Shown here: in pieces, positions 1 to 64,000 of the stretch | How the letters are laid out: every line of letters starts with the position of its first letter | Position numbering within the stretch: the first letter of the stretch is position 1 | Source: Candidatus Saccharimonadota bacterium | GTDB taxonomy: Bacteria; Patescibacteriota; Saccharimonadia; Saccharimonadales; Saccharimonadaceae | NCBI GenBank assembly: GCA_017432025.1 | Contig: JAFRJX010000006.1 | Span: 1 to 64,000, forward strand | Length of the DNA stretch: 64,000 nt | Direction: 5' to 3' | Notes under the pieces: model-generated | What the model was told of the DNA's origin: nothing | Database searches by the model: none | Seen by the model: only the letters and a program-made list of their open reading frames with translations | Made by a program: the position numbers and the translations under genes

Positions 1-41
1 AAGTATAAAAAAGACTTAAAATTTTAAAAAGCTTGTGCTAA

Positions 42-47
42 TATAAT
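42..47 (+). promoter_or_regulatory. -10 box of a leaderless promoter
   Basis: A perfect TATAAT lies six bases before the ATG at 54, so the predicted transcription start falls on or next to the start codon. No Shine-Dalgarno sequence fits in the gap. No good -35 box is visible in this AT-rich stretch. Confidence 0.6.
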
Positions 48-53
48 ATATAT

Positions 54-656
54 ATGGATGTGGGAGAGAGTAATTCTGTACCTGTAGAGAGGGAGAAAAA
101 ACAGAGCAACTTTGTTCTGATTGGTTTTCTCATCTTCTTTGTTATAGCAATCGTCGGGCTTTCTGGTGGGCTGATTTATATTAATTTCTTCCGTCCGAAG
201 GAACCGGAAAAATTGGTTGTAAGCTGCGATTTTGCAAACATCAGCGAAGTTAGTGATGCGATTACGAATGCAATGAGAAAATCCGAGAGCGAAGAGTTGG
301 ATTTATTAAAGGCGTATTCGGAGCAATGTGAGAATCGCGAGTTTAAATATGAATTCTTACTTGCATATATTTTGGAGCTAGATAAGGACGTGGAATCGGG
401 CGGTTTTGGTTATTATGATTTAGCTCTTGCAGAAATGGATAAGATTAATTTCCCAGAAGTGCCACCAAGACTAAAAGATAAATTCTATACAGCTTATTCT
501 GTGATTTATAAGGATTTATTGAAGAGAGATGGGGGGACAATGGATGCAGAATTAAAAGCAGAATATGAAGCCAAAGTTAAAGAATACGAAGATCTTTCGG
601 TAGCGGCTTACAAAGATTATTATGGTTGTATGGGAGAACCGTGTGATGAAAACTAG
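54..656 (+). CDS. small single-pass membrane protein, unknown function
   Basis: This 200-residue protein is not recognised. It has a short charged N-terminus, one transmembrane helix at about residues 20-46, then an acidic soluble domain with cysteines near residues 59, 92, 192 and 198 that is predicted to face outward. The ATG sits right behind a TATAAT box, so the message is probably leaderless. It overlaps the next gene, a large secreted repeat protein, by 11 bases, which suggests coupled translation and a shared role at the cell surface. It could be an accessory or anchor for that protein, but nothing in the sequence proves it. Confidence 0.8.
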   Translation: MDVGESNSVPVEREKKQSNFVLIGFLIFFVIAIVGLSGGLIYINFFRPKEPEKLVVSCDFANISEVSDAITNAMRKSESEELDLLKAYSEQCENREFKYEFLLAYILELDKDVESGGFGYYDLALAEMDKINFPEVPPRLKDKFYTAYSVIYKDLLKRDGGTMDAELKAEYEAKVKEYEDLSVAAYKDYYGCMGEPCDEN

Positions 657-3600
657 TCTACGCAACATTTGTAAAATCCTAGCTGGTGGCGTTATTTCGA
701 TGATGATTTCTGGTACCGTGATGATTGGTTCGGTTCAAGCTGGCGAAGGCTATGGTGGCGGTTATGGTGGTGTGCCGGGTTGTGCAACCTTGGTGCTTGC
801 AACCTGTTTTGGCGCGGTATGGCGTTGGTATTCGACAAGCTCAAACTACGTATGGATTGATGGTACCGTGAATGATTATACATGCGATTATGACTATTTA
901 GCTTATCCTGGCGCAATTACTGGATGTGGTGACTATGGTGGCTACTGGCGCTATGCTTGGGTGGCTCAAAGACATTCGGCTCCTAATGGTTGCGGTTATT
1001 CATATGATCAATACGACCAGCGTGGTTTAAGCGCTATTGGCGCTGGTGATTATCCATCGGCCTACTTTGGTGGTCCGATGAAATATGCGTATGGTTATCG
1101 ATGGAATGATGGCGGTTGGAATGAGGTGAAGGAAATCTATTTGGCGCTTCAGGCTCAGGATCCTTATACCTATAGCGCAGGTTGGAGTTACGGTAGCTCG
1201 CTTTCGTGGTTCTGTGGCCCGAGCTCGGTAGAAGAAGTTCAGCCGCAGGTGAAAGAGTATACCTTAACCGCTAGAGCAGTGGATGAAAGTGGTAATTCTT
1301 TGAGGAACATTATTCGTGATGTGACTAGTACGGTTGAAGAAGGTAATTATACTTATGTAGATCGACGTACGCAGACAAATTATATCTTTAAAGGCTTTAA
1401 GTATCGAGCAAATGATTCATATTTTGCATCAACGGATACTCGGTGGGGCCAGTACATGTATAGCGATACGACGGTGTACGCCGTTTACCATGAATACAAG
1501 GAATATACATTAACCGGTATCGCGTATGATACGGATGGCAATTCGCTCCGGAATTTGATGGCGAACGTAACAAATACAGTTGAGGAAGGGCATTACGCTA
1601 GTATTACGCGACGAACGGCGGCAGCGTACACATTTATGGGATGGAAGAGCAGTCTGAGTAGTTCATCGTATATTTCGACGAATTCGACGTATGCAGTGAC
1701 TGCGCTTTGGAGTAATCAGACGGTCTATGCAATATATCAACATCAGGAATTCTCTGGTCGAGCGCGTGTAACTGCGGGTAGTTCGATTAGCGGGAACGGT
1801 ACTGGGTTTGTCCAATCTAATGCTACACAGAGCATAGAAATGGATTGTCCGAACTCTGGATGTACGGCGGTGTTTGATACGGCATTGAAACTAGAAAAAG
1901 GCGAAGGTAACGTGAACTATGTAGTCTATCGGCAGCTGAATAATGGTAGTTCATATACGCAGACGACCAGTCCGGCGGCGCCATTTGAGCCATCGACTAG
2001 TGGAACAACGATTAGTGTATATTTGCGATCGGCCTACCGAAACCCATATATGGAAACGCTCTATCCAGGACAGACACTTTGCTATTCGATTGTCTTTAGC
2101 CCGAAGGGCAATGGTAATGCAACCGCAAAGGCTTGCGTCTACGCGAAACCATCGTCCTTTGAAGGTCAGATAAATGTATCTACACCATCCGGCAATGCTT
2201 CGGTTGGTTATACGGGCACTACTACGACTGTGACAAAAGACATTACTAACTGTCCAAATAGTGGCTGTACGGTATCATTTACGCATAACCTCAAGAGAAC
2301 GGCTGGTACCGGTTCGACTGATTATGTAATGGTACGTACTTCGAACTATCAAACATTAGTACAGGATAAGAGCCTTGGTAGTGGCGAGGAGTTCTTCACG
2401 AGGAATCCACATCAAATTCTGAGTGATGCCAATTTGACATTAAGGCCGGGCGTAGTGGTGTGCGAAACATTGCAATTCAAGCCGAGTAACAACGTGGTGA
2501 CGTCTCCAGGCTATGTGACGCTGAAACTCTGTGCTTCAGCACTTGGTAAAGCTCAGCCGAATGATCCGACGAATGATCCGCAAACGATGGAAGACGATCA
2601 GCTTAGCGATGCCTTCCTCGATATGCGCGTGAAGAACCCGGATGGCCCGACTAAGTACCAGAAGTATCAGAAGGCAGTTTACGCTAAGCCTGGCAATACG
2701 GTTTCATTTAGAGCATCTTACAACCCGATTCTTCAATACTCGGCCTTCATTGTGCCGCAGAGGATGAAGATTGATAGTGGTTCGATTAAGCCAACCGGCT
2801 CGATTAATACATACTATTACTTGCATCAATTATTCAACCAGAACCGTGGCCAGAATAACTCCTGGAACAACGCAATTATGGTGCACAGTAATGGTACATT
2901 TAACTATTCTACGCCGCATTCGTACACGATTGGCGATCCGTCGAAGCAGAAGGAGGTCAACACTCACCGTGTAACGATTTCGGAAGTCGGTAATGATTTG
3001 GCCGAATCAGCAACAACGAACATCACAAAATATAATCGTACTGCAACTTCGCCAAGTCAGGTAACGTTCTCGAGTAGCACAAATCAAGAGAACCTGGCGA
3101 CCGTTGACACAACGAGCAAGACTAGTATGGCGCACGTCTATGTTCCTTATAATTACGATACGGAACTTGAGGTAAAGACAGATAATGATAAACCGATTTA
3201 TGCTGGCGAAGAGAAGGAAATTGAATACAGAATCGACGTAATACCACGTAAAAACCCAGAGACTACGGACGGCTCGGATGCGCAGAAGTATGCTACGATT
3301 GTGCCGGACTTCCTCGGTCGCATCATCGTCTATACTCCACTTAATGGCGTAAAGAATCCTACGAATAGCTGGGGTAATGGTAAGACGCAAGATGTCTGTG
3401 CATACTTTGGCCTAACCAAAGACGAGAAGAACTGCCGTTACGGCGATGAAAAGAGTGGTACGCTCAACTCTAACGGTAATCTCAATGGCCTTGCTAATAA
3501 TATATACAAACAACTTTTGCAGGTGCCAGATCAGAAAGCTGGTACATATATCTGTGTGGCGGTGGCAACTTATCCGGCGAATAGCGGTGCCTATACTAAC

Positions 3601-4617
3601 TGGAGTGAGTCAGAAGGTAGTAAGACTTGGCGTATTTCCGAATCGAAATGCTTCCTAATCGCAAAGCGCCCAAGCTTCCAGGTTTGGGGTGGTAGTCTCT
3701 ACTCTGGTGGCACGATTACGACCTCAGCAGCCGTTAAGAATAACTTGAGAAATCTTCCATCCTTTAGTGGTGTATATGTGTTCTCGTCGTGGGTCGAGCA
3801 AACCGTGACTGCTAATGGCGCGGTGAAGCTACTAGCGTCGGGTGCAGCAGCTGGTCTAGCGAATAACATTGCCGGAGGTGGTTCGGCGGAGCCTAATAAG
3901 CTTGGATACTGCGTATATCGGGTACCACTTTCGATTGCTAACTATTCAAGTAGCATTGCTTCTCCGATGTGCCCGGGTCCAGACATAACGGGGTTATCCG
4001 GTATCTCGGCGGTACTCACAAATCAGAAGTCCTTGGTTGGACGATTGCCGAATGAAGATAGTTTGACTAATGAATATGCTGACGGGTCAGTCATTACGAT
4101 TAATAACAGCGTGGGTAAGAATATTGTGAGATACAATGTGAACGGTAACGCTACGATTAATGCAAATACCGTGGCTGTCGGCAGGACACATATTATTACC
4201 GTGACAGGAGACTTAACAATTAATGGTAATATTGAATATCAGAATAACGCTAGATATACTCAACTCGATCAGATTCCGAAAGTCATCATTTATGCAGAAA
4301 ATATTAAGATTGGCTGTACGGTAAGACGAATTGATGCAATCATTATCGCCGAAAAAGACTTGAATACCTGCGTGTCCGATGATATTAATTCCAGACAGAA
4401 TTCATACCGTTTGCAAGTTAATGGTGCAATCATCACGGATACTTTGGAATTTAACCGTACTTATGGTGCAGCGACCGGTGTGAACTCGAAGGTTCCGGCC
4501 GAAATTGTGAACTATGATGTTTCGACGATTCTTTGGGGTAGAGCGAAAGCTGATCCAGGTAACGAACATAAGAATCTCACAGCGGTCTACACTCATGAAA
4601 TAGCTCCGAGGTATTAA
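646..4617 (+). CDS. giant secreted repeat protein (1323 aa), putative adhesin
   Basis: The frame is open from 622, but the ATG at 646 is preferred: it has GGGAGA at about 632-637 and directly precedes a classic signal peptide (positive start, hydrophobic core, cleavage near the VQA at residues 30-32). Then come a Gly/Tyr/Trp-rich region (about 33-200), two tandem 82-residue InlB/MucBP-like repeats (about 204-367), two modules carrying a CPNSGC motif (about 399 and 534), a long beta-rich middle, and a C-terminal segment (about 1150-1300) of short alternating hydrophobic strands that looks like a beta-helix or polymer-forming domain. There is no LPxTG motif and no C-terminal membrane helix. An extracellular structural or adhesive role is inferred from architecture only. 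Confidence 0.85.
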   Translation: MKTSLRNICKILAGGVISMMISGTVMIGSVQAGEGYGGGYGGVPGCATLVLATCFGAVWRWYSTSSNYVWIDGTVNDYTCDYDYLAYPGAITGCGDYGGYWRYAWVAQRHSAPNGCGYSYDQYDQRGLSAIGAGDYPSAYFGGPMKYAYGYRWNDGGWNEVKEIYLALQAQDPYTYSAGWSYGSSLSWFCGPSSVEEVQPQVKEYTLTARAVDESGNSLRNIIRDVTSTVEEGNYTYVDRRTQTNYIFKGFKYRANDSYFASTDTRWGQYMYSDTTVYAVYHEYKEYTLTGIAYDTDGNSLRNLMANVTNTVEEGHYASITRRTAAAYTFMGWKSSLSSSSYISTNSTYAVTALWSNQTVYAIYQHQEFSGRARVTAGSSISGNGTGFVQSNATQSIEMDCPNSGCTAVFDTALKLEKGEGNVNYVVYRQLNNGSSYTQTTSPAAPFEPSTSGTTISVYLRSAYRNPYMETLYPGQTLCYSIVFSPKGNGNATAKACVYAKPSSFEGQINVSTPSGNASVGYTGTTTTVTKDITNCPNSGCTVSFTHNLKRTAGTGSTDYVMVRTSNYQTLVQDKSLGSGEEFFTRNPHQILSDANLTLRPGVVVCETLQFKPSNNVVTSPGYVTLKLCASALGKAQPNDPTNDPQTMEDDQLSDAFLDMRVKNPDGPTKYQKYQKAVYAKPGNTVSFRASYNPILQYSAFIVPQRMKIDSGSIKPTGSINTYYYLHQLFNQNRGQNNSWNNAIMVHSNGTFNYSTPHSYTIGDPSKQKEVNTHRVTISEVGNDLAESATTNITKYNRTATSPSQVTFSSSTNQENLATVDTTSKTSMAHVYVPYNYDTELEVKTDNDKPIYAGEEKEIEYRIDVIPRKNPETTDGSDAQKYATIVPDFLGRIIVYTPLNGVKNPTNSWGNGKTQDVCAYFGLTKDEKNCRYGDEKSGTLNSNGNLNGLANNIYKQLLQVPDQKAGTYICVAVATYPANSGAYTNWSESEGSKTWRISESKCFLIAKRPSFQVWGGSLYSGGTITTSAAVKNNLRNLPSFSGVYVFSSWVEQTVTANGAVKLLASGAAAGLANNIAGGGSAEPNKLGYCVYRVPLSIANYSSSIASPMCPGPDITGLSGISAVLTNQKSLVGRLPNEDSLTNEYADGSVITINNSVGKNIVRYNVNGNATINANTVAVGRTHIITVTGDLTINGNIEYQNNARYTQLDQIPKVIIYAENIKIGCTVRRIDAIIIAEKDLNTCVSDDINSRQNSYRLQVNGAIITDTLEFNRTYGAATGVNSKVPAEIVNYDVSTILWGRAKADPGNEHKNLTAVYTHEIAPRY
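1255..1746 (+). repeat. two tandem 82-residue repeats inside the 1323-aa protein
   Basis: Copy 1 covers about 1255-1500 and copy 2 about 1501-1746. Both begin EYTLT, contain a GNSLRN block and a TVEEG block, and end TVYA-Y. The copies are clearly homologous but diverged, so this is an old duplication. They resemble the InlB/MucBP-type beta-grasp repeats of surface proteins. Confidence 0.75.
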
Positions 4618-4651
4618 CAAAATTAAGCATTAGTGATAAACTAAAATAAAG

Positions 4652-4675
4652 TATAGTGTATTAAAAAAGTAAGGA
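4652..4675 (+). promoter_or_regulatory. probable promoter and RBS of the proline-rich gene
   Basis: A weak TATAGT -10 candidate (4652-4657) is followed by AAGGA (4671-4675), nine bases before the ATG at 4685. No convincing -35 box or terminator is seen between the two genes, so read-through from upstream is also possible. Confidence 0.35.
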
Positions 4676-4684
4676 ATATAATAA

Positions 4685-5257
4685 ATGGATCCACTAACTA
4701 ATCCGACACCAACCCCGACACCGGCTCCAGCTCCTGCTGCGCCGGCTGTCCCACCAGTGCCGCCGGTACCACCGGTGCCACCAGTACCAGAACCGGCTGC
4801 TCCAGCTGTGCCACCGGTACCACCAGTTGCCGCACCTGGTGCTGCGCCAGTGTTTAACCAAATGTCCGCTTCAGAAGTCTTTGCTGCTCCGGCTGCGGGT
4901 GGTCAACCACTCGTAGGCGCGACTGACCCGATTACGATGCCAGCTCCACCGAAAGCACCTGATCCAGTTGAAGAAGAATTAAAAGCTCCATTTAAGGCGG
5001 CTGAACCGGTACCTGGTTCGATCGGTAGCGCAATTTCCGTTCCGGAAGGTGCTGCTCCGGCTGGTGATCCAGGTCACACGCCAAGTGTCTCGTTTACTGA
5101 TCCGGCTACTAATGATGAACCGAAGAATACCTCGGCTCCAGCTCCAGTTAAGAAGAAGACTAGCAAATCAACTTTGATTGCGCTCGTGGCGGTTGCCGGT
5201 GTTATCGTTGTGGTACTTGCAGTAGTACTCATCATGCAACTTGGTAGCGGTAGCTAA
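4685..5257 (+). CDS. proline/alanine-rich C-tail-anchored membrane protein
   Basis: The first 45 residues or so are a low-complexity run of Pro, Ala, Thr and Val, including repeated PPVPPVPPVP units. A Pro/Ala/Glu-rich linker follows. The end is a basic KKKTSK stretch and one transmembrane helix (about residues 162-186). There is no signal peptide, so the protein is either C-tail-anchored with the rich region in the cytoplasm, or inverted. Similar Pro-rich stalks span cell walls in other bacteria. It follows the 1323-residue secreted protein at 68 bases and probably belongs to the same surface locus. The function is unknown. Confidence 0.8.
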   Translation: MDPLTNPTPTPTPAPAPAAPAVPPVPPVPPVPPVPEPAAPAVPPVPPVAAPGAAPVFNQMSASEVFAAPAAGGQPLVGATDPITMPAPPKAPDPVEEELKAPFKAAEPVPGSIGSAISVPEGAAPAGDPGHTPSVSFTDPATNDEPKNTSAPAPVKKKTSKSTLIALVAVAGVIVVVLAVVLIMQLGSGS

Positions 5258-5292
5258 TTATATCCTTACGCTTGATAAATTAGACATAGCAT

Positions 5293-5298
5293 TATAAA
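5293..5298 (+). promoter_or_regulatory. -10 box of metG
   Basis: TATAAA ends eight bases before the metG ATG. TTGATA at 5272-5277 could be the -35, but the spacer is only 15 bases. No Shine-Dalgarno is present, so a leaderless or nearly leaderless message is predicted. Confidence 0.45.
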
Positions 5299-5306
5299 AT
5301 TGTGTT

Positions 5307-6719
5307 ATGTCTAATTTTTATATTACAACTGCAATTCCATACGTAAACGGCGTGCCACACATCGGTCACGCAATGGATTATTGTCTTGCAGATACTTGTG
5401 CTAGATATCATAAACTAATTGGTGACAATGTGCGTTTTCAAGCTGGAACGGACGAACATGGCAACAAAATCTTTTTGAAAGCCAAAGAACTTGGTGTGCC
5501 GGTAGAAGAATATGTGGCCGAGAACGCAAAGAAATTTCAAGAGTTTATTCATAAACTTGGTGTAGAATATACGGATTTCATTCGTACGACGGATGATAGT
5601 CACGAAAAACTCTGCCAACAAATTTGGTTGAAATTAAAAGACCACATTTATTCTTCAAAATATGAAGGTTGGTATTGTACTGGTTGTGAAAGATATGTCA
5701 CGAACAAAGAAGCTGAAGAAAACCACGGCATTTGTCCGGATCATCAGAAACCATACGAAAGACTCGAAGAAGAGAATTATTATTTACGTATTTCAGATTT
5801 TAAGGATGAGATTCGCGAAAAGATTGAAAGCGATGAACTTTTGATTTTACCAGAATTTAGAAAGCGCGAAATTTTGAAGTTGCTTGAAGATTCTCCGGAT
5901 GTGTCGATTTCGCGTCCGAAAGCGCAGCTTACGTGGGGCGTACCGGTGCCGGATGATGATACGCAGGTGATGTATGTTTGGATTGACGCACTCGCAAATT
6001 ATATTACGGTGCTTGGTTTTCCGGAAAAAGATATTTCGGAATGGTGGCCAGCATCAGCAGAATTTGTAGGCAAAGACATTTTGAGATTCCATGCAATTAT
6101 TTGGCCAGCCATGTTACTTGGTCTAGGCCTCAAGGTGCCAAAGACTTTAGTTTCGCACGGAATGGTGCTCGCGGATGGGCAGAAGATGAGTAAGTCGATT
6201 GGTAACGTAGTTGATCCAATCGAAGTGATGGACAAACATGGCCTTGATGCGATGAGGTATTATTTCCTCCGCCACATCGATACGTTTGCGGACTCAGATT
6301 TTACGTGGGAAAAATTCGAAGATGCTTACAATAATGAACTTGCCAACGATCTTGGTAATCTAGTTCAACGTCTTGCAACGCTAGCAAACAAGAATGGCGT
6401 TTTGTCGCCAAAAGTAAAAGTGAATTTGCCGAAAGAATACCGCGAACTTATGGATAACTTCGAATTTAACAAGGCCTTTGATTTCGTTTGGGAAAAGATT
6501 CAAGGTATCAATCGTAGAATTGATGACGAAAAGCCATGGGCGCTCGCAAAAGTTGGTGAAAAGGAAAAACTTGAAAAAGTAATGGGCGAGATGATTACCG
6601 ATTTAGTTGGTGTAGCTCATATGCTTCGTCCGTTTATTCCAGGTACGGCCGAGAAGATTGAAAAGGTTTTCAGTGGTAAGATTGTACCACCAGAAACGCC
6701 ACTCTTCCCGAAGAATTAA
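5307..6719 (+). CDS. metG: methionyl-tRNA synthetase
   Basis: This enzyme charges tRNA-Met with methionine for initiation and elongation. The class I signatures are present: PYVNGVPHIGHA at the N-terminus (HIGH motif) and GQKMSKSIGNVVDP at about residue 293 (KMSKS). A metal-binding insert shows CTGC and CPDH pairs at about residues 127-152. At 470 residues it is the short form without a C-terminal tRNA-binding domain. Translation starts at the ATG directly behind a TATAAA box. It is convergent with the aquaporin gene, and the two share a terminator. Confidence 0.97.
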   Translation: MSNFYITTAIPYVNGVPHIGHAMDYCLADTCARYHKLIGDNVRFQAGTDEHGNKIFLKAKELGVPVEEYVAENAKKFQEFIHKLGVEYTDFIRTTDDSHEKLCQQIWLKLKDHIYSSKYEGWYCTGCERYVTNKEAEENHGICPDHQKPYERLEEENYYLRISDFKDEIREKIESDELLILPEFRKREILKLLEDSPDVSISRPKAQLTWGVPVPDDDTQVMYVWIDALANYITVLGFPEKDISEWWPASAEFVGKDILRFHAIIWPAMLLGLGLKVPKTLVSHGMVLADGQKMSKSIGNVVDPIEVMDKHGLDAMRYYFLRHIDTFADSDFTWEKFEDAYNNELANDLGNLVQRLATLANKNGVLSPKVKVNLPKEYRELMDNFEFNKAFDFVWEKIQGINRRIDDEKPWALAKVGEKEKLEKVMGEMITDLVGVAHMLRPFIPGTAEKIEKVFSGKIVPPETPLFPKN

Positions 6720-6734
6720 ACTCCGCGACAAAAA

Positions 6735-6765
6735 AATAACCCGCTTGATAGCGGGTTATTTTATT
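6735..6765. terminator. bidirectional terminator between metG and the aquaporin gene
   Basis: A perfect 10-bp stem, AATAACCCGC (6735-6744) with GCGGGTTATT (6751-6760), encloses a 6-base loop. It is flanked by an A run on the left and a T-rich tail on the right, so it can serve both convergent genes. Confidence 0.85.
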
Positions 6766-6770
6766 TGATT

Positions 6771-7700
6771 TTATTCTTCGCCGGAAAGTTTGCCCATGAA
6801 GTCGGAGAGGTAGAAGCCTACCACGCCACCAATCATTGGAAGGAATGCATAGATTGAAAGTGCTTGGCAAATACCGCCAAAGACTTCACCAAAGCTTTCA
6901 CCAGAGGATGGGAAGATTTGGAACATTAATGCAGCTGCTGGGTTGTAGACGAAGTTGTTTTGGACACCGATGAAGGCGGCTGAAACAACGAAGCCAACGA
7001 GCATGGCGAGAACAATACCGCCAGTAGTGGTTGCTGCAAAAGTAAAGACACTGCGCTTGTATTTGAGGGCGCGAGCAAAGAAGAATGCAATTGTAATTGC
7101 ACCAAGAAGCTCGATCATAGCAAAGACCCAGAATTGGTTTTCGCCAACGGTAGCTACCTTTGGAATTTCATAGGCGGTTTCGCCACCAGCCAAATGGAAC
7201 GAGTTGAAGATAAGCCAACCGATCCAGGCACCAAGTACTTCAGCGATGAGGTACATAACGCCACGAATGACTGAAATACGGCGAGATGCCATCATGCCAA
7301 CCGTGATGATTGGGTTAAGGCAGGCGCCTGATAGTGAGTAGATTGCAATGAAGACTGCAACAATCAAGAATGAATAGTTAGCAGCACTTGCCATACCCAT
7401 GAGGCCGAGCGAGAAGAGGAACAATGTGATAAGCATTGAGCCAAGTACTTCGCCGAGCAAAGCTCCGTAGAACTTGTGATTCTTGAACACAGTCAAGATG
7501 CTTTCTTTTTCTTCATATTTTCTGCTGAAGAAACCACTAAAGCAGGACTTTCCGTTTCCTGAGGTGATAACTTCTTTCTCCACCATGTGTGTTTTAGAGG
7601 CCTCGGACACTGGCTTTGTGACAGTCTTCGCGGCAGTTTTTGGCTTGGTCGTCTTAGACTTCGTAGTCTTTGGCGATGCCTTAGGCTTTTTTGTTGCCAT
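6771..7700 (-). CDS. MIP-family channel (aquaporin/glycerol facilitator-like)
   Basis: This 309-residue protein has a 55-residue Lys/Thr/Pro-rich cytoplasmic extension followed by six hydrophobic helices typical of the major intrinsic protein family. The first pore half-helix reads SGACLNPIITVG (NPI in place of NPA) and the second NNFVYNPAAAL. The residue after the second NPA, normally the selectivity-filter arginine, is alanine here, so substrate choice (water, glycerol, other small solutes) cannot be assigned. The start is supported by AAGGAGGAG eight bases upstream. An extended TGCTATAAT -10 lies about 20 bases further up, divergent from the next gene. Confidence 0.9.
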   Translation of the reverse strand: MATKKPKASPKTTKSKTTKPKTAAKTVTKPVSEASKTHMVEKEVITSGNGKSCFSGFFSRKYEEKESILTVFKNHKFYGALLGEVLGSMLITLFLFSLGLMGMASAANYSFLIVAVFIAIYSLSGACLNPIITVGMMASRRISVIRGVMYLIAEVLGAWIGWLIFNSFHLAGGETAYEIPKVATVGENQFWVFAMIELLGAITIAFFFARALKYKRSVFTFAATTTGGIVLAMLVGFVVSAAFIGVQNNFVYNPAAALMFQIFPSSGESFGEVFGGICQALSIYAFLPMIGGVVGFYLSDFMGKLSGEE

Positions 7701-7727
7701 TTCTCCTCCTTAAATAATATTTACTTT

Positions 7728-7736
7728 ATTATAGCA
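7728..7736 (-). promoter_or_regulatory. extended -10 promoter of the aquaporin gene
   Basis: On the minus strand the bases read TGCTATAAT. The predicted start of transcription near 7721 leaves a leader of about 20 bases that holds the strong AAGGAGGAG. Confidence 0.65.
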
Positions 7737-7750
7737 TACTATCGGTGTGA

Positions 7751-7756
7751 TATAAT
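7751..7756 (+). promoter_or_regulatory. -10 box of the 85-aa membrane protein gene
   Basis: TATAAT on the plus strand lies 14 bases from the divergent aquaporin -10, so the two promoters occupy the same short region and may interfere with each other. A GGG-containing weak ribosome site lies just before the ATG at 7786. Confidence 0.55.
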
Positions 7757-7785
7757 GAAAAAGTATTTTAATTTAGGGAAAAACT

Positions 7786-8043
7786 ATGGGCATAATGGTT
7801 ACCAAAAACGAAGACAAGAATGACGAATTGACGCGCCGGATTAATGCAGACCTTCGTGAAAAAATGAACAAGACGTCGAAGCAAGATGGCGACAAAAAAG
7901 ACCCGGATTTAGTGGAAGATTCTGACTATGTTCGTGACATGAAAGAAACTCAAAAATATGCTTGGCTTTGGGTGGTTTGCACCATTGTTGGTGTTGTAGC
8001 GATTGTTATTGTAGCCATTTATCTTTTGACGCAGCAGCGATAA
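7786..8043 (+). CDS. small C-terminally anchored membrane protein, unknown
   Basis: Of its 85 residues, roughly the first 55 are charged and hydrophilic (Lys, Asp, Glu), and one transmembrane helix (about 60-81) ends the protein. It resembles tail-anchored proteins and no domain is recognised. The ATG at 7786 has TAGGGA upstream; an in-frame ATG at 7795 is the alternative. It is divergent from the aquaporin gene and followed by a gene with its own promoter. Confidence 0.7.
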   Translation: MGIMVTKNEDKNDELTRRINADLREKMNKTSKQDGDKKDPDLVEDSDYVRDMKETQKYAWLWVVCTIVGVVAIVIVAIYLLTQQR

Positions 8044-8060
8044 TTTTAGTTTGAAAACGC

Positions 8061-8089
8061 TTCAAAAATTAGCATAAGTGCTATATAAT
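8061..8089 (+). promoter_or_regulatory. leaderless promoter of the 980-aa gene
   Basis: TTCAAA (8061-8066), a 17-base spacer and TATAAT (8084-8089). The ATG follows seven bases later with no Shine-Dalgarno. Confidence 0.65.
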
Positions 8090-8096
8090 ATATTAT

Positions 8097-11039
8097 ATGG
8101 ACGATAGGTCTAAACCGGCGTCGAGGAATGATATTCCCAAGGTTGACGCGGCTAATAACGAAGCCGCGAGGGGTTTGCGTGCGGTTGAAGCTGGCGCAAC
8201 TTCGGATAAGCCGGAAGAGACTGGAGATAATCTTGATGCGAACCGTGCAAATGAAGAAGCCGCGAATGGCTATTATACTGGCTCCGGTCGAGACATTGTT
8301 GCTTTTAAAGGTAAGGCAAAAAAGAAGTCTTTTATAAAAGGAAAGGGTCCGATTGGTTTGATTATTGCTCTCATCATGGGTTTTGGTGGGATTTTTTCAA
8401 TGGCGCAATTATTCCAGCCATTTGCTTTAGTCGAGAACTTTCTTGAGATTTTTAATTCGATGCATGTGTCCGTGAACAATCGGTCGGACGCTTTCTTTCG
8501 AATGCAGATGGGCACCGGTAAATATAAGAACCCGATTAAGGGTACACTCTTCCGTGGTGATACGTTTAATATTTCGACTACACAGCGTAATCGATTAGCC
8601 AAGCAGGGCATTGAAGTTGAGGGTTCTGGTGCAAGTACAGTACTAAAATATACGGATGCTTCTGGTAATGTGAAGACAATAACAGCGGCGGAGTTTAAGA
8701 ATGTTTATGCGAGTGATCCGGATTTCTTTGGTAAGTATAATGCCGGCTCGATGACGTGGCGAGGGGCAATCTCGAACTGGTTTGGGGAGATTACGACTAA
8801 ATTCTTACGGAGTAATAAGATTACGAGGAATCTATTTAAGAAATACAAGGATGATGTGGATTCTACGGACGTGGATAGCCCGAGACGGGTCGCGGTTGAT
8901 TTGATGTCGGAGGGGGCTGAAGAAGTTAAAGGTGGCAGAACGACGGGTGCAGAGACGAGGAAACACATGGTTCAGGAATATGACGCGCAGGGCAACCCTA
9001 AGTACAATGCGGACGGAAGTCCGAAGATGGTTTGGGATGGCCAATATGAGTTTACTCATAAGACGGGTACGCTTGATAGTGCGGTGACTTTGAATAGAAC
9101 GACGATTACTGAAGCAGATGTTAAGTCAAAGCTCAAATCGCTCGGTGATAAATACGGTGGGGAAGCGAATACAATTATCAATGTTTCGTGTGGTTTAGCT
9201 AATTTTATCGGTGCAGTAACTTTGATGGTGAATGCTTCAAATATTTTGCAGATTGCTAATCTGACGACCGGTTATCTCGAAGCGATTGATAAGGCAAAGA
9301 TTGGCTATGCAGATAATTCGCCGGTTGAGACACTCACAACTGCCTTGAATGAGCCAAAAGAAAACACTCATAAGGTTTACAGAGGGATTTTTAATAGGGT
9401 TACCGAAGAAACTACTAATGGTACTGCCATGGAAGCGGAGGGAATCGCTAGCCTGTTTGAAAGAAGACGGACGGATTCAAGCGATGCGAGTATTAGAAGC
9501 TTTAACTTTTCAAGTAATACGCAAGGTGTCCTGAAGAATCTTGCTAATAAAATGGCGGGGTCGAATGCTTTTGAAACTTGCGCGATTGCCAAAGTAGCGG
9601 GCAATTTCGTTTCCGGTGCAGCGGAGGCGGCCGAAATGTATGCTTGTGTAGCCGGCTTAATCGGCTCGCTCTTTACGTTGGGTACATCGGCAGCCGCTTG
9701 TTTGCCGTACGTAACAAATAAGATTGGTGACATATTAAAAGCTATTGCAATCGGTACTTTGATTAGCGTTGCCGTGAGTCTTCTTACTCCGGTAGTGGTA
9801 GAGATGCTTTCGAAGGATATTATTAAGGATCTTGGTGGCGAGGATCTAGGTAATGCCTTGGTTTCCGGTGGTAATATTTATATGGGCAATACCCATCGTG
9901 CAAATGGTGGATCGTTAGCAAACTTGCAGAAATATACGGAATTTGCATTAGCTAGACAAGATGTGATTGCGGAAACGGCAAAGTATGAGCGCATGAAGAG
10001 GAGTCCATTTGACGTAACGTCGAAGTATACATTTATGGGGACGTTGCTTACGCAGATGATGTCGTTCTTGTCTAGTACGTCGCTTCTTGGAGTGGTTTCG
10101 ACTACAAGTTCGGTGGTAGGATCTTCGATTGTGGCGCTTTCGCCAACGGCGAGTGCGGCGGCAGTGGTTGAAACATTGCCGGCACCGGATGAATTTAAGG
10201 AACTATGTCCGTATCTTGATTCAATTGGTGCAGTAGGCGATGCGTACTGCAACCCGTATTCAATTACGGATATCTCAACAATTGAAGAGGATCCGGCGGA
10301 ATTTGTGAATATTTTGGATGCACAGGGTAATTTCCTAGACGAAACGACGAGCGATGGTAATGTAAAGATTAATGCCGGCTCGGATTTAGCTAAATACATC
10401 TTGTTCTGTGACAATCGTGCATCTTCATTCGGTTTTGCTGACCAGAATATTTCAAACCAGATTGCAACCTTTGCGAACGTTGATACGGGTAGGACTTTTG
10501 CTGATTCGTTTAGTAATGCAGCCCTTGGCGCGATCCCGGCCGTGGGTGATATCATTGATATTGTACAGAACTCGCAAGTACTGCTGCATATGGGCTATAT
10601 CAGCGGCGAGTCGTGTGTGGCTGGTAATGAACAGATTTCTGCCATGGCTCCAACTTGGGAAACCGCGAAGAATTATCAGAGATTTATCGAAGATCAGTCT
10701 TTGTCTGAATCGATGGGTTTAATTGAAAAGTCGGCCGTTTCGGTGTTCCTTGATGAATACTACGAAAAGAATCCACTCGATAATTCGTATGAAGGCATTA
10801 TGGCGAGATACACTGGTCTTGATAAAGATACTGTTGTTGCAGTGCTTGATATCGTTGATTATGGTAACTACATTGCGAATTACGATCCGTCCACTCGTCA
10901 TCAATTTGGCGAGCCAGAAGTGGTAATGCCAGACAAAATCCTCTTTGACACAGAAAACTATGTCGCCGAAGAGCCAGCCATCATTCTGATGAACGCAATC
11001 TCATTTGCCGATGTTAGAAACCGCAGTTTTGTAGTATAA
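8097..11039 (+). CDS. 980-aa multi-pass membrane protein, unknown function
   Basis: Not recognised. About 75 hydrophilic residues (with Asn/Glu-rich stretches and a KAKKKSFIKGKG basic patch) precede the first transmembrane helix at about 83-105. A long soluble region follows. Further hydrophobic segments lie at about 360-395, 500-580 (small-residue-rich, likely two or three helices) and 650-695. The C-terminal 280 residues are soluble, with scattered cysteines. The size and layout recall large envelope or secretion-machine proteins, but I see no VirB-type or transporter motif and do not assign one. The gene is transcribed alone from a leaderless promoter, and its stop codon lies inside the -10 box of pheS. 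Confidence 0.85.
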   Translation: MDDRSKPASRNDIPKVDAANNEAARGLRAVEAGATSDKPEETGDNLDANRANEEAANGYYTGSGRDIVAFKGKAKKKSFIKGKGPIGLIIALIMGFGGIFSMAQLFQPFALVENFLEIFNSMHVSVNNRSDAFFRMQMGTGKYKNPIKGTLFRGDTFNISTTQRNRLAKQGIEVEGSGASTVLKYTDASGNVKTITAAEFKNVYASDPDFFGKYNAGSMTWRGAISNWFGEITTKFLRSNKITRNLFKKYKDDVDSTDVDSPRRVAVDLMSEGAEEVKGGRTTGAETRKHMVQEYDAQGNPKYNADGSPKMVWDGQYEFTHKTGTLDSAVTLNRTTITEADVKSKLKSLGDKYGGEANTIINVSCGLANFIGAVTLMVNASNILQIANLTTGYLEAIDKAKIGYADNSPVETLTTALNEPKENTHKVYRGIFNRVTEETTNGTAMEAEGIASLFERRRTDSSDASIRSFNFSSNTQGVLKNLANKMAGSNAFETCAIAKVAGNFVSGAAEAAEMYACVAGLIGSLFTLGTSAAACLPYVTNKIGDILKAIAIGTLISVAVSLLTPVVVEMLSKDIIKDLGGEDLGNALVSGGNIYMGNTHRANGGSLANLQKYTEFALARQDVIAETAKYERMKRSPFDVTSKYTFMGTLLTQMMSFLSSTSLLGVVSTTSSVVGSSIVALSPTASAAAVVETLPAPDEFKELCPYLDSIGAVGDAYCNPYSITDISTIEEDPAEFVNILDAQGNFLDETTSDGNVKINAGSDLAKYILFCDNRASSFGFADQNISNQIATFANVDTGRTFADSFSNAALGAIPAVGDIIDIVQNSQVLLHMGYISGESCVAGNEQISAMAPTWETAKNYQRFIEDQSLSESMGLIEKSAVSVFLDEYYEKNPLDNSYEGIMARYTGLDKDTVVAVLDIVDYGNYIANYDPSTRHQFGEPEVVMPDKILFDTENYVAEEPAIILMNAISFADVRNRSFVV

Positions 11040-11040
11040 T
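11035..11040 (+). promoter_or_regulatory. -10 box of pheST overlapping the upstream stop codon
   Basis: TATAAT contains the TAA stop (11037-11039) of the 980-residue gene and ends seven bases before the pheS ATG. No Shine-Dalgarno is present, so a leaderless pheST message is predicted. Confidence 0.65.
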
Positions 11041-11047
11041 AATATAT

Positions 11048-12004
11048 ATGGAAGAGTTGGAGAAATTAAAGCTCGAACTAAAGAGCTTAAATAGCGAATA
11101 CGCTAAAATAAAAGACGTTCCGGCCGAGAAGCGTGGCGAGTTTGGTCGTGAATTAAACGCCAAGAAAAATGCAATATTAGAAAAGATTAAACAAGCGGAA
11201 GAGGCTTTGCTCGATGCGGATGTGGTGCCACTAGATATTACGGCGCCTTGTTCTAGCAATGAACCTTTGCCAGAAGTCTATTCGGTATTTCAAGGTTCCG
11301 AACACCCACTGATGACCGAACTAGATCGTGTCACTGAAATCTACCAACTCATGGGTTTTGACGTAGTCGAATCCCGCCAACTTGATGATGAATTTCATAT
11401 GTTTGATAGCTTAAATTTCGCCAAAGAACATCCAGCTCGCGACGGTTATGATACTTTCCGAACCGAAGAAGGTTTAATCCCACCAGCTCATACTTCCACG
11501 ATGCAACACCGCGTATTAAAAGCCTACAGGCATAATTTAGACGAAGGTAAAGATATTGCTGTAGTGGTGCCAGGGCGTGTGTATCGCAATGAGGATGTCG
11601 ATGCAACGCACGAGCATACTTTCTATCAATGTGAGGGCGTGTTCGTTTCAAAAGATTGTACACTTGGTAATATGCTCGGAATTCTCCGTGAATTCTTTGA
11701 GAAATATTATGAGCAGAAGTTAATTATTCGCACCCAGCCAGGCTACTTCCCATTTACGGAGCCATCACTCGAATTTATGATTGAGAAACCAAAATCACTC
11801 GGTGGTAAAAAAGGTGACTTCCTCGAAATGTTGGGATGTGGCATGATTCATCCAAATGTATTAAAGATGGCCGGCATTGATCCGACTAAATACCACGGCT
11901 TCGCATGGGGCGGCGGAATTGACCGCCTAGTGATGCTCCGGTACGGACTGAAAGACGTGCGCCATTTTGAATCTGGTAACCTTAATTTCTTGAAGGAGTT
12001 TTAA
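11048..12004 (+). CDS. pheS: phenylalanyl-tRNA synthetase alpha subunit
   Basis: Catalytic subunit of the alpha2-beta2 class II enzyme that charges tRNA-Phe. A coiled-coil N-terminus (about 1-60) leads into the catalytic core: motif 2 around GRVYRNEDVDATHEHTFYQ and motif 3 around GFAWGGGIDRLVMLRYG near the C-terminus. At 318 residues it is slightly short for the family, mainly in the N-terminal arm. It starts directly behind the TATAAT box, and pheT follows immediately. Confidence 0.97.
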   Translation: MEELEKLKLELKSLNSEYAKIKDVPAEKRGEFGRELNAKKNAILEKIKQAEEALLDADVVPLDITAPCSSNEPLPEVYSVFQGSEHPLMTELDRVTEIYQLMGFDVVESRQLDDEFHMFDSLNFAKEHPARDGYDTFRTEEGLIPPAHTSTMQHRVLKAYRHNLDEGKDIAVVVPGRVYRNEDVDATHEHTFYQCEGVFVSKDCTLGNMLGILREFFEKYYEQKLIIRTQPGYFPFTEPSLEFMIEKPKSLGGKKGDFLEMLGCGMIHPNVLKMAGIDPTKYHGFAWGGGIDRLVMLRYGLKDVRHFESGNLNFLKEF

Positions 12005-14296
12005 ATGTTAATTTCACTAAATTGGCTCAAAAAATATGTTAAAATTCCGGTTTCTGATGAGGAATTAATTCGTTTGATTGGCGCAAGACTTGTAGAAGTT
12101 GAGGGTGTTGTAGATGAATCGCACAAATATGATGGTATTAAAATTGTACGCGTCGAGACGGCAGAGAAAATTGAAGGTACACATTTAACGCTTTGCATGG
12201 TAAATGATGGTTCGGCAGAGCTGACGCAAGTTCTTTGTGGTGCCCCGAACGTGCGCGAGGGAATGCTCGCGGCTTGGATTGCGCCAGGTGCGACTGTACC
12301 AGCTAGTGTGCATGAAGATGCGCCGTTTGTGATTGGTACGCGTAAAATGCTTGGTAAATATGATTCGCATGGTATGCTCGCGGCGCCGGATGAACTTGAT
12401 CTTGGTGACCTTCATGATGGTATCGCAGAAATTGATCCAGAAATGGCAAAGCCAGGTGATAAATTCGCAGACATTTTTGAGCTTAATGATAAGATTCTCG
12501 AAATCGAGAACAAGTCTCTCACACATCGTCCGGATACATTTGGTTTAATTGGTTTTGCTCGCGAAGTTGCAGGGATTTTAGGCCAAAAATTCGAAGAGCC
12601 GGAAGTGAAAACTGAGCTAGAAACTACTGGTGATATTAAGATTGAAGTCGATGAAAATGTCTGCGGCCGTTATACGGCGGTAGTGCTCGAAAAACACGGT
12701 GAGATTAAGAAGAAGTATTTATCATTACAGGATGCTTATCTCGCGAAGGCCGGCATGCGTCCAATCGACCCGATTGTGGATGCGACGAACTATTTGATGC
12801 TTCTAACTGGCCAGCCATTGCACGCTTTTGACTACGATAAGTTCGTAGCTGTGGGTGGCGCAAAAGAACCAAAGATTATTGTGCGCCTTGCTAAGAATGG
12901 TGAGAAACTGACCTTGCTTGACGGCAAAGACATCGAATTGAACGAAAATGACATCGTGATTACGAGCAACAATGTGCCAGTGGCACTCGCTGGTGCGATG
13001 GGTGGCGCTTCAACGATGATTGATGAGAATACTAAAAACATCATTTTGGAGTCGGCGACCTTTAGTTTGTACAACCTTCGTAAAACTCAGATGGCACATG
13101 GTATTTTTTCGGAAGCAATTACGAGATTCACGAAGGGCCAACCGGCATACCAAACTATAGCTGTGGCTGGTGAATGTGCTGAGATGTTGAAGGATGGGTT
13201 TAAGGTCGTGGCCGTGTCGGATTGCTATCCAAAACCGGAGAAAGCGCCGGTGGTAGAAATTGCGACAAGCGAGATTAATAATCTGCTTGGTACGGATTAT
13301 TCAAATGATTTGATTAAGAAGACTTTAACGAATGTTTCGTTCGAAGTGTCTGGTGATGCAAACCTCAAAGTGACGGCTCCGGCTTGGCGTACGGACATTC
13401 ATATCAAGGAAGATATTACTGAGGAAGTAGGTAGATTACTTGGTTATGATAATATTGCGCCGGTTCTGCCGAAGCATGGTACTGCTACGCCAAGTAAACT
13501 ATTTAAGTTGAAGAGTTTCTCACGTAAAACCTTAAAAGAATTTGGCGCAAATGAAGTTCTAACTTATAGTTTCGTAAGTGAGAGGCTACTTGAGAATGCT
13601 GGACTTGATACGAAGAATTCATATAAGATTGTGAATTCGATTAGTCCAGAATTACAATTAGTCCGTCAATCATTGATTCCGAGCTTGCTGGATAAAGCAC
13701 ATATGAATCAGAAGATTCCATTTGATAAGTTCGCACTCTTTGAGATGAATAAGATTTATCGCAAGGATTGGGGCATGGACGAGGAAGATGTGCCAACTGA
13801 AAAGACGAATATCGCGCTCGTACTAGCGGAACGCAAAACCACTGGTGACGCATATTACAAAGCAAAACTGTTCGTTGAAAAGTATTTGGCAAAGCTAAAT
13901 ATCGAGGCAACCTTTAAGCCATTAAAAACAAAGACCGCAGAGGCCTTGCCATTTGAGCCAAAGCGCTCGGCGGAAGTCTGGGTAGGCGATCGGTATCTTG
14001 GTGTGGTCGGCGAATTCAAGACTGTCGTGAAGCGCAATTTCAAATTAGCGGATTATTTGGCTGGATTTGAATTAGATTTACTTGCGATTCTTGAACTCGA
14101 GTCGCCAAAACTAGTTGCAAAGGATTTTGAGATTAAAGACAAGCAAGATTTGACGATTACTTCGACGAAGACTTACGCTGAAGTGCTGGCTGAAGTAAAA
14201 GAGAAATACCCAGAAGCTGAGATTTCGCCGGTCGGAATTTACCAACCGGAGGGCGCCAAAGAAAAGAATATTACTTTCCACCTAGAATTTCGTTAA
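12005..14296 (+). CDS. pheT: phenylalanyl-tRNA synthetase beta subunit
   Basis: This subunit supplies tRNA binding and editing to the PheST enzyme. The order is the N-terminal B1 region, an OB-type tRNA-binding domain (about 40-155), the B3/B4 editing domain (about 210-390, with GRYTAVVL and the DATNYLMLLTGQPLHAFD stretch), B5, the catalytic-like fold with RQSLIPSLL, and a C-terminal anticodon-binding (FDX-ACB) domain. The 763-residue length is normal. It starts one base after the pheS stop and is preceded by AAGGAG. The pair is a two-gene operon. Confidence 0.97.
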   Translation: MLISLNWLKKYVKIPVSDEELIRLIGARLVEVEGVVDESHKYDGIKIVRVETAEKIEGTHLTLCMVNDGSAELTQVLCGAPNVREGMLAAWIAPGATVPASVHEDAPFVIGTRKMLGKYDSHGMLAAPDELDLGDLHDGIAEIDPEMAKPGDKFADIFELNDKILEIENKSLTHRPDTFGLIGFAREVAGILGQKFEEPEVKTELETTGDIKIEVDENVCGRYTAVVLEKHGEIKKKYLSLQDAYLAKAGMRPIDPIVDATNYLMLLTGQPLHAFDYDKFVAVGGAKEPKIIVRLAKNGEKLTLLDGKDIELNENDIVITSNNVPVALAGAMGGASTMIDENTKNIILESATFSLYNLRKTQMAHGIFSEAITRFTKGQPAYQTIAVAGECAEMLKDGFKVVAVSDCYPKPEKAPVVEIATSEINNLLGTDYSNDLIKKTLTNVSFEVSGDANLKVTAPAWRTDIHIKEDITEEVGRLLGYDNIAPVLPKHGTATPSKLFKLKSFSRKTLKEFGANEVLTYSFVSERLLENAGLDTKNSYKIVNSISPELQLVRQSLIPSLLDKAHMNQKIPFDKFALFEMNKIYRKDWGMDEEDVPTEKTNIALVLAERKTTGDAYYKAKLFVEKYLAKLNIEATFKPLKTKTAEALPFEPKRSAEVWVGDRYLGVVGEFKTVVKRNFKLADYLAGFELDLLAILELESPKLVAKDFEIKDKQDLTITSTKTYAEVLAEVKEKYPEAEISPVGIYQPEGAKEKNITFHLEFR

Positions 14297-14298
14297 CA

Positions 14299-14327
14299 TT
14301 GCAAAAATAAAACGTTTATGTTAATAT
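14299..14327 (+). promoter_or_regulatory. leaderless promoter of ftsE
   Basis: TTGCAA (14299-14304), a 17-base spacer and TAATAT (14322-14327). The ftsE ATG follows six bases later, with no ribosome site. Confidence 0.6.
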
Positions 14328-14333
14328 CAAGTT

Positions 14334-15107
14334 ATGATTTTGCTTGATAGCGTAACTAAGACGTATCCTGGCGATCATAAGCCAGCGCTTGATTCGGTGT
14401 CGCTCCATATCGAGCCGAACGAGTTCGTGTTTTTAGTAGGTAAATCAGGCGCCGGTAAGTCAACTCTCATGAAGATGATTACCAAAGAGGAGACACCGGA
14501 TTCTGGTAAGATTATTATTGGTGGAATTGATCTTGATTATGTGAAGAAGCGCCACATTCCAGGCTATCGCAGACGTCTAGGCGTCGTGTTCCAGGACTTT
14601 AAGCTTTTGCCGCGCCGTACTGTTTACGAAAATGTGGCATTTGCACTTGAGATTGCCGGTATGAGCGGTAAGGAAATTCGTAAGACGGTACCGAAGGTTC
14701 TCGAACTGGTAGACCTTACTGACCAATCGAAGAAATTCCCGGCTCAACTTTCTGGTGGCCAAAGGCAACGTGTGGGCATTGCGCGCTCGGTCGCAAGGCA
14801 ACCAAAAATTTTGATTGCAGACGAGCCGACTGCGAATCTCGATAAGCTGACGACCGAGGAAATTATTCAACTTCTAAAGAAGATCAATGATTTTGGTACA
14901 ACAATTCTGGTGACAACGCACAACGAAAACATTGTGAATACTTTGCAGAAGCGTGTGGTGACGATGAAAGATGGTAGGATTGTAGCCGATCAGAAGAATG
15001 GCGGCATTTATAAACTTGATGAAACTCCAAGACCGAAATTGACTAGAAACATGATGCAAGCGCCGGGGCACGCACTAAAACAAAGACCTAGAAGGGTAAT
15101 TCAATAA
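14334..15107 (+). CDS. ftsE: cell division ATP-binding protein FtsE
   Basis: ABC ATPase that pairs with FtsX to activate a cell-wall hydrolase during division. Walker A (GKSGAGKST, about 38-46), the signature LSGGQRQRVGIARS (about 139-152) and Walker B with ILIADEPTANLD (about 161-172) are intact, and an H-loop reads VTTHNE. The 257-residue length includes a basic C-terminal tail. Its stop codon overlaps the ftsX start in TAATG, as expected for an equimolar partner. Confidence 0.93.
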   Translation: MILLDSVTKTYPGDHKPALDSVSLHIEPNEFVFLVGKSGAGKSTLMKMITKEETPDSGKIIIGGIDLDYVKKRHIPGYRRRLGVVFQDFKLLPRRTVYENVAFALEIAGMSGKEIRKTVPKVLELVDLTDQSKKFPAQLSGGQRQRVGIARSVARQPKILIADEPTANLDKLTTEEIIQLLKKINDFGTTILVTTHNENIVNTLQKRVVTMKDGRIVADQKNGGIYKLDETPRPKLTRNMMQAPGHALKQRPRRVIQ

Positions 15108-16174
15108 TGGTGGGAAACAAAGAAAAGAAGATTAAAGAGCCAAAGGTAAAGGACGAAATCAAGGAACCAAAAAACCTAAAAAAAGCCGCAAAGAACGGCT
15201 TAAAGGTTATGCGAAAAACTCGCAGACGTCATCCGCTTCGCGAAGAAGGCCGCATTATTAAATATGGCACCAAGGGCTTTGCGAGAAACTTTTGGTTATC
15301 TTCAGCGGCCACGGTGGTGATGTCGATTACGCTTATTATTTTGTTTGTGACGGTAGTCGCAAGCGTGATTCTTACCAACACCGCTGATATGATGCGCGAC
15401 AAGATTGATATTACGATTTATTTCAAGCCGGAAACGACGCGCGAAGATCTCGATACGCTTACCGAAACAATTTCGGCGGATAGCAACACTAAGAGTGTTG
15501 TGACGGCGGATTCAAAAGAAGAATACGAAAAGTTCGTGGCAGAGAATGCCGGTAGCGAGGAAATCATTAATGTACTCGATGATGAAATGAAAGCTTTGAT
15601 GATTTCAAAGATGCAGGCGACGATGCGTATTAAGGTTTATAATGTCGATAATCTTGATAGCATTAAATACATTGTCGAAAATGATGAATTGTTCGTAAAG
15701 TTAGTGGATGAAGAAAAGCAACCGACTTACGATGTAAACCAGGTGGAAATTGCTACGATTACGTCTTGGGCGAGAATTGCTAGGACTGGTGGCATTATTC
15801 TCGCGGCAGTGTTTCTCGTAATCTCGATTTTGATTATCTTTAGCACAATTCGTATGGCAATTTTCTCACGTCGTGAAGAGATTTACATGATGAAACTCGT
15901 GGGTGCTGATAAAAGATTTATCCGTGGGCCATTTCTAGTCGAGGCGGAGATTTGTGGTGTGCTCGCTGGTCTTATCGCTGCATCAGCCAGCTACTTTGGC
16001 TTTATGTGGCTCGCACCGAAACTGGCTGGATATGGTATTAACGTTGACGAAATTTTAGGAATACTCCAATCGAGTAAGCTAGTACTAATGTTCTTGATCT
16101 TTGTTGGACTTGGTATTATTATTGGCCGTATTTCATCTCGTCTCGCCGTGTCGAAGTATCTTCACAAAGCTTGA
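15107..16174 (+). CDS. ftsX: cell division permease FtsX
   Basis: Membrane partner of FtsE. A long Lys-rich cytoplasmic N-terminus (about 1-60) precedes helix 1 (about 68-92). A large extracellular domain (about 93-220) normally binds the hydrolase. Three helices follow (about 225-250, 280-310, 325-345), with the conserved FtsX stretch EEIYMMKLVGADKRFI between the second and third. The start codon overlaps the ftsE stop. The next gene, a secreted coiled-coil CHAP protein, is the predicted hydrolase that FtsX controls. Confidence 0.92.
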   Translation: MVGNKEKKIKEPKVKDEIKEPKNLKKAAKNGLKVMRKTRRRHPLREEGRIIKYGTKGFARNFWLSSAATVVMSITLIILFVTVVASVILTNTADMMRDKIDITIYFKPETTREDLDTLTETISADSNTKSVVTADSKEEYEKFVAENAGSEEIINVLDDEMKALMISKMQATMRIKVYNVDNLDSIKYIVENDELFVKLVDEEKQPTYDVNQVEIATITSWARIARTGGIILAAVFLVISILIIFSTIRMAIFSRREEIYMMKLVGADKRFIRGPFLVEAEICGVLAGLIAASASYFGFMWLAPKLAGYGINVDEILGILQSSKLVLMFLIFVGLGIIIGRISSRLAVSKYLHKA

Positions 16175-16180
16175 CGTTTA

Positions 16181-16189
16181 TGCTATAAT
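16181..16189 (+). promoter_or_regulatory. leaderless extended -10 promoter
   Basis: TGCTATAAT lies just after the ftsX stop and six bases before the ATG at 16196. TTCACA (16161-16166) at a 17-base spacing, inside ftsX, can be the -35. Confidence 0.7.
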
Positions 16190-16195
16190 GTAAGC

Positions 16196-17398
16196 ATGAG
16201 AACTATCTCTAAAACAAAAATCACAACAAAAACTCTTCTCGGCGTTATAGTTGTAATACTCTTTGCTATTCCGGTAGTAGTCGATTTTATCATGGTGAAA
16301 GATGTTGATGGTATTTCGCTGGCTTGTAGTCAAAGCCCAGAATGTCGTGCGGCGGCTGAGCGTGAAGCGCAAGCGAATAAGAATGCGGCAGCAGCGAGCA
16401 ATTCGGCTAACATGTTCCAATTAAAGGTGTTAGAACTTAATTCTCAGATTGCTTCAATGCAACGTCAGATTGCTGATACGGCTGCTCAGGTGGAAGATTT
16501 GAAGGTGCAAATTAAGAAGACTGAAGAGAAGCTGGCCGATGAGCAGGATGCTTTGGCGGAGCTTCTCATTAATATGCATTTTGAAAGCGATGCGGAACCA
16601 ATTACGATTTTGGCAGGGGCTAGCTCGATTTCTGATCTTTCTGAGAAGATGGCAAGAAACGAAGTAGTGAAGCAGCAAATCACTGCGACGGCTGAAAAGA
16701 TTAAGGAACAGAAAGCGAAATTGGAAGAGGACAAGGCAAGAGTCGAACAACTCTTGGCGCAACAACAAGCCTCGAAAAATCAGCTCGTGGCAGCGCGTGC
16801 GGAGCAACAGGCTTTGGTTGTAAAATATGAGAACGATGCCGCAGCTTACGAAGCACAGGCCAAGAAGGCGCTCGCAGAAAAGATTGCGGCTGAGGAAAAG
16901 TATCAGCGTGAGCACCCGGAAATGTTCGGCCAAGGTCAGGTTTACACCGGTGCTAACACTTATCCATGGCAGGGCAACTGTCCAAGTCAGATGGATCAAT
17001 ACTACACGATTTATGGTGGTCAATATATTGGTGGTTATGTCTGCGAATGTACGAGTTATGCTGGTTGGAAAGCCTACGAAGCAACGGCTGGTAACGTGGC
17101 AATTGCTTGGTGGGGCAACGCGAAGAGCTGGGCACAAAGCGCAAGAAACGCTGGCTTTAGAGTAGATCATAACCCGTCCGCTTATTCGATTGGCCAGAGT
17201 GGTAATCCAGGCGATTACGGTACTGGTCACGTGTTCTGGGTAGAAAGCGTAAATGCAGATGGCTCGGTGAATATTACGGAATATAACAACTGGTGGTCTA
17301 CTGGTAAATTAACTGGTTCTTACCACGTGGGTGATTTCGGTGCGCAAACCTTGTCAGCGTCAGAAGCTAGGAAATATAACTATATTCACGTTCGTTAA
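16196..17398 (+). CDS. PcsB-like peptidoglycan hydrolase (coiled coil plus CHAP domain)
   Basis: Secreted murein hydrolase. An N-terminal hydrophobic export segment (about 10-33) is followed by a long coiled coil (about 65-240, Gln/Lys/Glu/Ala-rich) and a C-terminal CHAP amidase/endopeptidase domain (about 255-400). The CHAP catalytic cysteine is in CECTSYAGW, the histidine in GTGHVFWVES, and a polar third residue lies in ITEYNNWW. This is the architecture of PcsB/CwlO-type enzymes, which are inactive until the coiled coil is engaged by FtsEX. Its place right behind ftsEX, with its own leaderless promoter, supports that role. Confidence 0.92.
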   Translation: MRTISKTKITTKTLLGVIVVILFAIPVVVDFIMVKDVDGISLACSQSPECRAAAEREAQANKNAAAASNSANMFQLKVLELNSQIASMQRQIADTAAQVEDLKVQIKKTEEKLADEQDALAELLINMHFESDAEPITILAGASSISDLSEKMARNEVVKQQITATAEKIKEQKAKLEEDKARVEQLLAQQQASKNQLVAARAEQQALVVKYENDAAAYEAQAKKALAEKIAAEEKYQREHPEMFGQGQVYTGANTYPWQGNCPSQMDQYYTIYGGQYIGGYVCECTSYAGWKAYEATAGNVAIAWWGNAKSWAQSARNAGFRVDHNPSAYSIGQSGNPGDYGTGHVFWVESVNADGSVNITEYNNWWSTGKLTGSYHVGDFGAQTLSASEARKYNYIHVR

Positions 17399-17417
17399 TG
17401 TTATTTTAAACTGGCTG

Positions 17418-17426
17418 TGCTATAAT
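17418..17426 (+). promoter_or_regulatory. leaderless extended -10 promoter
   Basis: TGCTATAAT at 17418-17426, six bases before the ATG at 17433. No clear -35 box; the extended -10 may compensate. Confidence 0.65.
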
Positions 17427-17432
17427 TAGATA

Positions 17433-18626
17433 ATGAAGAAAATAGAGTGGAGAGAGAGAAAGACTAGTCTTGGTAACGCCATAATAATTGGTGCCGTGAT
17501 GGCAGTGCTTGGCGTTTTTGTTGGGATGAACTGGGACACTTGGTATAATAATTTTGCACCATATCTTGGTTTTACGAATCGCAAGACTTCTGACATGGAC
17601 TGGACTCCGCTTAATGAGGTCTATAATCAGCTATCGGTAACATTTAATGGCACGATTGATAAGAACAAGATTATTGATGGCGCCAAAAAAGGTTTAGTCG
17701 AAGCGCTTGAAGATCCTTATACATTATATATGACCGCAGATGAGACTAAGGAATTCTATGACGACCTCCATGGTAATGTCGGTTCAGGAATCGGCGTAGA
17801 AGTTGGTGTGCGCGATGGCTATGTGAGAGTCTTAAGGACGCTTCCGGATAATCCAGCGCGGAGGGCCGGAATTCTTGCAGGCGATATTTTATTTAAGGTT
17901 GACGGCGAAGAAGTTTGGTCGCTCTCGGCTGACGAAGTAGCAACTAAGATTCGTGGCGAAACTGGCTCGAAGGTTACTGTGACAGTAGTTCGAGATGGTA
18001 AAGAATACTCTTATGAAATGACTCGCGAAGTGATCAATAATGTTTCGGCCTATGTTGAATATGATGGCACGACGGCAATTATTCATGTCACTAGATTTGA
18101 CGAGGACACCGGCAAAAAGGTACAGACAATGGCGCAGGAGTTTTTGAAGCGCGATATCAGAAAAGTGATTCTTGATCTTCGTAATAATGGTGGTGGATAT
18201 GTATCCGCAGCCGCAGATTTACTCTCGCTTTGGCTTGACAACCAAACCGTGGTAATGCAGAAATCGTTGCACTATGGTAACACGGAAACTAAGTCATCTT
18301 CTGGCAAAGCGATTCTGAGGAATACTAAAACAGTCGTACTTGTGAATGGTTCGACAGCTTCAGCGGCAGAGATTGTGGCGGGTGCCCTCCAAGACTATGG
18401 TATTGCGCAGATTGTTGGTGAAAAGACTTATGGCAAGGGCGTTGTGCAAGGACTCTATGATTTATCAGACGGTGGCACTTTGAAGTCAACGATTGCCGAA
18501 TGGTATTCGCCGAAAGAACGCTCGATTAATAAGACTGGTGTTACTCCGGACATCGAAGTTGAGCGCTCATACGAAGATATCAATTCAATGCGTGATCCGC
18601 AACTGGATAAAGCAAAGGAGCTATAA
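17433..18626 (+). CDS. S41-family C-terminal processing peptidase
   Basis: Membrane-anchored serine protease of the CtpA/Prc type, acting outside the membrane on exported proteins. One N-terminal helix (about 14-33) is followed by a PDZ domain (about 110-200, with GIGVEVG and a PARRAGILAGD block) and the S41 protease core. The catalytic serine is in NGSTASAAEIVAG (about residue 310) and the lysine in GEKTYGKGVVQ (about 331). At 397 residues the length is normal. In other bacteria Ctp enzymes control levels of cell-wall hydrolases, which fits its place behind the CHAP protein. Its stop overlaps the next start in TAATG. Confidence 0.93.
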   Translation: MKKIEWRERKTSLGNAIIIGAVMAVLGVFVGMNWDTWYNNFAPYLGFTNRKTSDMDWTPLNEVYNQLSVTFNGTIDKNKIIDGAKKGLVEALEDPYTLYMTADETKEFYDDLHGNVGSGIGVEVGVRDGYVRVLRTLPDNPARRAGILAGDILFKVDGEEVWSLSADEVATKIRGETGSKVTVTVVRDGKEYSYEMTREVINNVSAYVEYDGTTAIIHVTRFDEDTGKKVQTMAQEFLKRDIRKVILDLRNNGGGYVSAAADLLSLWLDNQTVVMQKSLHYGNTETKSSSGKAILRNTKTVVLVNGSTASAAEIVAGALQDYGIAQIVGEKTYGKGVVQGLYDLSDGGTLKSTIAEWYSPKERSINKTGVTPDIEVERSYEDINSMRDPQLDKAKEL

Positions 18627-19879
18627 TGAGAGTTTTAATCGCTACTGCCGTCTACTACCCGATGGTAAATGGTGTGGCGGTTTTCTCGCATAACTTGGCG
18701 ACGGGACTGGCCAAGCGCGGTAATGAAGTCGCGGTGATTTGCCCAAGCCAGACCGGCAAGAATCATTCGAAGACTGAAGATGGCGTAAATGTGCATTATT
18801 TAAAGTCAACGCAGGCAAGAGTATATCCAGACCAAATTCATGATGTACCGGCGAAGAAGAAACTACTTGGCAAGGAAATGCCGCACCTATTCTATAAGCA
18901 TAGTCTTAGAGTGTCAGTTTTTCCGGCGCGTCAAATTAAGAAAATCATGAAGGCATTTAAGCCGGACGTGGTGCATGTGCAAGTTTCTGATCCGATTGGA
19001 CTATCGGTAGTATCATACGCTAGAAAAATGAACGTGCCGGTGGTGACAACGGAGCATAACCAGCCGGAAGTATTTACGGAACCGCTCCATATGCCGAAGC
19101 TAATTAAAAAGCCGGTTGATGCAATGTTGTCTTCGTATTTTTATAGTCGCCAGAAGAAAAGTGATTTCGTGACGATGCCGACGAAACAAGCGATTGATAA
19201 TTTGATTTTGTCACGGAAAAAAGAATTTAAGGTGCCGGTCGCAGCGGTGTCGAACGGCGTAGATTTGTCGAATTTCAAACCAGGCAAAGTTTCGGATGAG
19301 ATTTACGAGAAATATAAAATTCGTAAAAACGTACCAACCGTAGTATATGTTGGGCGGGTTGATCCGGAGAAGAAAGTTGGATTAGTAGTGGATGCGTTCT
19401 CGAAAGTGTTAGAGAAACTGCCAGAAGCACAACTTGTGGTAGTTGGTGACGGTGTGGATAGGCTTAGGATTGAGCAAAATGTGAAAAAACTCGGGGCCGA
19501 AAAATCAATTCGGATTCTTGGTCGCGTTTTACAGCCGGACCTTTATGAGTTATACCGGGTTGGTGATGTGTTTGCAACGGCCAGTGAAATTGAGACACAG
19601 GGAATTGTGCTAATTGAAGCGGCTGCTTCAGGTTTGCCACTGATTGCCGTAAATGCTGGCGCAGTGTCAGAAGTATGCATTACTGGTAAAAACGGATTTT
19701 TATGTGAACCAAAAAATGTGGAGCAGATTTCGGATAGTATATATAATATATTGTCTGATAAGGAATTACAGAAGAAATACAGTAAAGCATCACTCGAAAT
19801 CGCGGCTGAGCACGATCTCGAAAAGACAATAGATAAATTTTTAAATATATATAGCAAAGTAATTGGGTCAACAAAATAA
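18626..19879 (+). CDS. GT4-family glycosyltransferase
   Basis: Retaining GT-B glycosyltransferase. The N-terminal Rossmann domain begins with YYPMVNGVAVFSHNLA. The C-terminal domain has the nucleotide-sugar loop VYVGRVDPEKKV and the EX7E motif in ETQGIVLIEAAASGLPLI. The closest general types are diacylglycerol or phosphatidylinositol glycosyltransferases and capsule enzymes; substrate and acceptor cannot be read from sequence. It has no membrane helix and likely works at the inner membrane face. It is translationally coupled to the S41 peptidase. Its last codons form one arm of a long inverted repeat. Confidence 0.9.
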   Translation: MRVLIATAVYYPMVNGVAVFSHNLATGLAKRGNEVAVICPSQTGKNHSKTEDGVNVHYLKSTQARVYPDQIHDVPAKKKLLGKEMPHLFYKHSLRVSVFPARQIKKIMKAFKPDVVHVQVSDPIGLSVVSYARKMNVPVVTTEHNQPEVFTEPLHMPKLIKKPVDAMLSSYFYSRQKKSDFVTMPTKQAIDNLILSRKKEFKVPVAAVSNGVDLSNFKPGKVSDEIYEKYKIRKNVPTVVYVGRVDPEKKVGLVVDAFSKVLEKLPEAQLVVVGDGVDRLRIEQNVKKLGAEKSIRILGRVLQPDLYELYRVGDVFATASEIETQGIVLIEAAASGLPLIAVNAGAVSEVCITGKNGFLCEPKNVEQISDSIYNILSDKELQKKYSKASLEIAAEHDLEKTIDKFLNIYSKVIGSTK

Positions 19880-19949
19880 GTACTTTTGGGACACGCTCGA
19901 GGCCGCTCGGCCAAGCTTATGGTCCCAAAAGTACTTTTTTTGTTGCCCC
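19865..19949. terminator. long imperfect inverted repeat, probable bidirectional terminator
   Basis: The arms are 19865-19892 and 19922-19949. A perfect 15-bp inner stem (from AAGTACTTTTGGGAC) continues outward, after single mismatches, for 8 and then 3 more pairs. The loop is 29 bases and holds GGCC-GCTC-GGCC. The left arm covers the last codons of the glycosyltransferase gene and the right arm reaches the leuS stop. The T run at 19935-19941 suits plus-strand termination. Confidence 0.75.
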
Positions 19950-22333
19950 TACACTACAATATTTAAGAGTTTAGCTTTCTTCACGAAAATCGTTTTCTTG
20001 ATGCCGGATTCGGTGTATTTTTTCACTTTTTCGTCTTGTTTGGCGATCTCAATCACTTTCTTTTCATCTTCAAGATCGGCTTTATCAACTACGAGTTTGG
20101 CGCGGAGTTTGCCGTTGATCTGGACGACAACTTCAACAGTGTCGGAAGCAAGATACTTTTCATCCCAAACTGGCCAGACGTCATCGCTCTTTAACTCTTC
20201 AAGCATTTCGGAAGCGAGGTGCGGTGCAAATGGCTTCAAGAGTTTAGCTAAGGTAATTTGATCGTCCTTCGAAGCGCCAAGCTTGTAAAGCTCATTGACA
20301 TATTCCATAAGCGCAGCGACTGCCGTGTTGAAGTTGAAGCGGTGAATGTCTTCAGTGACTTTTTTAATTGTCTTGTGGCGAACTACAGTGGTATCACCCT
20401 TAGCGGATGGCTTCAGGGATTTGTCAAAGACTAGACTCCAAGAACGGTTGAGGAAGCGATAAACACCACCAACTGAACGTGGATCCCAGGCGGCGTCTTG
20501 GTCGTATGGACCAATAAACATTTCGTAGGTGCGGAGTGTGTCGGCGCCGTAACCATCATTAATTACATCGAGTGGATCAATTACGTTGCCCTTGGATTTA
20601 CTCATCTTCTTACCGTCTGGAGCGTTGATGTAACCATTGTAAAGCAAGCGTTTGATTGGTTCACGGAATGGGAGATAACCTTCGTCGGCAAAGAATTTAC
20701 ACCAGAAGCGGACGTAGAGCAAGTGTGCTACGGCGTGGTCGCCACCACAGTAATAATCGAGTGGCTCCCAATAATTAATGGCATCTGGATCCCAGGCGTG
20801 TTTTGAATCACGAGGTGAAGCATAGCGCCAGAGATACCAAGATGAACAAGCGTAGCCATCGAGAGTATCAGTTTCACGGGTCATTTCTTCGCCGTCAATC
20901 GTGACTTTCAGCCAATCTTTGGCTTTCGCAAGGGCGGAGCGACCGGTGTGATCTGGACGATAATCTTCGACTTCTGGAATAATGACTGGAAGTTGGTCTT
21001 CTGGAATTGGATGTGGGTTGCCATTCTTGTCGTAGGCGATTGGAATTGGGCAGCCCCAATAGCGTTGGCGGGAAATCAGCCAGTCACGCATCTTGTAGGT
21101 GACTTTCTTTTTGCCATAGCCTTGCTGCTCGAGCCAGTCGTTGATTTCTTCGCGGACTTCGCTGGATGGGCGGCCAGTGAATGGGCCGGAATTTACCATT
21201 GTACCTTCGCCAACATAGCATGGGGAATCATCTTCCATGCCTTCTGGACGTTCGACGACTTTAATAATCGGGAGTTTAAACTTAGTTGCAAATTCAAAGT
21301 CGCGCTCGTCGCCGGACGGCACAGCCATAATGGCACCGGTACCATAACCAAACAAGACGTAATCGGCAACCCAGATTTGCATGAGCTCGCCGGTGGCTGG
21401 GTTAATAGCGTAAGAACCGGTAAAGACGCCGGTCTTTTCTTTATTTTCTTGGCGTTCGATCTCGGATTTCTTAATTGCATTCTTACAGTATTCTTCGACG
21501 GCTTTCTTGGTGTCTTTCGTGACGAGTTTCGCGATAATCGGATGCTCTGGAGCGACCACCATAAAGGTAGCGCCAAACAAAGTGTCTGGGCGAGTAGTAA
21601 AGACGGTCAATGTTTCTTTGTGATCTTTAATCTTAAAGGTAATTTCGGCACCTTCGGAACGACCAATCCAGTTTTTCTGGGCGGTCTTGATTTTTTCTGG
21701 CCATTCGACGTGGTCGATATCTTCGAGAAGTTCATCAGCATAGGCAGTAATCTTGAAGAACCACTGCTTCATCTTTTTCTTTTCTACTTCGTGGCCACAG
21801 CGCCAGCATTTGCCGTTTTCGACTTGTTCGTTCGCGAGCACAGTTTGGTCGACTGGGCACCACCATTGGTAGGATTCCTTTTGATAGGCGAGACCTTTTT
21901 TGTAAAGTTGAAGGAAGCACCACTGAGTCCACTTGTAATATTCTGGGTCGGAAGTATTGATTTCGCGATCCCAGTCGATAGCATAGCCGAGCCTTTTAGC
22001 TTGCTTACGGAAATTATCAATATTGATCTTGGTGATGTCTTGTGGGGCGGTACCGGTCTTGATAGCGTAGTTTTCGGCCGGGAGACCAAAGGTATCGTAG
22101 CCAAATGGACGCATGACATTCATTTGCTGTTGTTTAAAGAAACGGGTGAGCACATCAACAATCGTGAAGTTACGGACGTGACCGACATGTAGGCCGGCAC
22201 CAGATGGGTAAGGGAACATCTCTGCTAGGAATACTTTCGGCTGATCAGAGGTTTCAGTTGCTTTAAACGGCTTCTCTTTTTCCCAACGAGCTTGCCATTT
22301 TTCTTCGATTTTTAGTGGCTCATATCTATCCAT
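19949..22333 (-). CDS. leuS: leucyl-tRNA synthetase
   Basis: Class I synthetase that charges tRNA-Leu. The HIGH-type motif is in PYPSGAGLHVGHVRN (about residues 41-55) and the KMSKS motif in GKKMSKSKGNVIDP (about 570). A zinc ribbon with CWRCGHE is retained near residue 176, and the CP1 editing domain includes the FTTRPDTLFGAT stretch. The 794-residue length fits short bacterial LeuRS. It starts nine bases after the tsaC-like stop, with a TGCTATAAT box in between, so it may have its own leaderless message as well as read-through. Confidence 0.97.
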   Translation of the reverse strand: MDRYEPLKIEEKWQARWEKEKPFKATETSDQPKVFLAEMFPYPSGAGLHVGHVRNFTIVDVLTRFFKQQQMNVMRPFGYDTFGLPAENYAIKTGTAPQDITKINIDNFRKQAKRLGYAIDWDREINTSDPEYYKWTQWCFLQLYKKGLAYQKESYQWWCPVDQTVLANEQVENGKCWRCGHEVEKKKMKQWFFKITAYADELLEDIDHVEWPEKIKTAQKNWIGRSEGAEITFKIKDHKETLTVFTTRPDTLFGATFMVVAPEHPIIAKLVTKDTKKAVEEYCKNAIKKSEIERQENKEKTGVFTGSYAINPATGELMQIWVADYVLFGYGTGAIMAVPSGDERDFEFATKFKLPIIKVVERPEGMEDDSPCYVGEGTMVNSGPFTGRPSSEVREEINDWLEQQGYGKKKVTYKMRDWLISRQRYWGCPIPIAYDKNGNPHPIPEDQLPVIIPEVEDYRPDHTGRSALAKAKDWLKVTIDGEEMTRETDTLDGYACSSWYLWRYASPRDSKHAWDPDAINYWEPLDYYCGGDHAVAHLLYVRFWCKFFADEGYLPFREPIKRLLYNGYINAPDGKKMSKSKGNVIDPLDVINDGYGADTLRTYEMFIGPYDQDAAWDPRSVGGVYRFLNRSWSLVFDKSLKPSAKGDTTVVRHKTIKKVTEDIHRFNFNTAVAALMEYVNELYKLGASKDDQITLAKLLKPFAPHLASEMLEELKSDDVWPVWDEKYLASDTVEVVVQINGKLRAKLVVDKADLEDEKKVIEIAKQDEKVKKYTESGIKKTIFVKKAKLLNIVV

Positions 22334-22341
22334 AATGGATA

Positions 22342-22350
22342 ATTATAGCA
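22342..22350 (-). promoter_or_regulatory. leaderless leuS promoter overlapping the upstream stop
   Basis: On the minus strand TGCTATAAT ends eight bases before the leuS ATG. The TAA stop of the tsaC-like gene lies within TATAAT. Confidence 0.6.
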
Positions 22351-22879
22351 CTTTTAGATTACCTTGTCGAATAATTTTAGGGGAATTACCGGTGAAGTCC
22401 ACGATAGTGGATGGCAGGTGACCGGTGATGGATTTCGGCGTGCCACCACGCGGGTTGGCCGATGTTAGAAGCATTGGGCCGGTGGCTTTCAAAATTTCGG
22501 CATAGAATTCATGATCTGGAATACGGATGCCGATGGAATCAAAGTGGTCAAAATAGTAGTTTTTAAAATCAGGATTCTTCGGGAGGATTAGGGTAATTTC
22601 ACCTGGAACATACTTCTTGATTAACTCCTTAGCGCTTTCTGGAACGATAACGTATTTTTTGATATCCGATTTATTCTTAGGAACGAGGGTAAAGACTTTG
22701 CCAGACTCAAAGCCACGGTTTTTTAATTTCATCAGTTTATCGATGGCAATTTTATCATTTAAAAGGACAGCGTAGCCTTCGACCGTCTCGGTTGGAACAG
22801 TGGCGACTTCATGCGAAAGAAGCTGCTTAATAATGGCAGATTTGTCGTATTCAGAGGCTAAGCTATTTTGACATTTCAT
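22343..22879 (-). CDS. tsaC: Sua5/YciO/YrdC-family protein, probable threonylcarbamoyl-AMP synthase
   Basis: Predicted to make threonylcarbamoyl-AMP from threonine, bicarbonate and ATP for the t6A37 tRNA modification. It has the family's N-terminal VPTETVEGYAV (usually PTETVYGLG), a basic LKNRG stretch in the KRP-motif position, ITLILPKN and LLTSANPRGG (TSAN motif). At 178 residues it is a single-domain TsaC type without the Sua5 C-terminal domain. The altered N-terminal motif makes YciO/YrdC the safe family call. It precedes leuS in a two-gene unit and is divergent from the methyltransferase. Confidence 0.85.
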   Translation of the reverse strand: MKCQNSLASEYDKSAIIKQLLSHEVATVPTETVEGYAVLLNDKIAIDKLMKLKNRGFESGKVFTLVPKNKSDIKKYVIVPESAKELIKKYVPGEITLILPKNPDFKNYYFDHFDSIGIRIPDHEFYAEILKATGPMLLTSANPRGGTPKSITGHLPSTIVDFTGNSPKIIRQGNLKVL

Positions 22880-22896
22880 AAGTTTTATTATATCAT
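22868..22896 (+). promoter_or_regulatory. leaderless promoter of the SpoU methyltransferase gene
   Basis: Consensus TTGACA (22868-22873), a 17-base spacer and TATCAT (22891-22896), then the ATG six bases later. On the other strand the same region carries TATAAT (22887-22892) seven bases before the tsaC ATG at 22879, so the two divergent -10 boxes overlap. Confidence 0.75.
22887..22892 (-). promoter_or_regulatory. -10 box of the tsaC-leuS unit
   Basis: TATAAT on the minus strand, seven bases before the tsaC ATG, with no Shine-Dalgarno. It overlaps the divergent -10 box by two bases, so the two promoters probably exclude each other. Confidence 0.6.
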
Positions 22897-22902
22897 ATTT
22901 TT

Positions 22903-23409
22903 ATGAAAATGACACTCGTTCTCGATAATATCCGCTCGACTTATAATGTCGGAGCGATTCTTCGCACGGCGGATGGTTTTGGGGTTTCGCACGTGATTTT
23001 GTCGGGCTATACACCACGGGTGCACGACAAGAATTTACTTCCACATTTGCGCGAGAAACTTGATCATGAGATTCATAAAACGGCGCTTGGCGCGGAAGAT
23101 ATGTTAGATATTTATTCATCTGATGATATAAAATCAGAGTTAATTAAACTCCGCGAACAGGGATGGCAAATCGTTGGGCTGGAGAATAATATCCAAAATG
23201 TGAAGTTAATTCAGTCCACCGACCCCAAGTTAACAGAGGCATTATCAGATAAGGTGGCCTTAGTTTTAGGGGAGGAAGTGAGTGGCATTGATTATTCACT
23301 CCATGATATAATTGACCTGTTTATTGAAATTCCGATGCGGGGCCAGAAAGAATCCTTTAATGTATCGGTGGCGGCCGGTATTGCGATGTATCAATTGATG
23401 GCGAAATAA
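22903..23409 (+). CDS. SpoU/TrmH-family rRNA/tRNA 2'-O-methyltransferase
   Basis: SPOUT-fold RNA methyltransferase. It shows motif 1 (LDNIRSTYNVGAILRTADG, residues 6-24), motif 2 (ALVLGEEVSGID) and motif 3 (EIPMRGQKESFNVSVAAGIAMY), which build the knotted S-adenosylmethionine site. The conserved arginine of motif 1 and the asparagine of motif 3 are present. At 168 residues it has no extra substrate domain, so the target RNA cannot be named; TrmL/TrmH-like is most likely. Its start directly follows a consensus promoter. Confidence 0.9.
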   Translation: MKMTLVLDNIRSTYNVGAILRTADGFGVSHVILSGYTPRVHDKNLLPHLREKLDHEIHKTALGAEDMLDIYSSDDIKSELIKLREQGWQIVGLENNIQNVKLIQSTDPKLTEALSDKVALVLGEEVSGIDYSLHDIIDLFIEIPMRGQKESFNVSVAAGIAMYQLMAK

Positions 23410-23414
23410 AAAAT

Positions 23415-23438
23415 CCCCCGTTTTCACGGGGGAAAGGG
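23415..23438 (-). terminator. terminator of the 277-aa minus-strand gene
   Basis: CCCCCG (23415-23420) pairs with CGGGGG (23427-23432) around a 6-base loop. On the minus strand it is followed by a T run, so it serves the gene at 23443-24276. There is no T run in the plus direction. Confidence 0.8.
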
Positions 23439-23442
23439 GGTG

Positions 23443-24276
23443 TTATACGTAGTACCAGTAGAGACTGCCGTTTTTCATGTGATTTAAAACGGCGACGTCC
23501 GTGGCGATTTTGGTGTACCCTTTAATATTTTTGTAGGGCGCGTGGGCGAACATTTTGTATCCGTCCGGAGACAAAGTGATGCGACCGATAACGTGCGTCG
23601 CGTAACTAACTGGGGCTTCGTCGCCGAGCTCGGTACTAAGTATTGTCTCTCGGTTCTCGGCGAAGCAGTTGGGAATCCAGGCGCTGTACCCGTGGTTCTC
23701 GGGGATTCGGATGACGGATATTTCGTCCGACATGCGGCTATAAGCGCGTCGGACGCCATAAAAGACGTCAATTTTTTCGTGGGCAACGTAGTCGGGGCGA
23801 TTGTTGATAAATGCTTGCATCACGGGGGTATTCAGGAGTTCCTGGTCGATACCTTCGAACTCCCAGTCCGTGCACTCAATGACCGATTTCTTTCCTATAT
23901 ATTCTCCAATAAGAATGCGCTTATAAAGCGGGAACCGGGATGGTCCTTTAAAATCAGGATCATCCTCGAGTTTCAGGATGGCGACAGCGTACTTTCCGTT
24001 GGTTTTCTTAACAATGAAAGATTGGTTGACATCTTTTCTGGTCGGGCCGGAGATTTCCGAGCCGTAGGCCGAGACAACGCTTTCGATGTCTTTACCGAGT
24101 TCAACCAGACGACCATACCAGTCGTAGACTTCGGTTGGACCCATGATGATGACCATACTGTCATCGCTGAAGAGTCGGGACTCGAACTGACCTTTATCGT
24201 CCATGAACGAAATGGAACGGTGGAAGCCGCCATTTAGCTCGAATCCGTCGATTGCAGATAACGCTTTTCTCCCCAT
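23443..24276 (-). CDS. orphan cytoplasmic protein (277 aa), unknown
   Basis: Not recognised. No signal peptide or membrane segment is seen. It is rich in aromatic residues, with a Tyr/His-containing C-terminal half and a YWYYV end. The ATG at 24276 has AAGAGGTG upstream. The leader of about 46 bases has a perfect 6-bp hairpin (24305-24320) near its 5' end. Promoter (TTTACA-17-TATAAT) and terminator are both clear, so this is a well-defined single-gene unit. It is divergent from the glutaredoxin gene, and their -35 boxes overlap. Confidence 0.8.
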   Translation of the reverse strand: MGRKALSAIDGFELNGGFHRSISFMDDKGQFESRLFSDDSMVIIMGPTEVYDWYGRLVELGKDIESVVSAYGSEISGPTRKDVNQSFIVKKTNGKYAVAILKLEDDPDFKGPSRFPLYKRILIGEYIGKKSVIECTDWEFEGIDQELLNTPVMQAFINNRPDYVAHEKIDVFYGVRRAYSRMSDEISVIRIPENHGYSAWIPNCFAENRETILSTELGDEAPVSYATHVIGRITLSPDGYKMFAHAPYKNIKGYTKIATDVAVLNHMKNGSLYWYYV

Positions 24277-24304
24277 GTAATAACACCTCTTTCTTAAAAA
24301 TCTA

Positions 24305-24320
24305 TTTGCCCGGAGGCAAA
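24305..24320 (-). promoter_or_regulatory. 5' leader hairpin of the 277-aa gene
   Basis: TTTGCC and GGCAAA form a perfect 6-bp stem with a 4-base loop, starting a few bases after the predicted transcription start. Hairpins at this position often protect mRNA from decay. Confidence 0.5.
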
Positions 24321-24328
24321 TCTTGTAT

Positions 24329-24357
24329 ATTATAGCATACTTTATCTGTTTTGTAAA
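24329..24357 (-). promoter_or_regulatory. promoter of the 277-aa gene
   Basis: On the minus strand: TTTACA (24352-24357), a 17-base spacer and an extended TGCTATAAT (-10 at 24329-24334). Confidence 0.75.
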
Positions 24358-24379
24358 GTGAAGGAGAGTGTGGTAGAAT
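24351..24379 (+). promoter_or_regulatory. leaderless promoter of the glutaredoxin gene
   Basis: TTGTAA (24351-24356), a 17-base spacer and TAGAAT (24374-24379), then the ATG six bases later. The -35 box is the complement of, and almost coincides with, that of the divergent promoter. Confidence 0.7.
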
Positions 24380-24385
24380 AGAAAT

Positions 24386-24592
24386 ATGATTAAGATTTAT
24401 ACGACTCCAACTTGCGCCTACTGCCATGCACTTATGGATTGGCTCGATGAAAAAGGTATTAAATATCAGGAAATCGATGCATCGGACGACGATTCGATTA
24501 ATGTAGTACCGGTAACTGTCATCGGTAACGAAAGAATTGTGGGCTTCGATCGTCCAGCTATTAAGAGAGCACTCAAAAAAATCTCCGCTTAA
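24386..24592 (+). CDS. glutaredoxin/NrdH-like thiol-disulfide protein
   Basis: A 68-residue minimal thioredoxin-fold protein with the redox pair CAYC at residues 11-14 (in TTPTCAYCHALMDWL), the cis-proline stretch VVPVTVIGN and the C-terminal GFDRPAIKRAL helix typical of glutaredoxins of the NrdH/GrxC group. It probably reduces disulfides in the cytoplasm. No ribonucleotide reductase lies nearby. It is transcribed from a leaderless promoter. Confidence 0.9.
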   Translation: MIKIYTTPTCAYCHALMDWLDEKGIKYQEIDASDDDSINVVPVTVIGNERIVGFDRPAIKRALKKISA

Positions 24593-24593
24593 A

Positions 24594-24613
24594 TATACCA
24601 AATATGGTATAAT
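24594..24613 (+). promoter_or_regulatory. palindrome overlapping the -10 box, possible operator
   Basis: TATACC (24594-24599) and GGTATA (24606-24611) form a perfect inverted repeat around AAATAT. The right arm runs into the TATAAT at 24608-24613 that serves the gene starting at 24660. A regulator bound here would block the promoter. A weak hairpin terminator for the glutaredoxin gene is the alternative, but there is no T run. Confidence 0.4.
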
Positions 24614-24659
24614 CAAGATGATGGTTTTTGGTCCATAGAAAAATGAAGAGGTGGTTCAT

Positions 24660-25172
24660 TTGTTTAACAAGGTCAGAGTTAAAGCAACTTGCTACATTGC
24701 TGCCTACAGCAGAGATCAATACATCGAATTATTCAATAGACTGCTAGCGCAGAAAGATGAGGATGCCGAGTGGTACAAAGTATCAAAATTTGGTTTTGAT
24801 CCTGAAGTACTGGCCGGTATTGCGGGCGGAAATGGGAATCTTATCATGATTCGCTATGCGATGCCCATTGCAGATACCTACAAAGGTGGAATTGATGCCT
24901 TCAGCGTATCTGGAGTTAACGAGTTCCGCAGATTTGAATCTGTGGGAGTAGTTGAGCTGGGATTTATTTTTACGACTCGGGACAATAAGCTTTTTACTGA
25001 AGTCGAGAAAGTATTTCTGATGCATTATGCCAAAAGAGCACTATCGGATTACGCTGAGAGGATGGGCTGCATTTATGCAGAAGTCGAAGCGAGCGATGGC
25101 TCGGGTGAAGACTTTTTCTATGCTAACTCAGCGACCGAAACTTGCGACCCTTTAAAAAAGGAGGACCTGTGA
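24660..25172 (+). CDS. orphan protein (170 aa), unknown
   Basis: The frame opens at a GTG at 24651, but the TTG at 24660 is preferred because AGAGGTGG (about 24647-24654) then sits at normal spacing. No domain is recognised with confidence. The C-terminal half has a helix, then GCIYAEVEASDGSGEDFFYAN, faintly like the end of a GNAT acetyltransferase, but the acetyl-CoA loop is not evident. No membrane segment or signal peptide. The leader is about 40 bases. A palindrome overlaps the promoter, and a strong terminator follows the gene. Confidence 0.7.
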   Translation: MFNKVRVKATCYIAAYSRDQYIELFNRLLAQKDEDAEWYKVSKFGFDPEVLAGIAGGNGNLIMIRYAMPIADTYKGGIDAFSVSGVNEFRRFESVGVVELGFIFTTRDNKLFTEVEKVFLMHYAKRALSDYAERMGCIYAEVEASDGSGEDFFYANSATETCDPLKKEDL

Positions 25173-25178
25173 CCATCA

Positions 25179-25210
25179 CCCTTCCGTAGATAAACGGAGG
25201 GGATTTTTTT
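25179..25210 (+). terminator. intrinsic terminator
   Basis: CCCTTCCGT (25179-25187) pairs with ACGGAGGGG (25194-25202), one G-T pair, with a 6-base loop and a run of seven Ts. It ends the orphan gene unit before the rpmF promoter. Confidence 0.85.
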
Positions 25211-25214
25211 CGCC

Positions 25215-25243
25215 TTGCCAAGTGATTAAAAAAGTGGTAATAT
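25215..25243 (+). promoter_or_regulatory. promoter of the rpmF-nusB-Nudix-rnc operon
   Basis: TTGCCA (25215-25220), a 17-base spacer and TAATAT (25238-25243) with an upstream TGG (extended -10). The leader is about 26 bases and carries AAGGAG before the ATG at 25276. Confidence 0.7.
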
Positions 25244-25275
25244 GGTCAAAAGTATCTATTAAACTAAGGAGCAAA

Positions 25276-25446
25276 ATGCCTGAACCTAAAAAACAGAGTA
25301 GCCCAAGAAAGACCGGCCTTCGCCGCAGTCACATTCGCTTGGAGCTTGCTCGCAGAGTGAACAAGACTTCACCTGTGAAAGCCTTCGAAACCAAGAAGAA
25401 GACACCAAATTTAAAAGTAAAGACAATTAAGAAAAAAGAAGCTTAA
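25276..25446 (+). CDS. rpmF: ribosomal protein bL32
   Basis: A 56-residue basic protein of the large subunit. The frame is open upstream, but the ATG at 25276 has AAGGAG at ideal spacing and gives the family N-terminus MPEPKKQSSPRKTGLRRSH. The cysteine pairs that bind zinc in many bL32 proteins are absent (no Cys at all). It heads an operon with nusB, a Nudix gene and rnc; in many bacteria rpmF instead precedes plsX and acpP, with rnc further on. Confidence 0.85.
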   Translation: MPEPKKQSSPRKTGLRRSHIRLELARRVNKTSPVKAFETKKKTPNLKVKTIKKKEA

Positions 25447-25451
25447 AAAAT

Positions 25452-25946
25452 ATGGCAAGTAATCGACATTTAGGTAGAGTAATCGTTCTGCAAAGTTTGT
25501 ATGAATATGAACTAAGAACTTTGGCGCATGACCCTGACGTCGATTTGGACATTATCGTTGCGAAGAACATCGAGCCATACGAGAAAGCTCTCGGTGATAC
25601 AGAATTTGTCTATAATCTGGCACACAAAGTGTCGGAGAATTTTGCGACGCTAGATGAGGCACTCGCCCCGATGGCGCCAGAATGGCCGATTAGCTCGATT
25701 GCCGCAATTGATCGTAATGTCCTACGGATGGGCCTGTATGAATTATCCGAATGTCGGGACCAAGTCCCGCCTAAGGTAGCCATTAATGAAGCTGTTGAGC
25801 TTGCGAAAGCTTTTGGATCTGAGAATTCATCGAAGTTTATCAACGGTGTGCTCGGTACAGCTTACAAAAAGCTCGGTATAGTAGAAGACAATGACAATGG
25901 AGCAAAATCAAAGTCCATCGGAGCCGATGGCAAGGAGAGCGCTTAA
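25452..25946 (+). CDS. nusB: transcription antitermination factor NusB
   Basis: All-helical RNA-binding protein that, with NusE (uS10), keeps RNA polymerase going through rRNA operons. The family signatures are RHLGRVIVLQSLYEYE at the N-terminus, IAAIDRNVLRMGLYEL in the middle and PPKVAINEAVELAKAFGSENSSKFINGVLG near the end (the last is two adjoining stretches of the standard NusB core). The 164-residue length is normal. It starts five bases after rpmF and overlaps the Nudix reading frame by 56 bases. Confidence 0.93.
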   Translation: MASNRHLGRVIVLQSLYEYELRTLAHDPDVDLDIIVAKNIEPYEKALGDTEFVYNLAHKVSENFATLDEALAPMAPEWPISSIAAIDRNVLRMGLYELSECRDQVPPKVAINEAVELAKAFGSENSSKFINGVLGTAYKKLGIVEDNDNGAKSKSIGADGKESA

Positions 25947-26475
25947 AGTTCCGGAGGCGTTGCCGGCGGAGCGAATCAAAGAGTCTCCTTTTAAGAAATT
26001 GACATCCGCGGTCTTCCGCAAGAAGGCCACTATTCAAGAGATTGTGAGGGAACCAACTTCCGGTGGTATCATTTTTCGATTGACAAAAGATAAAAAAGAT
26101 ATTGAAATACTTTTGATTCAAGATTCGAAAGGCCGCTGGACGATCCCGAAAGGTCACATTGAACCGGGTGAGACCGCCAAGATGACCGCACGTCGTGAGA
26201 TTGAGGAAGAAACTGGTCTTAAGAACGTGAACATTTTGACGTGGCTAGGCAAAATTCATTTTAAATATCGCCGGGCAGATAAATTGGTGCTGATGACAAC
26301 ACAAATTTACCTGGTCGAAGCGATGGATACACACGAAACGCCGATTGGCGAGAAGTGGATGAAGGGAATTCAATGGTTCCCGTTTGCCGATGCGCTCGAT
26401 TTAATCGAATATGATGACATTGAAAAGTTGATGCTAATTGCCAAGAAACGTATTCGTGCTGGTGATTATAAATAG
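25891..26475 (+). CDS. Nudix hydrolase
   Basis: Hydrolyses a nucleoside diphosphate linked to another group; the exact substrate is not readable. The Nudix box is intact as GHIEPGETAKMTARREIEEETGL (two adjoining parts, about residues 87-109), with a WTIPKG lead-in. Starts at 25891, 25897 and 25927 are all in frame. None has a strong Shine-Dalgarno, though GGAG precedes 25927; homologues would decide. The 56-base overlap with nusB at the longest start implies coupled translation. It sits in front of rnc. Confidence 0.88.
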   Translation: MTMEQNQSPSEPMARRALKVPEALPAERIKESPFKKLTSAVFRKKATIQEIVREPTSGGIIFRLTKDKKDIEILLIQDSKGRWTIPKGHIEPGETAKMTARREIEEETGLKNVNILTWLGKIHFKYRRADKLVLMTTQIYLVEAMDTHETPIGEKWMKGIQWFPFADALDLIEYDDIEKLMLIAKKRIRAGDYK

Positions 26476-26483
26476 GAGGTAAA

Positions 26484-27209
26484 ATGAATCAGATTGATAC
26501 GACTCCTTATCAGGAGTTTGCAAAAGAGAAACTGGGTTTCTCATTTAAAGATATTAATTTATTGGTGACAGCTTTGACGCACCGTAGTTATGTGAATGAG
26601 CACAAAAATACGGTGCACGAGCATAACGAGCGCTTGGAATTTTTAGGTGACGCGATTCTTGAATTAGTTACTTCAGATTTTTTGTATCGTAACTACAACG
26701 AACCTGAGGGAATTATGACGGCGCTTCGTTCGGCACTGGTTCGCACTGAGTCGATTGGCGATGCTGGCAAGGAACTCGGATATGAGCCGCTGGTGCGTCT
26801 GTCGCATGGTGAGAAGAATGGCTCCGACCGGGCGCATGACGTAATTCTCGCGGACTGTTTTGAGGCCGTGATTGGGGCGATTTATCTCGATCAGGGTTAC
26901 GAAACGGCCAAAGATTTTATTTATAAACATATCATTGTTAAGATTGACGAGATTATCGAGGAAGGCACTTGGCGCGATCCGAAGTCTTATGTCCAGGAAC
27001 TCGCACAGCGCGAAGATGGTGTGACGCCGGTTTATAAGACCTTGAAAGAAGAAGGTCCGGACCATGATAAGACCTTTACCGTTGGTTTATATGTAAAAGA
27101 GCATTTGATGGGGACTGGTACTGGGCACTCGAAGCAGGAAGCTCAGACGGCGGCGGCGCGCGAAGGGGTGAAAAAATACCGCCAAAAGACCGGAAATAAG
27201 TCGCTCTAG
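26484..27209 (+). CDS. rnc: ribonuclease III
   Basis: Double-stranded RNA endonuclease that processes rRNA precursors and structured mRNAs. The catalytic signature HNERLEFLGDAILEL (about residues 51-65) and a second acidic patch (ADCFEAVIGAIYLD, about 117-130) are present. A C-terminal dsRNA-binding domain runs from about 163 to 238. The 241-residue length is typical. AGGAGGT overlaps the Nudix stop codon, seven bases before the ATG. Confidence 0.96.
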   Translation: MNQIDTTPYQEFAKEKLGFSFKDINLLVTALTHRSYVNEHKNTVHEHNERLEFLGDAILELVTSDFLYRNYNEPEGIMTALRSALVRTESIGDAGKELGYEPLVRLSHGEKNGSDRAHDVILADCFEAVIGAIYLDQGYETAKDFIYKHIIVKIDEIIEEGTWRDPKSYVQELAQREDGVTPVYKTLKEEGPDHDKTFTVGLYVKEHLMGTGTGHSKQEAQTAAAREGVKKYRQKTGNKSL

Positions 27210-27233
27210 GTTCGATTTTATAGGGGTGGAGTA

Positions 27234-27262
27234 TTGACTTTTTTGGCGTTCTGTGCTATAAT
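27234..27262 (+). promoter_or_regulatory. promoter of the 205-aa orphan gene
   Basis: TTGACT (27234-27239), a 17-base spacer and an extended TGCTATAAT (-10 at 27257-27262). The leader of about 38 bases has a CTGTT-AACAG hairpin (27275-27290) and then AGGGGGTG before the ATG. Confidence 0.8.
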
Positions 27263-27306
27263 TAGGGCATAAACCTGTTACTGCCAACAGATTAGGGGGT
27301 GTAGAA

Positions 27307-27924
27307 ATGGCAGAGAACGTTAGGAGTTATTTTGAGATTTTGGACGAGATGTTCATGGGGCCAGGCGCGGCGCTTGAGAAATACGCCAAAGTGCGCTTTA
27401 CCCAGTATGAAATGAATCTCTGGCGGAAGCATCGTCTGCCTTTAAAAGAGGTAGACAAGAAAGCGAAACGTTATTTTGGCGTGCGTTTTCTGGGTGAAGG
27501 CCAGCGGATTGACAAGGCGTCTCCGGAGGCTCTTAAAAAGGCCTTCGACTCACTGCACTTTGCGGTGGGAAAAGACTCTGGCGATCCTTCGCTTTGCTCT
27601 GGCTGTCATCAGCGGTGCCTTCGGCTCGCAAATGAGCTGAATGAAGCGCTTTCAAGAGACGGTCTTGAGAAGATTCCGGATGTGGAGAAATTCCTCGACT
27701 TTATGACTTTTGACTATGAAGTCCGGACGGACGAAAATGGTCAGCCGATTGAGGAAAAACCCTACGGTTTCCTGATTCGAACCTTCCATGACACCGAGAA
27801 TCGAAGTGATTTTCGGATGGTACTGAAGATGCTTCGCGCGGAGAATCTTGAGATGTCGATGCAAGACATCTGGAAAATGATTCATTTCAAAAGAAAACAC
27901 TCAAAAGCCTCCAAAATGAGCTGA
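27307..27924 (+). CDS. orphan cytoplasmic protein (205 aa), unknown
   Basis: No family is recognised. It is soluble and charged, mostly helical by composition, with a cysteine cluster CSGCHQRC near residues 98-105 that could bind a metal. There is no signal peptide, so a heme c role for CSGCH is unlikely. The unit is self-contained: consensus promoter, leader hairpin, strong Shine-Dalgarno AGGGGGTG and terminator. This matches the style of the orphan genes at 23443 and 24660. Confidence 0.8.
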   Translation: MAENVRSYFEILDEMFMGPGAALEKYAKVRFTQYEMNLWRKHRLPLKEVDKKAKRYFGVRFLGEGQRIDKASPEALKKAFDSLHFAVGKDSGDPSLCSGCHQRCLRLANELNEALSRDGLEKIPDVEKFLDFMTFDYEVRTDENGQPIEEKPYGFLIRTFHDTENRSDFRMVLKMLRAENLEMSMQDIWKMIHFKRKHSKASKMS

Positions 27925-27940
27925 CTGACAACCAGCTCGT

Positions 27941-27965
27941 GGGCTTCCTTCGGGAAGCCCTTTTC
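27941..27965 (+). terminator. intrinsic terminator
   Basis: GGGCTTCC and GGAAGCCC form a perfect 8-bp stem with a TTCG loop (27941-27960), followed by TTTTC. Confidence 0.85.
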
Positions 27966-27980
27966 ATTTCTTTAAAAATA

Positions 27981-27989
27981 TGCTAAAAT
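27981..27989 (+). promoter_or_regulatory. extended -10 promoter of rpsP
   Basis: TGCTAAAAT. The leader of about 24 bases carries AAGGAG before the rpsP ATG. Confidence 0.6.
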
Positions 27990-28019
27990 AGGGAAGTTAA
28001 TAAATTTTAAGGAGAAAAA

Positions 28020-28439
28020 ATGCTAGCGATTCGCATGCAACGTAATGGCCGTACGCATTACCCTACGTACCGGATAGTCGTCCAAGAAGCGCAGCGCCAC
28101 CCACTTTCGGGTCGTGTTGTAGCCGAGGTCGGCAATTACAACCCAGACACCAAAGCTCTCACTTTGGATAAGAAAGCGGTGGAAAAATATCTTAAAAACG
28201 GTGCTCAACCAAGCACTCGTGTCGCTTTCATCTTGAAGAAGAACGGTGTGAAGCTCCCAGATTGGGTTAAGCTCGCGCCAAAGAAGTCAGTTAAGGCTAA
28301 GCACGCTGACAAACTTCGCAAGAACCAGCCAAAGGAAGAAGCCCCAGCTGAAGAACCAGCTGTAGAAGCTCCGGCCGAGGCACCAGCTGAAGAAGCTAAG
28401 GCTGAAGAACCAGCCGCTTCAAGCGAAGCTGAAGCTTAA
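28020..28439 (+). CDS. rpsP: ribosomal protein bS16 with acidic tail
   Basis: Small-subunit protein. The core (about residues 1-85) begins MLAIRMQRNGRTHYPTYRIV and contains VGNYNP, as in all bS16. It then carries a tail of about 50 residues made almost only of Ala, Glu and Pro, which canonical bS16 lacks. AAGGAG precedes the ATG. A terminator separates it from the KH-domain gene; rimM and trmD, common neighbours, are not here. Confidence 0.95.
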   Translation: MLAIRMQRNGRTHYPTYRIVVQEAQRHPLSGRVVAEVGNYNPDTKALTLDKKAVEKYLKNGAQPSTRVAFILKKNGVKLPDWVKLAPKKSVKAKHADKLRKNQPKEEAPAEEPAVEAPAEAPAEEAKAEEPAASSEAEA

Positions 28440-28450
28440 AGATTTTCAAA

Positions 28451-28477
28451 AATAGTCCTTACGCGGGACTATTTTTT
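28451..28477 (+). terminator. intrinsic terminator after rpsP
   Basis: AATAGTCC (28451-28458) pairs with GGACTATT (28466-28473), followed by a T run. The next -10 box starts three bases later. Confidence 0.75.
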
Positions 28478-28479
28478 GA

Positions 28480-28485
28480 TATAAT
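28480..28485 (+). promoter_or_regulatory. -10 box of khpA
   Basis: TATAAT immediately after the terminator T run; the -35 box would fall inside the terminator stem and is weak. The leader is about 25 bases. Confidence 0.45.
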
Positions 28486-28516
28486 AAAGGTATATAACTT
28501 TAAAAATGGAGACAAT

Positions 28517-28957
28517 ATGGCTACTATTGACCAACAATTCGTAGAATATATCGTAAAAACCCTAGTCAACAATCCAGATAAAGTTGAGGTGGACCGCAAA
28601 ATTGACGAAAAAGGCGTACTACTTTCTTTAACTGTCGATCCAGATGATGTCGGTCGTGTAATCGGCAAGCGTGGTGTGACGGCTCAGTCTATCCGCATGC
28701 TACTTCGTGCACTTGGCACTAAGCAAGATGCTCGTTACAATCTTAAGATCGTAAACACGGATGAAGGCGAAAGTGAAGGCGAAGCTCATCACCATGAGAA
28801 GCATGAGAAGCATGAAGAGCACGAAGAAGCTCATGAGGCTCCGGCTGAAGAGGTTGATGATGACGAAGACGAGAACTTTGAAGAGAAACAGGAATCTTCC
28901 GAACTCGCTGAAAAGACTCGTGCTGAGCTCGCCGACCTTGACGATTTAGATATATAA
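28517..28957 (+). CDS. khpA: KH-domain RNA-binding protein KhpA with acidic, His-rich tail
   Basis: The first 85 residues are a single type II KH domain with the RNA-gripping loop VIGKRGVTAQ (GxxG as GKRG). KhpA binds RNA, often with KhpB, and affects division and sRNA function in other bacteria. The remaining 60 residues are an unusual tail: repeated His-Glu-Lys units and then a run of Asp/Glu. rpsP-khpA adjacency is common, and supports the call. Confidence 0.9.
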   Translation: MATIDQQFVEYIVKTLVNNPDKVEVDRKIDEKGVLLSLTVDPDDVGRVIGKRGVTAQSIRMLLRALGTKQDARYNLKIVNTDEGESEGEAHHHEKHEKHEEHEEAHEAPAEEVDDDEDENFEEKQESSELAEKTRAELADLDDLDI

Positions 28958-28972
28958 TGTTATAAAATGTCC

Positions 28973-29001
28973 TTGACATTTTGCTTATGTTCGTGTAAAC
29001 T
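28973..29001 (+). promoter_or_regulatory. promoter P1 upstream of rpoB
   Basis: TTGACA (28973-28978), a 17-base spacer and TAAACT (28996-29001). The predicted start is near 29008. It drives a short stretch that ends in a terminator before rpoB. Confidence 0.65.
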
Positions 29002-29007
29002 AGACTT

Positions 29008-29097
29008 AAGCTAACTAACTGCGAGTTCGCTTAAAACATAGAATATTGTTGAGAGCTTATATATGTTCAAAAAACGCCACGTTGAGGCGTTTTTTGG
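29008..29097 (+). ncRNA. candidate small RNA or attenuated leader
   Basis: About 90 bases lie between promoter P1 and a strong terminator, with no open reading frame of note. A possible 5' hairpin (TAAGC...GCTTA enclosing AACT-GCG-AGTT) is visible. It could be an independent small RNA, or an attenuator that controls read-through into rpoB. No known RNA family is recognised. Confidence 0.4.
29070..29097 (+). terminator. intrinsic terminator upstream of rpoB
   Basis: AAAAAACGCC and GGCGTTTTTT form a perfect 10-bp stem with a 7-base loop, the right arm doubling as the T run. Confidence 0.8.
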
Positions 29098-29109
29098 TGG
29101 AAAAATCTC

Positions 29110-29138
29110 TTGACAGGTTGACTTTATGGGAGTAAAAT
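29110..29138 (+). promoter_or_regulatory. promoter P2 of rpoB-rpoC
   Basis: TTGACA (29110-29115), a 17-base spacer and TAAAAT (29133-29138). The predicted start is near 29145, leaving a leader of about 117 bases. Confidence 0.8.
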
Positions 29139-29144
29139 CAGTAG

Positions 29145-29261
29145 CAAGAAGTAGTGTGTCCTATTTTTGTGTATATCTTTTGAGAGCTGGCGACTCTCTG
29201 GGGGCGATAGGACAGTATTCTTCGGCGCTAAGAATAATAACACTAAAAAATAAGAGGTAGA
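29145..29261 (+). promoter_or_regulatory. structured 5' leader of rpoB
   Basis: Two nested stems, TGTCCTAT (29157-29164) with ATAGGACA (29207-29214) and, inside, GAGAG (29182-29186) with CTCTC (29194-29198). A third hairpin follows, TATTCTT (29216-29222) with AAGAATA (29230-29236). All three are perfect. AAGAGG then precedes the ATG. The region 28958-29261 has no gene. Confidence 0.6.
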
Positions 29262-32200
29262 ATGGCTACAAAACCAAAGACTGGTGAAAGAGTTTTTTTC
29301 ACCGAAGGTGACCAAGCCCTCCCGATTCCTGATTTGACGGCACATCAAAAGGATTCGTGGAACGACTTTGTCAAAAACGGTCTAAGGGAAGTTTTTGCTG
29401 AGCTTAATCCAATCGACGATTATACCGGCCAAAAGCTTTCACTCCGTTTTAAAGATTACTATTTTAAAGATCCAAAGGAAACTGAGTCAGAGGCCAAATA
29501 CAATTTGGCGACTTATGAAGCTCCACTTCATGTTTTAGTTGAGCTTGAGAATAAGGTGACCGGCGAGAAGAAAGAACAGGATATTTACTTCGGCGATTAT
29601 CCTTGGATGACGAATCGCGCGACCTTTATTATCAACGGCACTGAACGTGTGATTGTGTCACAGCTCATTCGTTCGGCCGGCGTTTTCTTTAACGCTGAGA
29701 CCATTGGTCTTCGCCGCTACTACGGTGCTAAGGTAATTCCTGGCCGTGGTGCTTGGCTCGAATTTGAGACCGCATTGAATGGTTCTATCAACGTAAAAAT
29801 TGATCGTCGTCGCAAAATCCCAGTAACGACTTTCCTGCGTGCCCTCGGTATGTCTAAATCCGAGATTAAGGATCGTTTCAAGGAAATTGATAACGGCGAG
29901 AAGAAATATATCGACATTACGCTCGAGAAAGATACGACTTCAAGCCAAGGCGAGGCACTACTAGAAGTTTATCGCAGAATTCGCCCAGGCGATCTTGCAA
30001 CCGTCGATAACGCAAAATCCATGATTGAGAAGATGTTCTTCGATCCAAAGCGTTACGACTACTCGAATGTTGGTCGTTTCAAGATGAACCGCAGACTCGG
30101 ATTTGATACGAAGAACGATCCAGAGCACCGCACGCTGCAAATGCAAGATGTGCTTAAGATTGTGGAAGAGATTATCCGTCTTAACAATACCCAAGAAGCT
30201 CCGGATGACATCGATTCGCTTTCAAATCGTCGCGTCAAACTCGTAGGCGAGCTCGTCCAAAGACAATTCCGTCTTGGTATGCTCCGCTTACAGCGTAATA
30301 TTTTAGACCGTATGTCAATGGCTAACGTAGAAGAAGTGACCCCGTCACAACTACTTAACTCCCGCCCAGTCGTGGCTGCCGTTAAGGAATTCTTCTCGAC
30401 TTCACAGCTTTCACAGCTGATGGATGAAGTAAACCCATTCTCAGAGCTTGCACACAAGCGCCGTCTAAGCTCGATGGGTCCTGGTGGCCTGACGCGTGAG
30501 CGCGCCGGATTTGATGTCCGTGATGCTCACCCGACTCACTACGGCCGTATTTGTACGGTAGAAACCCCAGAAGGTGGTAACGTGGGTCTTGTGCTAAACT
30601 TTGCAACTTATGCTCGTATCAATGAATACGGCTTCATCGAAGCGCCATACCGCGTCGTGAAGAACGGCAAAGTAACTGATGAAGTTGTTTACATGGATGC
30701 TGATACTGAAAACGATATGATTATCGCTGACGCATCAGTGAAGCTAACCAAAGATGGTAAGTTTGCCGAAGACTGGGTATCTGCCCGTGTTCACGGTACC
30801 CCAGCTCAGGTAGAGGCCAAGCGTGTGACACACATCGATGCCGCACACAAGGAAATTCTGGGCGTCTCAGCAAGCTTGATTCCATTTGTTGAGAAAAACC
30901 GTGTGGACCGCTCACTTATGGCCTGCGCCATGCAGAAACAGGCAGTGCCACTACTTCGCCAAGACAACCCAGTCGTTGGTACTGGTATTGAAGGCGAAGT
31001 GGCTAAGAATACTTCCCAACTCGTGATGGCTGAATCCACTGGTGTGGTGAAGAAGGCTGATGGCGAATCTGTCATCGTGACTTACGAAAAACTCGGTGAT
31101 CGCGAATATAAATTGCAACACTTTGAGAAAACCAACGATGACCGTTGCTACAACCAACGCTGCGTCGTTTCCCGTGGTCAAAAAGTGAAGAAAGGTACCA
31201 TCTTAATTGAAGGTGCATCCATCAATAATGGTGAACTCGCCCTTGGTCGCGACCTTCTCGTTGCCTTTATGCCATGGCGTGGTTACAACATGGATGATGC
31301 TATCGTCATCTCGAATCGCCTAGTAGAAGACGATACGCTTACTTCGATTAATATTAAAGACTTTGATGTAGAAGTTCGCGAAACGAAGCTTGGTCCAGAG
31401 CAGGTTACGCGCGATATTCCAAACGTTTCTGAGCACTCACTTCGCCACCTCGGTGAAGATGGTATCGTGACGGTTGGTTCAGAAGTTAAAAACGGCGATA
31501 TCCTCGTCGGTAAGATTACGCCAAAGGGTGAGCAAGAGCTCAGCTCTGAGGAAAGACTACTCCGCGCTATCTTCGGTGAAAAAGCCAAAGACGTACGCGA
31601 TACTTCAGTCCGTATGAATGGTTCTTCAACCGGCAAGGTCGTGGATGTTCGCATTTACACCCGTGAACAAGGTCACGAACTTAAAGCCGGCGTACTCATG
31701 CAGATTAAAATCTTTGTCGCCGAAATGCGTAAGATTGGCGTTGGCGATAAGCTCGCTGGTCGTCACGGTAACAAGGGTGTGGTCTCACGCGTACTCCCAG
31801 TTGAAGATATGCCATTTATGGCTGATGGTACCCCAATCGACATCATCTTGTCGCCAATGGGTGTGCCTTCACGTATGAACCTTGGTCAGCTCTTTGAAAC
31901 TCACCTTGGTATGGCTGCACGTGCACTTGGTTACAGAGTTGCAACGCCATCCTTTAACGGTGTGCCTGACGAAGTCATCTCTGATGAGCTCGAAAAAGCT
32001 GGTTACGCCCGCGATGGTCGTGTCCAACTTTACGATGGTCTCACTGGTGAACCATTTAACGAACGTACATCAGTAGGTGTAATGCACATGCTGAAGCTTC
32101 ACCACATGGTGGAAGACAAGATTCACGCTCGTTCAACTGGTCCTTACACGATGGTGACCCAACAGCCACTCGGTGGTAAGGCACAGAATGGTGGTCAGCG

Positions 32201-32690
32201 TTTCGGAGAAATGGAGGTGTGGGCCCTCGAAGCTTATGGTGCTGCTACCACGCTTCAGGAAATGCTCACTATCAAGTCCGATGATGTTTACGGACGTGCT
32301 AAAGCATACGAATCGATTATTAAACACGAACCGATTGAAGGTCCAAAGCTTCCAGAAGGCTTTAACGTGCTCGTTAAGGAACTTCAAGGTCTTGGTCTTA
32401 AGGTTGACCTCCTTGATCACGGTGAATCTGCCGATGCAGGTGATGTGATTGAGAAGACCTCGAGAGAGATCGAAAAAGACAAGGATGATCAGTCGATTTA
32501 CGATCAACATAAGAAAGATACCGCGCCAACGATTGTTGACCTCGATGATGAGGAAGCCGTACAAATGATGGCTGAAGAAGGTATCGAAATTACTGATGGC
32601 GACGAGTCAGAAGATTTGGATGAATCCCCGGTAGAGGATGAGGAAGAATTAGACGACGGCACGGTCGACTTCGGTGGAGAGGAGTTCTAA
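29262..32690 (+). CDS. rpoB: RNA polymerase beta subunit
   Basis: Catalytic beta subunit of RNA polymerase. Diagnostic blocks: the fork/rifampicin region with SQLSQLMDEVNPFSELAHKRR and LSSMGPGGLTRERAGFDVRD (two adjoining stretches, about residues 375-425), the late GRHGNKGVVSRVLP block, and the C-terminal GGKAQNGGQRFGEMEVWALEAYGAA. At 1142 residues it is a compact beta without the large lineage-specific insertions of Proteobacteria. An acidic tail of about 80 residues ends the protein. rplJ and rplL, the usual upstream genes, are absent. Confidence 0.98.
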   Translation: MATKPKTGERVFFTEGDQALPIPDLTAHQKDSWNDFVKNGLREVFAELNPIDDYTGQKLSLRFKDYYFKDPKETESEAKYNLATYEAPLHVLVELENKVTGEKKEQDIYFGDYPWMTNRATFIINGTERVIVSQLIRSAGVFFNAETIGLRRYYGAKVIPGRGAWLEFETALNGSINVKIDRRRKIPVTTFLRALGMSKSEIKDRFKEIDNGEKKYIDITLEKDTTSSQGEALLEVYRRIRPGDLATVDNAKSMIEKMFFDPKRYDYSNVGRFKMNRRLGFDTKNDPEHRTLQMQDVLKIVEEIIRLNNTQEAPDDIDSLSNRRVKLVGELVQRQFRLGMLRLQRNILDRMSMANVEEVTPSQLLNSRPVVAAVKEFFSTSQLSQLMDEVNPFSELAHKRRLSSMGPGGLTRERAGFDVRDAHPTHYGRICTVETPEGGNVGLVLNFATYARINEYGFIEAPYRVVKNGKVTDEVVYMDADTENDMIIADASVKLTKDGKFAEDWVSARVHGTPAQVEAKRVTHIDAAHKEILGVSASLIPFVEKNRVDRSLMACAMQKQAVPLLRQDNPVVGTGIEGEVAKNTSQLVMAESTGVVKKADGESVIVTYEKLGDREYKLQHFEKTNDDRCYNQRCVVSRGQKVKKGTILIEGASINNGELALGRDLLVAFMPWRGYNMDDAIVISNRLVEDDTLTSINIKDFDVEVRETKLGPEQVTRDIPNVSEHSLRHLGEDGIVTVGSEVKNGDILVGKITPKGEQELSSEERLLRAIFGEKAKDVRDTSVRMNGSSTGKVVDVRIYTREQGHELKAGVLMQIKIFVAEMRKIGVGDKLAGRHGNKGVVSRVLPVEDMPFMADGTPIDIILSPMGVPSRMNLGQLFETHLGMAARALGYRVATPSFNGVPDEVISDELEKAGYARDGRVQLYDGLTGEPFNERTSVGVMHMLKLHHMVEDKIHARSTGPYTMVTQQPLGGKAQNGGQRFGEMEVWALEAYGAATTLQEMLTIKSDDVYGRAKAYESIIKHEPIEGPKLPEGFNVLVKELQGLGLKVDLLDHGESADAGDVIEKTSREIEKDKDDQSIYDQHKKDTAPTIVDLDDEEAVQMMAEEGIEITDGDESEDLDESPVEDEEELDDGTVDFGGEEF

Positions 32691-32691
32691 T

Positions 32692-35600
32692 ATGGCGTGG
32701 ATGGATAATTTTATCAGTGCTTCGGACTTTGATTCCATTCGTTTGTCAGTTGCAAGTCGTGACGACATCTTGAACTGGAGCTATGGCGAAGTTACTAAGC
32801 CAGAAACCATTAACTACCGTACTCAAAAACCAGAACGCGATGGCTTGTTCTGCGAGAGAATTTTCGGTCCAACTAAAGATATTAACCCACATGATTCTAA
32901 ACTTAAGGGCGTGCGTTCCCGCGAAGCGGCAGTCGATAAGGAAGGTAACTTGGTTACCAAATCTATCACTCGTCGTGAGCGTATGGGCCACATCACCCTT
33001 GCTGCTCCAGTAGCACACATTTGGTTCATGCGTGGTATTCCTTCTGCACTTAGCCTTCTTCTTGACATTACCGTCAAGAACATCGAGAAAGTTGTCTACT
33101 TTGCAACTTATCTCATGACTGAGGTGAAGGAAGATGAAATTGCGAAGACTTTAGCAACGCTTGAAAGCCAAACCAAGGCCGCAAGGGAAGCAATTGAGAT
33201 TCGCTATACTAACGAAGCTAAAGCTGAAGGTGCCGACGTAAAGGCTCTTGCTGAAGCTCGTACTAAAGAGTTAGAAGAGCTCGAAAGTGACTACCAATCT
33301 CGCAAATCTATGCTTGAGTCATTCAAGAAGGGTGGCGTGATTACGGAAGTCGAGTATCGCAACCTTCCAGAAGAATATGAAGATTTGATTACCGTTGAGA
33401 TGGGTGCAACTGCTATCAAGAAATTACTTGACGAAGTTGACCTTGATAAACTCATCGAAGATCTTCATAAGGAAGAAGCTGAATCTCGTGGTCAAAAAGA
33501 GAAGAAGATTCAAAAGCGTCTCAAAACTCTTGAAGGTATGCAGTCAGCTGGTATTAAACCAGAAGATTTGATTCTCACGGTGATTCCAGTGATTCCACCG
33601 GATCTACGTCCAATGATTGCCCTTCCTGGTGGTCGTTTCGCTACATCCGATCTTAACGACCTTTATCGTCGTGTGATTAACCGTAACAACCGTCTCAAGA
33701 AACTCTTAGACCTCAACGCTCCAGAAGTGATTTGTCGCAACGAAATGCGTATGCTTCAGGAGGCGGTTGATGCTCTTATTGACAACTCGGCTGCGCACGG
33801 TTCACGTGGTGCAAATTCAACCAATGGTCGCCGCAAGCTTAAATCACTTTCTGACCTCTTAAAGGGTAAGCAAGGTCGCTTCCGCCAGAACCTTCTTGGT
33901 AAGCGTGTTGACTACTCTGGTCGTTCCGTGATTGTGGTCGGCCCAGAACTCAAACTCAACGAATGTGGTTTACCAAAGCAAATGGCACTCGAACTCTTTA
34001 AGCCATTCGTAATTTCATGGCTCATTGGTCATGAGTATTCAAATAACATTCGTGCTGCTTCGAGATTGATTGAAGCTAAAGAAACTGTCGTTTGGGATGC
34101 GCTTGATGAAGTAATTAAGGGTAAATATGTGCTCCTTAACCGTGCTCCGTCACTACACCGTTTGTCGGTACAAGCTTTCCAGCCACGCCTCATTGATGGC
34201 AAGGCAATTAAGCTTCACCCACTCGTAGCATCCGGCTTTAACGCTGACTACGATGGTGATCAGATGGCGGTTCACCTACCACTTTCTGACGCTGCTCAAG
34301 CTGAAGCTCGCGAACTCATGTCCGCTGAGAAGAACCTCTTGAAGCCAGCCGATGGTGCTCCGGTGCTTGCAATTTACCAGGACGTGGTGCTCGGTGCTTA
34401 CTATCTCACTTACGACAAACCAGGTACTGACCAAGGTAATCCAAAGGCCTTCTCTTCGGTTTATGAAGCAGAAATGGCTTATGACCAGGGAATCATCGCT
34501 CTTCAAACACCAATTCGTGTGTTTGCTAAGCGTGAGATTCGTGATACGACTCTTGGCCGCGTGATCTTTAACGAGATTTTGCCAAAGGATTATCCATTTG
34601 ATAATTCCGTTCAGACTAAGAAGCACCTTTCTAAGGTGATGGCTGACATCTTTGATAAGTATGGCGCCGAAGTCATGGTGAAGACCGCTGATGACCTTAA
34701 GGATCTCGCTTTCGAATACGAAACGATTGCTTCAATTTCAACTGCTAAGGATGATTATCCAACCTACGATGAAATTGACGACTTTATCGCCGAAGGTGAT
34801 GCCAAGACGGCTCTCATTCAGCAACAATTTAATGATGGTCTCGTCACTGACGAAGAACGTTACAAACTTACGATTGCTAACTGGCGTGATATCGATAAGA
34901 AGATTTCTGAATTCCTCCAGGGTAAACTCTCTGAAATGGATACGGATATCGCCGTGATGGTGAACTCTGGTGCTCGTGGTAATATTTCGAACATTAAGCT
35001 CGCCTCCGCCGAAATTGGTATCATGGTGGATATTAACAACAACGAAATCGAGCTCCCAGTAAAGTCGAGTTACAAGAAAGGTCTTAACACCCTCGAATCC
35101 TTCATCGCCACTCGTGGTGCACGTCAAGGTCAGGTGTCAACCGCTCTTCGTACCGCTGACTCTGGTTACCTCACTCGTCGTCTCGTCGACGTGTCGCAAG
35201 ATGTGTTTACGACTGACGAAGTAGCTGAAGATCCGGGCTTTACCGTATACAAGTCTGAAACCGAAGCCTCTGGTATTGATTTCGTCGCTCGTATCGCTGG
35301 TCGCTACACGGCTGAAGCGGTGCCGGGCTACCTCGAAGCTGATGAGCTTATCACGAATGATGTGGCTAAGCAAATCGATGCCGACGAGAATGTTCAATCC
35401 GTCAAGATCCAATCTGTACTTTCAACCACCGCAGTTGATGGTGTGCCACGCAAGGCTTATGGTGTTGATATGTCAACCCGCGAACTCGTGGCTGCTAACG
35501 AACCAGTTGGTGTGATTGCCGCTCAATCACTTGGTGAACCAGGTACACAGCTGACGCTCGATACGAAGCACGGCTCTGGTGTGGCAGGTTCTGGTGCAAT

Positions 35601-36510
35601 CGCTCGTGGTCTTCCACGTGTCGAGGAGCTTCTCGAAGCCCGTACGCCAAAAGGTCAGGCTTATGTCTCACCAATTGATGGTGTCGTCGAAGCTTGGGAA
35701 GATGGCAACCACTATGTGGTCCAAATTACTCCACAATCTGGTGAAATTACTAGAATTGAACTTGAAGGCCGCAAACCAGCCGTAAAAGATGGTGAATTTG
35801 TGAAAGCCGGCGCTACACTCATCAAGAAATCTGGTGAAAAGGCAGCCGTGAAGGCGAAAAATGATGCTAACGTCCAACTCGTGAAGGATGCCATCATCTT
35901 GGTCAGCAATGCTAACTCGTCAGTTCGTGTTGAGATTCCAGGCGATGCCGAACTTGTAGTGAAGTCGAATGATTCAGTGAAAGCTGGTGATAGACTAACG
36001 ACCGGTTCTCTAAATCTCCAAGATCTCTTGAAGTATAAAGGCATCGAGGAGACTGAACGCTATATCATGAACGACGTGCTCTCGGTCTACTCAGCCCAAG
36101 GTCATGAGATTTCACCAAAGCACCTTGAAATCTTGGTCCGTCAGATGTTCTCACGCGTCCAGATTAACGACCCAGGTGATTCAGAATTTGTGACTGGCGA
36201 TATTACTTCGAAGTCTTCTGTGATTATTGAAAACAGAAAGCTTGAAGCCGAAGGTAAGAAGCCAGCTACTTTCACAAATCTCTTGCTTGGTATTACCAAG
36301 GTGTCTATCTTCTCAGATTCGTTCCTTTCAGCAGCATCCTTCCAGGATACTACGAGAGTACTCATCAATGCCGCCATCAACGGCCGTGTTGATCATCTCC
36401 GTGGTCTCAAGGAGAATGTGATTATCGGTCGTAAGATTCCAGTAGGTACTGGTGTTACCCCGATTGCTGATGCGACGGAGCCAACTCCGGAAGAACTAGA
36501 AGAAATCTAG
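32692..36510 (+). CDS. rpoC: RNA polymerase beta' subunit lacking both zinc sites
   Basis: Catalytic beta' subunit. The ATG at 32692, with GAGAGGAG upstream, is preferred to the GTG at 32674. The active-site loop NADYDGDQMAVH holds the three catalytic aspartates (about residues 519, 521, 523); Tyr replaces the usual Phe. The bridge-helix/trigger-loop region (SGARGN, TALRTADSGYLTRRLVDV) and GVIAAQSLGEPGTQLTLDT are intact. The N-terminal zinc-binding cysteines expected after FCERIFGPTKD are gone, and so is the CxxCYG motif near the end (VPRKAYG here). It follows rpoB at two bases. Confidence 0.97.
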   Translation: MAWMDNFISASDFDSIRLSVASRDDILNWSYGEVTKPETINYRTQKPERDGLFCERIFGPTKDINPHDSKLKGVRSREAAVDKEGNLVTKSITRRERMGHITLAAPVAHIWFMRGIPSALSLLLDITVKNIEKVVYFATYLMTEVKEDEIAKTLATLESQTKAAREAIEIRYTNEAKAEGADVKALAEARTKELEELESDYQSRKSMLESFKKGGVITEVEYRNLPEEYEDLITVEMGATAIKKLLDEVDLDKLIEDLHKEEAESRGQKEKKIQKRLKTLEGMQSAGIKPEDLILTVIPVIPPDLRPMIALPGGRFATSDLNDLYRRVINRNNRLKKLLDLNAPEVICRNEMRMLQEAVDALIDNSAAHGSRGANSTNGRRKLKSLSDLLKGKQGRFRQNLLGKRVDYSGRSVIVVGPELKLNECGLPKQMALELFKPFVISWLIGHEYSNNIRAASRLIEAKETVVWDALDEVIKGKYVLLNRAPSLHRLSVQAFQPRLIDGKAIKLHPLVASGFNADYDGDQMAVHLPLSDAAQAEARELMSAEKNLLKPADGAPVLAIYQDVVLGAYYLTYDKPGTDQGNPKAFSSVYEAEMAYDQGIIALQTPIRVFAKREIRDTTLGRVIFNEILPKDYPFDNSVQTKKHLSKVMADIFDKYGAEVMVKTADDLKDLAFEYETIASISTAKDDYPTYDEIDDFIAEGDAKTALIQQQFNDGLVTDEERYKLTIANWRDIDKKISEFLQGKLSEMDTDIAVMVNSGARGNISNIKLASAEIGIMVDINNNEIELPVKSSYKKGLNTLESFIATRGARQGQVSTALRTADSGYLTRRLVDVSQDVFTTDEVAEDPGFTVYKSETEASGIDFVARIAGRYTAEAVPGYLEADELITNDVAKQIDADENVQSVKIQSVLSTTAVDGVPRKAYGVDMSTRELVAANEPVGVIAAQSLGEPGTQLTLDTKHGSGVAGSGAIARGLPRVEELLEARTPKGQAYVSPIDGVVEAWEDGNHYVVQITPQSGEITRIELEGRKPAVKDGEFVKAGATLIKKSGEKAAVKAKNDANVQLVKDAIILVSNANSSVRVEIPGDAELVVKSNDSVKAGDRLTTGSLNLQDLLKYKGIEETERYIMNDVLSVYSAQGHEISPKHLEILVRQMFSRVQINDPGDSEFVTGDITSKSSVIIENRKLEAEGKKPATFTNLLLGITKVSIFSDSFLSAASFQDTTRVLINAAINGRVDHLRGLKENVIIGRKIPVGTGVTPIADATEPTPEELEEI

Positions 36511-36521
36511 TTTAGAGGCAG

Positions 36522-36548
36522 AAAAAAGTCCCTTCGGGGACTTTTTTT
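36522..36548 (+). terminator. terminator of rpoBC
   Basis: AAAAAGTCCC (36523-36532) and GGGACTTTTT (36537-36546) with a TTCG tetraloop; the T run continues to 36549. Confidence 0.9.
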
Positions 36549-36560
36549 TAGGGCAATGTA

Positions 36561-36569
36561 TGCTATAAT
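36561..36569 (+). promoter_or_regulatory. extended -10 promoter of secY
   Basis: TGCTATAAT. The leader is about 14 bases with AGAGGT before the ATG. The -35 position falls in the rpoC terminator T run. Confidence 0.6.
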
Positions 36570-36589
36570 GATTAGAGACAAGAGGTACT

Positions 36590-38023
36590 ATGCATTTCAA
36601 GACTATTTTCAAATCCCTAAAAAATAAAGACATGCTGAAGCGAGTATTGATTATCCTCGGTATTTTAGTGGCTTATAGATTACTTGCTCAGATTCCAGTT
36701 CCGATGGGCGATGCTTCAACATTCAAAGAAGCTGTTTCAAACTTAATGGAAAAGTCTGATTTTTCGAGTTTTCTGAATTTAATTTCCGGTGGTGGTTTAG
36801 CTTCTTTTAGTATTATTCTCGTCGGTATGTCACCATATATTACTGGTTCGATTGTAATTCAGCTTTTAACAAAGGCAATTCCACGTCTTGAGGAAATTTC
36901 AAACGACGGTGAGTCTGGTCGTCGTAAAATTAACCAGTGGACTCGTATGCTCACGGTGCCTCTAGCGATTGTTCAATCTATTGCTTACATCTTCATTCTT
37001 TATCAATCAGTACTTTCAGCTAATATCTCGACTGATTTTGTGCCGACAGCTGGTGACTGGGTACTTTCAGTGGTTGCGATGACAGCCGGTTCCGTGATTC
37101 TGATGTGGATGGGCGAACTCATTACTGAACAGGGTATCGGTAATGGTATTTCAACGATGATTTTTGCTTCGATTATCACACAACTCCCGACGACGATGGG
37201 TGCACTTGGCGCAAGTCTCTTCGATACGAGCCAAGGTACACTGAATCTATTTGGTTGGCTCGAACTCCCGGTTAACCCAACTACCTTCTGGATTGTGTTT
37301 GGCTTTGCGATTGCGATGTTAATCGTCATATACTTCTTGGTGAAGCTAAACGAGGCGCAGCGAGTCATTACGATTAACTATGCGAAGCGTGTGCACGGTA
37401 ATTCGTCTTATGGTGGAATTAAGTCAATTCTCCCGATTAAACTGATTGCGGCTGGTGTGGTGCCAGTAATCTTCGCAACGGCATTCTTATCGCTTCCGGC
37501 GCTGATCGGTCAGGTAGTAACATCGGTTGACCCGGGTAATGAATTCGGTCAGTCACTCATTTCGACCTTCTCGGCTCCGTCAGCCAACAACTTTGCGTCG
37601 CTCTATCCGGATGGTATTAATGGACGCTGGTTCGTATATCCGATTGTTTACTTTGTCTTAGTATTTGCCTTTACTTATTTCTACACGTCAATTATTTTCA
37701 ATACGAAGGAGATTGCAGACAATCTACAGAAGCAGGGTGGCTTTATTGAAGGCGTCCGTCCGGGTGCCAAGACAGCGGAATACCTTAGTAAGGTTGTGAA
37801 TCGTCTCGATTTATTTGGTGCACTTGCTCTTGGTTTAATTGCAATGCTTCCATTTATCACAGATTATATTTTCATTGTAGTAACTGGTGCTCCGATTGGT
37901 CTTTCGATTTCGGGTACTGGGCTTCTAATCGTAGTGACGGTGGCGTTAGAGAATCTAAGGTCGGTGGATTCCAGAGCTCTAATGATAACTTACGATGATT
38001 TCTCAAATGAGTCTGAAGATTGA
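36590..38023 (+). CDS. secY: protein translocase subunit SecY
   Basis: Channel subunit of the Sec translocon; it exports the secreted proteins of this window. Ten transmembrane helices can be placed along 477 residues. Family marks include the N-terminal RLLAQIPVPMG, SGGGLASFSIILVGMSPYITGSIVIQLL (plug and helix 2, two adjoining parts), ITEQGIGNGIS and the cytoplasmic loop with GGFIEGVRPG. Downstream the usual adk and map genes are missing and a sortase takes their place, overlapping the secY end. Confidence 0.97.
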   Translation: MHFKTIFKSLKNKDMLKRVLIILGILVAYRLLAQIPVPMGDASTFKEAVSNLMEKSDFSSFLNLISGGGLASFSIILVGMSPYITGSIVIQLLTKAIPRLEEISNDGESGRRKINQWTRMLTVPLAIVQSIAYIFILYQSVLSANISTDFVPTAGDWVLSVVAMTAGSVILMWMGELITEQGIGNGISTMIFASIITQLPTTMGALGASLFDTSQGTLNLFGWLELPVNPTTFWIVFGFAIAMLIVIYFLVKLNEAQRVITINYAKRVHGNSSYGGIKSILPIKLIAAGVVPVIFATAFLSLPALIGQVVTSVDPGNEFGQSLISTFSAPSANNFASLYPDGINGRWFVYPIVYFVLVFAFTYFYTSIIFNTKEIADNLQKQGGFIEGVRPGAKTAEYLSKVVNRLDLFGALALGLIAMLPFITDYIFIVVTGAPIGLSISGTGLLIVVTVALENLRSVDSRALMITYDDFSNESED

Positions 38024-38696
38024 TACTAGTCCAAAACAAGTTATAAAATGGGTGGTGCTCGGACTGCTTGGCATCTTTGTGATAGTATTCTTTGTGCGCG
38101 TGGCGATTTATGAAGCTGATTACTATACGAGGATGGATGGTAGTGAAAGAGCGATTTCTTCTGTTGAAACGATTGAACAGGAGGAATTGATTGAAGAGAA
38201 GCCAGCCGAAACCGAAGTGAGAAGCTATTCGGTGCCAGCAGATCGCCCAAGGTATCTGCATATTCCAAAGCTGGATGTTTATTATGCGAGAGTAATTAGT
38301 GTCGGTGTTGACGCAAATGGCGCACTGGCGACTCCACGCAATATTCATGATGTGGGTTGGTATTTAAGCTCCGGGAAGCCAGGCGAAGGGAAGACGATAG
38401 TGATCGATGGCCATAATGGTGGTCCAAAAGTGCATGGGGTTTTCAAGGATTTGCCAAAATTGGTACAAGGCGACCAGATTGTGATTGATCGTGGTGATGG
38501 TGTGCAATATACTTATTCTGTTTATGATAACGAAACGGTGCCACTAGCCGAGGCGGATAAATACATGGTGAAGGCGATGCATTCACCGGTATCTGGTGTA
38601 GAATCAGTGACTTTAATTACTTGCACGGGAGAGTGGTCCCAGACGAGGGGAACTTATTTATCGCGTCAGTTCCTAAGAGCCATTCTTGTTCAATAG
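37995..38696 (+). CDS. sortase (class D/E/F-like)
   Basis: Membrane-anchored transpeptidase that joins proteins to the wall or to each other. An N-terminal helix (about 17-38) is followed by an extracellular sortase domain that starts at LHIPKLDVYYARVISVG. The catalytic histidine is in VIDGHNGG, the cysteine in LITCTGEW and the arginine in LSRQFLRAIL. Starts at 37995 and 38007 both overlap secY; coupled translation is likely either way. The substrate motif is unknown: none of the large secreted proteins here has LPxTG. Confidence 0.92.
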   Translation: MISQMSLKIDTSPKQVIKWVVLGLLGIFVIVFFVRVAIYEADYYTRMDGSERAISSVETIEQEELIEEKPAETEVRSYSVPADRPRYLHIPKLDVYYARVISVGVDANGALATPRNIHDVGWYLSSGKPGEGKTIVIDGHNGGPKVHGVFKDLPKLVQGDQIVIDRGDGVQYTYSVYDNETVPLAEADKYMVKAMHSPVSGVESVTLITCTGEWSQTRGTYLSRQFLRAILVQ

Positions 38697-38714
38697 TTTG
38701 GTAAAAAATATCTC

Positions 38715-38743
38715 TTTACAATCCTTTATTTTTGTGCTAAACT
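38715..38743 (+). promoter_or_regulatory. promoter of the infA ribosomal operon
   Basis: TTTACA (38715-38720), a 17-base spacer and an extended TGCTAAACT (-10 at 38738-38743). AAGG precedes the ATG at 38757. Confidence 0.75.
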
Positions 38744-38756
38744 TGTAAGGTAATTT

Positions 38757-38981
38757 ATGGCTAGTCAAAAGGAAGTGATTAAACTCACAGGCACCGTTGT
38801 TGAGGCGTTGCCTAATACCCAATTTCGGGTTGAACTCGAGAATGGTCATATTATTGTTGCCCATATGAGTGGGAAGATGCGAAAAAACTATATTCGTCTC
38901 GTCCCGGGCGACAGAGTTGAGGTTGAGTTAACCCCTTACGATCTTACAAAGGGCAGAATCAGCTTCCGACTCAAGGATTAA
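38757..38981 (+). CDS. infA: translation initiation factor IF-1
   Basis: A 74-residue OB-fold protein that binds the A site of the small subunit during initiation. The family sequence is clear: [20 protein letters not shown], then [19 protein letters not shown] and the end [10 protein letters not shown]. It opens the infA-rpmJ-rpsM-rpsK-rpsD-rpoA-rplQ-rplM-rpsI run. Confidence 0.97.
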
Positions 38982-39037
38982 TATTAAACTGTTGTATTTT
39001 TTACATACAACGTAATAGGAAAGGATATTTTGACACT

Positions 39038-39154
39038 ATGAAAGTACGTGCAAGTGTTAAAAAAATCTCCCCAGATGACATTATTGTGCGCCGTAAAGGT
39101 GTGCTTCGTGTTATCAACAAGAAAAAACCTAAGAATAAGCAAAGGCAGGGTTAA
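39038..39154 (+). CDS. rpmJ: ribosomal protein bL36 (zinc-free form)
   Basis: A 38-residue protein too short for most gene finders. It begins [20 protein letters not shown] and ends with the conserved KNKQRQG. The three Cys and one His that bind zinc in classic bL36 are replaced (Ser, Asp, Asn, Lys here), so this is a C-minus version. Its position between infA and rpsM is standard. The nearest AGGAAAGGA is about 12 bases upstream, a little far. Confidence 0.93.
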
Positions 39155-39159
39155 AATAT

Positions 39160-39546
39160 ATGGCTAGAATAGCTAGCGTTGTGATTCCTTCCGATAAGCA
39201 AGTGTGGATTGCACTGACTTATGTTTACGGTATCGGACGCACAACATCTAAAGCCATCCTTGCGGAGGCTAAAATCGAGCCTACCACTCGGGTGAAAGAT
39301 CTCACCGAGGCTGACGAACAAAAAATCAACGACATTATTTCCGCGAAATATCATGTTGAAGGTGATTTGAGGCGCCTCGTGAGCAACAATATTAAACGTT
39401 TAAAGGATATCAATTCATATAAAGGTATCCGCCACAAGGCTAAATTACCAGTCAACGGCCAACGTACTCGTACGAATGCACGTACTCGTAAGGGTAAGGC
39501 GATCGCGGTCGGTGGTACACAACCTAAAGCAGCAAGTAAGACCTAG
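39160..39546 (+). CDS. rpsM: ribosomal protein uS13
   Basis: Small-subunit head protein that contacts the large subunit and the P-site tRNA. Marks: [17 protein letters not shown], then the C-terminal [21 protein letters not shown] and a basic tail. The 128-residue length is normal. It starts five bases after the rpmJ stop. Confidence 0.97.
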
Positions 39547-39555
39547 GAGTAAAAT

Positions 39556-39996
39556 ATGGCAGAAGAAGAAATTAAAACTACGACTGCTACTGAAGCCCCT
39601 GAAGCTCAGGCTCCAAAGGCTAAAGCAGCAAAAAAAGGTAAAAGGATTGTCAACAGCGGTGCTGTTCACATCCAGGCAACTTTTAACAATACTATTATCA
39701 GTGTCACCGACAAAACTGGTGCTGTACTTTCAGCATCATCGGCTGGAGCTAACGGCTTCCGTGGCTCAAAGAAAGGCACCGCTTTCGCAGCTGGTGTAGC
39801 AGCCGAAAAGGCACTTGACCTCGCTAAGAAGAATCACGCTCTTAATTCTGTAGATGTGTTTGTTTCTGGTATTGGACTTGGTCGTGATGCCGCGATCCGC
39901 GCTATCTCTACTGTTGGTATCAAGATTGATAGTATTACTGATGTAACCCCGATTGCACATGGTGGTGTGCGTCCTAAGGGAGAAAGGAAACCATAA
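39556..39996 (+). CDS. rpsK: ribosomal protein uS11 with N-terminal extension
   Basis: Small-subunit platform protein. The core begins near residue 30 (GKRIVNSGAVHIQATFNNTI) and ends with the conserved ITDVTPIAHGGVRPKGERK. The first 30 residues are an added Glu/Thr/Ala/Lys-rich stretch. AGGAG precedes the ATG. The stop overlaps the rpsD start in TAATG. Confidence 0.96.
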   Translation: MAEEEIKTTTATEAPEAQAPKAKAAKKGKRIVNSGAVHIQATFNNTIISVTDKTGAVLSASSAGANGFRGSKKGTAFAAGVAAEKALDLAKKNHALNSVDVFVSGIGLGRDAAIRAISTVGIKIDSITDVTPIAHGGVRPKGERKP

Positions 39997-40613
39997 TGGC
40001 ACGTGATAATTCTCCAATTGTAAAGCAAAGTCGCCGTGAAGGTTATGCACTCGCTCCAAAAGCCCACAAAGTGATGGCTAAGAAGTCTGGCATTCCAGGT
40101 GAACATGGTGATATGCGCGTACGCGGTGGTAGCCTTTACCTTACTCAGTTACGCGAGAAGCAAAAAGTACGCCGTACTTACGGTCTTCTCGAAAAACAAT
40201 TTGCAAAACTAATGAAGGAAGCTCAGAAGAGCGATGGCCTTACCGGCGAAAAGCTCCTTGAGTTCTTGGAACGTAGAGCAGACAACGTCGTCTTTCGTGC
40301 TGGCTTTGCTCTTACCCGTCGCCAAGCCCGTCAATTAGTGTCGCATGGACATTTTCTATTGAATGGTCGTAGAATTGATATTCCATCAATTCGTTTGAAC
40401 CCGGGTGATGTTCTGGAAGTTCGTCCAATTTCACAAAAGTCCGAATACTTCAAGAATCTCGCCAATGTAATGGGCGCCGCATCTACGACTCCTCTTTCAT
40501 GGCTTAAAGCCGATGGCAAGAAGATGAAGATTGAAATCACCGGCCTTCCGAAGCGCGAAGAAGCGGAAGCTGGTATTAATGAACAATTAATCGTTGAGTA
40601 TTACTCACGCTAA
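39996..40613 (+). CDS. rpsD: ribosomal protein uS4
   Basis: Primary assembly protein of the small subunit. The N-terminal domain has no zinc cysteines (C-minus form). The S4 RNA-binding domain is marked by LERRADNVVFRAGFALTRRQ and LVSHGHFLLNGRRIDIPS. The 205-residue length is normal. It is coupled to rpsK through TAATG. Confidence 0.97.
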   Translation: MARDNSPIVKQSRREGYALAPKAHKVMAKKSGIPGEHGDMRVRGGSLYLTQLREKQKVRRTYGLLEKQFAKLMKEAQKSDGLTGEKLLEFLERRADNVVFRAGFALTRRQARQLVSHGHFLLNGRRIDIPSIRLNPGDVLEVRPISQKSEYFKNLANVMGAASTTPLSWLKADGKKMKIEITGLPKREEAEAGINEQLIVEYYSR

Positions 40614-40623
40614 GGAGGACTAA

Positions 40624-41577
40624 ATGACAACTAAAAATATTCACGAAGCAAATCTCGCTGAAGTACGCGACCTTAGCGATACTAGTGCTGAGTTTGTGAT
40701 CAAGCCACTTTACTATGGCTATGGTAACACTCTCGGTAATTCACTTCGTAGAGTTCTCCTATCCAGTGTGAAAGGCGCCGCAATTACTGCTTTCTCAATT
40801 GAAGGCACGACGCACGAGTTCACTGCAATTCCTGGCGTTCGCGAGGATGTAGTTGACATTATGCTTAATCTCAAGAACATTCGTTTCAAGATGCATACTG
40901 ACAACCCAGTTGAACTTACTCTCGAAATGAAGGGTGACAAGCAATCATCTGAAAAAGATGGTGAAAAGCGTGTCATCGCTGGCGATATTAAACTTCCAGC
41001 TGAAGTTGAAATCGCTAATCCAAACCAGGTAATCTGCCACATTGACGATCCTAAGTATGTCCTCAAGATGCGTCTTGTGGTTGAGTCTGGTCGTGGTTAT
41101 CTCACTGTTGAACGATCTGCTGAAGACCGCATTCATTCTGATATGATTGCTATTGACGCGGTGTTTACGCCGGTCCTTCGCGTTCGTTACAAAGTTGAGA
41201 ACACCCGTGTTGGTCAAGATACTAATTTGCAACAACTTACGATTACCGTCGATACCGATGGTACCATCACACCACGTGATGCCTTTGAGGAAGCTGCTGC
41301 AATTCTCGTCAACCAATACACTGCACTTGCTGGTAGCACCAGAGTAGAATCTACTCCAGCTCCTGGCACCAATAAAGAGGAGGATGATTCAGGCTTAATG
41401 CTTCCTATTGAAGAACTTGATCTTTCTGCTCGTACGGCTAATGCACTTATCAATAATGATATTAAAACTGTACGTGACCTCGTCACTTTGTCTGAGACTG
41501 ATCTCAGAGATTTGAAAGGTTTTGGTCAGAAAGCATTAGACGAAGTTAAAGAAAAGTTAACGGAGTTAAATATTTAA
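40624..41577 (+). CDS. rpoA: RNA polymerase alpha subunit
   Basis: Scaffold subunit of RNA polymerase. The N-terminal dimerisation domain (about 1-235) includes GYGNTLGNSLRRVLLSS. The C-terminal domain (about 255-317), after a short acidic linker, includes ELDLSARTANALINNDIKTV and DLKGFGQKALDEV, the helix-hairpin-helix that binds UP elements and activators. AAGGAGG precedes the ATG. The gene order rpsD-rpoA-rplQ is standard. Confidence 0.98.
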   Translation: MTTKNIHEANLAEVRDLSDTSAEFVIKPLYYGYGNTLGNSLRRVLLSSVKGAAITAFSIEGTTHEFTAIPGVREDVVDIMLNLKNIRFKMHTDNPVELTLEMKGDKQSSEKDGEKRVIAGDIKLPAEVEIANPNQVICHIDDPKYVLKMRLVVESGRGYLTVERSAEDRIHSDMIAIDAVFTPVLRVRYKVENTRVGQDTNLQQLTITVDTDGTITPRDAFEEAAAILVNQYTALAGSTRVESTPAPGTNKEEDDSGLMLPIEELDLSARTANALINNDIKTVRDLVTLSETDLRDLKGFGQKALDEVKEKLTELNI

Positions 41578-41578
41578 T

Positions 41579-42043
41579 ATGCATCGCCACGGATATAAGG
41601 GCCGCAAGTTCGGCCGTGAAACCGATCAGAGGCTAGCACTCACACGTGGGCTGATGTGCTCCCTGATTCGATACCAATCGATTACGACGACTCTTGCCCG
41701 TGCGAAGGAAATTCGCCGTGGTCTCGAGAAGTTGATTACGATGGCGAAGAAAGGTGACCTTCATAATCGTCGCCTCATTATCGCCAGACTTAACGATATT
41801 GAAGCTGCAAACCTCCTCGTTGATGTAATTGCACCTCAAATCAAGCGCAATTCCGGCTATCTCAGAATTGAGCATGCTGGATACCGCCGTGGAGATAACT
41901 CAGAGATGGGAACGATTAGTTTCGTCGATGAAATCTCTTATGACGTTAAGAAACCAGAAGAAAAACCAGCTAAAGCTGAGAAAAAAGCTGAGGCTAAGAA
42001 ACCAGCTGCCAAAAAGCCAGCTGCTAAGAAGGAGGACAAGTAA
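41579..42043 (+). CDS. rplQ: ribosomal protein bL17 with Lys/Ala tail
   Basis: Large-subunit protein. The core (about 1-120) begins MHRHGYKGRKFGRETDQR and includes GDLHNRRLIIARL. A tail of about 33 residues of Lys, Ala, Pro and Glu is appended. It starts one base after rpoA, and its stop overlaps the rplM start in TAATG. Confidence 0.96.
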   Translation: MHRHGYKGRKFGRETDQRLALTRGLMCSLIRYQSITTTLARAKEIRRGLEKLITMAKKGDLHNRRLIIARLNDIEAANLLVDVIAPQIKRNSGYLRIEHAGYRRGDNSEMGTISFVDEISYDVKKPEEKPAKAEKKAEAKKPAAKKPAAKKEDK

Positions 42044-42468
42044 TGAAAACTTATTCTCAAAAGTCTAGCGAAATTTCTCGCGAATGGTGGTTAATCGACG
42101 CTTCTACTTTGCCACTTGGCAAACTAGCAGTTGTCATTGCTGATAAGCTCATGGGTAAATCAAAAGTTACTTATACTCCACACATTGACAATGGTGACTA
42201 TGTTGTCGTTGTGAATGCGAAGAATCTCAAAGTAACCGGCGAGAAAATGACCCAGAAGAAATATTATCGCCATAGTGGATTCCCAGGTGGTCTTACCGAA
42301 CTTAAACTTGAAGAAGTCATTGAAAAAGATCCTTCAGTCGCAATTCGTGAAGCCGTCAAGGGAATGCTCCCGAAGAACAAACTATCTGCTGACAGACTTG
42401 CTCGTCTTCGTGTCTTTGAAGGTGCTGAGCATGCTCACGCAGCGCAAAATCCAAAGGAGATTAAGTAA
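42043..42468 (+). CDS. rplM: ribosomal protein uL13
   Basis: Early-assembling large-subunit protein. Marks: REWWLIDASTLPLGKLAVVI, YTPHIDNGDYVVVVNAKN and KMTQKKYYRHSGFPGGL. The 141-residue length is normal. GGAGGA precedes the start, and both ends overlap neighbours by one base. Confidence 0.97.
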   Translation: MKTYSQKSSEISREWWLIDASTLPLGKLAVVIADKLMGKSKVTYTPHIDNGDYVVVVNAKNLKVTGEKMTQKKYYRHSGFPGGLTELKLEEVIEKDPSVAIREAVKGMLPKNKLSADRLARLRVFEGAEHAHAAQNPKEIK

Positions 42469-42869
42469 TGGTTGCTACGAAGAAATATATTTACGGCCTT
42501 GGTCGTCGCAAATCTGCGACTGCAACCGCTCGTCTTTACAAAGGTAAGGGTGAGATTACGATTAACGGTAAGCCAGCTCTTGAATACCTTTCTGGTAACA
42601 AGACTTATCTTGCTGAAATCACCGATCCGCTCGCACTTGCTGAAAAGCAAAAGGAATACGATATTACGATTCTTGTTAAAGGCGGTGGTCTAGCAGGCCA
42701 AGTTGACGCAATTAAGCTTGCTGTATCAAAAGCACTCGTGCTTGAGGCTCCGGACCTACGTCCAGTACTCAAGAAGGCTGGATTCACCTCACGTGATCCA
42801 CGCGAAAAAGAGCGCAAGAAATACGGTCTTCGTTCCGCTCGCAAAAAAGAGCAGTTCTCAAAGCGTTAA
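42468..42869 (+). CDS. rpsI: ribosomal protein uS9
   Basis: Small-subunit head protein whose C-terminal tail reaches the P-site tRNA. Marks: YGLGRRKSATATARLYKGKG, GGGLAGQVDAIKLAVSKAL and the end FTSRDPREKERKKYGLRSAR followed by KKEQFSKR. The 133-residue length is normal. It is the last gene of the ribosomal run and is followed by a strong terminator. Confidence 0.97.
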   Translation: MVATKKYIYGLGRRKSATATARLYKGKGEITINGKPALEYLSGNKTYLAEITDPLALAEKQKEYDITILVKGGGLAGQVDAIKLAVSKALVLEAPDLRPVLKKAGFTSRDPREKERKKYGLRSARKKEQFSKR

Positions 42870-42880
42870 TACAAGAAAAA

Positions 42881-42908
42881 GTCCCCGAGTTAACACTCGG
42901 GGATTTTT
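42881..42908 (+). terminator. terminator of the ribosomal protein operon
   Basis: TCCCCGAGT (42882-42890) pairs with ACTCGGGGA (42895-42903), loop TAAC, then TTTTT. Confidence 0.9.
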
Positions 42909-42909
42909 G

Positions 42910-43353
42910 TTATTCTCTGACGATAATGAGTTCGTCAAAGGTATCAAGTATGGGCGGATTAGCCTGGTAGCAATCATTAATTGGTTGTGAATATTGGTTC
43001 ACTGCCCCTGTAACTTGAATAGCGCAGACGCCAATTACTATTCTCGCACCTAATGTTTTGAGTGCATTTATAATGGTTCTTCGTTTAATCAAGTTTAAGT
43101 GACGATTGCCCACAATAATGAGTGCGTTTTTACGATCTTTGAACGCTGCTTTAGTGCGTTCGTCCAAATCGTCCAAGCTATTATATACAACACAGTTAGC
43201 GATTTCTTTAACTTTTGTGATAATTTCGTCACATACTTGATTTTTTAAGGTGCCTTCTGCTCCGAAAAGTATAATTCCAACCGGACGCGCAATTTGATTG
43301 ATGCTTTGGATTGCTTCGTATGGCGTGACATACTTTTGAAGTTCTAGGCTCAT
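42910..43353 (-). CDS. degenerate P-loop kinase-like protein, unknown
   Basis: The frame is open to 43374, but the ATG at 43353 follows AAAGGGGGG at good spacing. The 147-residue protein has the layout of a small P-loop kinase: IILFGAEG near the N-terminus where Walker A belongs, NALIIVGN where Walker B belongs, and a C-terminal PPILDTFDELIIV like the closing strand of polynucleotide kinase-type proteins. The Walker A Gly-Lys-Ser/Thr is missing, so ATP binding is doubtful. It may be a pseudo-kinase. It is convergent with rpsI. Confidence 0.65.
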   Translation of the reverse strand: MSLELQKYVTPYEAIQSINQIARPVGIILFGAEGTLKNQVCDEIITKVKEIANCVVYNSLDDLDERTKAAFKDRKNALIIVGNRHLNLIKRRTIINALKTLGARIVIGVCAIQVTGAVNQYSQPINDCYQANPPILDTFDELIIVRE

Positions 43354-43387
43354 TTTTAACCCCCCTTTCGACAATGATCCTACTATT

Positions 43388-43416
43388 ATTATATCATATT
43401 TATGCTAATTTGTAAA
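43388..43416 (-). promoter_or_regulatory. promoter of the kinase-like gene
   Basis: On the minus strand: TTTACA (43411-43416), a 17-base spacer and TATAAT (43388-43393). The leader is about 28 bases with a GGGGGG ribosome site. Confidence 0.75.
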
Positions 43417-43472
43417 TATAGGAGTTTTGCACAAGATTTTTATGTTTAAATCCCCATTATTGTTATGTTTTA

Positions 43473-43481
43473 TGTTAGAAT
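43473..43481 (+). promoter_or_regulatory. leaderless extended -10 promoter of the 2167-aa gene
   Basis: TGTTAGAAT, eight bases before the ATG at 43490. This decides the start against the longer open frame that reaches back to 43427. Confidence 0.5.
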
Positions 43482-43489
43482 TAAAGGGT

Positions 43490-46400
43490 ATGGTGTTGCG
43501 AGGAAGAAAGGGTACTGGGGTGCGCGGTCTGCTTTTGTTTATGCGCTATTATCCGGAAAAGGTTTTGATTCCGTTACTTTTTCTTGTCACATTTTTCACA
43601 GTCTTTTACTATGGGCAGAATTCACGGATTTACTCGATTAGTGACGATACTCTGCAGGTTTCTGGTGATGCCGAGACGTGTACGTTTACCTCAAATGTAA
43701 CTTCGGCACACACTAAGACGGTCAATCCTGGTTCAACTCAGAGCGGTATTGGCACGACTAAAATTACCACTAAATGCACGAATTCAATTGAACACAAGGT
43801 CTATGCGATTGGCTATTCAAACAATACGGATGGTAATACCGGGCTGATCAATTCATCCGACAATGTGACGATTGCTACTGGGACGGCGACTTCTGGCGAT
43901 GTCTCAAACTGGGCGATGATGATTGCAAAGGATACTTCTTCATATGAGCCGAGTAATTTGACGATTACAAATAGCTTTGGTTCTTATCATGTAGTGCCAA
44001 GCACCTCAACACAAGTATCTGGGTATTCTGGTGCTACGGATGCTACCACTGGCTCGTCGATTACGACGACTTACAGAGCGAAGCTTTCCAGTTCGCAACT
44101 AGCGGGAACATATGTAGGCAAGGTGAAATACACGCTTACGGCGACGATGTTCTACACTGTCACGATTAAGACTGCAACTGGTGTTTCAAAAGTAACTCTT
44201 AATGGAGTAGAATGTACGAGTACTTCTGGATGTCAGGTGACAAATCTCACTGAAGGCGAAACTTATACGCTTGTTGCTACATTGGCAACTGGCTACAACT
44301 TTAGCACTTGGTCTACGCCGGAAAATGGCACGATTGCGGGCGCGACAACTGCTAGTACAACTTTTACCGTTGGTGGTGGTGATGCAACGATTACCCCTTC
44401 GGCAACGCCAAAGACTTACACTATTACCTTAAACAAGAATGGGGCAACGACGGCCGGCTCTAGTTCGACAACTGCAACTTATGGCGCAACGACGCTCGCT
44501 GCGATTACTAGGCCACAAAGGGAATACAACATTTCTGGCTTCACTCTGCCGGCTTCAAATGGCGCAACTGGGGCAGAGGTTTCGAGCACCAACACGGTTA
44601 CTAGCACTTATACGTTTAATGGTTGGTACAAGGAGTCCGGCGCAACTAACAAAATTGCTTCAAATGCGGCTACGCCGGTTCTAGCCGCTAGTACTTCGTA
44701 TACAACTTCTAATGGCACTTGGAGCTATAATGGAGCGCGCACGCTTTATGCTGGTTGGACTGCGCAGATGGTATCACTTCCAACCATTACAAAACAGGGT
44801 TACGACTGTGGTTGGACAGAAACGGCAACTGATGCGACTACGAAAGATTTTCAGACTGGCGATTCGTTAACTCCGACTAGAGACTACACACTTTATGGTG
44901 TTTGTATCCCGATTGATTATACTATTACGATTGATGCTGGGGCAGGTACGACCACCCTTACACTTTCAGGTTGGAGTGGTACTGGCACTGCTACTCTCAC
45001 GAAGACTTTCCATATCGGTGACACGATTGATTTATCAGCCATAACTCCTACTTATAGAACTGGGTATAGTGGTACCAAGATAATTAAAAATGATTCCTAT
45101 GGTTCCTTAAGTGATTCTATCTATACGGTTGGCGCAGGGAATGGATCTATTACGATTAGCGCGTCGGCACTTGATACGCCAGTTTGTACAGTTAGCGGTG
45201 GTAGCGGTAGCGTCGTTTATAACTATGCTGATACTACTTTGACCGCCACGTCAAATGCCGCGAGTTATGATTCGGCCTCTGTGAATATTACGTATGCGTT
45301 CGGTTATGGATCAAGTGCTTCTAATACACTGGGCAACTTCAGTAGTGCGCAGACTAGTAATTCCTATACGGTTGCGAGAAATGCTTTTAAAGGTTCTAGG
45401 TATTATGGTGTTAGAGTTGTGGTGACGGATAAGACGGATAGCACAATTACGGCAACTTGTACCTCTGGTACTGGTACGGGTACTGGTTCGACTGTGGCCG
45501 CAAGGGCAACGGTTGGGCGTGTTAATTCCATTATTCGTTTTGATGCGACTACTAATGGTGGTACTCTGGAAGGTACGACTCCGCTTTATGTTAGCTATCT
45601 TGGGACCGCTACTTATACTTCACGTACTAACTCTACGACGGCATCAATCCCGACCGCTGTACCACCAACTGGTTATACTTTCGATGGTTGGTATACGGAG
45701 TCTAGTGGTGGTAGCAAAGTGCTTAATTCGAGCAACCAGTTAACTGGGACTGCGGTTACTAGTTGGTCGAATGCGGACAGCCAATGGGTTAAAACTAGTG
45801 CGAATATTTCTAATGAGTCAATCAACATTCTCTATGCCCAGTATGTGTCTAAGACTTATACGATTACTCTCAATGGAAATGGCGCGACGACGGCAGGATC
45901 CGGTTCGGCTACGGCTGCCTTTGGTTCAACTTCTTTGTCATCAATCACAAAGCCGTTTAGATCATACACGATTTCTGGCTTTACTTTGCCGGCTTCCAAT
46001 AATGCTTCTGGTGCTTCAGTTGGCAGTACTTCGACTCTCACTAGCTCTTACACCTTCAATGGTTGGTACGAAGAGTCTGCCGCAACGAATCTAGTGGCAT
46101 CAAACGATACGACTCCGGTGCTCCAAGCGAATACTTCTTATACTGATACATCTGGACAGTGGAATTATGATGGTACGACAACACTTTATGCTGGTTGGAC
46201 GGCACAACAAAAGACACTCCCGTCGATTACGAAACCAGGATACGATTGTGGTTGGACGGAAACGGCGACCAATGCTACTTCAATTACTTATCGCTCTGGC
46301 GATCCGTTGACTCCAGGTAGGAATTACACACTTTATGGTGTTTGTACCGCAAATAATTATACGGTGACGGTAGATGCGGGCGCCGGTATTAGTACGCTTG

Positions 46401-49400
46401 CGCTTTCCGGTTGGACTGGAACGGGCACCGGCACGCTTTCGAAGTCCTTCCATATCGGTGAAGTGATTAACCTAGCTTCATTTACTCCAACTTATCTCAC
46501 CGGACATAGCGGTACTACGTATGTAGTGAACGATTCGTATGGTTCAATTAGCGGATCCACATATACAGTGGGTGCAGGGAATGGGCATATTATTATTAAG
46601 GCTAGCACGCTTGCAACGCCGACCTGTACAATGCAAGGCGGTACCACGAAAGTTTATAACCGTTCGGCTACTACTCTTACTGCTACGGATACTTCAAGCT
46701 TATATGAAAGTAATAGCGTAGACATTAGTTATTCATTTGGTTGGGCGACGAGTGATTCTGCGGCGCTTGGTGACTTTAGCTCCCCACAGTCTGGGAACAC
46801 ATTCTCGATTGCGAAGGCATTATTCTATGGAACAAGGTATTATGGTGTAACCGTCAATGTAGTCAGCGTGGATGATAGTTCACTCACGGCAACCTGTACG
46901 TCTGGAACTGGCTCTAGTACGGGTACAACGGTTGCAAACAGGACTACAATGGCATTGGTTAATTCCAGAGTGCAATTAAATGCTGGCGATGGAACTTTGA
47001 GTGGTACGGCTTATTTCTACGTTGCGTATGGTAAGAACAATAAATATAGCTCGAGGACTTCAACTTCGGCATATACGTTACCGACAGTGACACCACCAGA
47101 AGACTATGTGCTTGATGGTTGGTATACATCGGGTGGTGATAAAGTGATGAATGCAGATTTCTCACTGACTGGTGTCGCGGTTTCTGGTTGGTCTAATGCT
47201 TCTCCCAACTGGGTAAAGACCGGTACGAGTAATTCTGCTACTGCTACTGCCAACCAACTCTACGCGCACTATACATTTAATGGCACTTACATCCAGAATT
47301 TACCGAGCGCTTCTTGTACATCTACTCCACTTAAAGTTTATGATAGTCGTGACATGCAATCGTATTATGTAAAACGTCTTGCGGATGGGAACTGCTGGAT
47401 GATGGATAATTTGAATCTTGGCGCAACGGATTTAACGGTTGAACTGAGCAGTACTAATTCCAATTTCGTGTCGCCACTTACAGCCGAAGTATTTAATAGT
47501 TGGCGCGTTACGACTGGTTCAAATACTTTGACCGATGGTGAGTTCTTTAATTATACTGGCAATGATCCGACTTCAGAAGGTAGATATGGTACACTCTATA
47601 ACTACTATGCTGCGACTGCGACTTATTTCTCTGGAAGCACGACGACGCAAAACTCAAAGAATGACATTTGTCCGGCTGGCTGGAGACTCCCGACTGGTGG
47701 TCAATATGGCGAATACGATGAGCTAACGAAGCTTCCAGCTTTTGACACGGTTGCGGAACTTAGGACTCCAGTTATGAGTGGTGGTTTTGGTTTGGCGTTT
47801 GCTGGGTATGGTGGCGTAGGCAACGTAGCATATATCAATCAGCTTGGAACCTATTGGACTTCTACAAGAGTTAATGATACAAATATGTATTATATGTCTG
47901 TGAATTCGTCCATGATTGGTGCTACATATTCGACTTCTCGTGGATATATGCAATCGATTCGTTGTGTCATGAAAAAGACTGCACATCAAGTAACTGTTTC
48001 ATACGATTCGGGCATAGCTAGCGTAACGCTTAATGGTACGAGCGTAGCAAATGGATCAAGTGTCTTGCTAGAAGACGATGCTTATTATTATATTGAGGCT
48101 ACAACTAATTCGGGCTACAACTTTGGTAGCTATTCTGCTACGGTCGGTAGTTTTGTAACCACCACGCTAGGATCGACCTATTATAAGACCGGAACTGCCG
48201 CAAGCACGATTACTGTTACTTCGGCAGCTGCCACTTTTACATGTACAAAACAGTTCCGTTTACAAAATGCTGACGGAACTTATCCAAGTACCTATACTGT
48301 TGATAGCGTTGAAACTCTTACTGTCGGTGATATTTGTGACTACGTGAAGTCTTATACAAACTATCAGACACAATCTGATAACCAGGCACCACTTGGCCCT
48401 ATCGATGTAACCCTTTCGCTTGATCTCCCTAGGAATACTTATACGCTTACTGTTTATAAATATTCGTCAATCTCTACCGTTGGGTATAGCGGGACATATA
48501 GATGGGGACAAGAAATCCAGCTGACGGCAACGCCAAATCTTGCAGAGGGATACAGGTTTTACCAGTGGGCACATTATAATTCGGAAAATGAAGGCACTTT
48601 TTCGTCGACTACTATTACTAATCCGACCTACACGATGCCGATTGGGAATGCTAGTATCGTTGCTTCCGGCAGAAAGAATTATTTCCAGGAGCGTCTATAT
48701 TCGTATTGTGGCTACCCAATGTGGGATTATCGAACTAATACATCATATAAAACTGTAATTATTAATACTTGGTGTTATATGGCAGAAAACTTGGACCTTC
48801 CGGGTGGAACGACGGTTGAATCGACGCATTCACATGTGTCTAGTAGCTATACTTTGCCGGCTTCTTCTACGGGCGCTTCAACTGGTGTTTATAATTCTGG
48901 TACCAGAGACTGTTCATCTGGTGGCCCATGCTATAGTTATTACAACTGGACTGTAGCAACGGCTGGGACAAACCCGACGTTTGGCATGGCAGAAGCAGAT
49001 ATTTGTCCGAGATATTGGCGCTTGTTGCAACAGAATGATCTAGATAGAATTTCGTCTTATCATTATACGAACCAGATACCGTTAACTTCTGCGCCATTCG
49101 AAGGAAATGCGTCCGGATTATACTCTACATCTGGAGGATATAATAATTCGAATACGATTATGTTCTGGGCGGGTGCTAATCATTATGTAGGTCCTGATAA
49201 TGCACGTAGTGGTTATGCCTATAATGCAACGTCTGCTACTTATTTCGGTAATGCGCAGTATATGAAGGATGTTAGGGCTGGCGTGCGTTGCGTGATGGCA
49301 AACACGAATACATTATCTTCGGCTACGACGATGCAAAGTGTAGCACCAGACATGATTCTAAATTCGGCCAATGGTGCGACTGCGACTCTTACGGATAGCC

Positions 49401-49993
49401 GGGACACCTCGGTTTCTTATGGTGTGCTTAAAGCGGCAAATAGTTTGTGGATGACAGATAACCTTAAGGTTCTAGGTGGTGCAACTATTTCAAACACGGC
49501 ATCGAATATAACTTCAAGTACATCCTATACTTTGCCGGCTAGCGTGACCAGCCCAGCCTATTGGACTAATAGTAATACTTCGGCGGTGCTTTACACTGGG
49601 ACTGCATCAACCACTGGTGGATACTACAATCATGTTGCGGCGACGGCCACGATCCAAAACACGACAGCCGCCAATAATGCTTCAGTGATGAATCAACCAA
49701 TGCAGAGTATTTGCCCACGCCCGTGGCGCATACCGACATACCATGAGCTTGCTGATTTGGTCTCTAGTTTTGGCACGCAGATGATCAATTTGCTTGGTCT
49801 TGCCAAGAATGGCTATATTGCTTCAGGCGGTTTATCGATGAGTGGTTATTATGGATTCTGGTGGACAATGACGACTAGTGCAACTGACGCGACGAAGGCT
49901 TATATCTTAACTGAAACTCCGTCGAATACGCTTACATTGCAACTTGTTGATAAGTATTATGGCGCTAATATTCGCTGTATTTATAATAGTTAA
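43490..49993 (+). CDS. giant surface protein (2167 aa) with InlB-like and FISUMP modules
   Basis: The ATG at 43490 follows the extended -10 and gives a basic N-terminus before one export helix (about 25-45). Order: a beta domain of about 170 residues with two Cys, InlB/Listeria-Bacteroides-type repeats (ending in patterns such as LYAGWTA) within two copies of a 480-residue unit, then three FISUMP modules. The first FISUMP copy is canonical (DGNCWMMDNL, ICPAGWRLPT, IRCV); the other two are more diverged. There is no LPxTG and no C-terminal anchor, so attachment is by the N-terminal helix or non-covalent. An adhesive role is inferred. Confidence 0.88.
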   Translation: MVLRGRKGTGVRGLLLFMRYYPEKVLIPLLFLVTFFTVFYYGQNSRIYSISDDTLQVSGDAETCTFTSNVTSAHTKTVNPGSTQSGIGTTKITTKCTNSIEHKVYAIGYSNNTDGNTGLINSSDNVTIATGTATSGDVSNWAMMIAKDTSSYEPSNLTITNSFGSYHVVPSTSTQVSGYSGATDATTGSSITTTYRAKLSSSQLAGTYVGKVKYTLTATMFYTVTIKTATGVSKVTLNGVECTSTSGCQVTNLTEGETYTLVATLATGYNFSTWSTPENGTIAGATTASTTFTVGGGDATITPSATPKTYTITLNKNGATTAGSSSTTATYGATTLAAITRPQREYNISGFTLPASNGATGAEVSSTNTVTSTYTFNGWYKESGATNKIASNAATPVLAASTSYTTSNGTWSYNGARTLYAGWTAQMVSLPTITKQGYDCGWTETATDATTKDFQTGDSLTPTRDYTLYGVCIPIDYTITIDAGAGTTTLTLSGWSGTGTATLTKTFHIGDTIDLSAITPTYRTGYSGTKIIKNDSYGSLSDSIYTVGAGNGSITISASALDTPVCTVSGGSGSVVYNYADTTLTATSNAASYDSASVNITYAFGYGSSASNTLGNFSSAQTSNSYTVARNAFKGSRYYGVRVVVTDKTDSTITATCTSGTGTGTGSTVAARATVGRVNSIIRFDATTNGGTLEGTTPLYVSYLGTATYTSRTNSTTASIPTAVPPTGYTFDGWYTESSGGSKVLNSSNQLTGTAVTSWSNADSQWVKTSANISNESINILYAQYVSKTYTITLNGNGATTAGSGSATAAFGSTSLSSITKPFRSYTISGFTLPASNNASGASVGSTSTLTSSYTFNGWYEESAATNLVASNDTTPVLQANTSYTDTSGQWNYDGTTTLYAGWTAQQKTLPSITKPGYDCGWTETATNATSITYRSGDPLTPGRNYTLYGVCTANNYTVTVDAGAGISTLALSGWTGTGTGTLSKSFHIGEVINLASFTPTYLTGHSGTTYVVNDSYGSISGSTYTVGAGNGHIIIKASTLATPTCTMQGGTTKVYNRSATTLTATDTSSLYESNSVDISYSFGWATSDSAALGDFSSPQSGNTFSIAKALFYGTRYYGVTVNVVSVDDSSLTATCTSGTGSSTGTTVANRTTMALVNSRVQLNAGDGTLSGTAYFYVAYGKNNKYSSRTSTSAYTLPTVTPPEDYVLDGWYTSGGDKVMNADFSLTGVAVSGWSNASPNWVKTGTSNSATATANQLYAHYTFNGTYIQNLPSASCTSTPLKVYDSRDMQSYYVKRLADGNCWMMDNLNLGATDLTVELSSTNSNFVSPLTAEVFNSWRVTTGSNTLTDGEFFNYTGNDPTSEGRYGTLYNYYAATATYFSGSTTTQNSKNDICPAGWRLPTGGQYGEYDELTKLPAFDTVAELRTPVMSGGFGLAFAGYGGVGNVAYINQLGTYWTSTRVNDTNMYYMSVNSSMIGATYSTSRGYMQSIRCVMKKTAHQVTVSYDSGIASVTLNGTSVANGSSVLLEDDAYYYIEATTNSGYNFGSYSATVGSFVTTTLGSTYYKTGTAASTITVTSAAATFTCTKQFRLQNADGTYPSTYTVDSVETLTVGDICDYVKSYTNYQTQSDNQAPLGPIDVTLSLDLPRNTYTLTVYKYSSISTVGYSGTYRWGQEIQLTATPNLAEGYRFYQWAHYNSENEGTFSSTTITNPTYTMPIGNASIVASGRKNYFQERLYSYCGYPMWDYRTNTSYKTVIINTWCYMAENLDLPGGTTVESTHSHVSSSYTLPASSTGASTGVYNSGTRDCSSGGPCYSYYNWTVATAGTNPTFGMAEADICPRYWRLLQQNDLDRISSYHYTNQIPLTSAPFEGNASGLYSTSGGYNNSNTIMFWAGANHYVGPDNARSGYAYNATSATYFGNAQYMKDVRAGVRCVMANTNTLSSATTMQSVAPDMILNSANGATATLTDSRDTSVSYGVLKAANSLWMTDNLKVLGGATISNTASNITSSTSYTLPASVTSPAYWTNSNTSAVLYTGTASTTGGYYNHVAATATIQNTTAANNASVMNQPMQSICPRPWRIPTYHELADLVSSFGTQMINLLGLAKNGYIASGGLSMSGYYGFWWTMTTSATDATKAYILTETPSNTLTLQLVDKYYGANIRCIYNS
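44411..47272 (+). repeat. two tandem copies of a 1440-bp (480-aa) unit
   Basis: Copy 1 runs 44411-45850 and copy 2 45851-47272. Each starts KTYTITLN, contains NGATTAGS, ISGFTLPASN, YDCGWTETAT, FHIGD/E, YTVGAGNG and TATCTSGTG in the same order, and ends LYA-Y. Protein similarity is strong throughout while the DNA has drifted, so the duplication is not recent. Confidence 0.85.
47300..49993 (+). repeat. three FISUMP modules of the 2167-aa protein
   Basis: Approximate limits: 47300-47976, 48690-49300 and 49340-49993. Each has a WM--NL block, an ICP--WR block and a closing RC. The first matches the family pattern best; the second and third have lost parts of the DGNCWM block. Confidence 0.75.
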
Positions 49994-50023
49994 GTATTAC
50001 CATTATTTTGCACGTAGTCAATA

Positions 50024-50051
50024 TTGAACATATGCTTAACTCATATATAAT
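50024..50051 (+). promoter_or_regulatory. promoter of the 3837-aa gene
   Basis: TTGAAC (50024-50029), a 16-base spacer and TATAAT (50046-50051). The leader of about 15 bases is almost all ribosome site (GGAGGAG at 50059-50065). Confidence 0.7.
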
Positions 50052-50072
50052 AGAATACGGAGGAGTGTAGTT

Positions 50073-53000
50073 TTGTTGGAAGTAAAAAGCTTTAAACAGA
50101 TGCGAATGGTTCGCATTGGTGGGCAAGTGTCTGCCGGCGCGCTTTTCCTTTTGTTTGCTTTATCGGTTGCTCCATTTAGTATTGGTGGTGATAGTGTTGA
50201 AGCTGAAACTGATTCGACTGTGCCAAGTACGCTGACTTTTGTGGCTGCGAATGCTAATGCGACAGTTGAGATTAACCCTTCCGAAACGGGTACATTCGGC
50301 ACGACTTCAGGGAATGATAACATTAGATTCACGATTGCAACGACTAATAGTAGCGGCTATACTTTAACTGCAAAATCAACCAAAACTACGCTTGATCGTA
50401 CTGGTTCGGGGCAGCTGGCTACGCTGGCCTCTGCGGTGACGCAATCTTCGTTTAGCAGTGCGTCGAATACGACACTTAACGGACGTTGGGGTTACAAGCC
50501 AAATTATTATAATTCTTCTTCGAATACTAGATACCGTCCAGCGCCGTCATCTTCTGGCGTGACTCTTGATAAGACTACGGCTGCTAATACATCAGCTAAA
50601 TCATATACCATTGCACTGGGCGCGAGAATCGACTATAGTGTAGCGGCTGGCTCTTATGTCAATGATACCTTCCAACTTCAATATGTTGCTAACCCGGTGC
50701 CCTATACGATTGCTTTTGATGCGAATGCGGACGATGATATTGTAACCAACATGCCATCAAACTTGACTGGCACTTCTTCGTCACCAGATACAATTACTTT
50801 GCCGTCGAAGACGCCACAGCGCACGAATTATACTTTTGCGGGTTGGTGTACAGCACAACCGACTGAAGTGGCCGGTGGGCAGAGCTGTTCTGGTACAACA
50901 TATTCGGTGAGTTCGCAATATGGTATGGACTATACGGCTGATAACTCAAACAATGTTTTGTATGCAATCTGGACTTCAAATCGTAGTTGCAACAGAGCTG
51001 CTACCACGATTGGCACTGGAGTAACCGCTACTGATGCAGTTTGTATGCAGGATATTAATGATACCGTAATTGCATCTATGAATACCGGCGTACAACATTC
51101 TTTGGTTGACGAGCGCGATGATAAGTCATACTTTATTGCCAAGCAGGCTGATGGAAAAGTCTGGATGACGCAGAACCTGAATTATAATTTAAGTACCTCA
51201 ATCACGCTTACTCATCATAATACCGATCTTGGCTATACAACCGATGACGAGACAAAGACTTGGACGCCAAGTGCGACCACTTTGACCGATATCTCGAACT
51301 GGACTAATAACACATCGGCTCCAATGTCATATGACGCTAGCACGTGGTATTATACATCTTCCGGTTCGACTTCAAACGATACGGTTTCTGCAGTTTGTTC
51401 TGACTCTTCGACTTGTAAGCATTTTAATGCTGGTACTTACTATAACTGGCTAGCGGCAATTGCGGAAAATGAGACCAGTACTGACAATATGGCAAGAATG
51501 CCGGATTCGGTTTGTCCAGCGGGATGGAGGTTACAGGAGAGCTATTCTAATGATTATTACTCTGAGCTTAATAGTTTGTTTGTTGCGCTCGGTTATGTGA
51601 CTAGATATGTTTCTAGCGGAAATGCGGCTTTGGCTTCGGGTGCCCTAAATAGCTTGCGCGGGGCTCCATTGTATATCGTAAGGGCATCAAGCGTAAATAG
51701 CGGTGCGATAACTAATAATGGCGCGACCGCTTATGCTTGGACTAACACTGCAATGGATAATGAAAAATCTAGAGCGCCGGCGATTAATAGCCAGACATTC
51801 TATCCATTGAATTATGTGAATAGGAGCTATGGTCTTTCGGTAAGATGTATAGCAAGGATGAGTCCACATACGACCACGGTCCGTTTCCATGGTAATGGCT
51901 CGACCGGAACCGACCTTGTAACTAGGACGGTTGATAACGGGTTTGCCGTGAGACTAGATAATGTTGAATTTGTGAGATTAAACTATAAGCTTACAGGCTG
52001 GAATACGAGCGCTGATGGATCTGGCACAGCTAAGGCATTTACGGAAACCTATCTTACCGGTGCTGGTGTATCTTCGGATATTGAATATGATCTATACGCT
52101 CAATGGACGCCATCTTACAATATTACTTATAATGGTAATGGAGCAAGCAGTGCTTTAACTATGCCGGTAGGACATAATGTAATAGATGGTGAAGAGTTTG
52201 CTCTTTACGCCCCAAATTACGTTAGAACTGGCTATGGCTTTGCGGGTTGGTCCACGACGCAGATTGATCCGGATGCATCAAATGCGGCTACTTTAATGGC
52301 AAATGCAAAAATCTTTGGGCCGAATCAGACGCTCACGGCAAATTATGCAACGCTTGGCGCGAATGTACCGGCATCAGTGACTTTGTACGCAGTATGGGTG
52401 AAATCTTCTGGTAATATGCAAGATTGGAAGGGATGTACGTCCCTCACTGCCGCGACACGTTCTGATGATACGATTACGCCCGGTAGCGTGATTGCACTGA
52501 CTGATACCAGAGATGGTGACACTTATGCAATTGCGAGACTAGCTGACGGCAACTGTTGGATGATGGAGAATTTGCGTTTGGATGACACTAATTCATCAGA
52601 TTCAAGCAAGGCACAAGGCTTTGGCGATGGCTTTATTGGCTTAGCTCATACCGAAGACTTTTTCGTAAATGATACTACGGCGAATACTTTATATAGTACT
52701 TCGAATATTACTGGTAATAATATTGCAAACCGCATTCCACGTTATAACAATAACAATACAAAGACTACGGGTCAGGCTGAAGATGGGACGACCCTTGTTT
52801 CGGACCCGGGGAACAGTAGTCTCTACAACCAGTGGTATGGTTATGGCAATTTGTACACTTGGGCGGCAGCGATTGCTAGCACCGAAGATATTGAGGGCAC
52901 TACTGGTTCTGGGACTTTCACGTCGATTTGTCCGAGCGGATGGATACTCCCAGCGAATGGCAGTACGACGGTTGATTATACTTATAGTAAATTGCTAAAT

Positions 53001-56000
53001 TCACTTACTGGCACAACGGCAACATCTGTTTCGTCTTCGACTGCGGCAACGATCTTTAAACGATTCCGTACGTATCCATATAATTTTGTGGCTTCTGGCT
53101 ATCAGAACGTTTCGGCAATGAGTAGCCGTGAAACTGATGTATATTTGTGGGCGTCATTCTATGCTGGTACTAATTATGCGTATGGTGGTGCATACAGAAT
53201 TTCTAGTAGTAATATATATTACACTTCTCTCCAAAGATCGGCGGGTGTTCCGATGAGATGTGTTGCCGATAAGGATTATCGAATTCACTATAATGGTAAT
53301 GGTGCGGATGCAGGTCATGACATGAGGGTTACCAGTGTCGTGAGTTCTGGCAATGCTGTAACTCTTTCTGCGCCAAACTTTGTCCGCAGTGGCTACGGTT
53401 TTGTGGGTTGGTCTACGACGCAAATTAATCCAGACGCATCAAATGCTGCCACGCTTATTGCCAATGCCACTATTTATGGTCCGAATGAGACGGTAACATT
53501 TAGTAGTGTCAGTAGTGATATTACCCTCTATGCGGTATGGATGAAGTCGGCAGGGAATTTACAGGGTTGGACCGGTTGTTCTTCGCTTGCACAGGGAAGC
53601 TTCACGGCGCTGAAGGATACGCGTGACAATCAAGTTTATGCGGTGGTGAAACTTGCGGATGGAAACTGTTGGATGGCGGAAAACTTAAGGCTAAACGACG
53701 ATCATTCGATTGATTACGCGAAGATGCAAGGTGTTGGCGGTGTATACGTTGGGCTTGGGAATAGTGCGACTAACTTTGCTGAAGGCACTCTTAACACGTC
53801 GCTCTATACAGCTAATCCTCGAACGACGGAATTAGCATACATTTCTGGAGATTATCAGATGTATCGTTTTCCTAAATATAATAATCAAAACACTGCGCTT
53901 AGCATTGAGCATATGTCCGATGTTGCTCAAAATGTCTATTTCTATGGGAATTACTATAACTGGCATGGCGCAATGGCAAATACTAGTATCATGAATGTGG
54001 CGAGTGTTTCAGATTATGCTGGGTCATCACTATGCCCGTCCGGTTGGAGGTTGCCAACAGCCGGGATTGCTGCGAGCGGAAAAGAACTTAATGTCATAAT
54101 GACGACACTGAACGTTCCGTCTAACGACTCTTCTAATCTACGTAAATTCCCGTACAACTTTATTTACAGCGGCGTGTACCAATCCTCTAACGCGAACTCT
54201 CGAGGAACGCGTGGTGATTATCTCTCTAGTTCAGCATATGATGAAAGCCGCGTTTATAGTCTCGTTTTCTATGATACTTCGAGTCAACACTATGCTGCGG
54301 TCACCACTAATCAGAAGGTGTGGGGCAGTTCTATTAGATGCATCAAAGATGATCGGATGGTGGTAACGCTTGACGCGAACGATGGAAGTGGTAGATACGA
54401 AAGAGTGTATGGTGATACCGGCTTTGCTACTACGATTCCAATTTCGCCGGCATTTCAAAAAGATGACTCTGTGGTGACATCATGGAATACACAGCCAGAT
54501 GGTAGTGGTACGAGTTATACGACTTCGTATACTGGCGGAACTTCCATTACGCTTTATGCTCAATGGACTTCTTCCTATAGGATTATTTATGATGGTAATA
54601 ATGCTACTTCTAGTAGTAATATGAATGCGTATGGTCATTCCGGTATAGCGAGTGGCGCTGAGGTGGTACTTTATACTAATAATGTGCTAAGAGATAATTA
54701 CGGTTTTCTTGGTTGGTCTTATACACAAATTAATCCGGATGCGTCGAACGCGGCGACACTGATTGCAAACGCCAAAATACTTGGACCAAATGAGGCGGTC
54801 ATTGCTAATGCTACTAATTTTGGCGTAAATGCTCCGGCAACGGTGACGCTATATGCTGTGTGGATTAAATCATCTGGAAATATGCAGAACTGGAGTGGAT
54901 GCGATAGCCTTACGCAAACAACATATTCGAATGGTGTAATTACTCCGGGTGGCGTGATTGGCCTGACCGATACCCGCGATAATAAAGTTTATGCAGTTGC
55001 TAGGCTTTCCGATGGTAGTTGTTGGATGATGGAGACACTGCGTCTTTCGGGTAACAATGCGAATATCACGGCTGCTACAACCAATAAGCCAACGGACGCA
55101 TTTCCGGGTTCCTCCGGTTACTGGTGTTGGACAAATAGTGCCGATTGTGTTAATAGAATTAACTCTTCCTGGTCACTGACGCCAGCATCGACTCAGTATT
55201 ACAACTTCTATACTGCGACGGCCGGAAATGGTACTTATGAGATGACAACTGGAACCGCAGCGGGTGATATCTGTCCGAAGGGATGGCACTTATCAAATGC
55301 TTTGGTAAACAGTACTAGTGATTATTTCAAATTGGCGGTTTCGCTTGGCGGTTCTTATGCAACGATGACCGGCGCGCTTGGCTCTTCGGTTTCGAGAAGG
55401 CTACGTGCATATCCAAATAATTTTGGCTATCCGGGATATGGTCAAAGCTCGTCATCTAGCTCTAGCAACGCAAATGTTACTAATAATAGGATAGCTGGCT
55501 ATTATGCTGGTGCAAATGCGTATTCGCAGAATCAATATGCAATGTTTTATATTACTGATACTGGTGTCTATGCCACTCAATACTCAAAGTATCTTGGCTC
55601 TTCGGTAAAATGTGTAAAGAATCCAAAGACGGTTTATTATGATGGCAATGGCGCTGATAATCCTTCGGCAATGAGCGTTTCTCATCTAGCGACGGCTGGC
55701 TCCTCCTTAAACTTGTATGCATCTAATTATAGACGTGCTGGCTATGGTTTCCTCGGTTGGTCATTCACGCAAATTGATCCGGACGCTTCTGATGCGGCAT
55801 CTCAAATCGCGAATGCGGTAATCTATGGTCCAAACCAAACAATTGAGCTTCCAAGCGTAGTTTCTGGTGATTTGACTCTCTATGCGGTTTGGGCAAAATC
55901 GGCTGGCAATATGCAAGACTGGTCTGGCTGTGCGTCGCTCTCTTCTGGTAGTGTGACTGCGCTTAAGGATTCGCGCGATAACCAGGTTTATGCAGTGGCA

Positions 56001-59000
56001 AAATTGGCTGATGGTAACTGTTGGATGATTGAAAACTTACGTCTTAATTCGGCGAATTCGACTGATAATTCTAAGGCACAGGGTTTTGGTGGCGTCTTTA
56101 CCGGTTTGCCAAATTCCGAATTTGCCTCATTCACGACATCTATGACGGCAAACTCGTTATATACGACCGATCCAGCATCAACATCTCTGAATGTGATTGC
56201 TGGTGGTGACAATCTCCAGTATAGAATTCCAAGGTTTAGCGATTCTGTCTCTAGCGCTGTTTCGACAATGACTGCTGCCAACCAAAGTATCTATTCATAT
56301 GGTAATTATTATAATTTCGCTGCAGCTAAGGCAAGTACTACTGAGATGGCGACTACTGCGGCATCTGAATGGTCTGGCACATCGATTTGTCCAAAGGGAT
56401 GGCGACTTCCGACCGGCGGTGCGAGTGGTTCAAATAAAGAGTTTGAGGCGTTGAATACGGCTGCCAATTCCGGTAGCACGGCATCTTCGGCTGGGATTAG
56501 AAGCTACCCGAATAACTTCGTTTATTCTGGTTCAGTATGGAATTCGTCCTATAGTGGAGTTGGCTCATATGGTCAATATTTCTCGACCAGTTCGAACGCC
56601 GGTACAGGGTTCTTCGAATATCAGATTGGGGCGAGTTCAGTAAATGTTGGTCGTAGTGTCTATAGGAGTATTGGTGATTCAGTACGCTGTATTGCTAATA
56701 CTGGCGTGACTATCACACTTAATTCGAATGATGGTTCTGATAAAGTTGCTCGCATATATGTTGCAAGTGGAACGGCAGTTACACTTTCGAGCGAGATATT
56801 CGAAAACGAAAACCATACAATTACTTCATGGAATACAACGACTGGCGGTACTGGTACTAGCTATACAACTACAATCACGCCATCTTCTAATGTAACTCTT
56901 TATGCTCAGTGGACGGCCGCATATACTATTACTTATAACGGCAATAACGCTACGGGTTCGACTAATATGACTTTGTCTAGACATACGGGAGTAAAAAATG
57001 GCGATTCAATCATGCTGTATGCTAATAATTACATCAGAGATGGTTATGGTTTTCTTGGCTGGTCTACGACGCAAGTCGATCCGGATGCATCGAATGCACA
57101 TACTTTAATTACAAATTCTGTGGTTTGGGGACCAAACGAAACGATTACGGCCAATTCGACAAATCTTGGCGCAAGCGCTCCGACGAGTGTAACATTGTAT
57201 GCTGTTTGGGTAAAAGCTAGTGGCACATTCCAGAACTGGAACGGATGCGCTTCGATGACGACAACAACTTACAACAGTAGCACTGGAACGTTTACTACGG
57301 GTAGTTATATTGCGCTCACTGACACTCGCGGCACTACGGCAAATACATATACGATTGTTAGATTGCCAGGTGGATACTGCTGGATGATTGAAGATGCAAG
57401 ATTCAATGTTGGAAGCGACACGATAACGGCTGCCAATACTAACCATCCAACGTCTACATTCCTTGCTAATAAGACGAACACTCCGTCTACATGTACTGGT
57501 ACAAACCAGGCTTGTGTTGAATCAATTATCTATTCTAGTGGTCTAGGACTTTCTCAGGGTACTTACTATGGCTGGTGGACGGCAACGGCAGGAAATGGTG
57601 CATATAATTCGAATAATTCGTATGATAGTGATATTTGCCCGACGGGCTGGCATATGCCGATTAGCTATGGTACTGGTAGCGAATATGGCACTTTGCTTGC
57701 GAATATTGGTGCCGCTGCGAACACTAATTACACAACTACGTCATCCCCAACTGCCACTGTACTATCGGCTAGATTGCGTAGCTTCCCGCTTAACTTCTTG
57801 TACGCTGGTGATGTTCAAGGCACTAATACTTACAGTTATAGAACGGAAGGGTATTATAACTCTGCTAATGGTTGGAATAGCGGCTCTACTTATTATAGGT
57901 ATTACTTTGGACTTAGCGATAGTTTTGTGAGAGTAAGCTATGGTTGGTCTAAATATATGGGCTTTAGACTAAGGTGCGTATATGCTCCTGAGATTACATA
58001 TGATGGTAATGGTGCTACTTCTGGAGATATGTCTACTAAATCGTCAAGGCTTTTCAATGTTTCATCTGTTACCCTGCGTGCTCCAACCTATGAACGGACT
58101 GGATATGGCTTCTTAGGCTGGAGTCCGGTAGCTAACGGTACGGGTACGATTTACGGACCAAATGAAACCGTTTCGACTTCGAGCCTTTTGACGTATGCCG
58201 ATGCAGTTGGCAACGTGAAAATGTATGCAATTTGGGTCCAATCTACTGGTAATCTCCAAAACTGGAGCGGGTGTGATAGCCTTACAAAGCCAACAGTGAA
58301 CGGTGCGGTATCCAATAAGGGAAATGTTACGGCGCTTACCGATACTCGCGACAATAGGACTTATACAGTAGCAAGGCTTGCGGACGGCAACTGTTATATT
58401 GCTGAGAACTTAAGACTTGGTTTAACGGAGCTCACAACGGACTTAATCGGGAGCAATACAAATCTTTCTCTTCCTGTTACGGCGTCAGTTTTCAATGGTT
58501 GGAGATCCGCTACGGCAACCTCTACGACATCGACCGGGCTTGTCTATACTGGCCTTTCGAGCTACGGGAAGAATGAGATTCTTTACAATTATTGTGCTAT
58601 TTCGGCTGGTTTGATGTGTACCGATTCTTCTACTACCGATATTACCTATGATCTTTGTCCGGCTGGTTGGAGATTATCTACTGGTGGATATAATACTGGC
58701 GATATTACTGGCCTCTATAATCTTGGTTATAATACTAGCGCTCTGGCCAGAAAATCCGTAGTAACCGGTGGTATGGGTTTTGCGATGAATACTAATCTCG
58801 CAAATACCGACGATAGCGCATTCTACTTTACTTCTACTAATGCCACAAATAATATTTATGCCCCGCAAATTACAGTGTCATCCTTTGGGCCTTCTTATCA
58901 GGCGGGTAGAAGTAATTATGGTCCACTTAAATGTGTACTAAATAAAGCCCGTACAGATCTTACGGTTTACTATGGCACTGGCGTATCGTCAATTACAGTC

Positions 59001-61586
59001 AATGGTAACGTCGTGCCTAGCAGTGGCAAAGTGCGACTCGATCCTGGTACATCAGTAACAGTTGTAATGTATTTGAAGACGGATTATGCCTTTAGTTCAT
59101 GGAGTACCTCTGGCGGCACACTCGGCGTCTCGGCACAAACCACAACATTCACGCTCGGGACCGGTACTACTGCATCCATTACGGGATATGCAACATTTAC
59201 TGGTACCTATATCCAAAACATGAGTGATACTCTTTGTACGACGACAGCAAGAAAGGTTTATGATAATCGTGATATGCAGACATATTACGTGAAGAAGCTT
59301 TCTGATGGTAATTGTTGGATGGTGACTAACTTGAACCTTGGTGGAGTAACTTTCTATAACAACTTGACCAGTTCTAACACGAACCTATCCACTACAGTTA
59401 CGTATTCGACTTTCAATGGTTGGAAGAAAACATCTAGTGCTTCGACTTATACCGATGGCGAATTCATGGTGCTCTCTGGTTCAGACTCAACGACCGGTAC
59501 TCCATATGGTACACTTTATAATTATTACGCGGCGACAGCCGGTACGATTTCGGGCGATTCGAACTCAACCAATGCATCTTACGATATCTGTCCAGCGGGT
59601 TGGAGATTGCCGACTGGTGGCACTGGTAGCTCTGAATATTATAATCTTTATAACTATTACAATTCGTATTCCTTAATGCGCGCATCGTATAACAACGGTG
59701 GTGCGGCATTTAACCAGCCGGGTTGGTTCGGTGGTGGTTCTGCTACTTCTAATGTGAATCTAGGATTAACAGGTAGCTTCTGGTCATCGACAACTTATAA
59801 TTATAACTATCGTTATGGTATGTATGTAGCAACATCTGGACCAACGGTCCAGAGGGATGCGCCGATGATCCGAAATGGTGGCCATTCAATTAGATGTATT
59901 AAGAAGCCAAATGGCGTTACGCTGACTGTTAACTATTCGAGAGGCGTGTCTTCGGTTTACGTGAACGGCAGTTATGTGGCAAACGGTTCATCTGCTAATG
60001 TTGCGGTTGGAACATCGGTAACGATTACGGCATATATGAGTGGTGGCTATTCGTTCTCGAGCTGGGTAGCGGGACAAGGTACAGTTTCGAGCTCTTCTTC
60101 ATATAGTACTACCTACACTGCGCCTTCGTCGGCTGTAACAACTACTTTGGCGGCCAATGCAACATTTACTGGTATTAGAATCCAGAATTTGACACCTTCT
60201 TACTGTACATCAACGCCACTGACAGTTTATGATAGCCGCGATGACCAGGCATATACTGTAACGAGATTGAAGGATGGTCGTTGTTGGATGACGGATGATT
60301 TGAAGCTTGGTAATACTACTGTGCTAGCTGATTTGACTAGCTCAAATACTAACCTTTCATCAACGATTACGGCATCGACATTCAATGGTTGGAGAAACCA
60401 GGCTGGTACTGTTTCAACCGGTGGTTATACTACGCCATCTTCAGGTACTGATCCGGTTTCCGGTAGGGCATATGGTGTAACTTATAACTATTACACGGCT
60501 TCAGCCGGTACGATTTCCGGTGATTCCAACAGCAACAATGCTTCTTATGATATCTGTCCGGCGGGTTGGAGACTTCCGACTGGCGTAACTACGACTGGTG
60601 ATTTTGCAAAGTTGTTTGCAGTTTACAATACATATTCATTAGTGAAATCGCCAGTAGCGGATGGTGGTGCAGCGATGAATGATTATAGCCCGACTTCTGG
60701 AGTGTCTGAGTATTGGTCTTCGACCAATAACAACACGACTACTATGAGGACAACATATGTCACTACTTCGTACTTGTATTCGAATTTCAATTCACAACGT
60801 CAGTATAAGAATACAATTCGTTGTCTATTAAAGAGCGATAGCTATAATATCTCTAACCTTACATACTTACAAGATTGGAACTCGCTATCGAGCGCCAATA
60901 AGACCAATGTTCTTAACAGTATGTATGATAGCGTGCTTTACCATTTGACCGACAACCGTGATGGTCAATCTTACAATGTGGCAAAGCTAAAAGATGGTCA
61001 TATCTGGATTACGCAGAATTTGAATCTTGGCAATTCGAATATTTCTGTGAACCTCACGAGCTCTAACACTAATATTTCCTCGACTATTACTTATACGACC
61101 TTTAATAACTGGAGAAAATCTTCAATTACTCCTACTCTCACTGCTGGTGAACTTGTGTATGTTAATGGAACTGACGCCACTTCTGGCACTCCGTATGGCG
61201 TAATGTATAATTATTGTGCGATTTCTGGTGGTACTATTTGCTCAAGCAGTAGCACTGCAAATGCATCGTATGATCTTTGCCCGGCAGGTTGGAGGCTTCC
61301 GACTAGTGGCTTTGGTCCTTCGTATGAAGTGTTTGCGATTGGCACGAACTATTCCGGAAGTGCGATGTTTGCTCCGATTACTTCTGGCGGTGCGGCCTTT
61401 GTGCTAGGGGGCAGAATGACCGGTGGTAACTTGATCAATTATTCTGGCACTTATGGTGATTATTGGAGCTCGATCAATGACGGTAGTACTACATATATGA
61501 AGACGATTAACTTTGACTCCTCTTCGGTGGCCGATGCTCAAATTAGCCGTGGCGCAGCTATTAATGCTAGATGTCTCGGCAAGTAG
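50073..61586 (+). CDS. giant surface protein (3837 aa) with ten FISUMP modules
   Basis: Translation starts at TTG 50073 (or TTG 50076), seven bases after GGAGGAG. A basic start and hydrophobic stretch (about 15-38, ending near VEAE) form a signal peptide. A beta domain (about 45-215) is followed by alternating InlB-like repeats (ITYNGNGA...LYAVW) and ten FISUMP modules, ending NARCLGK. The FISUMP pattern is D-RD--Y-V-KL-DG-CWM--NL, a YN--AA block, ICPAGWRLPT, then a YWSS-type stretch and RC. Three or four cysteines per module suggest disulfides and an extracellular site. No sorting signal or C-terminal helix is present. The 11.5-kb frame is intact. A multivalent binding role is inferred. Confidence 0.9.
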   Translation: MLEVKSFKQMRMVRIGGQVSAGALFLLFALSVAPFSIGGDSVEAETDSTVPSTLTFVAANANATVEINPSETGTFGTTSGNDNIRFTIATTNSSGYTLTAKSTKTTLDRTGSGQLATLASAVTQSSFSSASNTTLNGRWGYKPNYYNSSSNTRYRPAPSSSGVTLDKTTAANTSAKSYTIALGARIDYSVAAGSYVNDTFQLQYVANPVPYTIAFDANADDDIVTNMPSNLTGTSSSPDTITLPSKTPQRTNYTFAGWCTAQPTEVAGGQSCSGTTYSVSSQYGMDYTADNSNNVLYAIWTSNRSCNRAATTIGTGVTATDAVCMQDINDTVIASMNTGVQHSLVDERDDKSYFIAKQADGKVWMTQNLNYNLSTSITLTHHNTDLGYTTDDETKTWTPSATTLTDISNWTNNTSAPMSYDASTWYYTSSGSTSNDTVSAVCSDSSTCKHFNAGTYYNWLAAIAENETSTDNMARMPDSVCPAGWRLQESYSNDYYSELNSLFVALGYVTRYVSSGNAALASGALNSLRGAPLYIVRASSVNSGAITNNGATAYAWTNTAMDNEKSRAPAINSQTFYPLNYVNRSYGLSVRCIARMSPHTTTVRFHGNGSTGTDLVTRTVDNGFAVRLDNVEFVRLNYKLTGWNTSADGSGTAKAFTETYLTGAGVSSDIEYDLYAQWTPSYNITYNGNGASSALTMPVGHNVIDGEEFALYAPNYVRTGYGFAGWSTTQIDPDASNAATLMANAKIFGPNQTLTANYATLGANVPASVTLYAVWVKSSGNMQDWKGCTSLTAATRSDDTITPGSVIALTDTRDGDTYAIARLADGNCWMMENLRLDDTNSSDSSKAQGFGDGFIGLAHTEDFFVNDTTANTLYSTSNITGNNIANRIPRYNNNNTKTTGQAEDGTTLVSDPGNSSLYNQWYGYGNLYTWAAAIASTEDIEGTTGSGTFTSICPSGWILPANGSTTVDYTYSKLLNSLTGTTATSVSSSTAATIFKRFRTYPYNFVASGYQNVSAMSSRETDVYLWASFYAGTNYAYGGAYRISSSNIYYTSLQRSAGVPMRCVADKDYRIHYNGNGADAGHDMRVTSVVSSGNAVTLSAPNFVRSGYGFVGWSTTQINPDASNAATLIANATIYGPNETVTFSSVSSDITLYAVWMKSAGNLQGWTGCSSLAQGSFTALKDTRDNQVYAVVKLADGNCWMAENLRLNDDHSIDYAKMQGVGGVYVGLGNSATNFAEGTLNTSLYTANPRTTELAYISGDYQMYRFPKYNNQNTALSIEHMSDVAQNVYFYGNYYNWHGAMANTSIMNVASVSDYAGSSLCPSGWRLPTAGIAASGKELNVIMTTLNVPSNDSSNLRKFPYNFIYSGVYQSSNANSRGTRGDYLSSSAYDESRVYSLVFYDTSSQHYAAVTTNQKVWGSSIRCIKDDRMVVTLDANDGSGRYERVYGDTGFATTIPISPAFQKDDSVVTSWNTQPDGSGTSYTTSYTGGTSITLYAQWTSSYRIIYDGNNATSSSNMNAYGHSGIASGAEVVLYTNNVLRDNYGFLGWSYTQINPDASNAATLIANAKILGPNEAVIANATNFGVNAPATVTLYAVWIKSSGNMQNWSGCDSLTQTTYSNGVITPGGVIGLTDTRDNKVYAVARLSDGSCWMMETLRLSGNNANITAATTNKPTDAFPGSSGYWCWTNSADCVNRINSSWSLTPASTQYYNFYTATAGNGTYEMTTGTAAGDICPKGWHLSNALVNSTSDYFKLAVSLGGSYATMTGALGSSVSRRLRAYPNNFGYPGYGQSSSSSSSNANVTNNRIAGYYAGANAYSQNQYAMFYITDTGVYATQYSKYLGSSVKCVKNPKTVYYDGNGADNPSAMSVSHLATAGSSLNLYASNYRRAGYGFLGWSFTQIDPDASDAASQIANAVIYGPNQTIELPSVVSGDLTLYAVWAKSAGNMQDWSGCASLSSGSVTALKDSRDNQVYAVAKLADGNCWMIENLRLNSANSTDNSKAQGFGGVFTGLPNSEFASFTTSMTANSLYTTDPASTSLNVIAGGDNLQYRIPRFSDSVSSAVSTMTAANQSIYSYGNYYNFAAAKASTTEMATTAASEWSGTSICPKGWRLPTGGASGSNKEFEALNTAANSGSTASSAGIRSYPNNFVYSGSVWNSSYSGVGSYGQYFSTSSNAGTGFFEYQIGASSVNVGRSVYRSIGDSVRCIANTGVTITLNSNDGSDKVARIYVASGTAVTLSSEIFENENHTITSWNTTTGGTGTSYTTTITPSSNVTLYAQWTAAYTITYNGNNATGSTNMTLSRHTGVKNGDSIMLYANNYIRDGYGFLGWSTTQVDPDASNAHTLITNSVVWGPNETITANSTNLGASAPTSVTLYAVWVKASGTFQNWNGCASMTTTTYNSSTGTFTTGSYIALTDTRGTTANTYTIVRLPGGYCWMIEDARFNVGSDTITAANTNHPTSTFLANKTNTPSTCTGTNQACVESIIYSSGLGLSQGTYYGWWTATAGNGAYNSNNSYDSDICPTGWHMPISYGTGSEYGTLLANIGAAANTNYTTTSSPTATVLSARLRSFPLNFLYAGDVQGTNTYSYRTEGYYNSANGWNSGSTYYRYYFGLSDSFVRVSYGWSKYMGFRLRCVYAPEITYDGNGATSGDMSTKSSRLFNVSSVTLRAPTYERTGYGFLGWSPVANGTGTIYGPNETVSTSSLLTYADAVGNVKMYAIWVQSTGNLQNWSGCDSLTKPTVNGAVSNKGNVTALTDTRDNRTYTVARLADGNCYIAENLRLGLTELTTDLIGSNTNLSLPVTASVFNGWRSATATSTTSTGLVYTGLSSYGKNEILYNYCAISAGLMCTDSSTTDITYDLCPAGWRLSTGGYNTGDITGLYNLGYNTSALARKSVVTGGMGFAMNTNLANTDDSAFYFTSTNATNNIYAPQITVSSFGPSYQAGRSNYGPLKCVLNKARTDLTVYYGTGVSSITVNGNVVPSSGKVRLDPGTSVTVVMYLKTDYAFSSWSTSGGTLGVSAQTTTFTLGTGTTASITGYATFTGTYIQNMSDTLCTTTARKVYDNRDMQTYYVKKLSDGNCWMVTNLNLGGVTFYNNLTSSNTNLSTTVTYSTFNGWKKTSSASTYTDGEFMVLSGSDSTTGTPYGTLYNYYAATAGTISGDSNSTNASYDICPAGWRLPTGGTGSSEYYNLYNYYNSYSLMRASYNNGGAAFNQPGWFGGGSATSNVNLGLTGSFWSSTTYNYNYRYGMYVATSGPTVQRDAPMIRNGGHSIRCIKKPNGVTLTVNYSRGVSSVYVNGSYVANGSSANVAVGTSVTITAYMSGGYSFSSWVAGQGTVSSSSSYSTTYTAPSSAVTTTLAANATFTGIRIQNLTPSYCTSTPLTVYDSRDDQAYTVTRLKDGRCWMTDDLKLGNTTVLADLTSSNTNLSSTITASTFNGWRNQAGTVSTGGYTTPSSGTDPVSGRAYGVTYNYYTASAGTISGDSNSNNASYDICPAGWRLPTGVTTTGDFAKLFAVYNTYSLVKSPVADGGAAMNDYSPTSGVSEYWSSTNNNTTTMRTTYVTTSYLYSNFNSQRQYKNTIRCLLKSDSYNISNLTYLQDWNSLSSANKTNVLNSMYDSVLYHLTDNRDGQSYNVAKLKDGHIWITQNLNLGNSNISVNLTSSNTNISSTITYTTFNNWRKSSITPTLTAGELVYVNGTDATSGTPYGVMYNYCAISGGTICSSSSTANASYDLCPAGWRLPTSGFGPSYEVFAIGTNYSGSAMFAPITSGGAAFVLGGRMTGGNLINYSGTYGDYWSSINDGSTTYMKTINFDSSSVADAQISRGAAINARCLGK
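51040..61586 (+). repeat. ten FISUMP modules of the 3837-aa protein
   Basis: Approximate limits: 51040-51860, 52418-53275, 53550-54345, 54880-55620, 55910-56700, 57230-57985, 58250-58940, 59210-59910, 60180-60830 and 60860-61586. Modules 2-6 are separated by InlB-like repeats with the recurring QI-PDASNA stretch; modules 7-10 are spaced by a shorter linker or directly adjoin. The framework blocks are conserved and the stretch before the final RC varies strongly between copies. Confidence 0.8.
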
Positions 61587-61589
61587 TGG

Positions 61590-61617
61590 TTGACATTCCG
61601 CTTATGATTGCTATAAT
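61590..61617 (+). promoter_or_regulatory. promoter of the 174-aa secreted protein gene
   Basis: TTGACA (61590-61595), a 16-base spacer and an extended TGCTATAAT (-10 at 61612-61617). It starts three bases after the giant gene ends. Confidence 0.85.
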
Positions 61618-61643
61618 AGAATTAGAATTTTTGGAGGTTTAAA

Positions 61644-62168
61644 GTGAATAAAAAGGTTTTGTGTTGTTCCGTAGCGGCATTAAGCGCTTTTCTTGGGGCA
61701 GCAAGTGTTTATGCGACCGATCCGTCAGCAGTAGTCGATAATCTTAACGTGACAGTTGATGAGATTTGTACGTTTACGAGAACTGCTGGTAGTGCCACAA
61801 TTTCTAAGGCGATGACTGCCAACAAGGGTGCTACTGCGATGAATTCTACCGCGAATACTTTTGTGGCGGTTTGTAATGCTGGTAATGGCTATCAGGTGGC
61901 TGCAACTTGGACTGCACTTACTGGTGGTTCTGGTTCTGCCACATTCGCTTATCATACCTCCCCGTCTAAGGGATATAACCGTTGGGCAGCTTATGTCAAC
62001 GGAAGTACCACAGCTTTAGCTGCCACTAGCGCAAAATTAATGGATACTAGTGCTCCGGATACCTCTGAAGGTACAACTGCGACGGTGATTTATAAGGTTT
62101 CTACAGCATCCGATGTTCCATCTGGTACTTATACTGGTACTGCAACCTATACTTTGACCCAAAAATAG
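61644..62168 (+). CDS. small secreted beta-rich protein (174 aa)
   Basis: GTG start with GGAGG six bases upstream. A clear signal peptide (cleavage near VYA, about residue 24) precedes about 150 residues of beta-rich sequence with two cysteines (DEICTF and VAVCNAG). It ends SGTYTGTATYTL. The same closing pattern and layout occur in the N-terminal domains of the two giant proteins just upstream, so this looks like a stand-alone version of that domain. It could be a pilin-like or WxL-like surface subunit; the family is not recognised. Confidence 0.85.
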   Translation: MNKKVLCCSVAALSAFLGAASVYATDPSAVVDNLNVTVDEICTFTRTAGSATISKAMTANKGATAMNSTANTFVAVCNAGNGYQVAATWTALTGGSGSATFAYHTSPSKGYNRWAAYVNGSTTALAATSAKLMDTSAPDTSEGTTATVIYKVSTASDVPSGTYTGTATYTLTQK

Positions 62169-62184
62169 ACTTATTTAGTATTTG

Positions 62185-62193
62185 TGTTATAAT
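62185..62193 (+). promoter_or_regulatory. extended -10 promoter of the tRNA gene
   Basis: TGTTATAAT, with predicted transcription start about three bases before the mature tRNA. Confidence 0.65.
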
Positions 62194-62202
62194 TATGAGC
62201 AC

Positions 62203-62278
62203 GGGGTAGTAGCTCATCTGGTAGAGCGCAGCATTCGCATTGCTGAGGTGGACGGTTCGAGTCCGTTCTACTCCACCA
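62203..62278 (+). tRNA. tRNA-Ala (anticodon CGC)
   Basis: A full cloverleaf with encoded CCA. The acceptor stem GGGGTAG/CTACTCC contains the G3-U70 pair that marks alanine tRNAs. The D arm is GCTC-GAGC, the anticodon stem CAGCA/TGCTG with loop TTCGCAT (anticodon CGC, reading GCG), and the T arm GACGG-TTCGAGT-CCGTT. A T run directly after CCA acts as terminator. Confidence 0.96.
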
Positions 62279-62296
62279 TTTTTTTTGGCCCTTAGA

Positions 62297-62325
62297 TTGA
62301 CATTTTAGCGTAAGTATGATATAAT
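62297..62325 (+). promoter_or_regulatory. consensus promoter of the sortase-like gene
   Basis: TTGACA (62297-62302), a 17-base spacer and TATAAT (62320-62325): a perfect match. The leader of about 46 bases has a run of nine Ts and AAAAAGGGGG before the ATG. Confidence 0.85.
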
Positions 62326-62377
62326 AATAAGAGATAGGGACTTTTTTTTTATTGTTCTTTAAAAAGGGGGAATAGAT

Positions 62378-62968
62378 ATGGAGAGAAAACGGCGAGGAAA
62401 AAGGCTATTTCAAGAGCTTTTTATTTCGTTCGGACTTAGCATTGCAATGGTTTTAGCAATTTTTCTTCTCGGTGAGCAGGCGCTGTATCTGTTGACGGAT
62501 TCGGCGTTTGGCACGCATGGGAGATTATCAATTCCAACACTTGGGATTGATGTTGCAGTTTATAATGCGCACGGTGAGAATTCGCAGGCAATTGTAGACA
62601 AAACCGATTCGGCGGCTTTTATCCGTTGGAAGGAGCAAAATGTGATTGTGGATCATCGTTCACAGAGCTTTTATCTACTTCCGGAGGCAGTTCCTGGCGT
62701 GACTAAAGCGTGCCTTGTTACACCGTTTTATACGGATTATTACGTTTGTACGTATTCGGGCACTGGAAAAATCATTTATGGCGAAAACCATATGTGTAAA
62801 TTCGTGAATGATCAGGGTGAGGCAGTAAACCTCGCAAACCAAGGTGGCATCTGTATGTACACTTGTCAAAGCGAAATGGTCAATAGCGAAGTTTCGGTTT
62901 ATGTAACTTATTGGCGATTATCGAGCATTGACCCACTCCATTTTCTAGAAAAAGTTCTATCACTATAA
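62378..62968 (+). CDS. sortase-like membrane protein (196 aa)
   Basis: An N-terminal helix (about 15-37) anchors an extracellular domain that follows the sortase plan: it opens with RLSIPTLGIDVAVYNA, has a candidate catalytic histidine in VIVDHRSQ, a cysteine in CMYTCQSE and an arginine in VTYWRLSS. The usual TLxTC is changed to MYTC, and extra cysteines are present (five in the domain). It may be a divergent sortase or an inactive relative. It is the last gene of the surface locus, and the giant proteins or the 174-residue protein are possible substrates. Confidence 0.75.
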   Translation: MERKRRGKRLFQELFISFGLSIAMVLAIFLLGEQALYLLTDSAFGTHGRLSIPTLGIDVAVYNAHGENSQAIVDKTDSAAFIRWKEQNVIVDHRSQSFYLLPEAVPGVTKACLVTPFYTDYYVCTYSGTGKIIYGENHMCKFVNDQGEAVNLANQGGICMYTCQSEMVNSEVSVYVTYWRLSSIDPLHFLEKVLSL

Positions 62969-62972
62969 AAAT

Positions 62973-62999
62973 AGCTCCGGCGAGGCCGGAGCTTTTTTA
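62973..62999. terminator. bidirectional terminator between the sortase-like gene and glyA
   Basis: AGCTCCGGC (62973-62981) pairs perfectly with GCCGGAGCT (62985-62993) around GAG, with a T run to the right and A-rich sequence to the left. It serves two convergent genes. Confidence 0.9.
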
Positions 63000-63004
63000 C
63001 GGCT

Positions 63005-64000
63005 TTAGATAGCTGGGACTGGGAATTTGAGAGCTAGTTTCTTCACTTCTTTGTGAATCTTCTCGAGTTCTTTTTCGTATTTCTCGAGGCCAGCTTCGTC
63101 CTTGGCTTTGACGCAGACGTCGGCGACATCCTTCATCCAGCCGGCAAGGGTCTTCATTTCCGGTTTGCCAAGGCCACGTGTAGTGATGGCTGGAGTGCCG
63201 AGACGGACGCCAGACGGACGGAAAGCAGCGCCTTTGTCGGTCGGGAGGGAATTGGCGTTAAGAGTTAGTCCAACCATATCAAGAGCCTTTTCGTAGACTT
63301 TACCGTCAAAGCCAAAACTATCTTTGACGTTCACGAGAATTAAATGGTTCTCGGTGCCACCTCCCTGCAAGATGAAGCCGTGTTTTTTCAGCTCATCGGC
63401 GAGGGTTTTGGCATTTTCAACGATATTCTTTGCGTAGGTCTTAAACTCTGGTTTCAGATCTTCGCCGAAAGCGACGGCTTTGGCAGCAATCACATGCTCA
63501 AGTGGACCGCCCTGGGTGCCAGGGAAGACGGCGCGATCAATCAAGATTGGGATGTTCTCGAGAGTTTTCTCTGGTTTCTTCAGTGGGGAAGCAACATTGC
63601 CCTTTGAAAGAATGAGGCCGCCGCGTGGACCACGCAAGGTCTTGTGGGTGGTAGTGGTAACGACATGGAAGCCGTAATCTAGTGGATTCGGATGGACGTC
63701 ACCGGCGATGAGGCCAGCGACGTGAGCCATATCAGCCATCAAGAGACAGTTTGGAATCTTCTTACCGATTTCAGCGACGCGCTTGAAATCTGGAATCTTC
63801 ATAAAGGCGGAATAGCCGACTAGTATAATGCGTGGCTTCTCAGCGAGAGCCTTTTTCTCAAGCTCGTCATAGTCGATATCGCCATCTTCCGTCACGCCAT
63901 AAGAGATGAAATTATAAATCTTCGCGGAACGGGTAACTGGGGAACCGTGGGTGAGATGGCCGCCGGCCGGTAAGCTCATCGCGAGAATCTTATCGCCTGG
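63005..64000 (-). CDS. glyA: serine hydroxymethyltransferase, C-terminal part (cut by window end)
   Basis: PLP enzyme that interconverts serine and glycine with tetrahydrofolate, feeding one-carbon units to purine, thymidylate and formyl-Met synthesis. The visible part starts at PGDKILAMSLPAGGHLTHGS (the frame runs off the right edge) and includes the PLP-lysine motif VTTTTHKTLRGPRGG. It ends with the standard C-terminal domain. About 330 residues are present of the usual 410-420. Confidence 0.95.
   Translation of the reverse strand, partial: PGDKILAMSLPAGGHLTHGSPVTRSAKIYNFISYGVTEDGDIDYDELEKKALAEKPRIILVGYSAFMKIPDFKRVAEIGKKIPNCLLMADMAHVAGLIAGDVHPNPLDYGFHVVTTTTHKTLRGPRGGLILSKGNVASPLKKPEKTLENIPILIDRAVFPGTQGGPLEHVIAAKAVAFGEDLKPEFKTYAKNIVENAKTLADELKKHGFILQGGGTENHLILVNVKDSFGFDGKVYEKALDMVGLTLNANSLPTDKGAAFRPSGVRLGTPAITTRGLGKPEMKTLAGWMKDVADVCVKAKDEAGLEKYEKELEKIHKEVKKLALKFPVPAI

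Follow-up and report, generated by a model that had tools for sequence, protein, structure and literature searches.

The two adjoining giant genes described here, which lie in a Saccharibacteria genome, are best explained, in our judgement and with modest confidence, as encoding surface adhesins that present lectin-fold heads on a stalk and are held by an N-terminal beta-sandwich domain. The products are very likely adhesins, multivalent and lectin-like, that probably serve to contact host cells or gut glycans, and host contact is their likely role. For the holding mechanism we offer a hypothesis toward which several indirect lines of support converge, and we infer the surface location, the ligand binding, the partner cell and the strand exchange that it involves.

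The window (the whole 64,000-nucleotide stretch of DNA that was analysed) comes from a genome of 858,689 bases that is 97.1% complete, which bears out the initial annotation's description of a reduced genome. Both giants are encoded on the + strand, and a ribosomal-protein and rpoA cluster lies upstream of them. The source organism is probably a tiny gut bacterium that lives on other bacteria; cultivated Patescibacteria are obligate episymbionts (PMC12206443). All named-genome relatives recovered in a search with giant 2 are labelled 'Candidatus Saccharibacteria', and those with a stated source are mostly from ruminant gut. In the literature searched (most subscription journals lay outside the search), no paper was found that treats FISUMP and Saccharibacteria together, and the combination of InlB and Saccharibacteria gave only unrelated work.

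Domain architecture of the giant proteins

Both giant frames are uninterrupted (Table 1). Giant 1, with 2188 codons, starts with an ATG and ends at its C-terminus with its last FISUMP module, and giant 2, with 3837 codons, starts with a TTG preceded by a GGAGGAG ribosome-binding site and has a signal peptide with a possible cleavage point after ...SVEA. Each protein begins with a signal or anchor and is devoid of cytoplasmic domains. The Pfam family Fib_succ_major (PF09603) matches giant 1 at 70.8 bits and giant 2 at 133.2 bits (cut-off 33.9), and NCBIfam TIGR02145 matches them at 96.5 and 338.1 (cut-off 41.65). Similarly, the repeats match Flg_new at 29.9 bits in giant 1 and 126.3 bits in giant 2 (cut-off 27), and Flg_new_2, a divergent InlB B-repeat, at 38.9 in giant 1 (cut-off 23.6). 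Both giants thus belong to the FISUMP and InlB B-repeat families, far above the cut-offs in the HMM search that the initial annotation had proposed. A local FISUMP profile, built from modules of the source genome itself and used to place the modules, gives 3 + 10 = 13, the same count that had been made by eye along with the many InlB-like repeats, which are confirmed in both giants by Flg_new.

Table 1. Features of the giant-gene locus, in window positions
Feature	Position	Strand	Description
Giant protein 1 (P0001)	43490..49993, frame open from 43427	+	N-terminal membrane anchor, class I beta domain, InlB-type repeats, 3 FISUMP
Class I N-terminal beta domain, giant 1	43631..44158	+	Two invariant Cys; AlphaFold pLDDT 86; fold like donor-strand subunits
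FISUMP module 1, giant 1	47300..47971	+	Local profile E 4e-83; also found in Pfam genome search
FISUMP module 2, giant 1, divergent	48701..49297	+	Local profile E 4e-12
FISUMP module 3, giant 1	49355..49984	+	Local profile E 3e-21
Promoter-like site, giant 2	50024..50051	+	TTGAAC-16-TATAAT, 10/12
Giant protein 2 (P0002)	50073..61586	+	Signal peptide, class II beta domain, InlB-type repeats, 10 FISUMP
Class II N-terminal beta domain, giant 2	50211..50702	+	Remote relative of class I
FISUMP module 1, giant 2	51066..51854	+	Local profile
FISUMP module 2, giant 2	52461..53267	+	Local profile
FISUMP module 3, giant 2	53574..54347	+	Local profile
FISUMP module 4, giant 2	54927..55619	+	Local profile
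FISUMP module 5, giant 2	55926..56696	+	Local profile
FISUMP module 6, giant 2	57279..57983	+	Local profile
FISUMP module 7, giant 2	58299..58940	+	Local profile
InlB-like repeat and FISUMP module 8, giant 2	58938..59912	+	Modelled unit, pLDDT 94.9
FISUMP module 9, giant 2	60189..60830	+	Local profile
FISUMP module 10, giant 2	60909..61580	+	Local profile
Promoter-like site, small protein	61590..61617	+	Perfect TTGACA-16-TATAAT, 12/12
Small secreted protein (P0003)	61644..62168	+	One free class I domain; signal peptide by eye
tRNA-Ala gene	62203-62278		Between P0003 and P0004
P0004	62378..62968	+	Single-TM extracytoplasmic protein; His and TC motifs in sortase order

The heads match the same two profiles (PF09603 and TIGR02145), above cut-off, as the FISUMP surface proteins of Fibrobacter and Bacteroidota. 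Unlike those proteins, the FISUMP proteins of this Saccharibacteria genus carry up to ten modules per array on InlB-type stalks, have a beta-sandwich N-terminal domain and also occur in a pilin-fused form. Likewise, the stalk repeats resemble those of Internalin B in their Flg_new and Flg_new_2 matches and in the alignment of a model with the InlB B-repeat structure 2y5p, whereas the Pfam matches of the giants include no leucine-rich internalin domain.

An AlphaFold model was built from 87 sequences for one unit of giant 2, comprising an InlB-like repeat and FISUMP module 8, along the lines of the single-module prediction suggested in the initial annotation. The model has a mean pLDDT of 94.9 and consists of an InlB-like stalk repeat followed by a head with a C-type-lectin fold. 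Specifically, the stalk (residues 1-89) resembles CnaB-like domains of adhesins and pilins (Z up to 8.2) and also the InlB B-repeat (Z 5.2). The head (residues 96-324) aligns with the C-terminal domain of Legionella Lcl (8q4e; Z 6.7, rmsd 3.3, 107 residues), with C-type lectins including those of snakes (Z about 6) and with formylglycine-generating enzyme (Z 5.2, 151 residues). Foldseek gave no match to the head model under E 0.001, so that the lectin fold appears only with the second aligner, and single-domain Z-scores of 5 to 8 are middling and may reflect a common arrangement. The Lcl_C family, which we take to be the present name of DUF1566, matches giant 1 by sequence at E 6e-7, just short of the Pfam cut-off. 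This match and the HHsearch relation of FISUMP to DUF1566 (PMC4159848) agree with the lectin-fold reading of the head. The FISUMP head is therefore predicted, from the model, to adopt a C-type-lectin fold over its whole domain, with Lcl (PF07603) as the nearest solved relative. Lcl binds host sulphated glycosaminoglycans (PMC11162425) and is built as one trimeric head on a collagen stalk, whereas the giants carry tandem heads on one chain.

The N-terminal domain and its candidate partners

The initial annotation held that the small secreted protein downstream of the giants shares their N-terminal domain type. This is so for giant 1: its N-terminal domain and the 174-residue P0003 align over their full length and form one family, class I, with two invariant cysteines. 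For giant 2 the relationship is remote, since class II and class I are linked by a profile-profile probability of 84-87% with the larger sequence set and gave no match when few sequences were compared.

The class I model (pLDDT 86, residues 1-13 disordered) resembles donor-strand subunits, best the TasA-like TLP-1a (Z 8.1), CsuA/B (7.7) and CanA (7.6), and also CfaE, FimA and TasA (6.8), within a range of Z 6.4-8.1. The N-terminus of the family alternates hydrophobic residues (AVVDTLTVTV). By sequence, neither the class I profile nor the profile of the WxLIP-like proteins described below matches a solved structure below E 0.19.

Small class I genes occur in three places in the source genome: P0003, a gene directly downstream of a 3661-codon giant on contig 1, and five tandem genes on contig 3. 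The five tandem secreted proteins (L137:2262-5504, G000:C3) are adjoined by a thioredoxin-like protein (a weak match), a single-TM protein and a WxLIP-like protein, and the region looks like a surface-structure operon. WxLIP-like proteins of 318 and 296 residues (L137:618-1571 and L087:665-1555), each with a C-terminal TM, lie beside the contig 3 cluster and within the contig 1 neighbourhood, respectively. The 296- and 318-residue proteins are 37% identical and match WxLIP_PGBD at E 9e-4 and 0.09, both short of the cut-off. On contig 1 the giant, the small protein and the WxLIP-like gene lie within about 17 kb, on contig 3 the five small subunits are accompanied by such a gene, and the window locus has none. 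Proteins of this kind are present in 90 of 121 family genomes and 50 of 61 genera. Elsewhere in the family, a hand count of small class I genes outside the source genome, with those cut by a contig end left out, placed 7 of 10 within 2 kb of a WxLIP-like gene, which has a probability of about 1e-10 at an assumed 2% chance per gene.

Membership of the class I domain in the WxL family itself was considered and ruled out. The WxL profile has no match (E up to 1) in 27 class I members or in the five small subunits, and the dual Trp-x-Leu motif fails as well, as the class I family conserves one tryptophan only. For WxL clusters, AlphaFold models have the WxL sandwich completed by a strand from WxLIP (PMC10599100). 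Donor-strand complementation works on the same principle, and on that ground we propose a WxL-like holding platform. The WxL clusters of Lactobacillales and Bacillales (PMC10599100) resemble the present arrangement in pairing a small free domain with a large protein that carries the domain and binding modules, in having a two-domain Ig-like protein with a C-terminal TM (here a putative one), and in their proposed strand complementation. They differ in that here the WxL profile does not match, the domain is N-terminal in the large protein and has an invariant cysteine pair, the phylum is another one, and the giants are not always inside the cluster.

At the cell surface, the N-terminal domain and the P0003-type subunits would probably be held through strand complementation with membrane-anchored WxLIP-like Ig proteins; alternatively, they might polymerise by donor-strand exchange. 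Giant 2 carries the class II domain, only remotely related to class I, and may instead be cleaved and released. A possible though clearly less probable account of the holding step alone, compatible with the adhesin role, is that the class I and II domains form an extracellular donor-strand fibre in which P0003-type proteins make the shaft and the giants its tips or bases. The structural matches listed above are mostly donor-strand polymers, the disordered first 13 residues and alternating hydrophobic N-terminus would suit such subunits, and both the five tandem subunit genes and the perfect promoter-like site ahead of P0003 fit a fibre. Yet Z-scores of 6 to 8 are middling, and WxL-type strand complementation accounts for the same features without a polymer. 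Compared with the known fibres (TasA-like, Csu, FimA and CanA), the holding-domain fold and disordered hydrophobic N-terminus are alike, but here no chaperone-usher was found, the domain is fused to giant adhesins, and the polymer is a putative one. We entertain only tentatively the broader idea of an undescribed monoderm platform in which small subunits, giants and WxLIP-like proteins are joined by donor-strand exchange, with heads also on pili. If true, the platform and the pilus heads together would form a two-range host-recognition apparatus.

P0004, which follows the small protein, is probably a separate unit, because the tRNA-Ala gene and separate 12/12 promoter-like sites, one of them its own, set it apart from the giants. 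Despite the order of its motifs, the earlier label of this gene as sortase-like found no support: P0004 is not among the PF04203 matches (E up to 1), which include five other genes of the genome, and pairwise sortase alignments reach z of at most 2.1. It has no relative in 59 related genomes and an ortholog in the sister genome described below. Sortase anchoring of the giants is rejected, given that they have no C-terminal LPxTG signal and that P0004 is unrecognised as a sortase. A genuine sortase gene, one of the five, lies elsewhere in the window at 37995-38696 (PF04203, E 5.5e-18), and another of the five, a weaker match, lies just outside it (C4:66402).

FISUMP heads across the genome and on a pilin

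The giant locus is not the single special locus that had been supposed. Instead, the local profile finds 62 FISUMP modules in 14 open frames spread over the genome, one of which (on contig 6) runs off a contig end; together these frames occupy 77.4 kb, or 9.0% of the 859-kb genome. Since the local profile was trained on the same sequences, the independent count is the 55 matches given by Pfam alone (E < 0.001), none with an internal stop. The window taken alone understates the case because the repertoire is genome-wide. Between FISUMP genes also lies a 1247-codon gene for a secreted-looking protein (L088:10775-14518) with no significant Pfam match.

The initial annotation had asked for the presence of the locus across genomes, and FISUMP proves to be present in 96 of the 99 sampled genomes of the genus, in 65 of 199 family genomes and in 24 of the 61 sampled genera of the family. 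In a phylum-wide draw it occurs in 16 of 287 genomes, being rare outside the family, where it is mostly found as single classical domains, many of them scoring higher. This distribution makes the arrays a hallmark of the genus and some relatives. The initial annotation had taken tandem arrays of this size to be new in this kind of organism; the array is a genus signature, and single FISUMP domains occur elsewhere in the phylum.

One FISUMP head is C-terminal on a protein that starts with the class III pilin signal GDTLIEVTLAIGIFSL (L093, G000:C3). The class III signal (GDTLIEV) is followed by a hydrophobic helix, and a gene for the prepilin peptidase PilD adjoins (by eye); from its sequence, the gene is predicted to encode a type IV minor pilin. 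The pilin part is found in most of the 60 genus genomes searched, and the matches include the FISUMP head in four (the source genome, G050, G020 and G015). Among the genus genomes, the head of another pilin consists of InlB repeats, and many pilins lack an extra head altogether. In L116, a relative of the FISUMP pilin, the N_methyl match is at E 8e-4, just short of the cut-off. For normal host binding, TM7x needs its type IV pili and also PilX2, a minor pilin with a C-terminal beta-propeller (PMC12206443). Both Saccharibacteria thus have a minor pilin with an added C-terminal head, although here the head is FISUMP or an InlB repeat rather than a beta-propeller. By this analogy, the FISUMP head on a pilin provides the best indirect evidence for a contact role.

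As we picture it, each giant would run from an N-terminal signal or anchor through the beta-sandwich holding domain and an InlB/CnaB-like stalk to as many as ten lectin-fold heads. The ligands of the heads would most likely be glycans or proteins exposed on a partner bacterium or on the gut surface, with firm attachment arising from the sum of many weak contacts. A repertoire of some 62 heads distributed over 14 proteins, including the one on the type IV minor pilin, could give the cell a range of specificities. The attachment or host-recognition role first proposed for the locus is partly supported, by its surface-type anatomy, lectin-fold heads, InlB-like stalks, genus-wide conservation under purifying selection and the pilin-borne head.

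The heads may instead serve as adhesins of the gut niche, binding mucin, plant fibre or free polysaccharide and not a host bacterium, which we consider unlikely. FISUMP is named from Fibrobacter, a rumen cellulose degrader, and its surface proteins are reportedly suspected in cellulose adhesion (PMC4619616); the glycosaminoglycan binding of Lcl, the nearest solved fold (PMC11162425), and the mostly ruminant-gut origin of those giant-2 relatives that have a stated source point the same way. Set against this are the obligate episymbiosis of cultivated Patescibacteria (PMC12206443) and the placement of a FISUMP head on a minor pilin, the type of organelle that binds hosts in TM7x. For uncultured gut Saccharibacteria, which have had few host-recognition candidates so far, adhesins for host contact would supply a clearly delimited set of candidates, shared across the genus and with identifiable head, stalk and holding domain, that is testable for what these parasites stick to. 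Comparing the head repertoires with the bacteria found alongside could allow partners to be predicted, and single heads can be expressed and screened.

Variation and constraint against a sister genome

The sister genome G580 (RGIG4410, from roe deer omasum), with core DNA 94% identical, has the giants and P0004 in the same order as the window. Where P0003 sits in the source genome, G580 has a 397-residue IS3-like transposase (L100:14600-16500; family by eye), and the lack of P0003 at this locus indicates that the giants can do without it.

Giant 2 is 75% identical to its G580 counterpart, among the lowest of the proteins shared in the block (others mostly 85-100%), at a dN/dS of 0.09; its evolution is fast but constrained. 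The individual modules range from 64% to 92% identity at similar, near-saturated synonymous divergence, with modules 7 and 8 of giant 2 as a variable and a conserved example. Among orthologs, substitutions amount to 0.39 in FISUMP profile columns 169-216, the C-terminal third of the head, versus 0.22 elsewhere (Fisher p 1e-11). It is this region that forms the ligand face in other variable proteins of the lectin fold. In giant 1 of G580, about 411 residues of repeats are missing, in frame, and for two contig 4 FISUMP genes (506 and 2469 codons) the compared G580 stretch contains no reciprocal match.

These differences bear on a reading that we find quite improbable, namely that the giants form a variable coat protecting the cell surface from phage, protists or immune recognition, with binding secondary. 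The fast divergence of giant 2, the in-frame loss in the sister's giant 1, the gain or loss of whole FISUMP genes and the phage-type region in the genome would all suit such a coat. However, module cores are conserved at that low dN/dS, and a pure coat would have no need of ten intact lectin folds. Least credible, and already disfavoured, is selfish or neutral repeat expansion with no cell function: species of the genus do differ in FISUMP copy number, which ranges from 0 to dozens, but the genome's FISUMP matches have no stops, dN/dS is about 0.1 and the modules are kept in 96 of 99 genus genomes. Surface adhesins remain the preferred reading, and a function that takes up 9% of a reduced genome and is kept under purifying selection is presumably central.

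Two further sources of variation were considered. The phage-type region (L096, G000:C6:78001-94000) has terminase, portal, minor head and collagen-like tail fibre genes and a diversity-generating retroelement (DGR), with the reverse transcriptase (RT) at 6824-7852, Avd at 6071-6502, the VR near 5844-5949 and the TR near 6542-6647. The DGR targets a neighbouring phage-type structural gene, whose end contains the VR; in the best 70-base stretch TR and VR differ at 5 sites, and at 4 of these the TR has adenine. Diversification of FISUMP by a DGR is rejected, as none of the FISUMP loci searched contains a match to this TR, the only one found. An origin of giant 2 as an anciently exchanged allele is made less likely by ordinary genes of the block, which have pS of 0.5-0.6 versus 0.70 for giant 2.

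Low pS against G580 is seen in giant 1 (0.20) and a 2495-codon FISUMP gene (G000:C4:84119-91603; 0.22), whereas many neighbours are at 0.5-0.6; recent gene exchange or codon bias could account for these low values. The least conserved gene of the block is a 193-residue frame (G000:C4:99196-99774), which is 56% identical to its G580 counterpart.

Follow-up and report, generated by a model that had tools for sequence, protein, structure and literature searches.

The open reading frame at positions 62378-62968 (forward strand) of the window, i.e. of the whole analysed stretch of 64,000 nucleotides from a Candidatus Saccharimonadota bacterium, encodes a divergent, membrane-anchored sortase-fold protein that belongs to an unnamed, phage-linked family. 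Sortases, which join proteins covalently to the cell surface, are known as membrane enzymes of Gram-positive bacteria. The protein is probably a membrane-anchored extracellular cysteine enzyme with a sortase fold, from a distinct family with the signature DHxxQxF ... C ... YTC that is shared with phages and was maybe acquired from them. A sequence-only reading of this DNA had already called the gene product a divergent sortase; as far as the fold is concerned this agrees with the structure prediction reported below, but the His-Cys-Arg part of that reading does not hold.

The frame starts with ATG and codes for 196 amino acids. Its homologues include a protein with 88% identity (L007) from a Candidatus Saccharibacteria genome of roe-deer omasum, which is the nearest named homologue, and a protein with 68% identity (L008) from a different genome of the same genus as the target. 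Comparison with L007 gave a dN of 0.065 and a dS of 0.93 (dN/dS about 0.07); the target is therefore a real gene under purifying selection. The host is a small rumen-type Saccharibacterium with a genome of under 1 Mb. The protein has a basic start, followed by a hydrophobic segment at about residues 14-32 (62417-62473, forward strand; hydropathy 2.54 over 19 residues and 2.64 over 17 residues) and a single domain, the sortase-fold domain of about residues 46-184 (62513-62929, forward strand). An N-terminal signal or anchor segment as in sortase classes A-F is thus present, and the domain is predicted to be extracellular.

Upstream of the gene are a tRNA-Ala (CGC) at 62203-62278 and a promoter-like site, TTGACA-17-TATAAT with 12/12 matching positions, at 62297-62325 (both forward strand), and downstream follows a bidirectional terminator-like stem-loop of 9 pairs at 62973-62993. 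These patterns suggest that the target forms a transcription unit of its own behind the tRNA. At the L007 locus, where genes were named from sequence, the homologue likewise has a giant repeat protein, this tRNA-Ala and a serine hydroxymethyltransferase-like gene around it, with one extra gene ahead of the latter. A transposase gene (L007:4528-5712) lies there between the tRNA-Ala and the target homologue. The window also encodes a small secreted protein of 174 aa at 61644-62168, which has a 12/12 promoter-like site of its own and no counterpart at the L007 locus. A paralogue in the same genome (L029:428-1000) has the ending ...GTYxGTATYTLTQK in common with it. L029 was considered as a sorting signal and rejected, as its frame of 174 aa has no hydrophobic tail at the end.

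Single-sequence searches with the target were uninformative. Alone it matched no Pfam or NCBIfam sortase model at E<=1, and no Pfam family of any kind at this threshold, and it lies outside PF04203, the family of sortase classes A-F. A two-row profile led to the distant relatives L009, L010 and L011, and from there to a six-row profile of Saccharibacterial members (A2). With A2, all four PDB matches at E<=10 were sortases, the best being 4d7w (E 0.012). A wider alignment, A6, comprised 18 rows, namely the window protein, L007 and 16 viral rows. The DHxxQxF and YTC residues of the viral rows were preset by the DNA pattern with which these were found, so that conservation at these positions is by construction and part of the profile score of the viral members stems from them. 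All six PDB matches of the A6 profile were sortases as well (best E 0.029). In this alignment His93 falls on His120 of SrtA (‘IAGHT’) and Cys163 of the YTC motif on Cys184 of SrtA (‘LITC’). When A6 was compared by hhalign with nine canonical sortases from the target's and related genomes, an E value of 2.3e-7 was obtained, with the GH and TC residues aligned.

The AlphaFold2 model calculated on A6, i.e. on the target and 17 homologues, reached a pLDDT of 88.8 and a pTM of 0.83; an earlier two-sequence prediction had a pLDDT of 40 and its fold was not used. Foldseek returned 89 PDB chains at E<=0.001, of which the best 50 were all sortases (best E 3.7e-6), and all 50 entries listed by VIA-align were likewise sortases (Z 13.7 to 11.8). 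Neither list speaks for an absence of class B or class F. A structure search of BFVD gave nothing at E<=0.001, the best matches being an unnamed protein (2.6e-3) and a protein of Streptomyces phage TP1604 (0.014). In the model, strand 4 consists of residues 87-92 and is directly followed by His93, and strand 7 consists of residues 158-163 and ends in Cys163. According to passages of PMC5148588, sortases have a His-Cys-Arg triad in which the Cys terminates strand 7 and the Arg lies close to where strand 8 begins; the active-site residues of SrtA are also given there. The His after strand 4 and the Cys of a T-C pair ending strand 7, seen in both model and alignments, place the target in the sortase superfamily, and its predicted fold is a sortase beta-barrel. 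The core of the sequence-only reading, a divergent sortase, thereby stood up to the fold check which that reading had itself named.

With the PF04203 sortases of classes A-F the target thus has in common the barrel, the membrane anchor, the His after strand 4 and the T-C of strand 7. It differs from them by Asp-His in place of Gly-His, by the lack of an Arg where strand 8 begins, by an extra conserved Cys in strand 6 and by being invisible to PF04203. Staphylococcus aureus SrtA (2mlm, 1t2p, 2kid) is about 15-16% identical to the target, and while its His120 and Cys184 have their equivalents in His93 and Cys163, its Arg197 is without counterpart. Among streptococcal class C sortases (3re9, 3g66, 4d7w), 3re9 headed the VIA list with a Z of 13.7 and an rmsd of 3.5 over 122 residues; rows of classes A and E came within 1 Z of it. 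The class C rows listed share 11-18% identity with the target, and a pilin-polymerising function is not indicated for it.

The sequence-only reading had stated that the His-Cys-Arg order of sortases is kept. His93, Cys163 (62864-62866, forward strand), the probable nucleophile, and Arg180 (62915-62917, forward strand) do occur in this order, but Arg180 is not at the canonical position and could not be confirmed as the catalytic Arg. It follows the Cys at a distance of 17 residues, which corresponds to position ten of strand 8 in the model, and L008 has a Lys in its place. In canonical sortases the Arg forms an invariant column, with 9 of 9 rows carrying it 7-14 residues after the Cys. In the target no Arg was found at residues 168-175 (strand 8 begins at 171) or anywhere from C+7 to C+14, and the canonical Arg is absent from both close relatives, too. 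In a survey of 22 distinct family members (the partial L272 left out), an Arg was present between C+5 and C+13 in 13 and missing in nine, and therefore the family overall does not depend on this residue. The position of Arg180, the Lys in L008 and this survey together make the order accidental as far as the Arg is concerned.

The altered surroundings of the active site, MYTC, which had also been pointed out, are indeed what residues 160-163 read, but the change is a mild one, since the T-C pair of canonical sortases is retained. Larger departures are the Asp replacing Gly ahead of the His and the missing Arg. The D92-H93-x-x-Q96-x-F98 motif (62651-62671, forward strand) contains the probable catalytic His93; neither this motif, His93 included, nor Cys163 varies among the six Saccharibacterial members. 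One could read the protein as a pseudoenzyme, i.e. a sortase barrel kept as a membrane binding or scaffold protein without catalysis, and the target clade, with its missing canonical Arg and its Asp in the place of Gly ahead of the catalytic His, fits such a reading. We regard it as rather unlikely, since the six Saccharibacterial members with their invariant His93 and Cys163 were found without fixing those residues and 13 of the 22 family members have an Arg where strand 8 begins or close by. Catalysis by the putative pair His93/Cys163 is likely, and, like transpeptidation and a phage origin, is deduced here from comparison.

A further departure from canonical sortases is Cys124 in strand 6 (62747-62749, forward strand), which is invariant in the A2 and A5 alignments and present in 16 of the 18 A6 rows. 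It is one of four cysteines besides Cys163 (residues 112, 124, 140 and 159), in line with the extra cysteines reported before. Its near invariance, together with a CxxxC (Cys159-Cys163) that occurs in the target and its nearest phage clade, would suit a thiol-redox protein that uses CxxxC and Cys124 as disulfides. This is extremely improbable, because the fold matches listed are all sortases with no thioredoxin among them and Cys159 is not kept family-wide in the gap-free alignment.

The private DHxxQxF motif, the conserved strand-6 Cys and the absence of the Arg in the target also weigh against the idea that we are dealing with an ordinary sortase of classes A-F which merely diverged in a small genome. 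In favour of this idea, the fold is common to classes A, C, D and E. Of the six A2 members searched singly, one reached PF04203 at 5.9e-4. Single members of the wider family reached class C or general sortase models at 5.3e-6 and 1.5e-4, the first value being that of one of the six for the NCBIfam class C model. Yet in a tree of 29 rows the family stood apart from seven canonical sortases, which came from the same and related genomes, with a support of 94/97, and an ordinary sortase is accordingly improbable. Since the Arg was looked for and is missing, the target was not counted among the ordinary members of classes A-F.

Among 392 genomes of the order, the full-family profile found matches in 11. 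Six of these matched via canonical sortases and were discarded, and five carry the family (G000, G251, G300, G202 and G405). At the level of the phylum, an earlier profile matched 2 of 379 genomes, one of them through a canonical sortase. Four further candidates (L012, L013, L014 and L015) were weak or broken matches and are not family members. The distant members at L009:1489-2211 and L011:1492-2298 lie inside ribosomal-protein operons, on the opposite strand (genes named from sequence). When the target was searched directly against plasmids, deposited phages and viral contigs, no match was obtained; the same was true for the A2 and A3 profiles in viral contigs and for the other family members in plasmids or phages.

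Viral contigs were also scanned for the DNA pattern of DHxxQxF ... YTC in four scans, which gave 83, 68, 65 and 65, altogether 281, stretches. By profile, 17 of these encode family members (L033, L042, L054, L055, L075, L088, L115, L124, L127, L128, L134, L140, L146, L166, L168, L272 and L273). L182 and L033 are one contig, and L272, a partial member, did not enter A6, the Arg survey or the tree. Five strict-motif matches (L110, L120, L155, L169 and L285) were dropped, as the A5 profile did not match them. A profile made from the three rows of the target clade only matched most phage members, with E values from 1.2e-17 to 0.014, the unmatched ones being L124, L168 and L272. Conversely, a viral-only profile found the target at 4.8e-28, and a control with reversed sequences gave no matches. 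We take similar ‘DHxxQ...YTC’ proteins to be present in elements of gut Firmicutes.

Apart from its own group, the target has its nearest relatives in these unnamed phage proteins. The phage members carry the same motifs as the target and differ from it by their setting among tail and lysis genes and by the frequent lack of the anchor: when the whole open frame was read, a hydrophobic anchor ahead of the domain was absent in 8 of 16 viral members. Of the 17 viral loci, seven were scanned for neighbours (20 proteins), and tail or lysis genes were found at six of them. The neighbours were tape measure, distal tail and tail proteins at L166, a tail protein and an endolysin at both L088 and L140, a minor tail protein and an endolysin at L033, an endolysin at L146 and a weak amidase match at L075; the scanned neighbours of L128 included no tail or lysis gene. 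Three members in phage tail operons, at L166:7959-8345, L140:2212-2595 and L088:7232-7642, have neither signal nor anchor. The L166 frame overlaps both its neighbours in the tail operon, which supports its start. None of these three proteins is well covered by any PHROGs, Pfam or NCBIfam family, and in PHROGs no family clearly covering DHxxQxF...YTC members was found. Among the publications listed on sortases in Saccharibacteria, Patescibacteria and phages, no paper dealt with the family by its title or the start of its abstract.

In the tree of 29 rows the target clade grouped with five phage members with moderate support (86/88). The six Saccharibacterial rows were not united, a pattern with which a single origin is still compatible. 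Both features together make gene exchange between phages and the Saccharibacterial clade likely, in either direction. The family is probably common to this clade and phages, and the clade may have acquired it from phages.

In the sequence-only reading the target stood next to giant proteins that lack sorting signals, and either a new substrate motif or another function was proposed. The neighbourhood is a loose one, as the secreted 174-aa gene and the tRNA-Ala intervene. The missing signals were confirmed: when 40 non-overlapping frames were chosen from the 59 of at least 120 aa in the window, none of them (0 of 40) had an LPxTG-like motif followed by a hydrophobic segment and a basic tail. 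The choice between new motif and other function, however, arose because only the window had been considered, and even there a canonical sortase of another family at 37995-38696 (forward strand; PF04203 match of 64 bits, cut-off 26.6) had been overlooked. The latter gene lies within a block of ribosomal and RNA-polymerase genes and overlaps the 3' end of secY by ~29 bases; the next large frame encodes ribosomal S13.

The target genome encodes five other, canonical sortases (PF04203), and the L007 genome gave four matches. Classic C-terminal sorting signals are found in the target genome as LPKTG, IPQTG and IPSTG endings (L026, L027 and L028). At L003:1480-3478, a class-B-like sortase adjoins a repeat protein whose C-terminus consists of NPTTADT, a hydrophobic segment and KKSYRK; the two form a probable enzyme-substrate pair. 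The five canonical sortases can serve the LPKTG, IPQTG, IPSTG and NPTTA signals. Since canonical sortases and sorting signals thus occur elsewhere in the genome, a signal-free window says little, and given the canonical sortase in the window and the signals in the genome, one need not postulate a new motif for the giant proteins.

Two giant secreted proteins without recognisable anchor are encoded in the window at 43427-49993 (2188 aa) and 50073-61586 (3837 aa), both with repeats of the FISUMP and InlB/Listeria-Bacteroides type. It is very improbable that the target is a sortase dedicated to these giants by way of a new, non-hydrophobic sorting signal. The L007 homologue is also located near a giant FISUMP-type protein, which speaks for such a role. 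Against it, the giants lack a basic tail, and no hydrophobic segment was found at their C-termini, which makes them poor candidates for any classical sorting reaction. The target, moreover, appears as a separate transcription unit behind the tRNA, going by its promoter- and terminator-like sites, and L009, L010 and L011 have no adjoining giants within stretches of about 3 kb.

If the target is the anchored cysteine enzyme that we favour, its N-terminal helix would keep the barrel outside the membrane, and Cys163, which terminates strand 7 and would be activated by His93, would attack a peptide bond either in a surface protein or in the cell wall. The thioacyl intermediate formed in this step would then be transferred to an amine or water. 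What the canonical Arg does for the oxyanion or the substrate may be taken over by Gln96 or a main-chain group, or may be dispensable.

More tentatively, it is possible that the phage proteins are small sortase-fold cysteine enzymes of the tail/lysis modules, about half of them anchorless and some of them without the Arg, that act in the virion or in tail assembly, and that Saccharibacteria acquired an anchored form for the contact surface. The phage form would then cut or covalently join tail-tip proteins, or link the tail to the host envelope; the phage gene would have been taken up by Saccharibacteria, perhaps repeatedly, and the anchored form would be used where cells touch. Saccharibacteria live attached to other bacteria, and their lifestyle depends on this attachment. 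For annotation, proteins that are invisible to PF04203 now have a motif and an alignment. A family that recurs in uncultivated phages next to tail and lysis genes, is often anchorless and sometimes lacks the Arg would widen the known range of sortase chemistry and would put to the test whether the Arg is indispensable. For Saccharibacteria, it would mean one more surface enzyme in a genome of under 1 Mb, in an organism with an attachment-dependent lifestyle.
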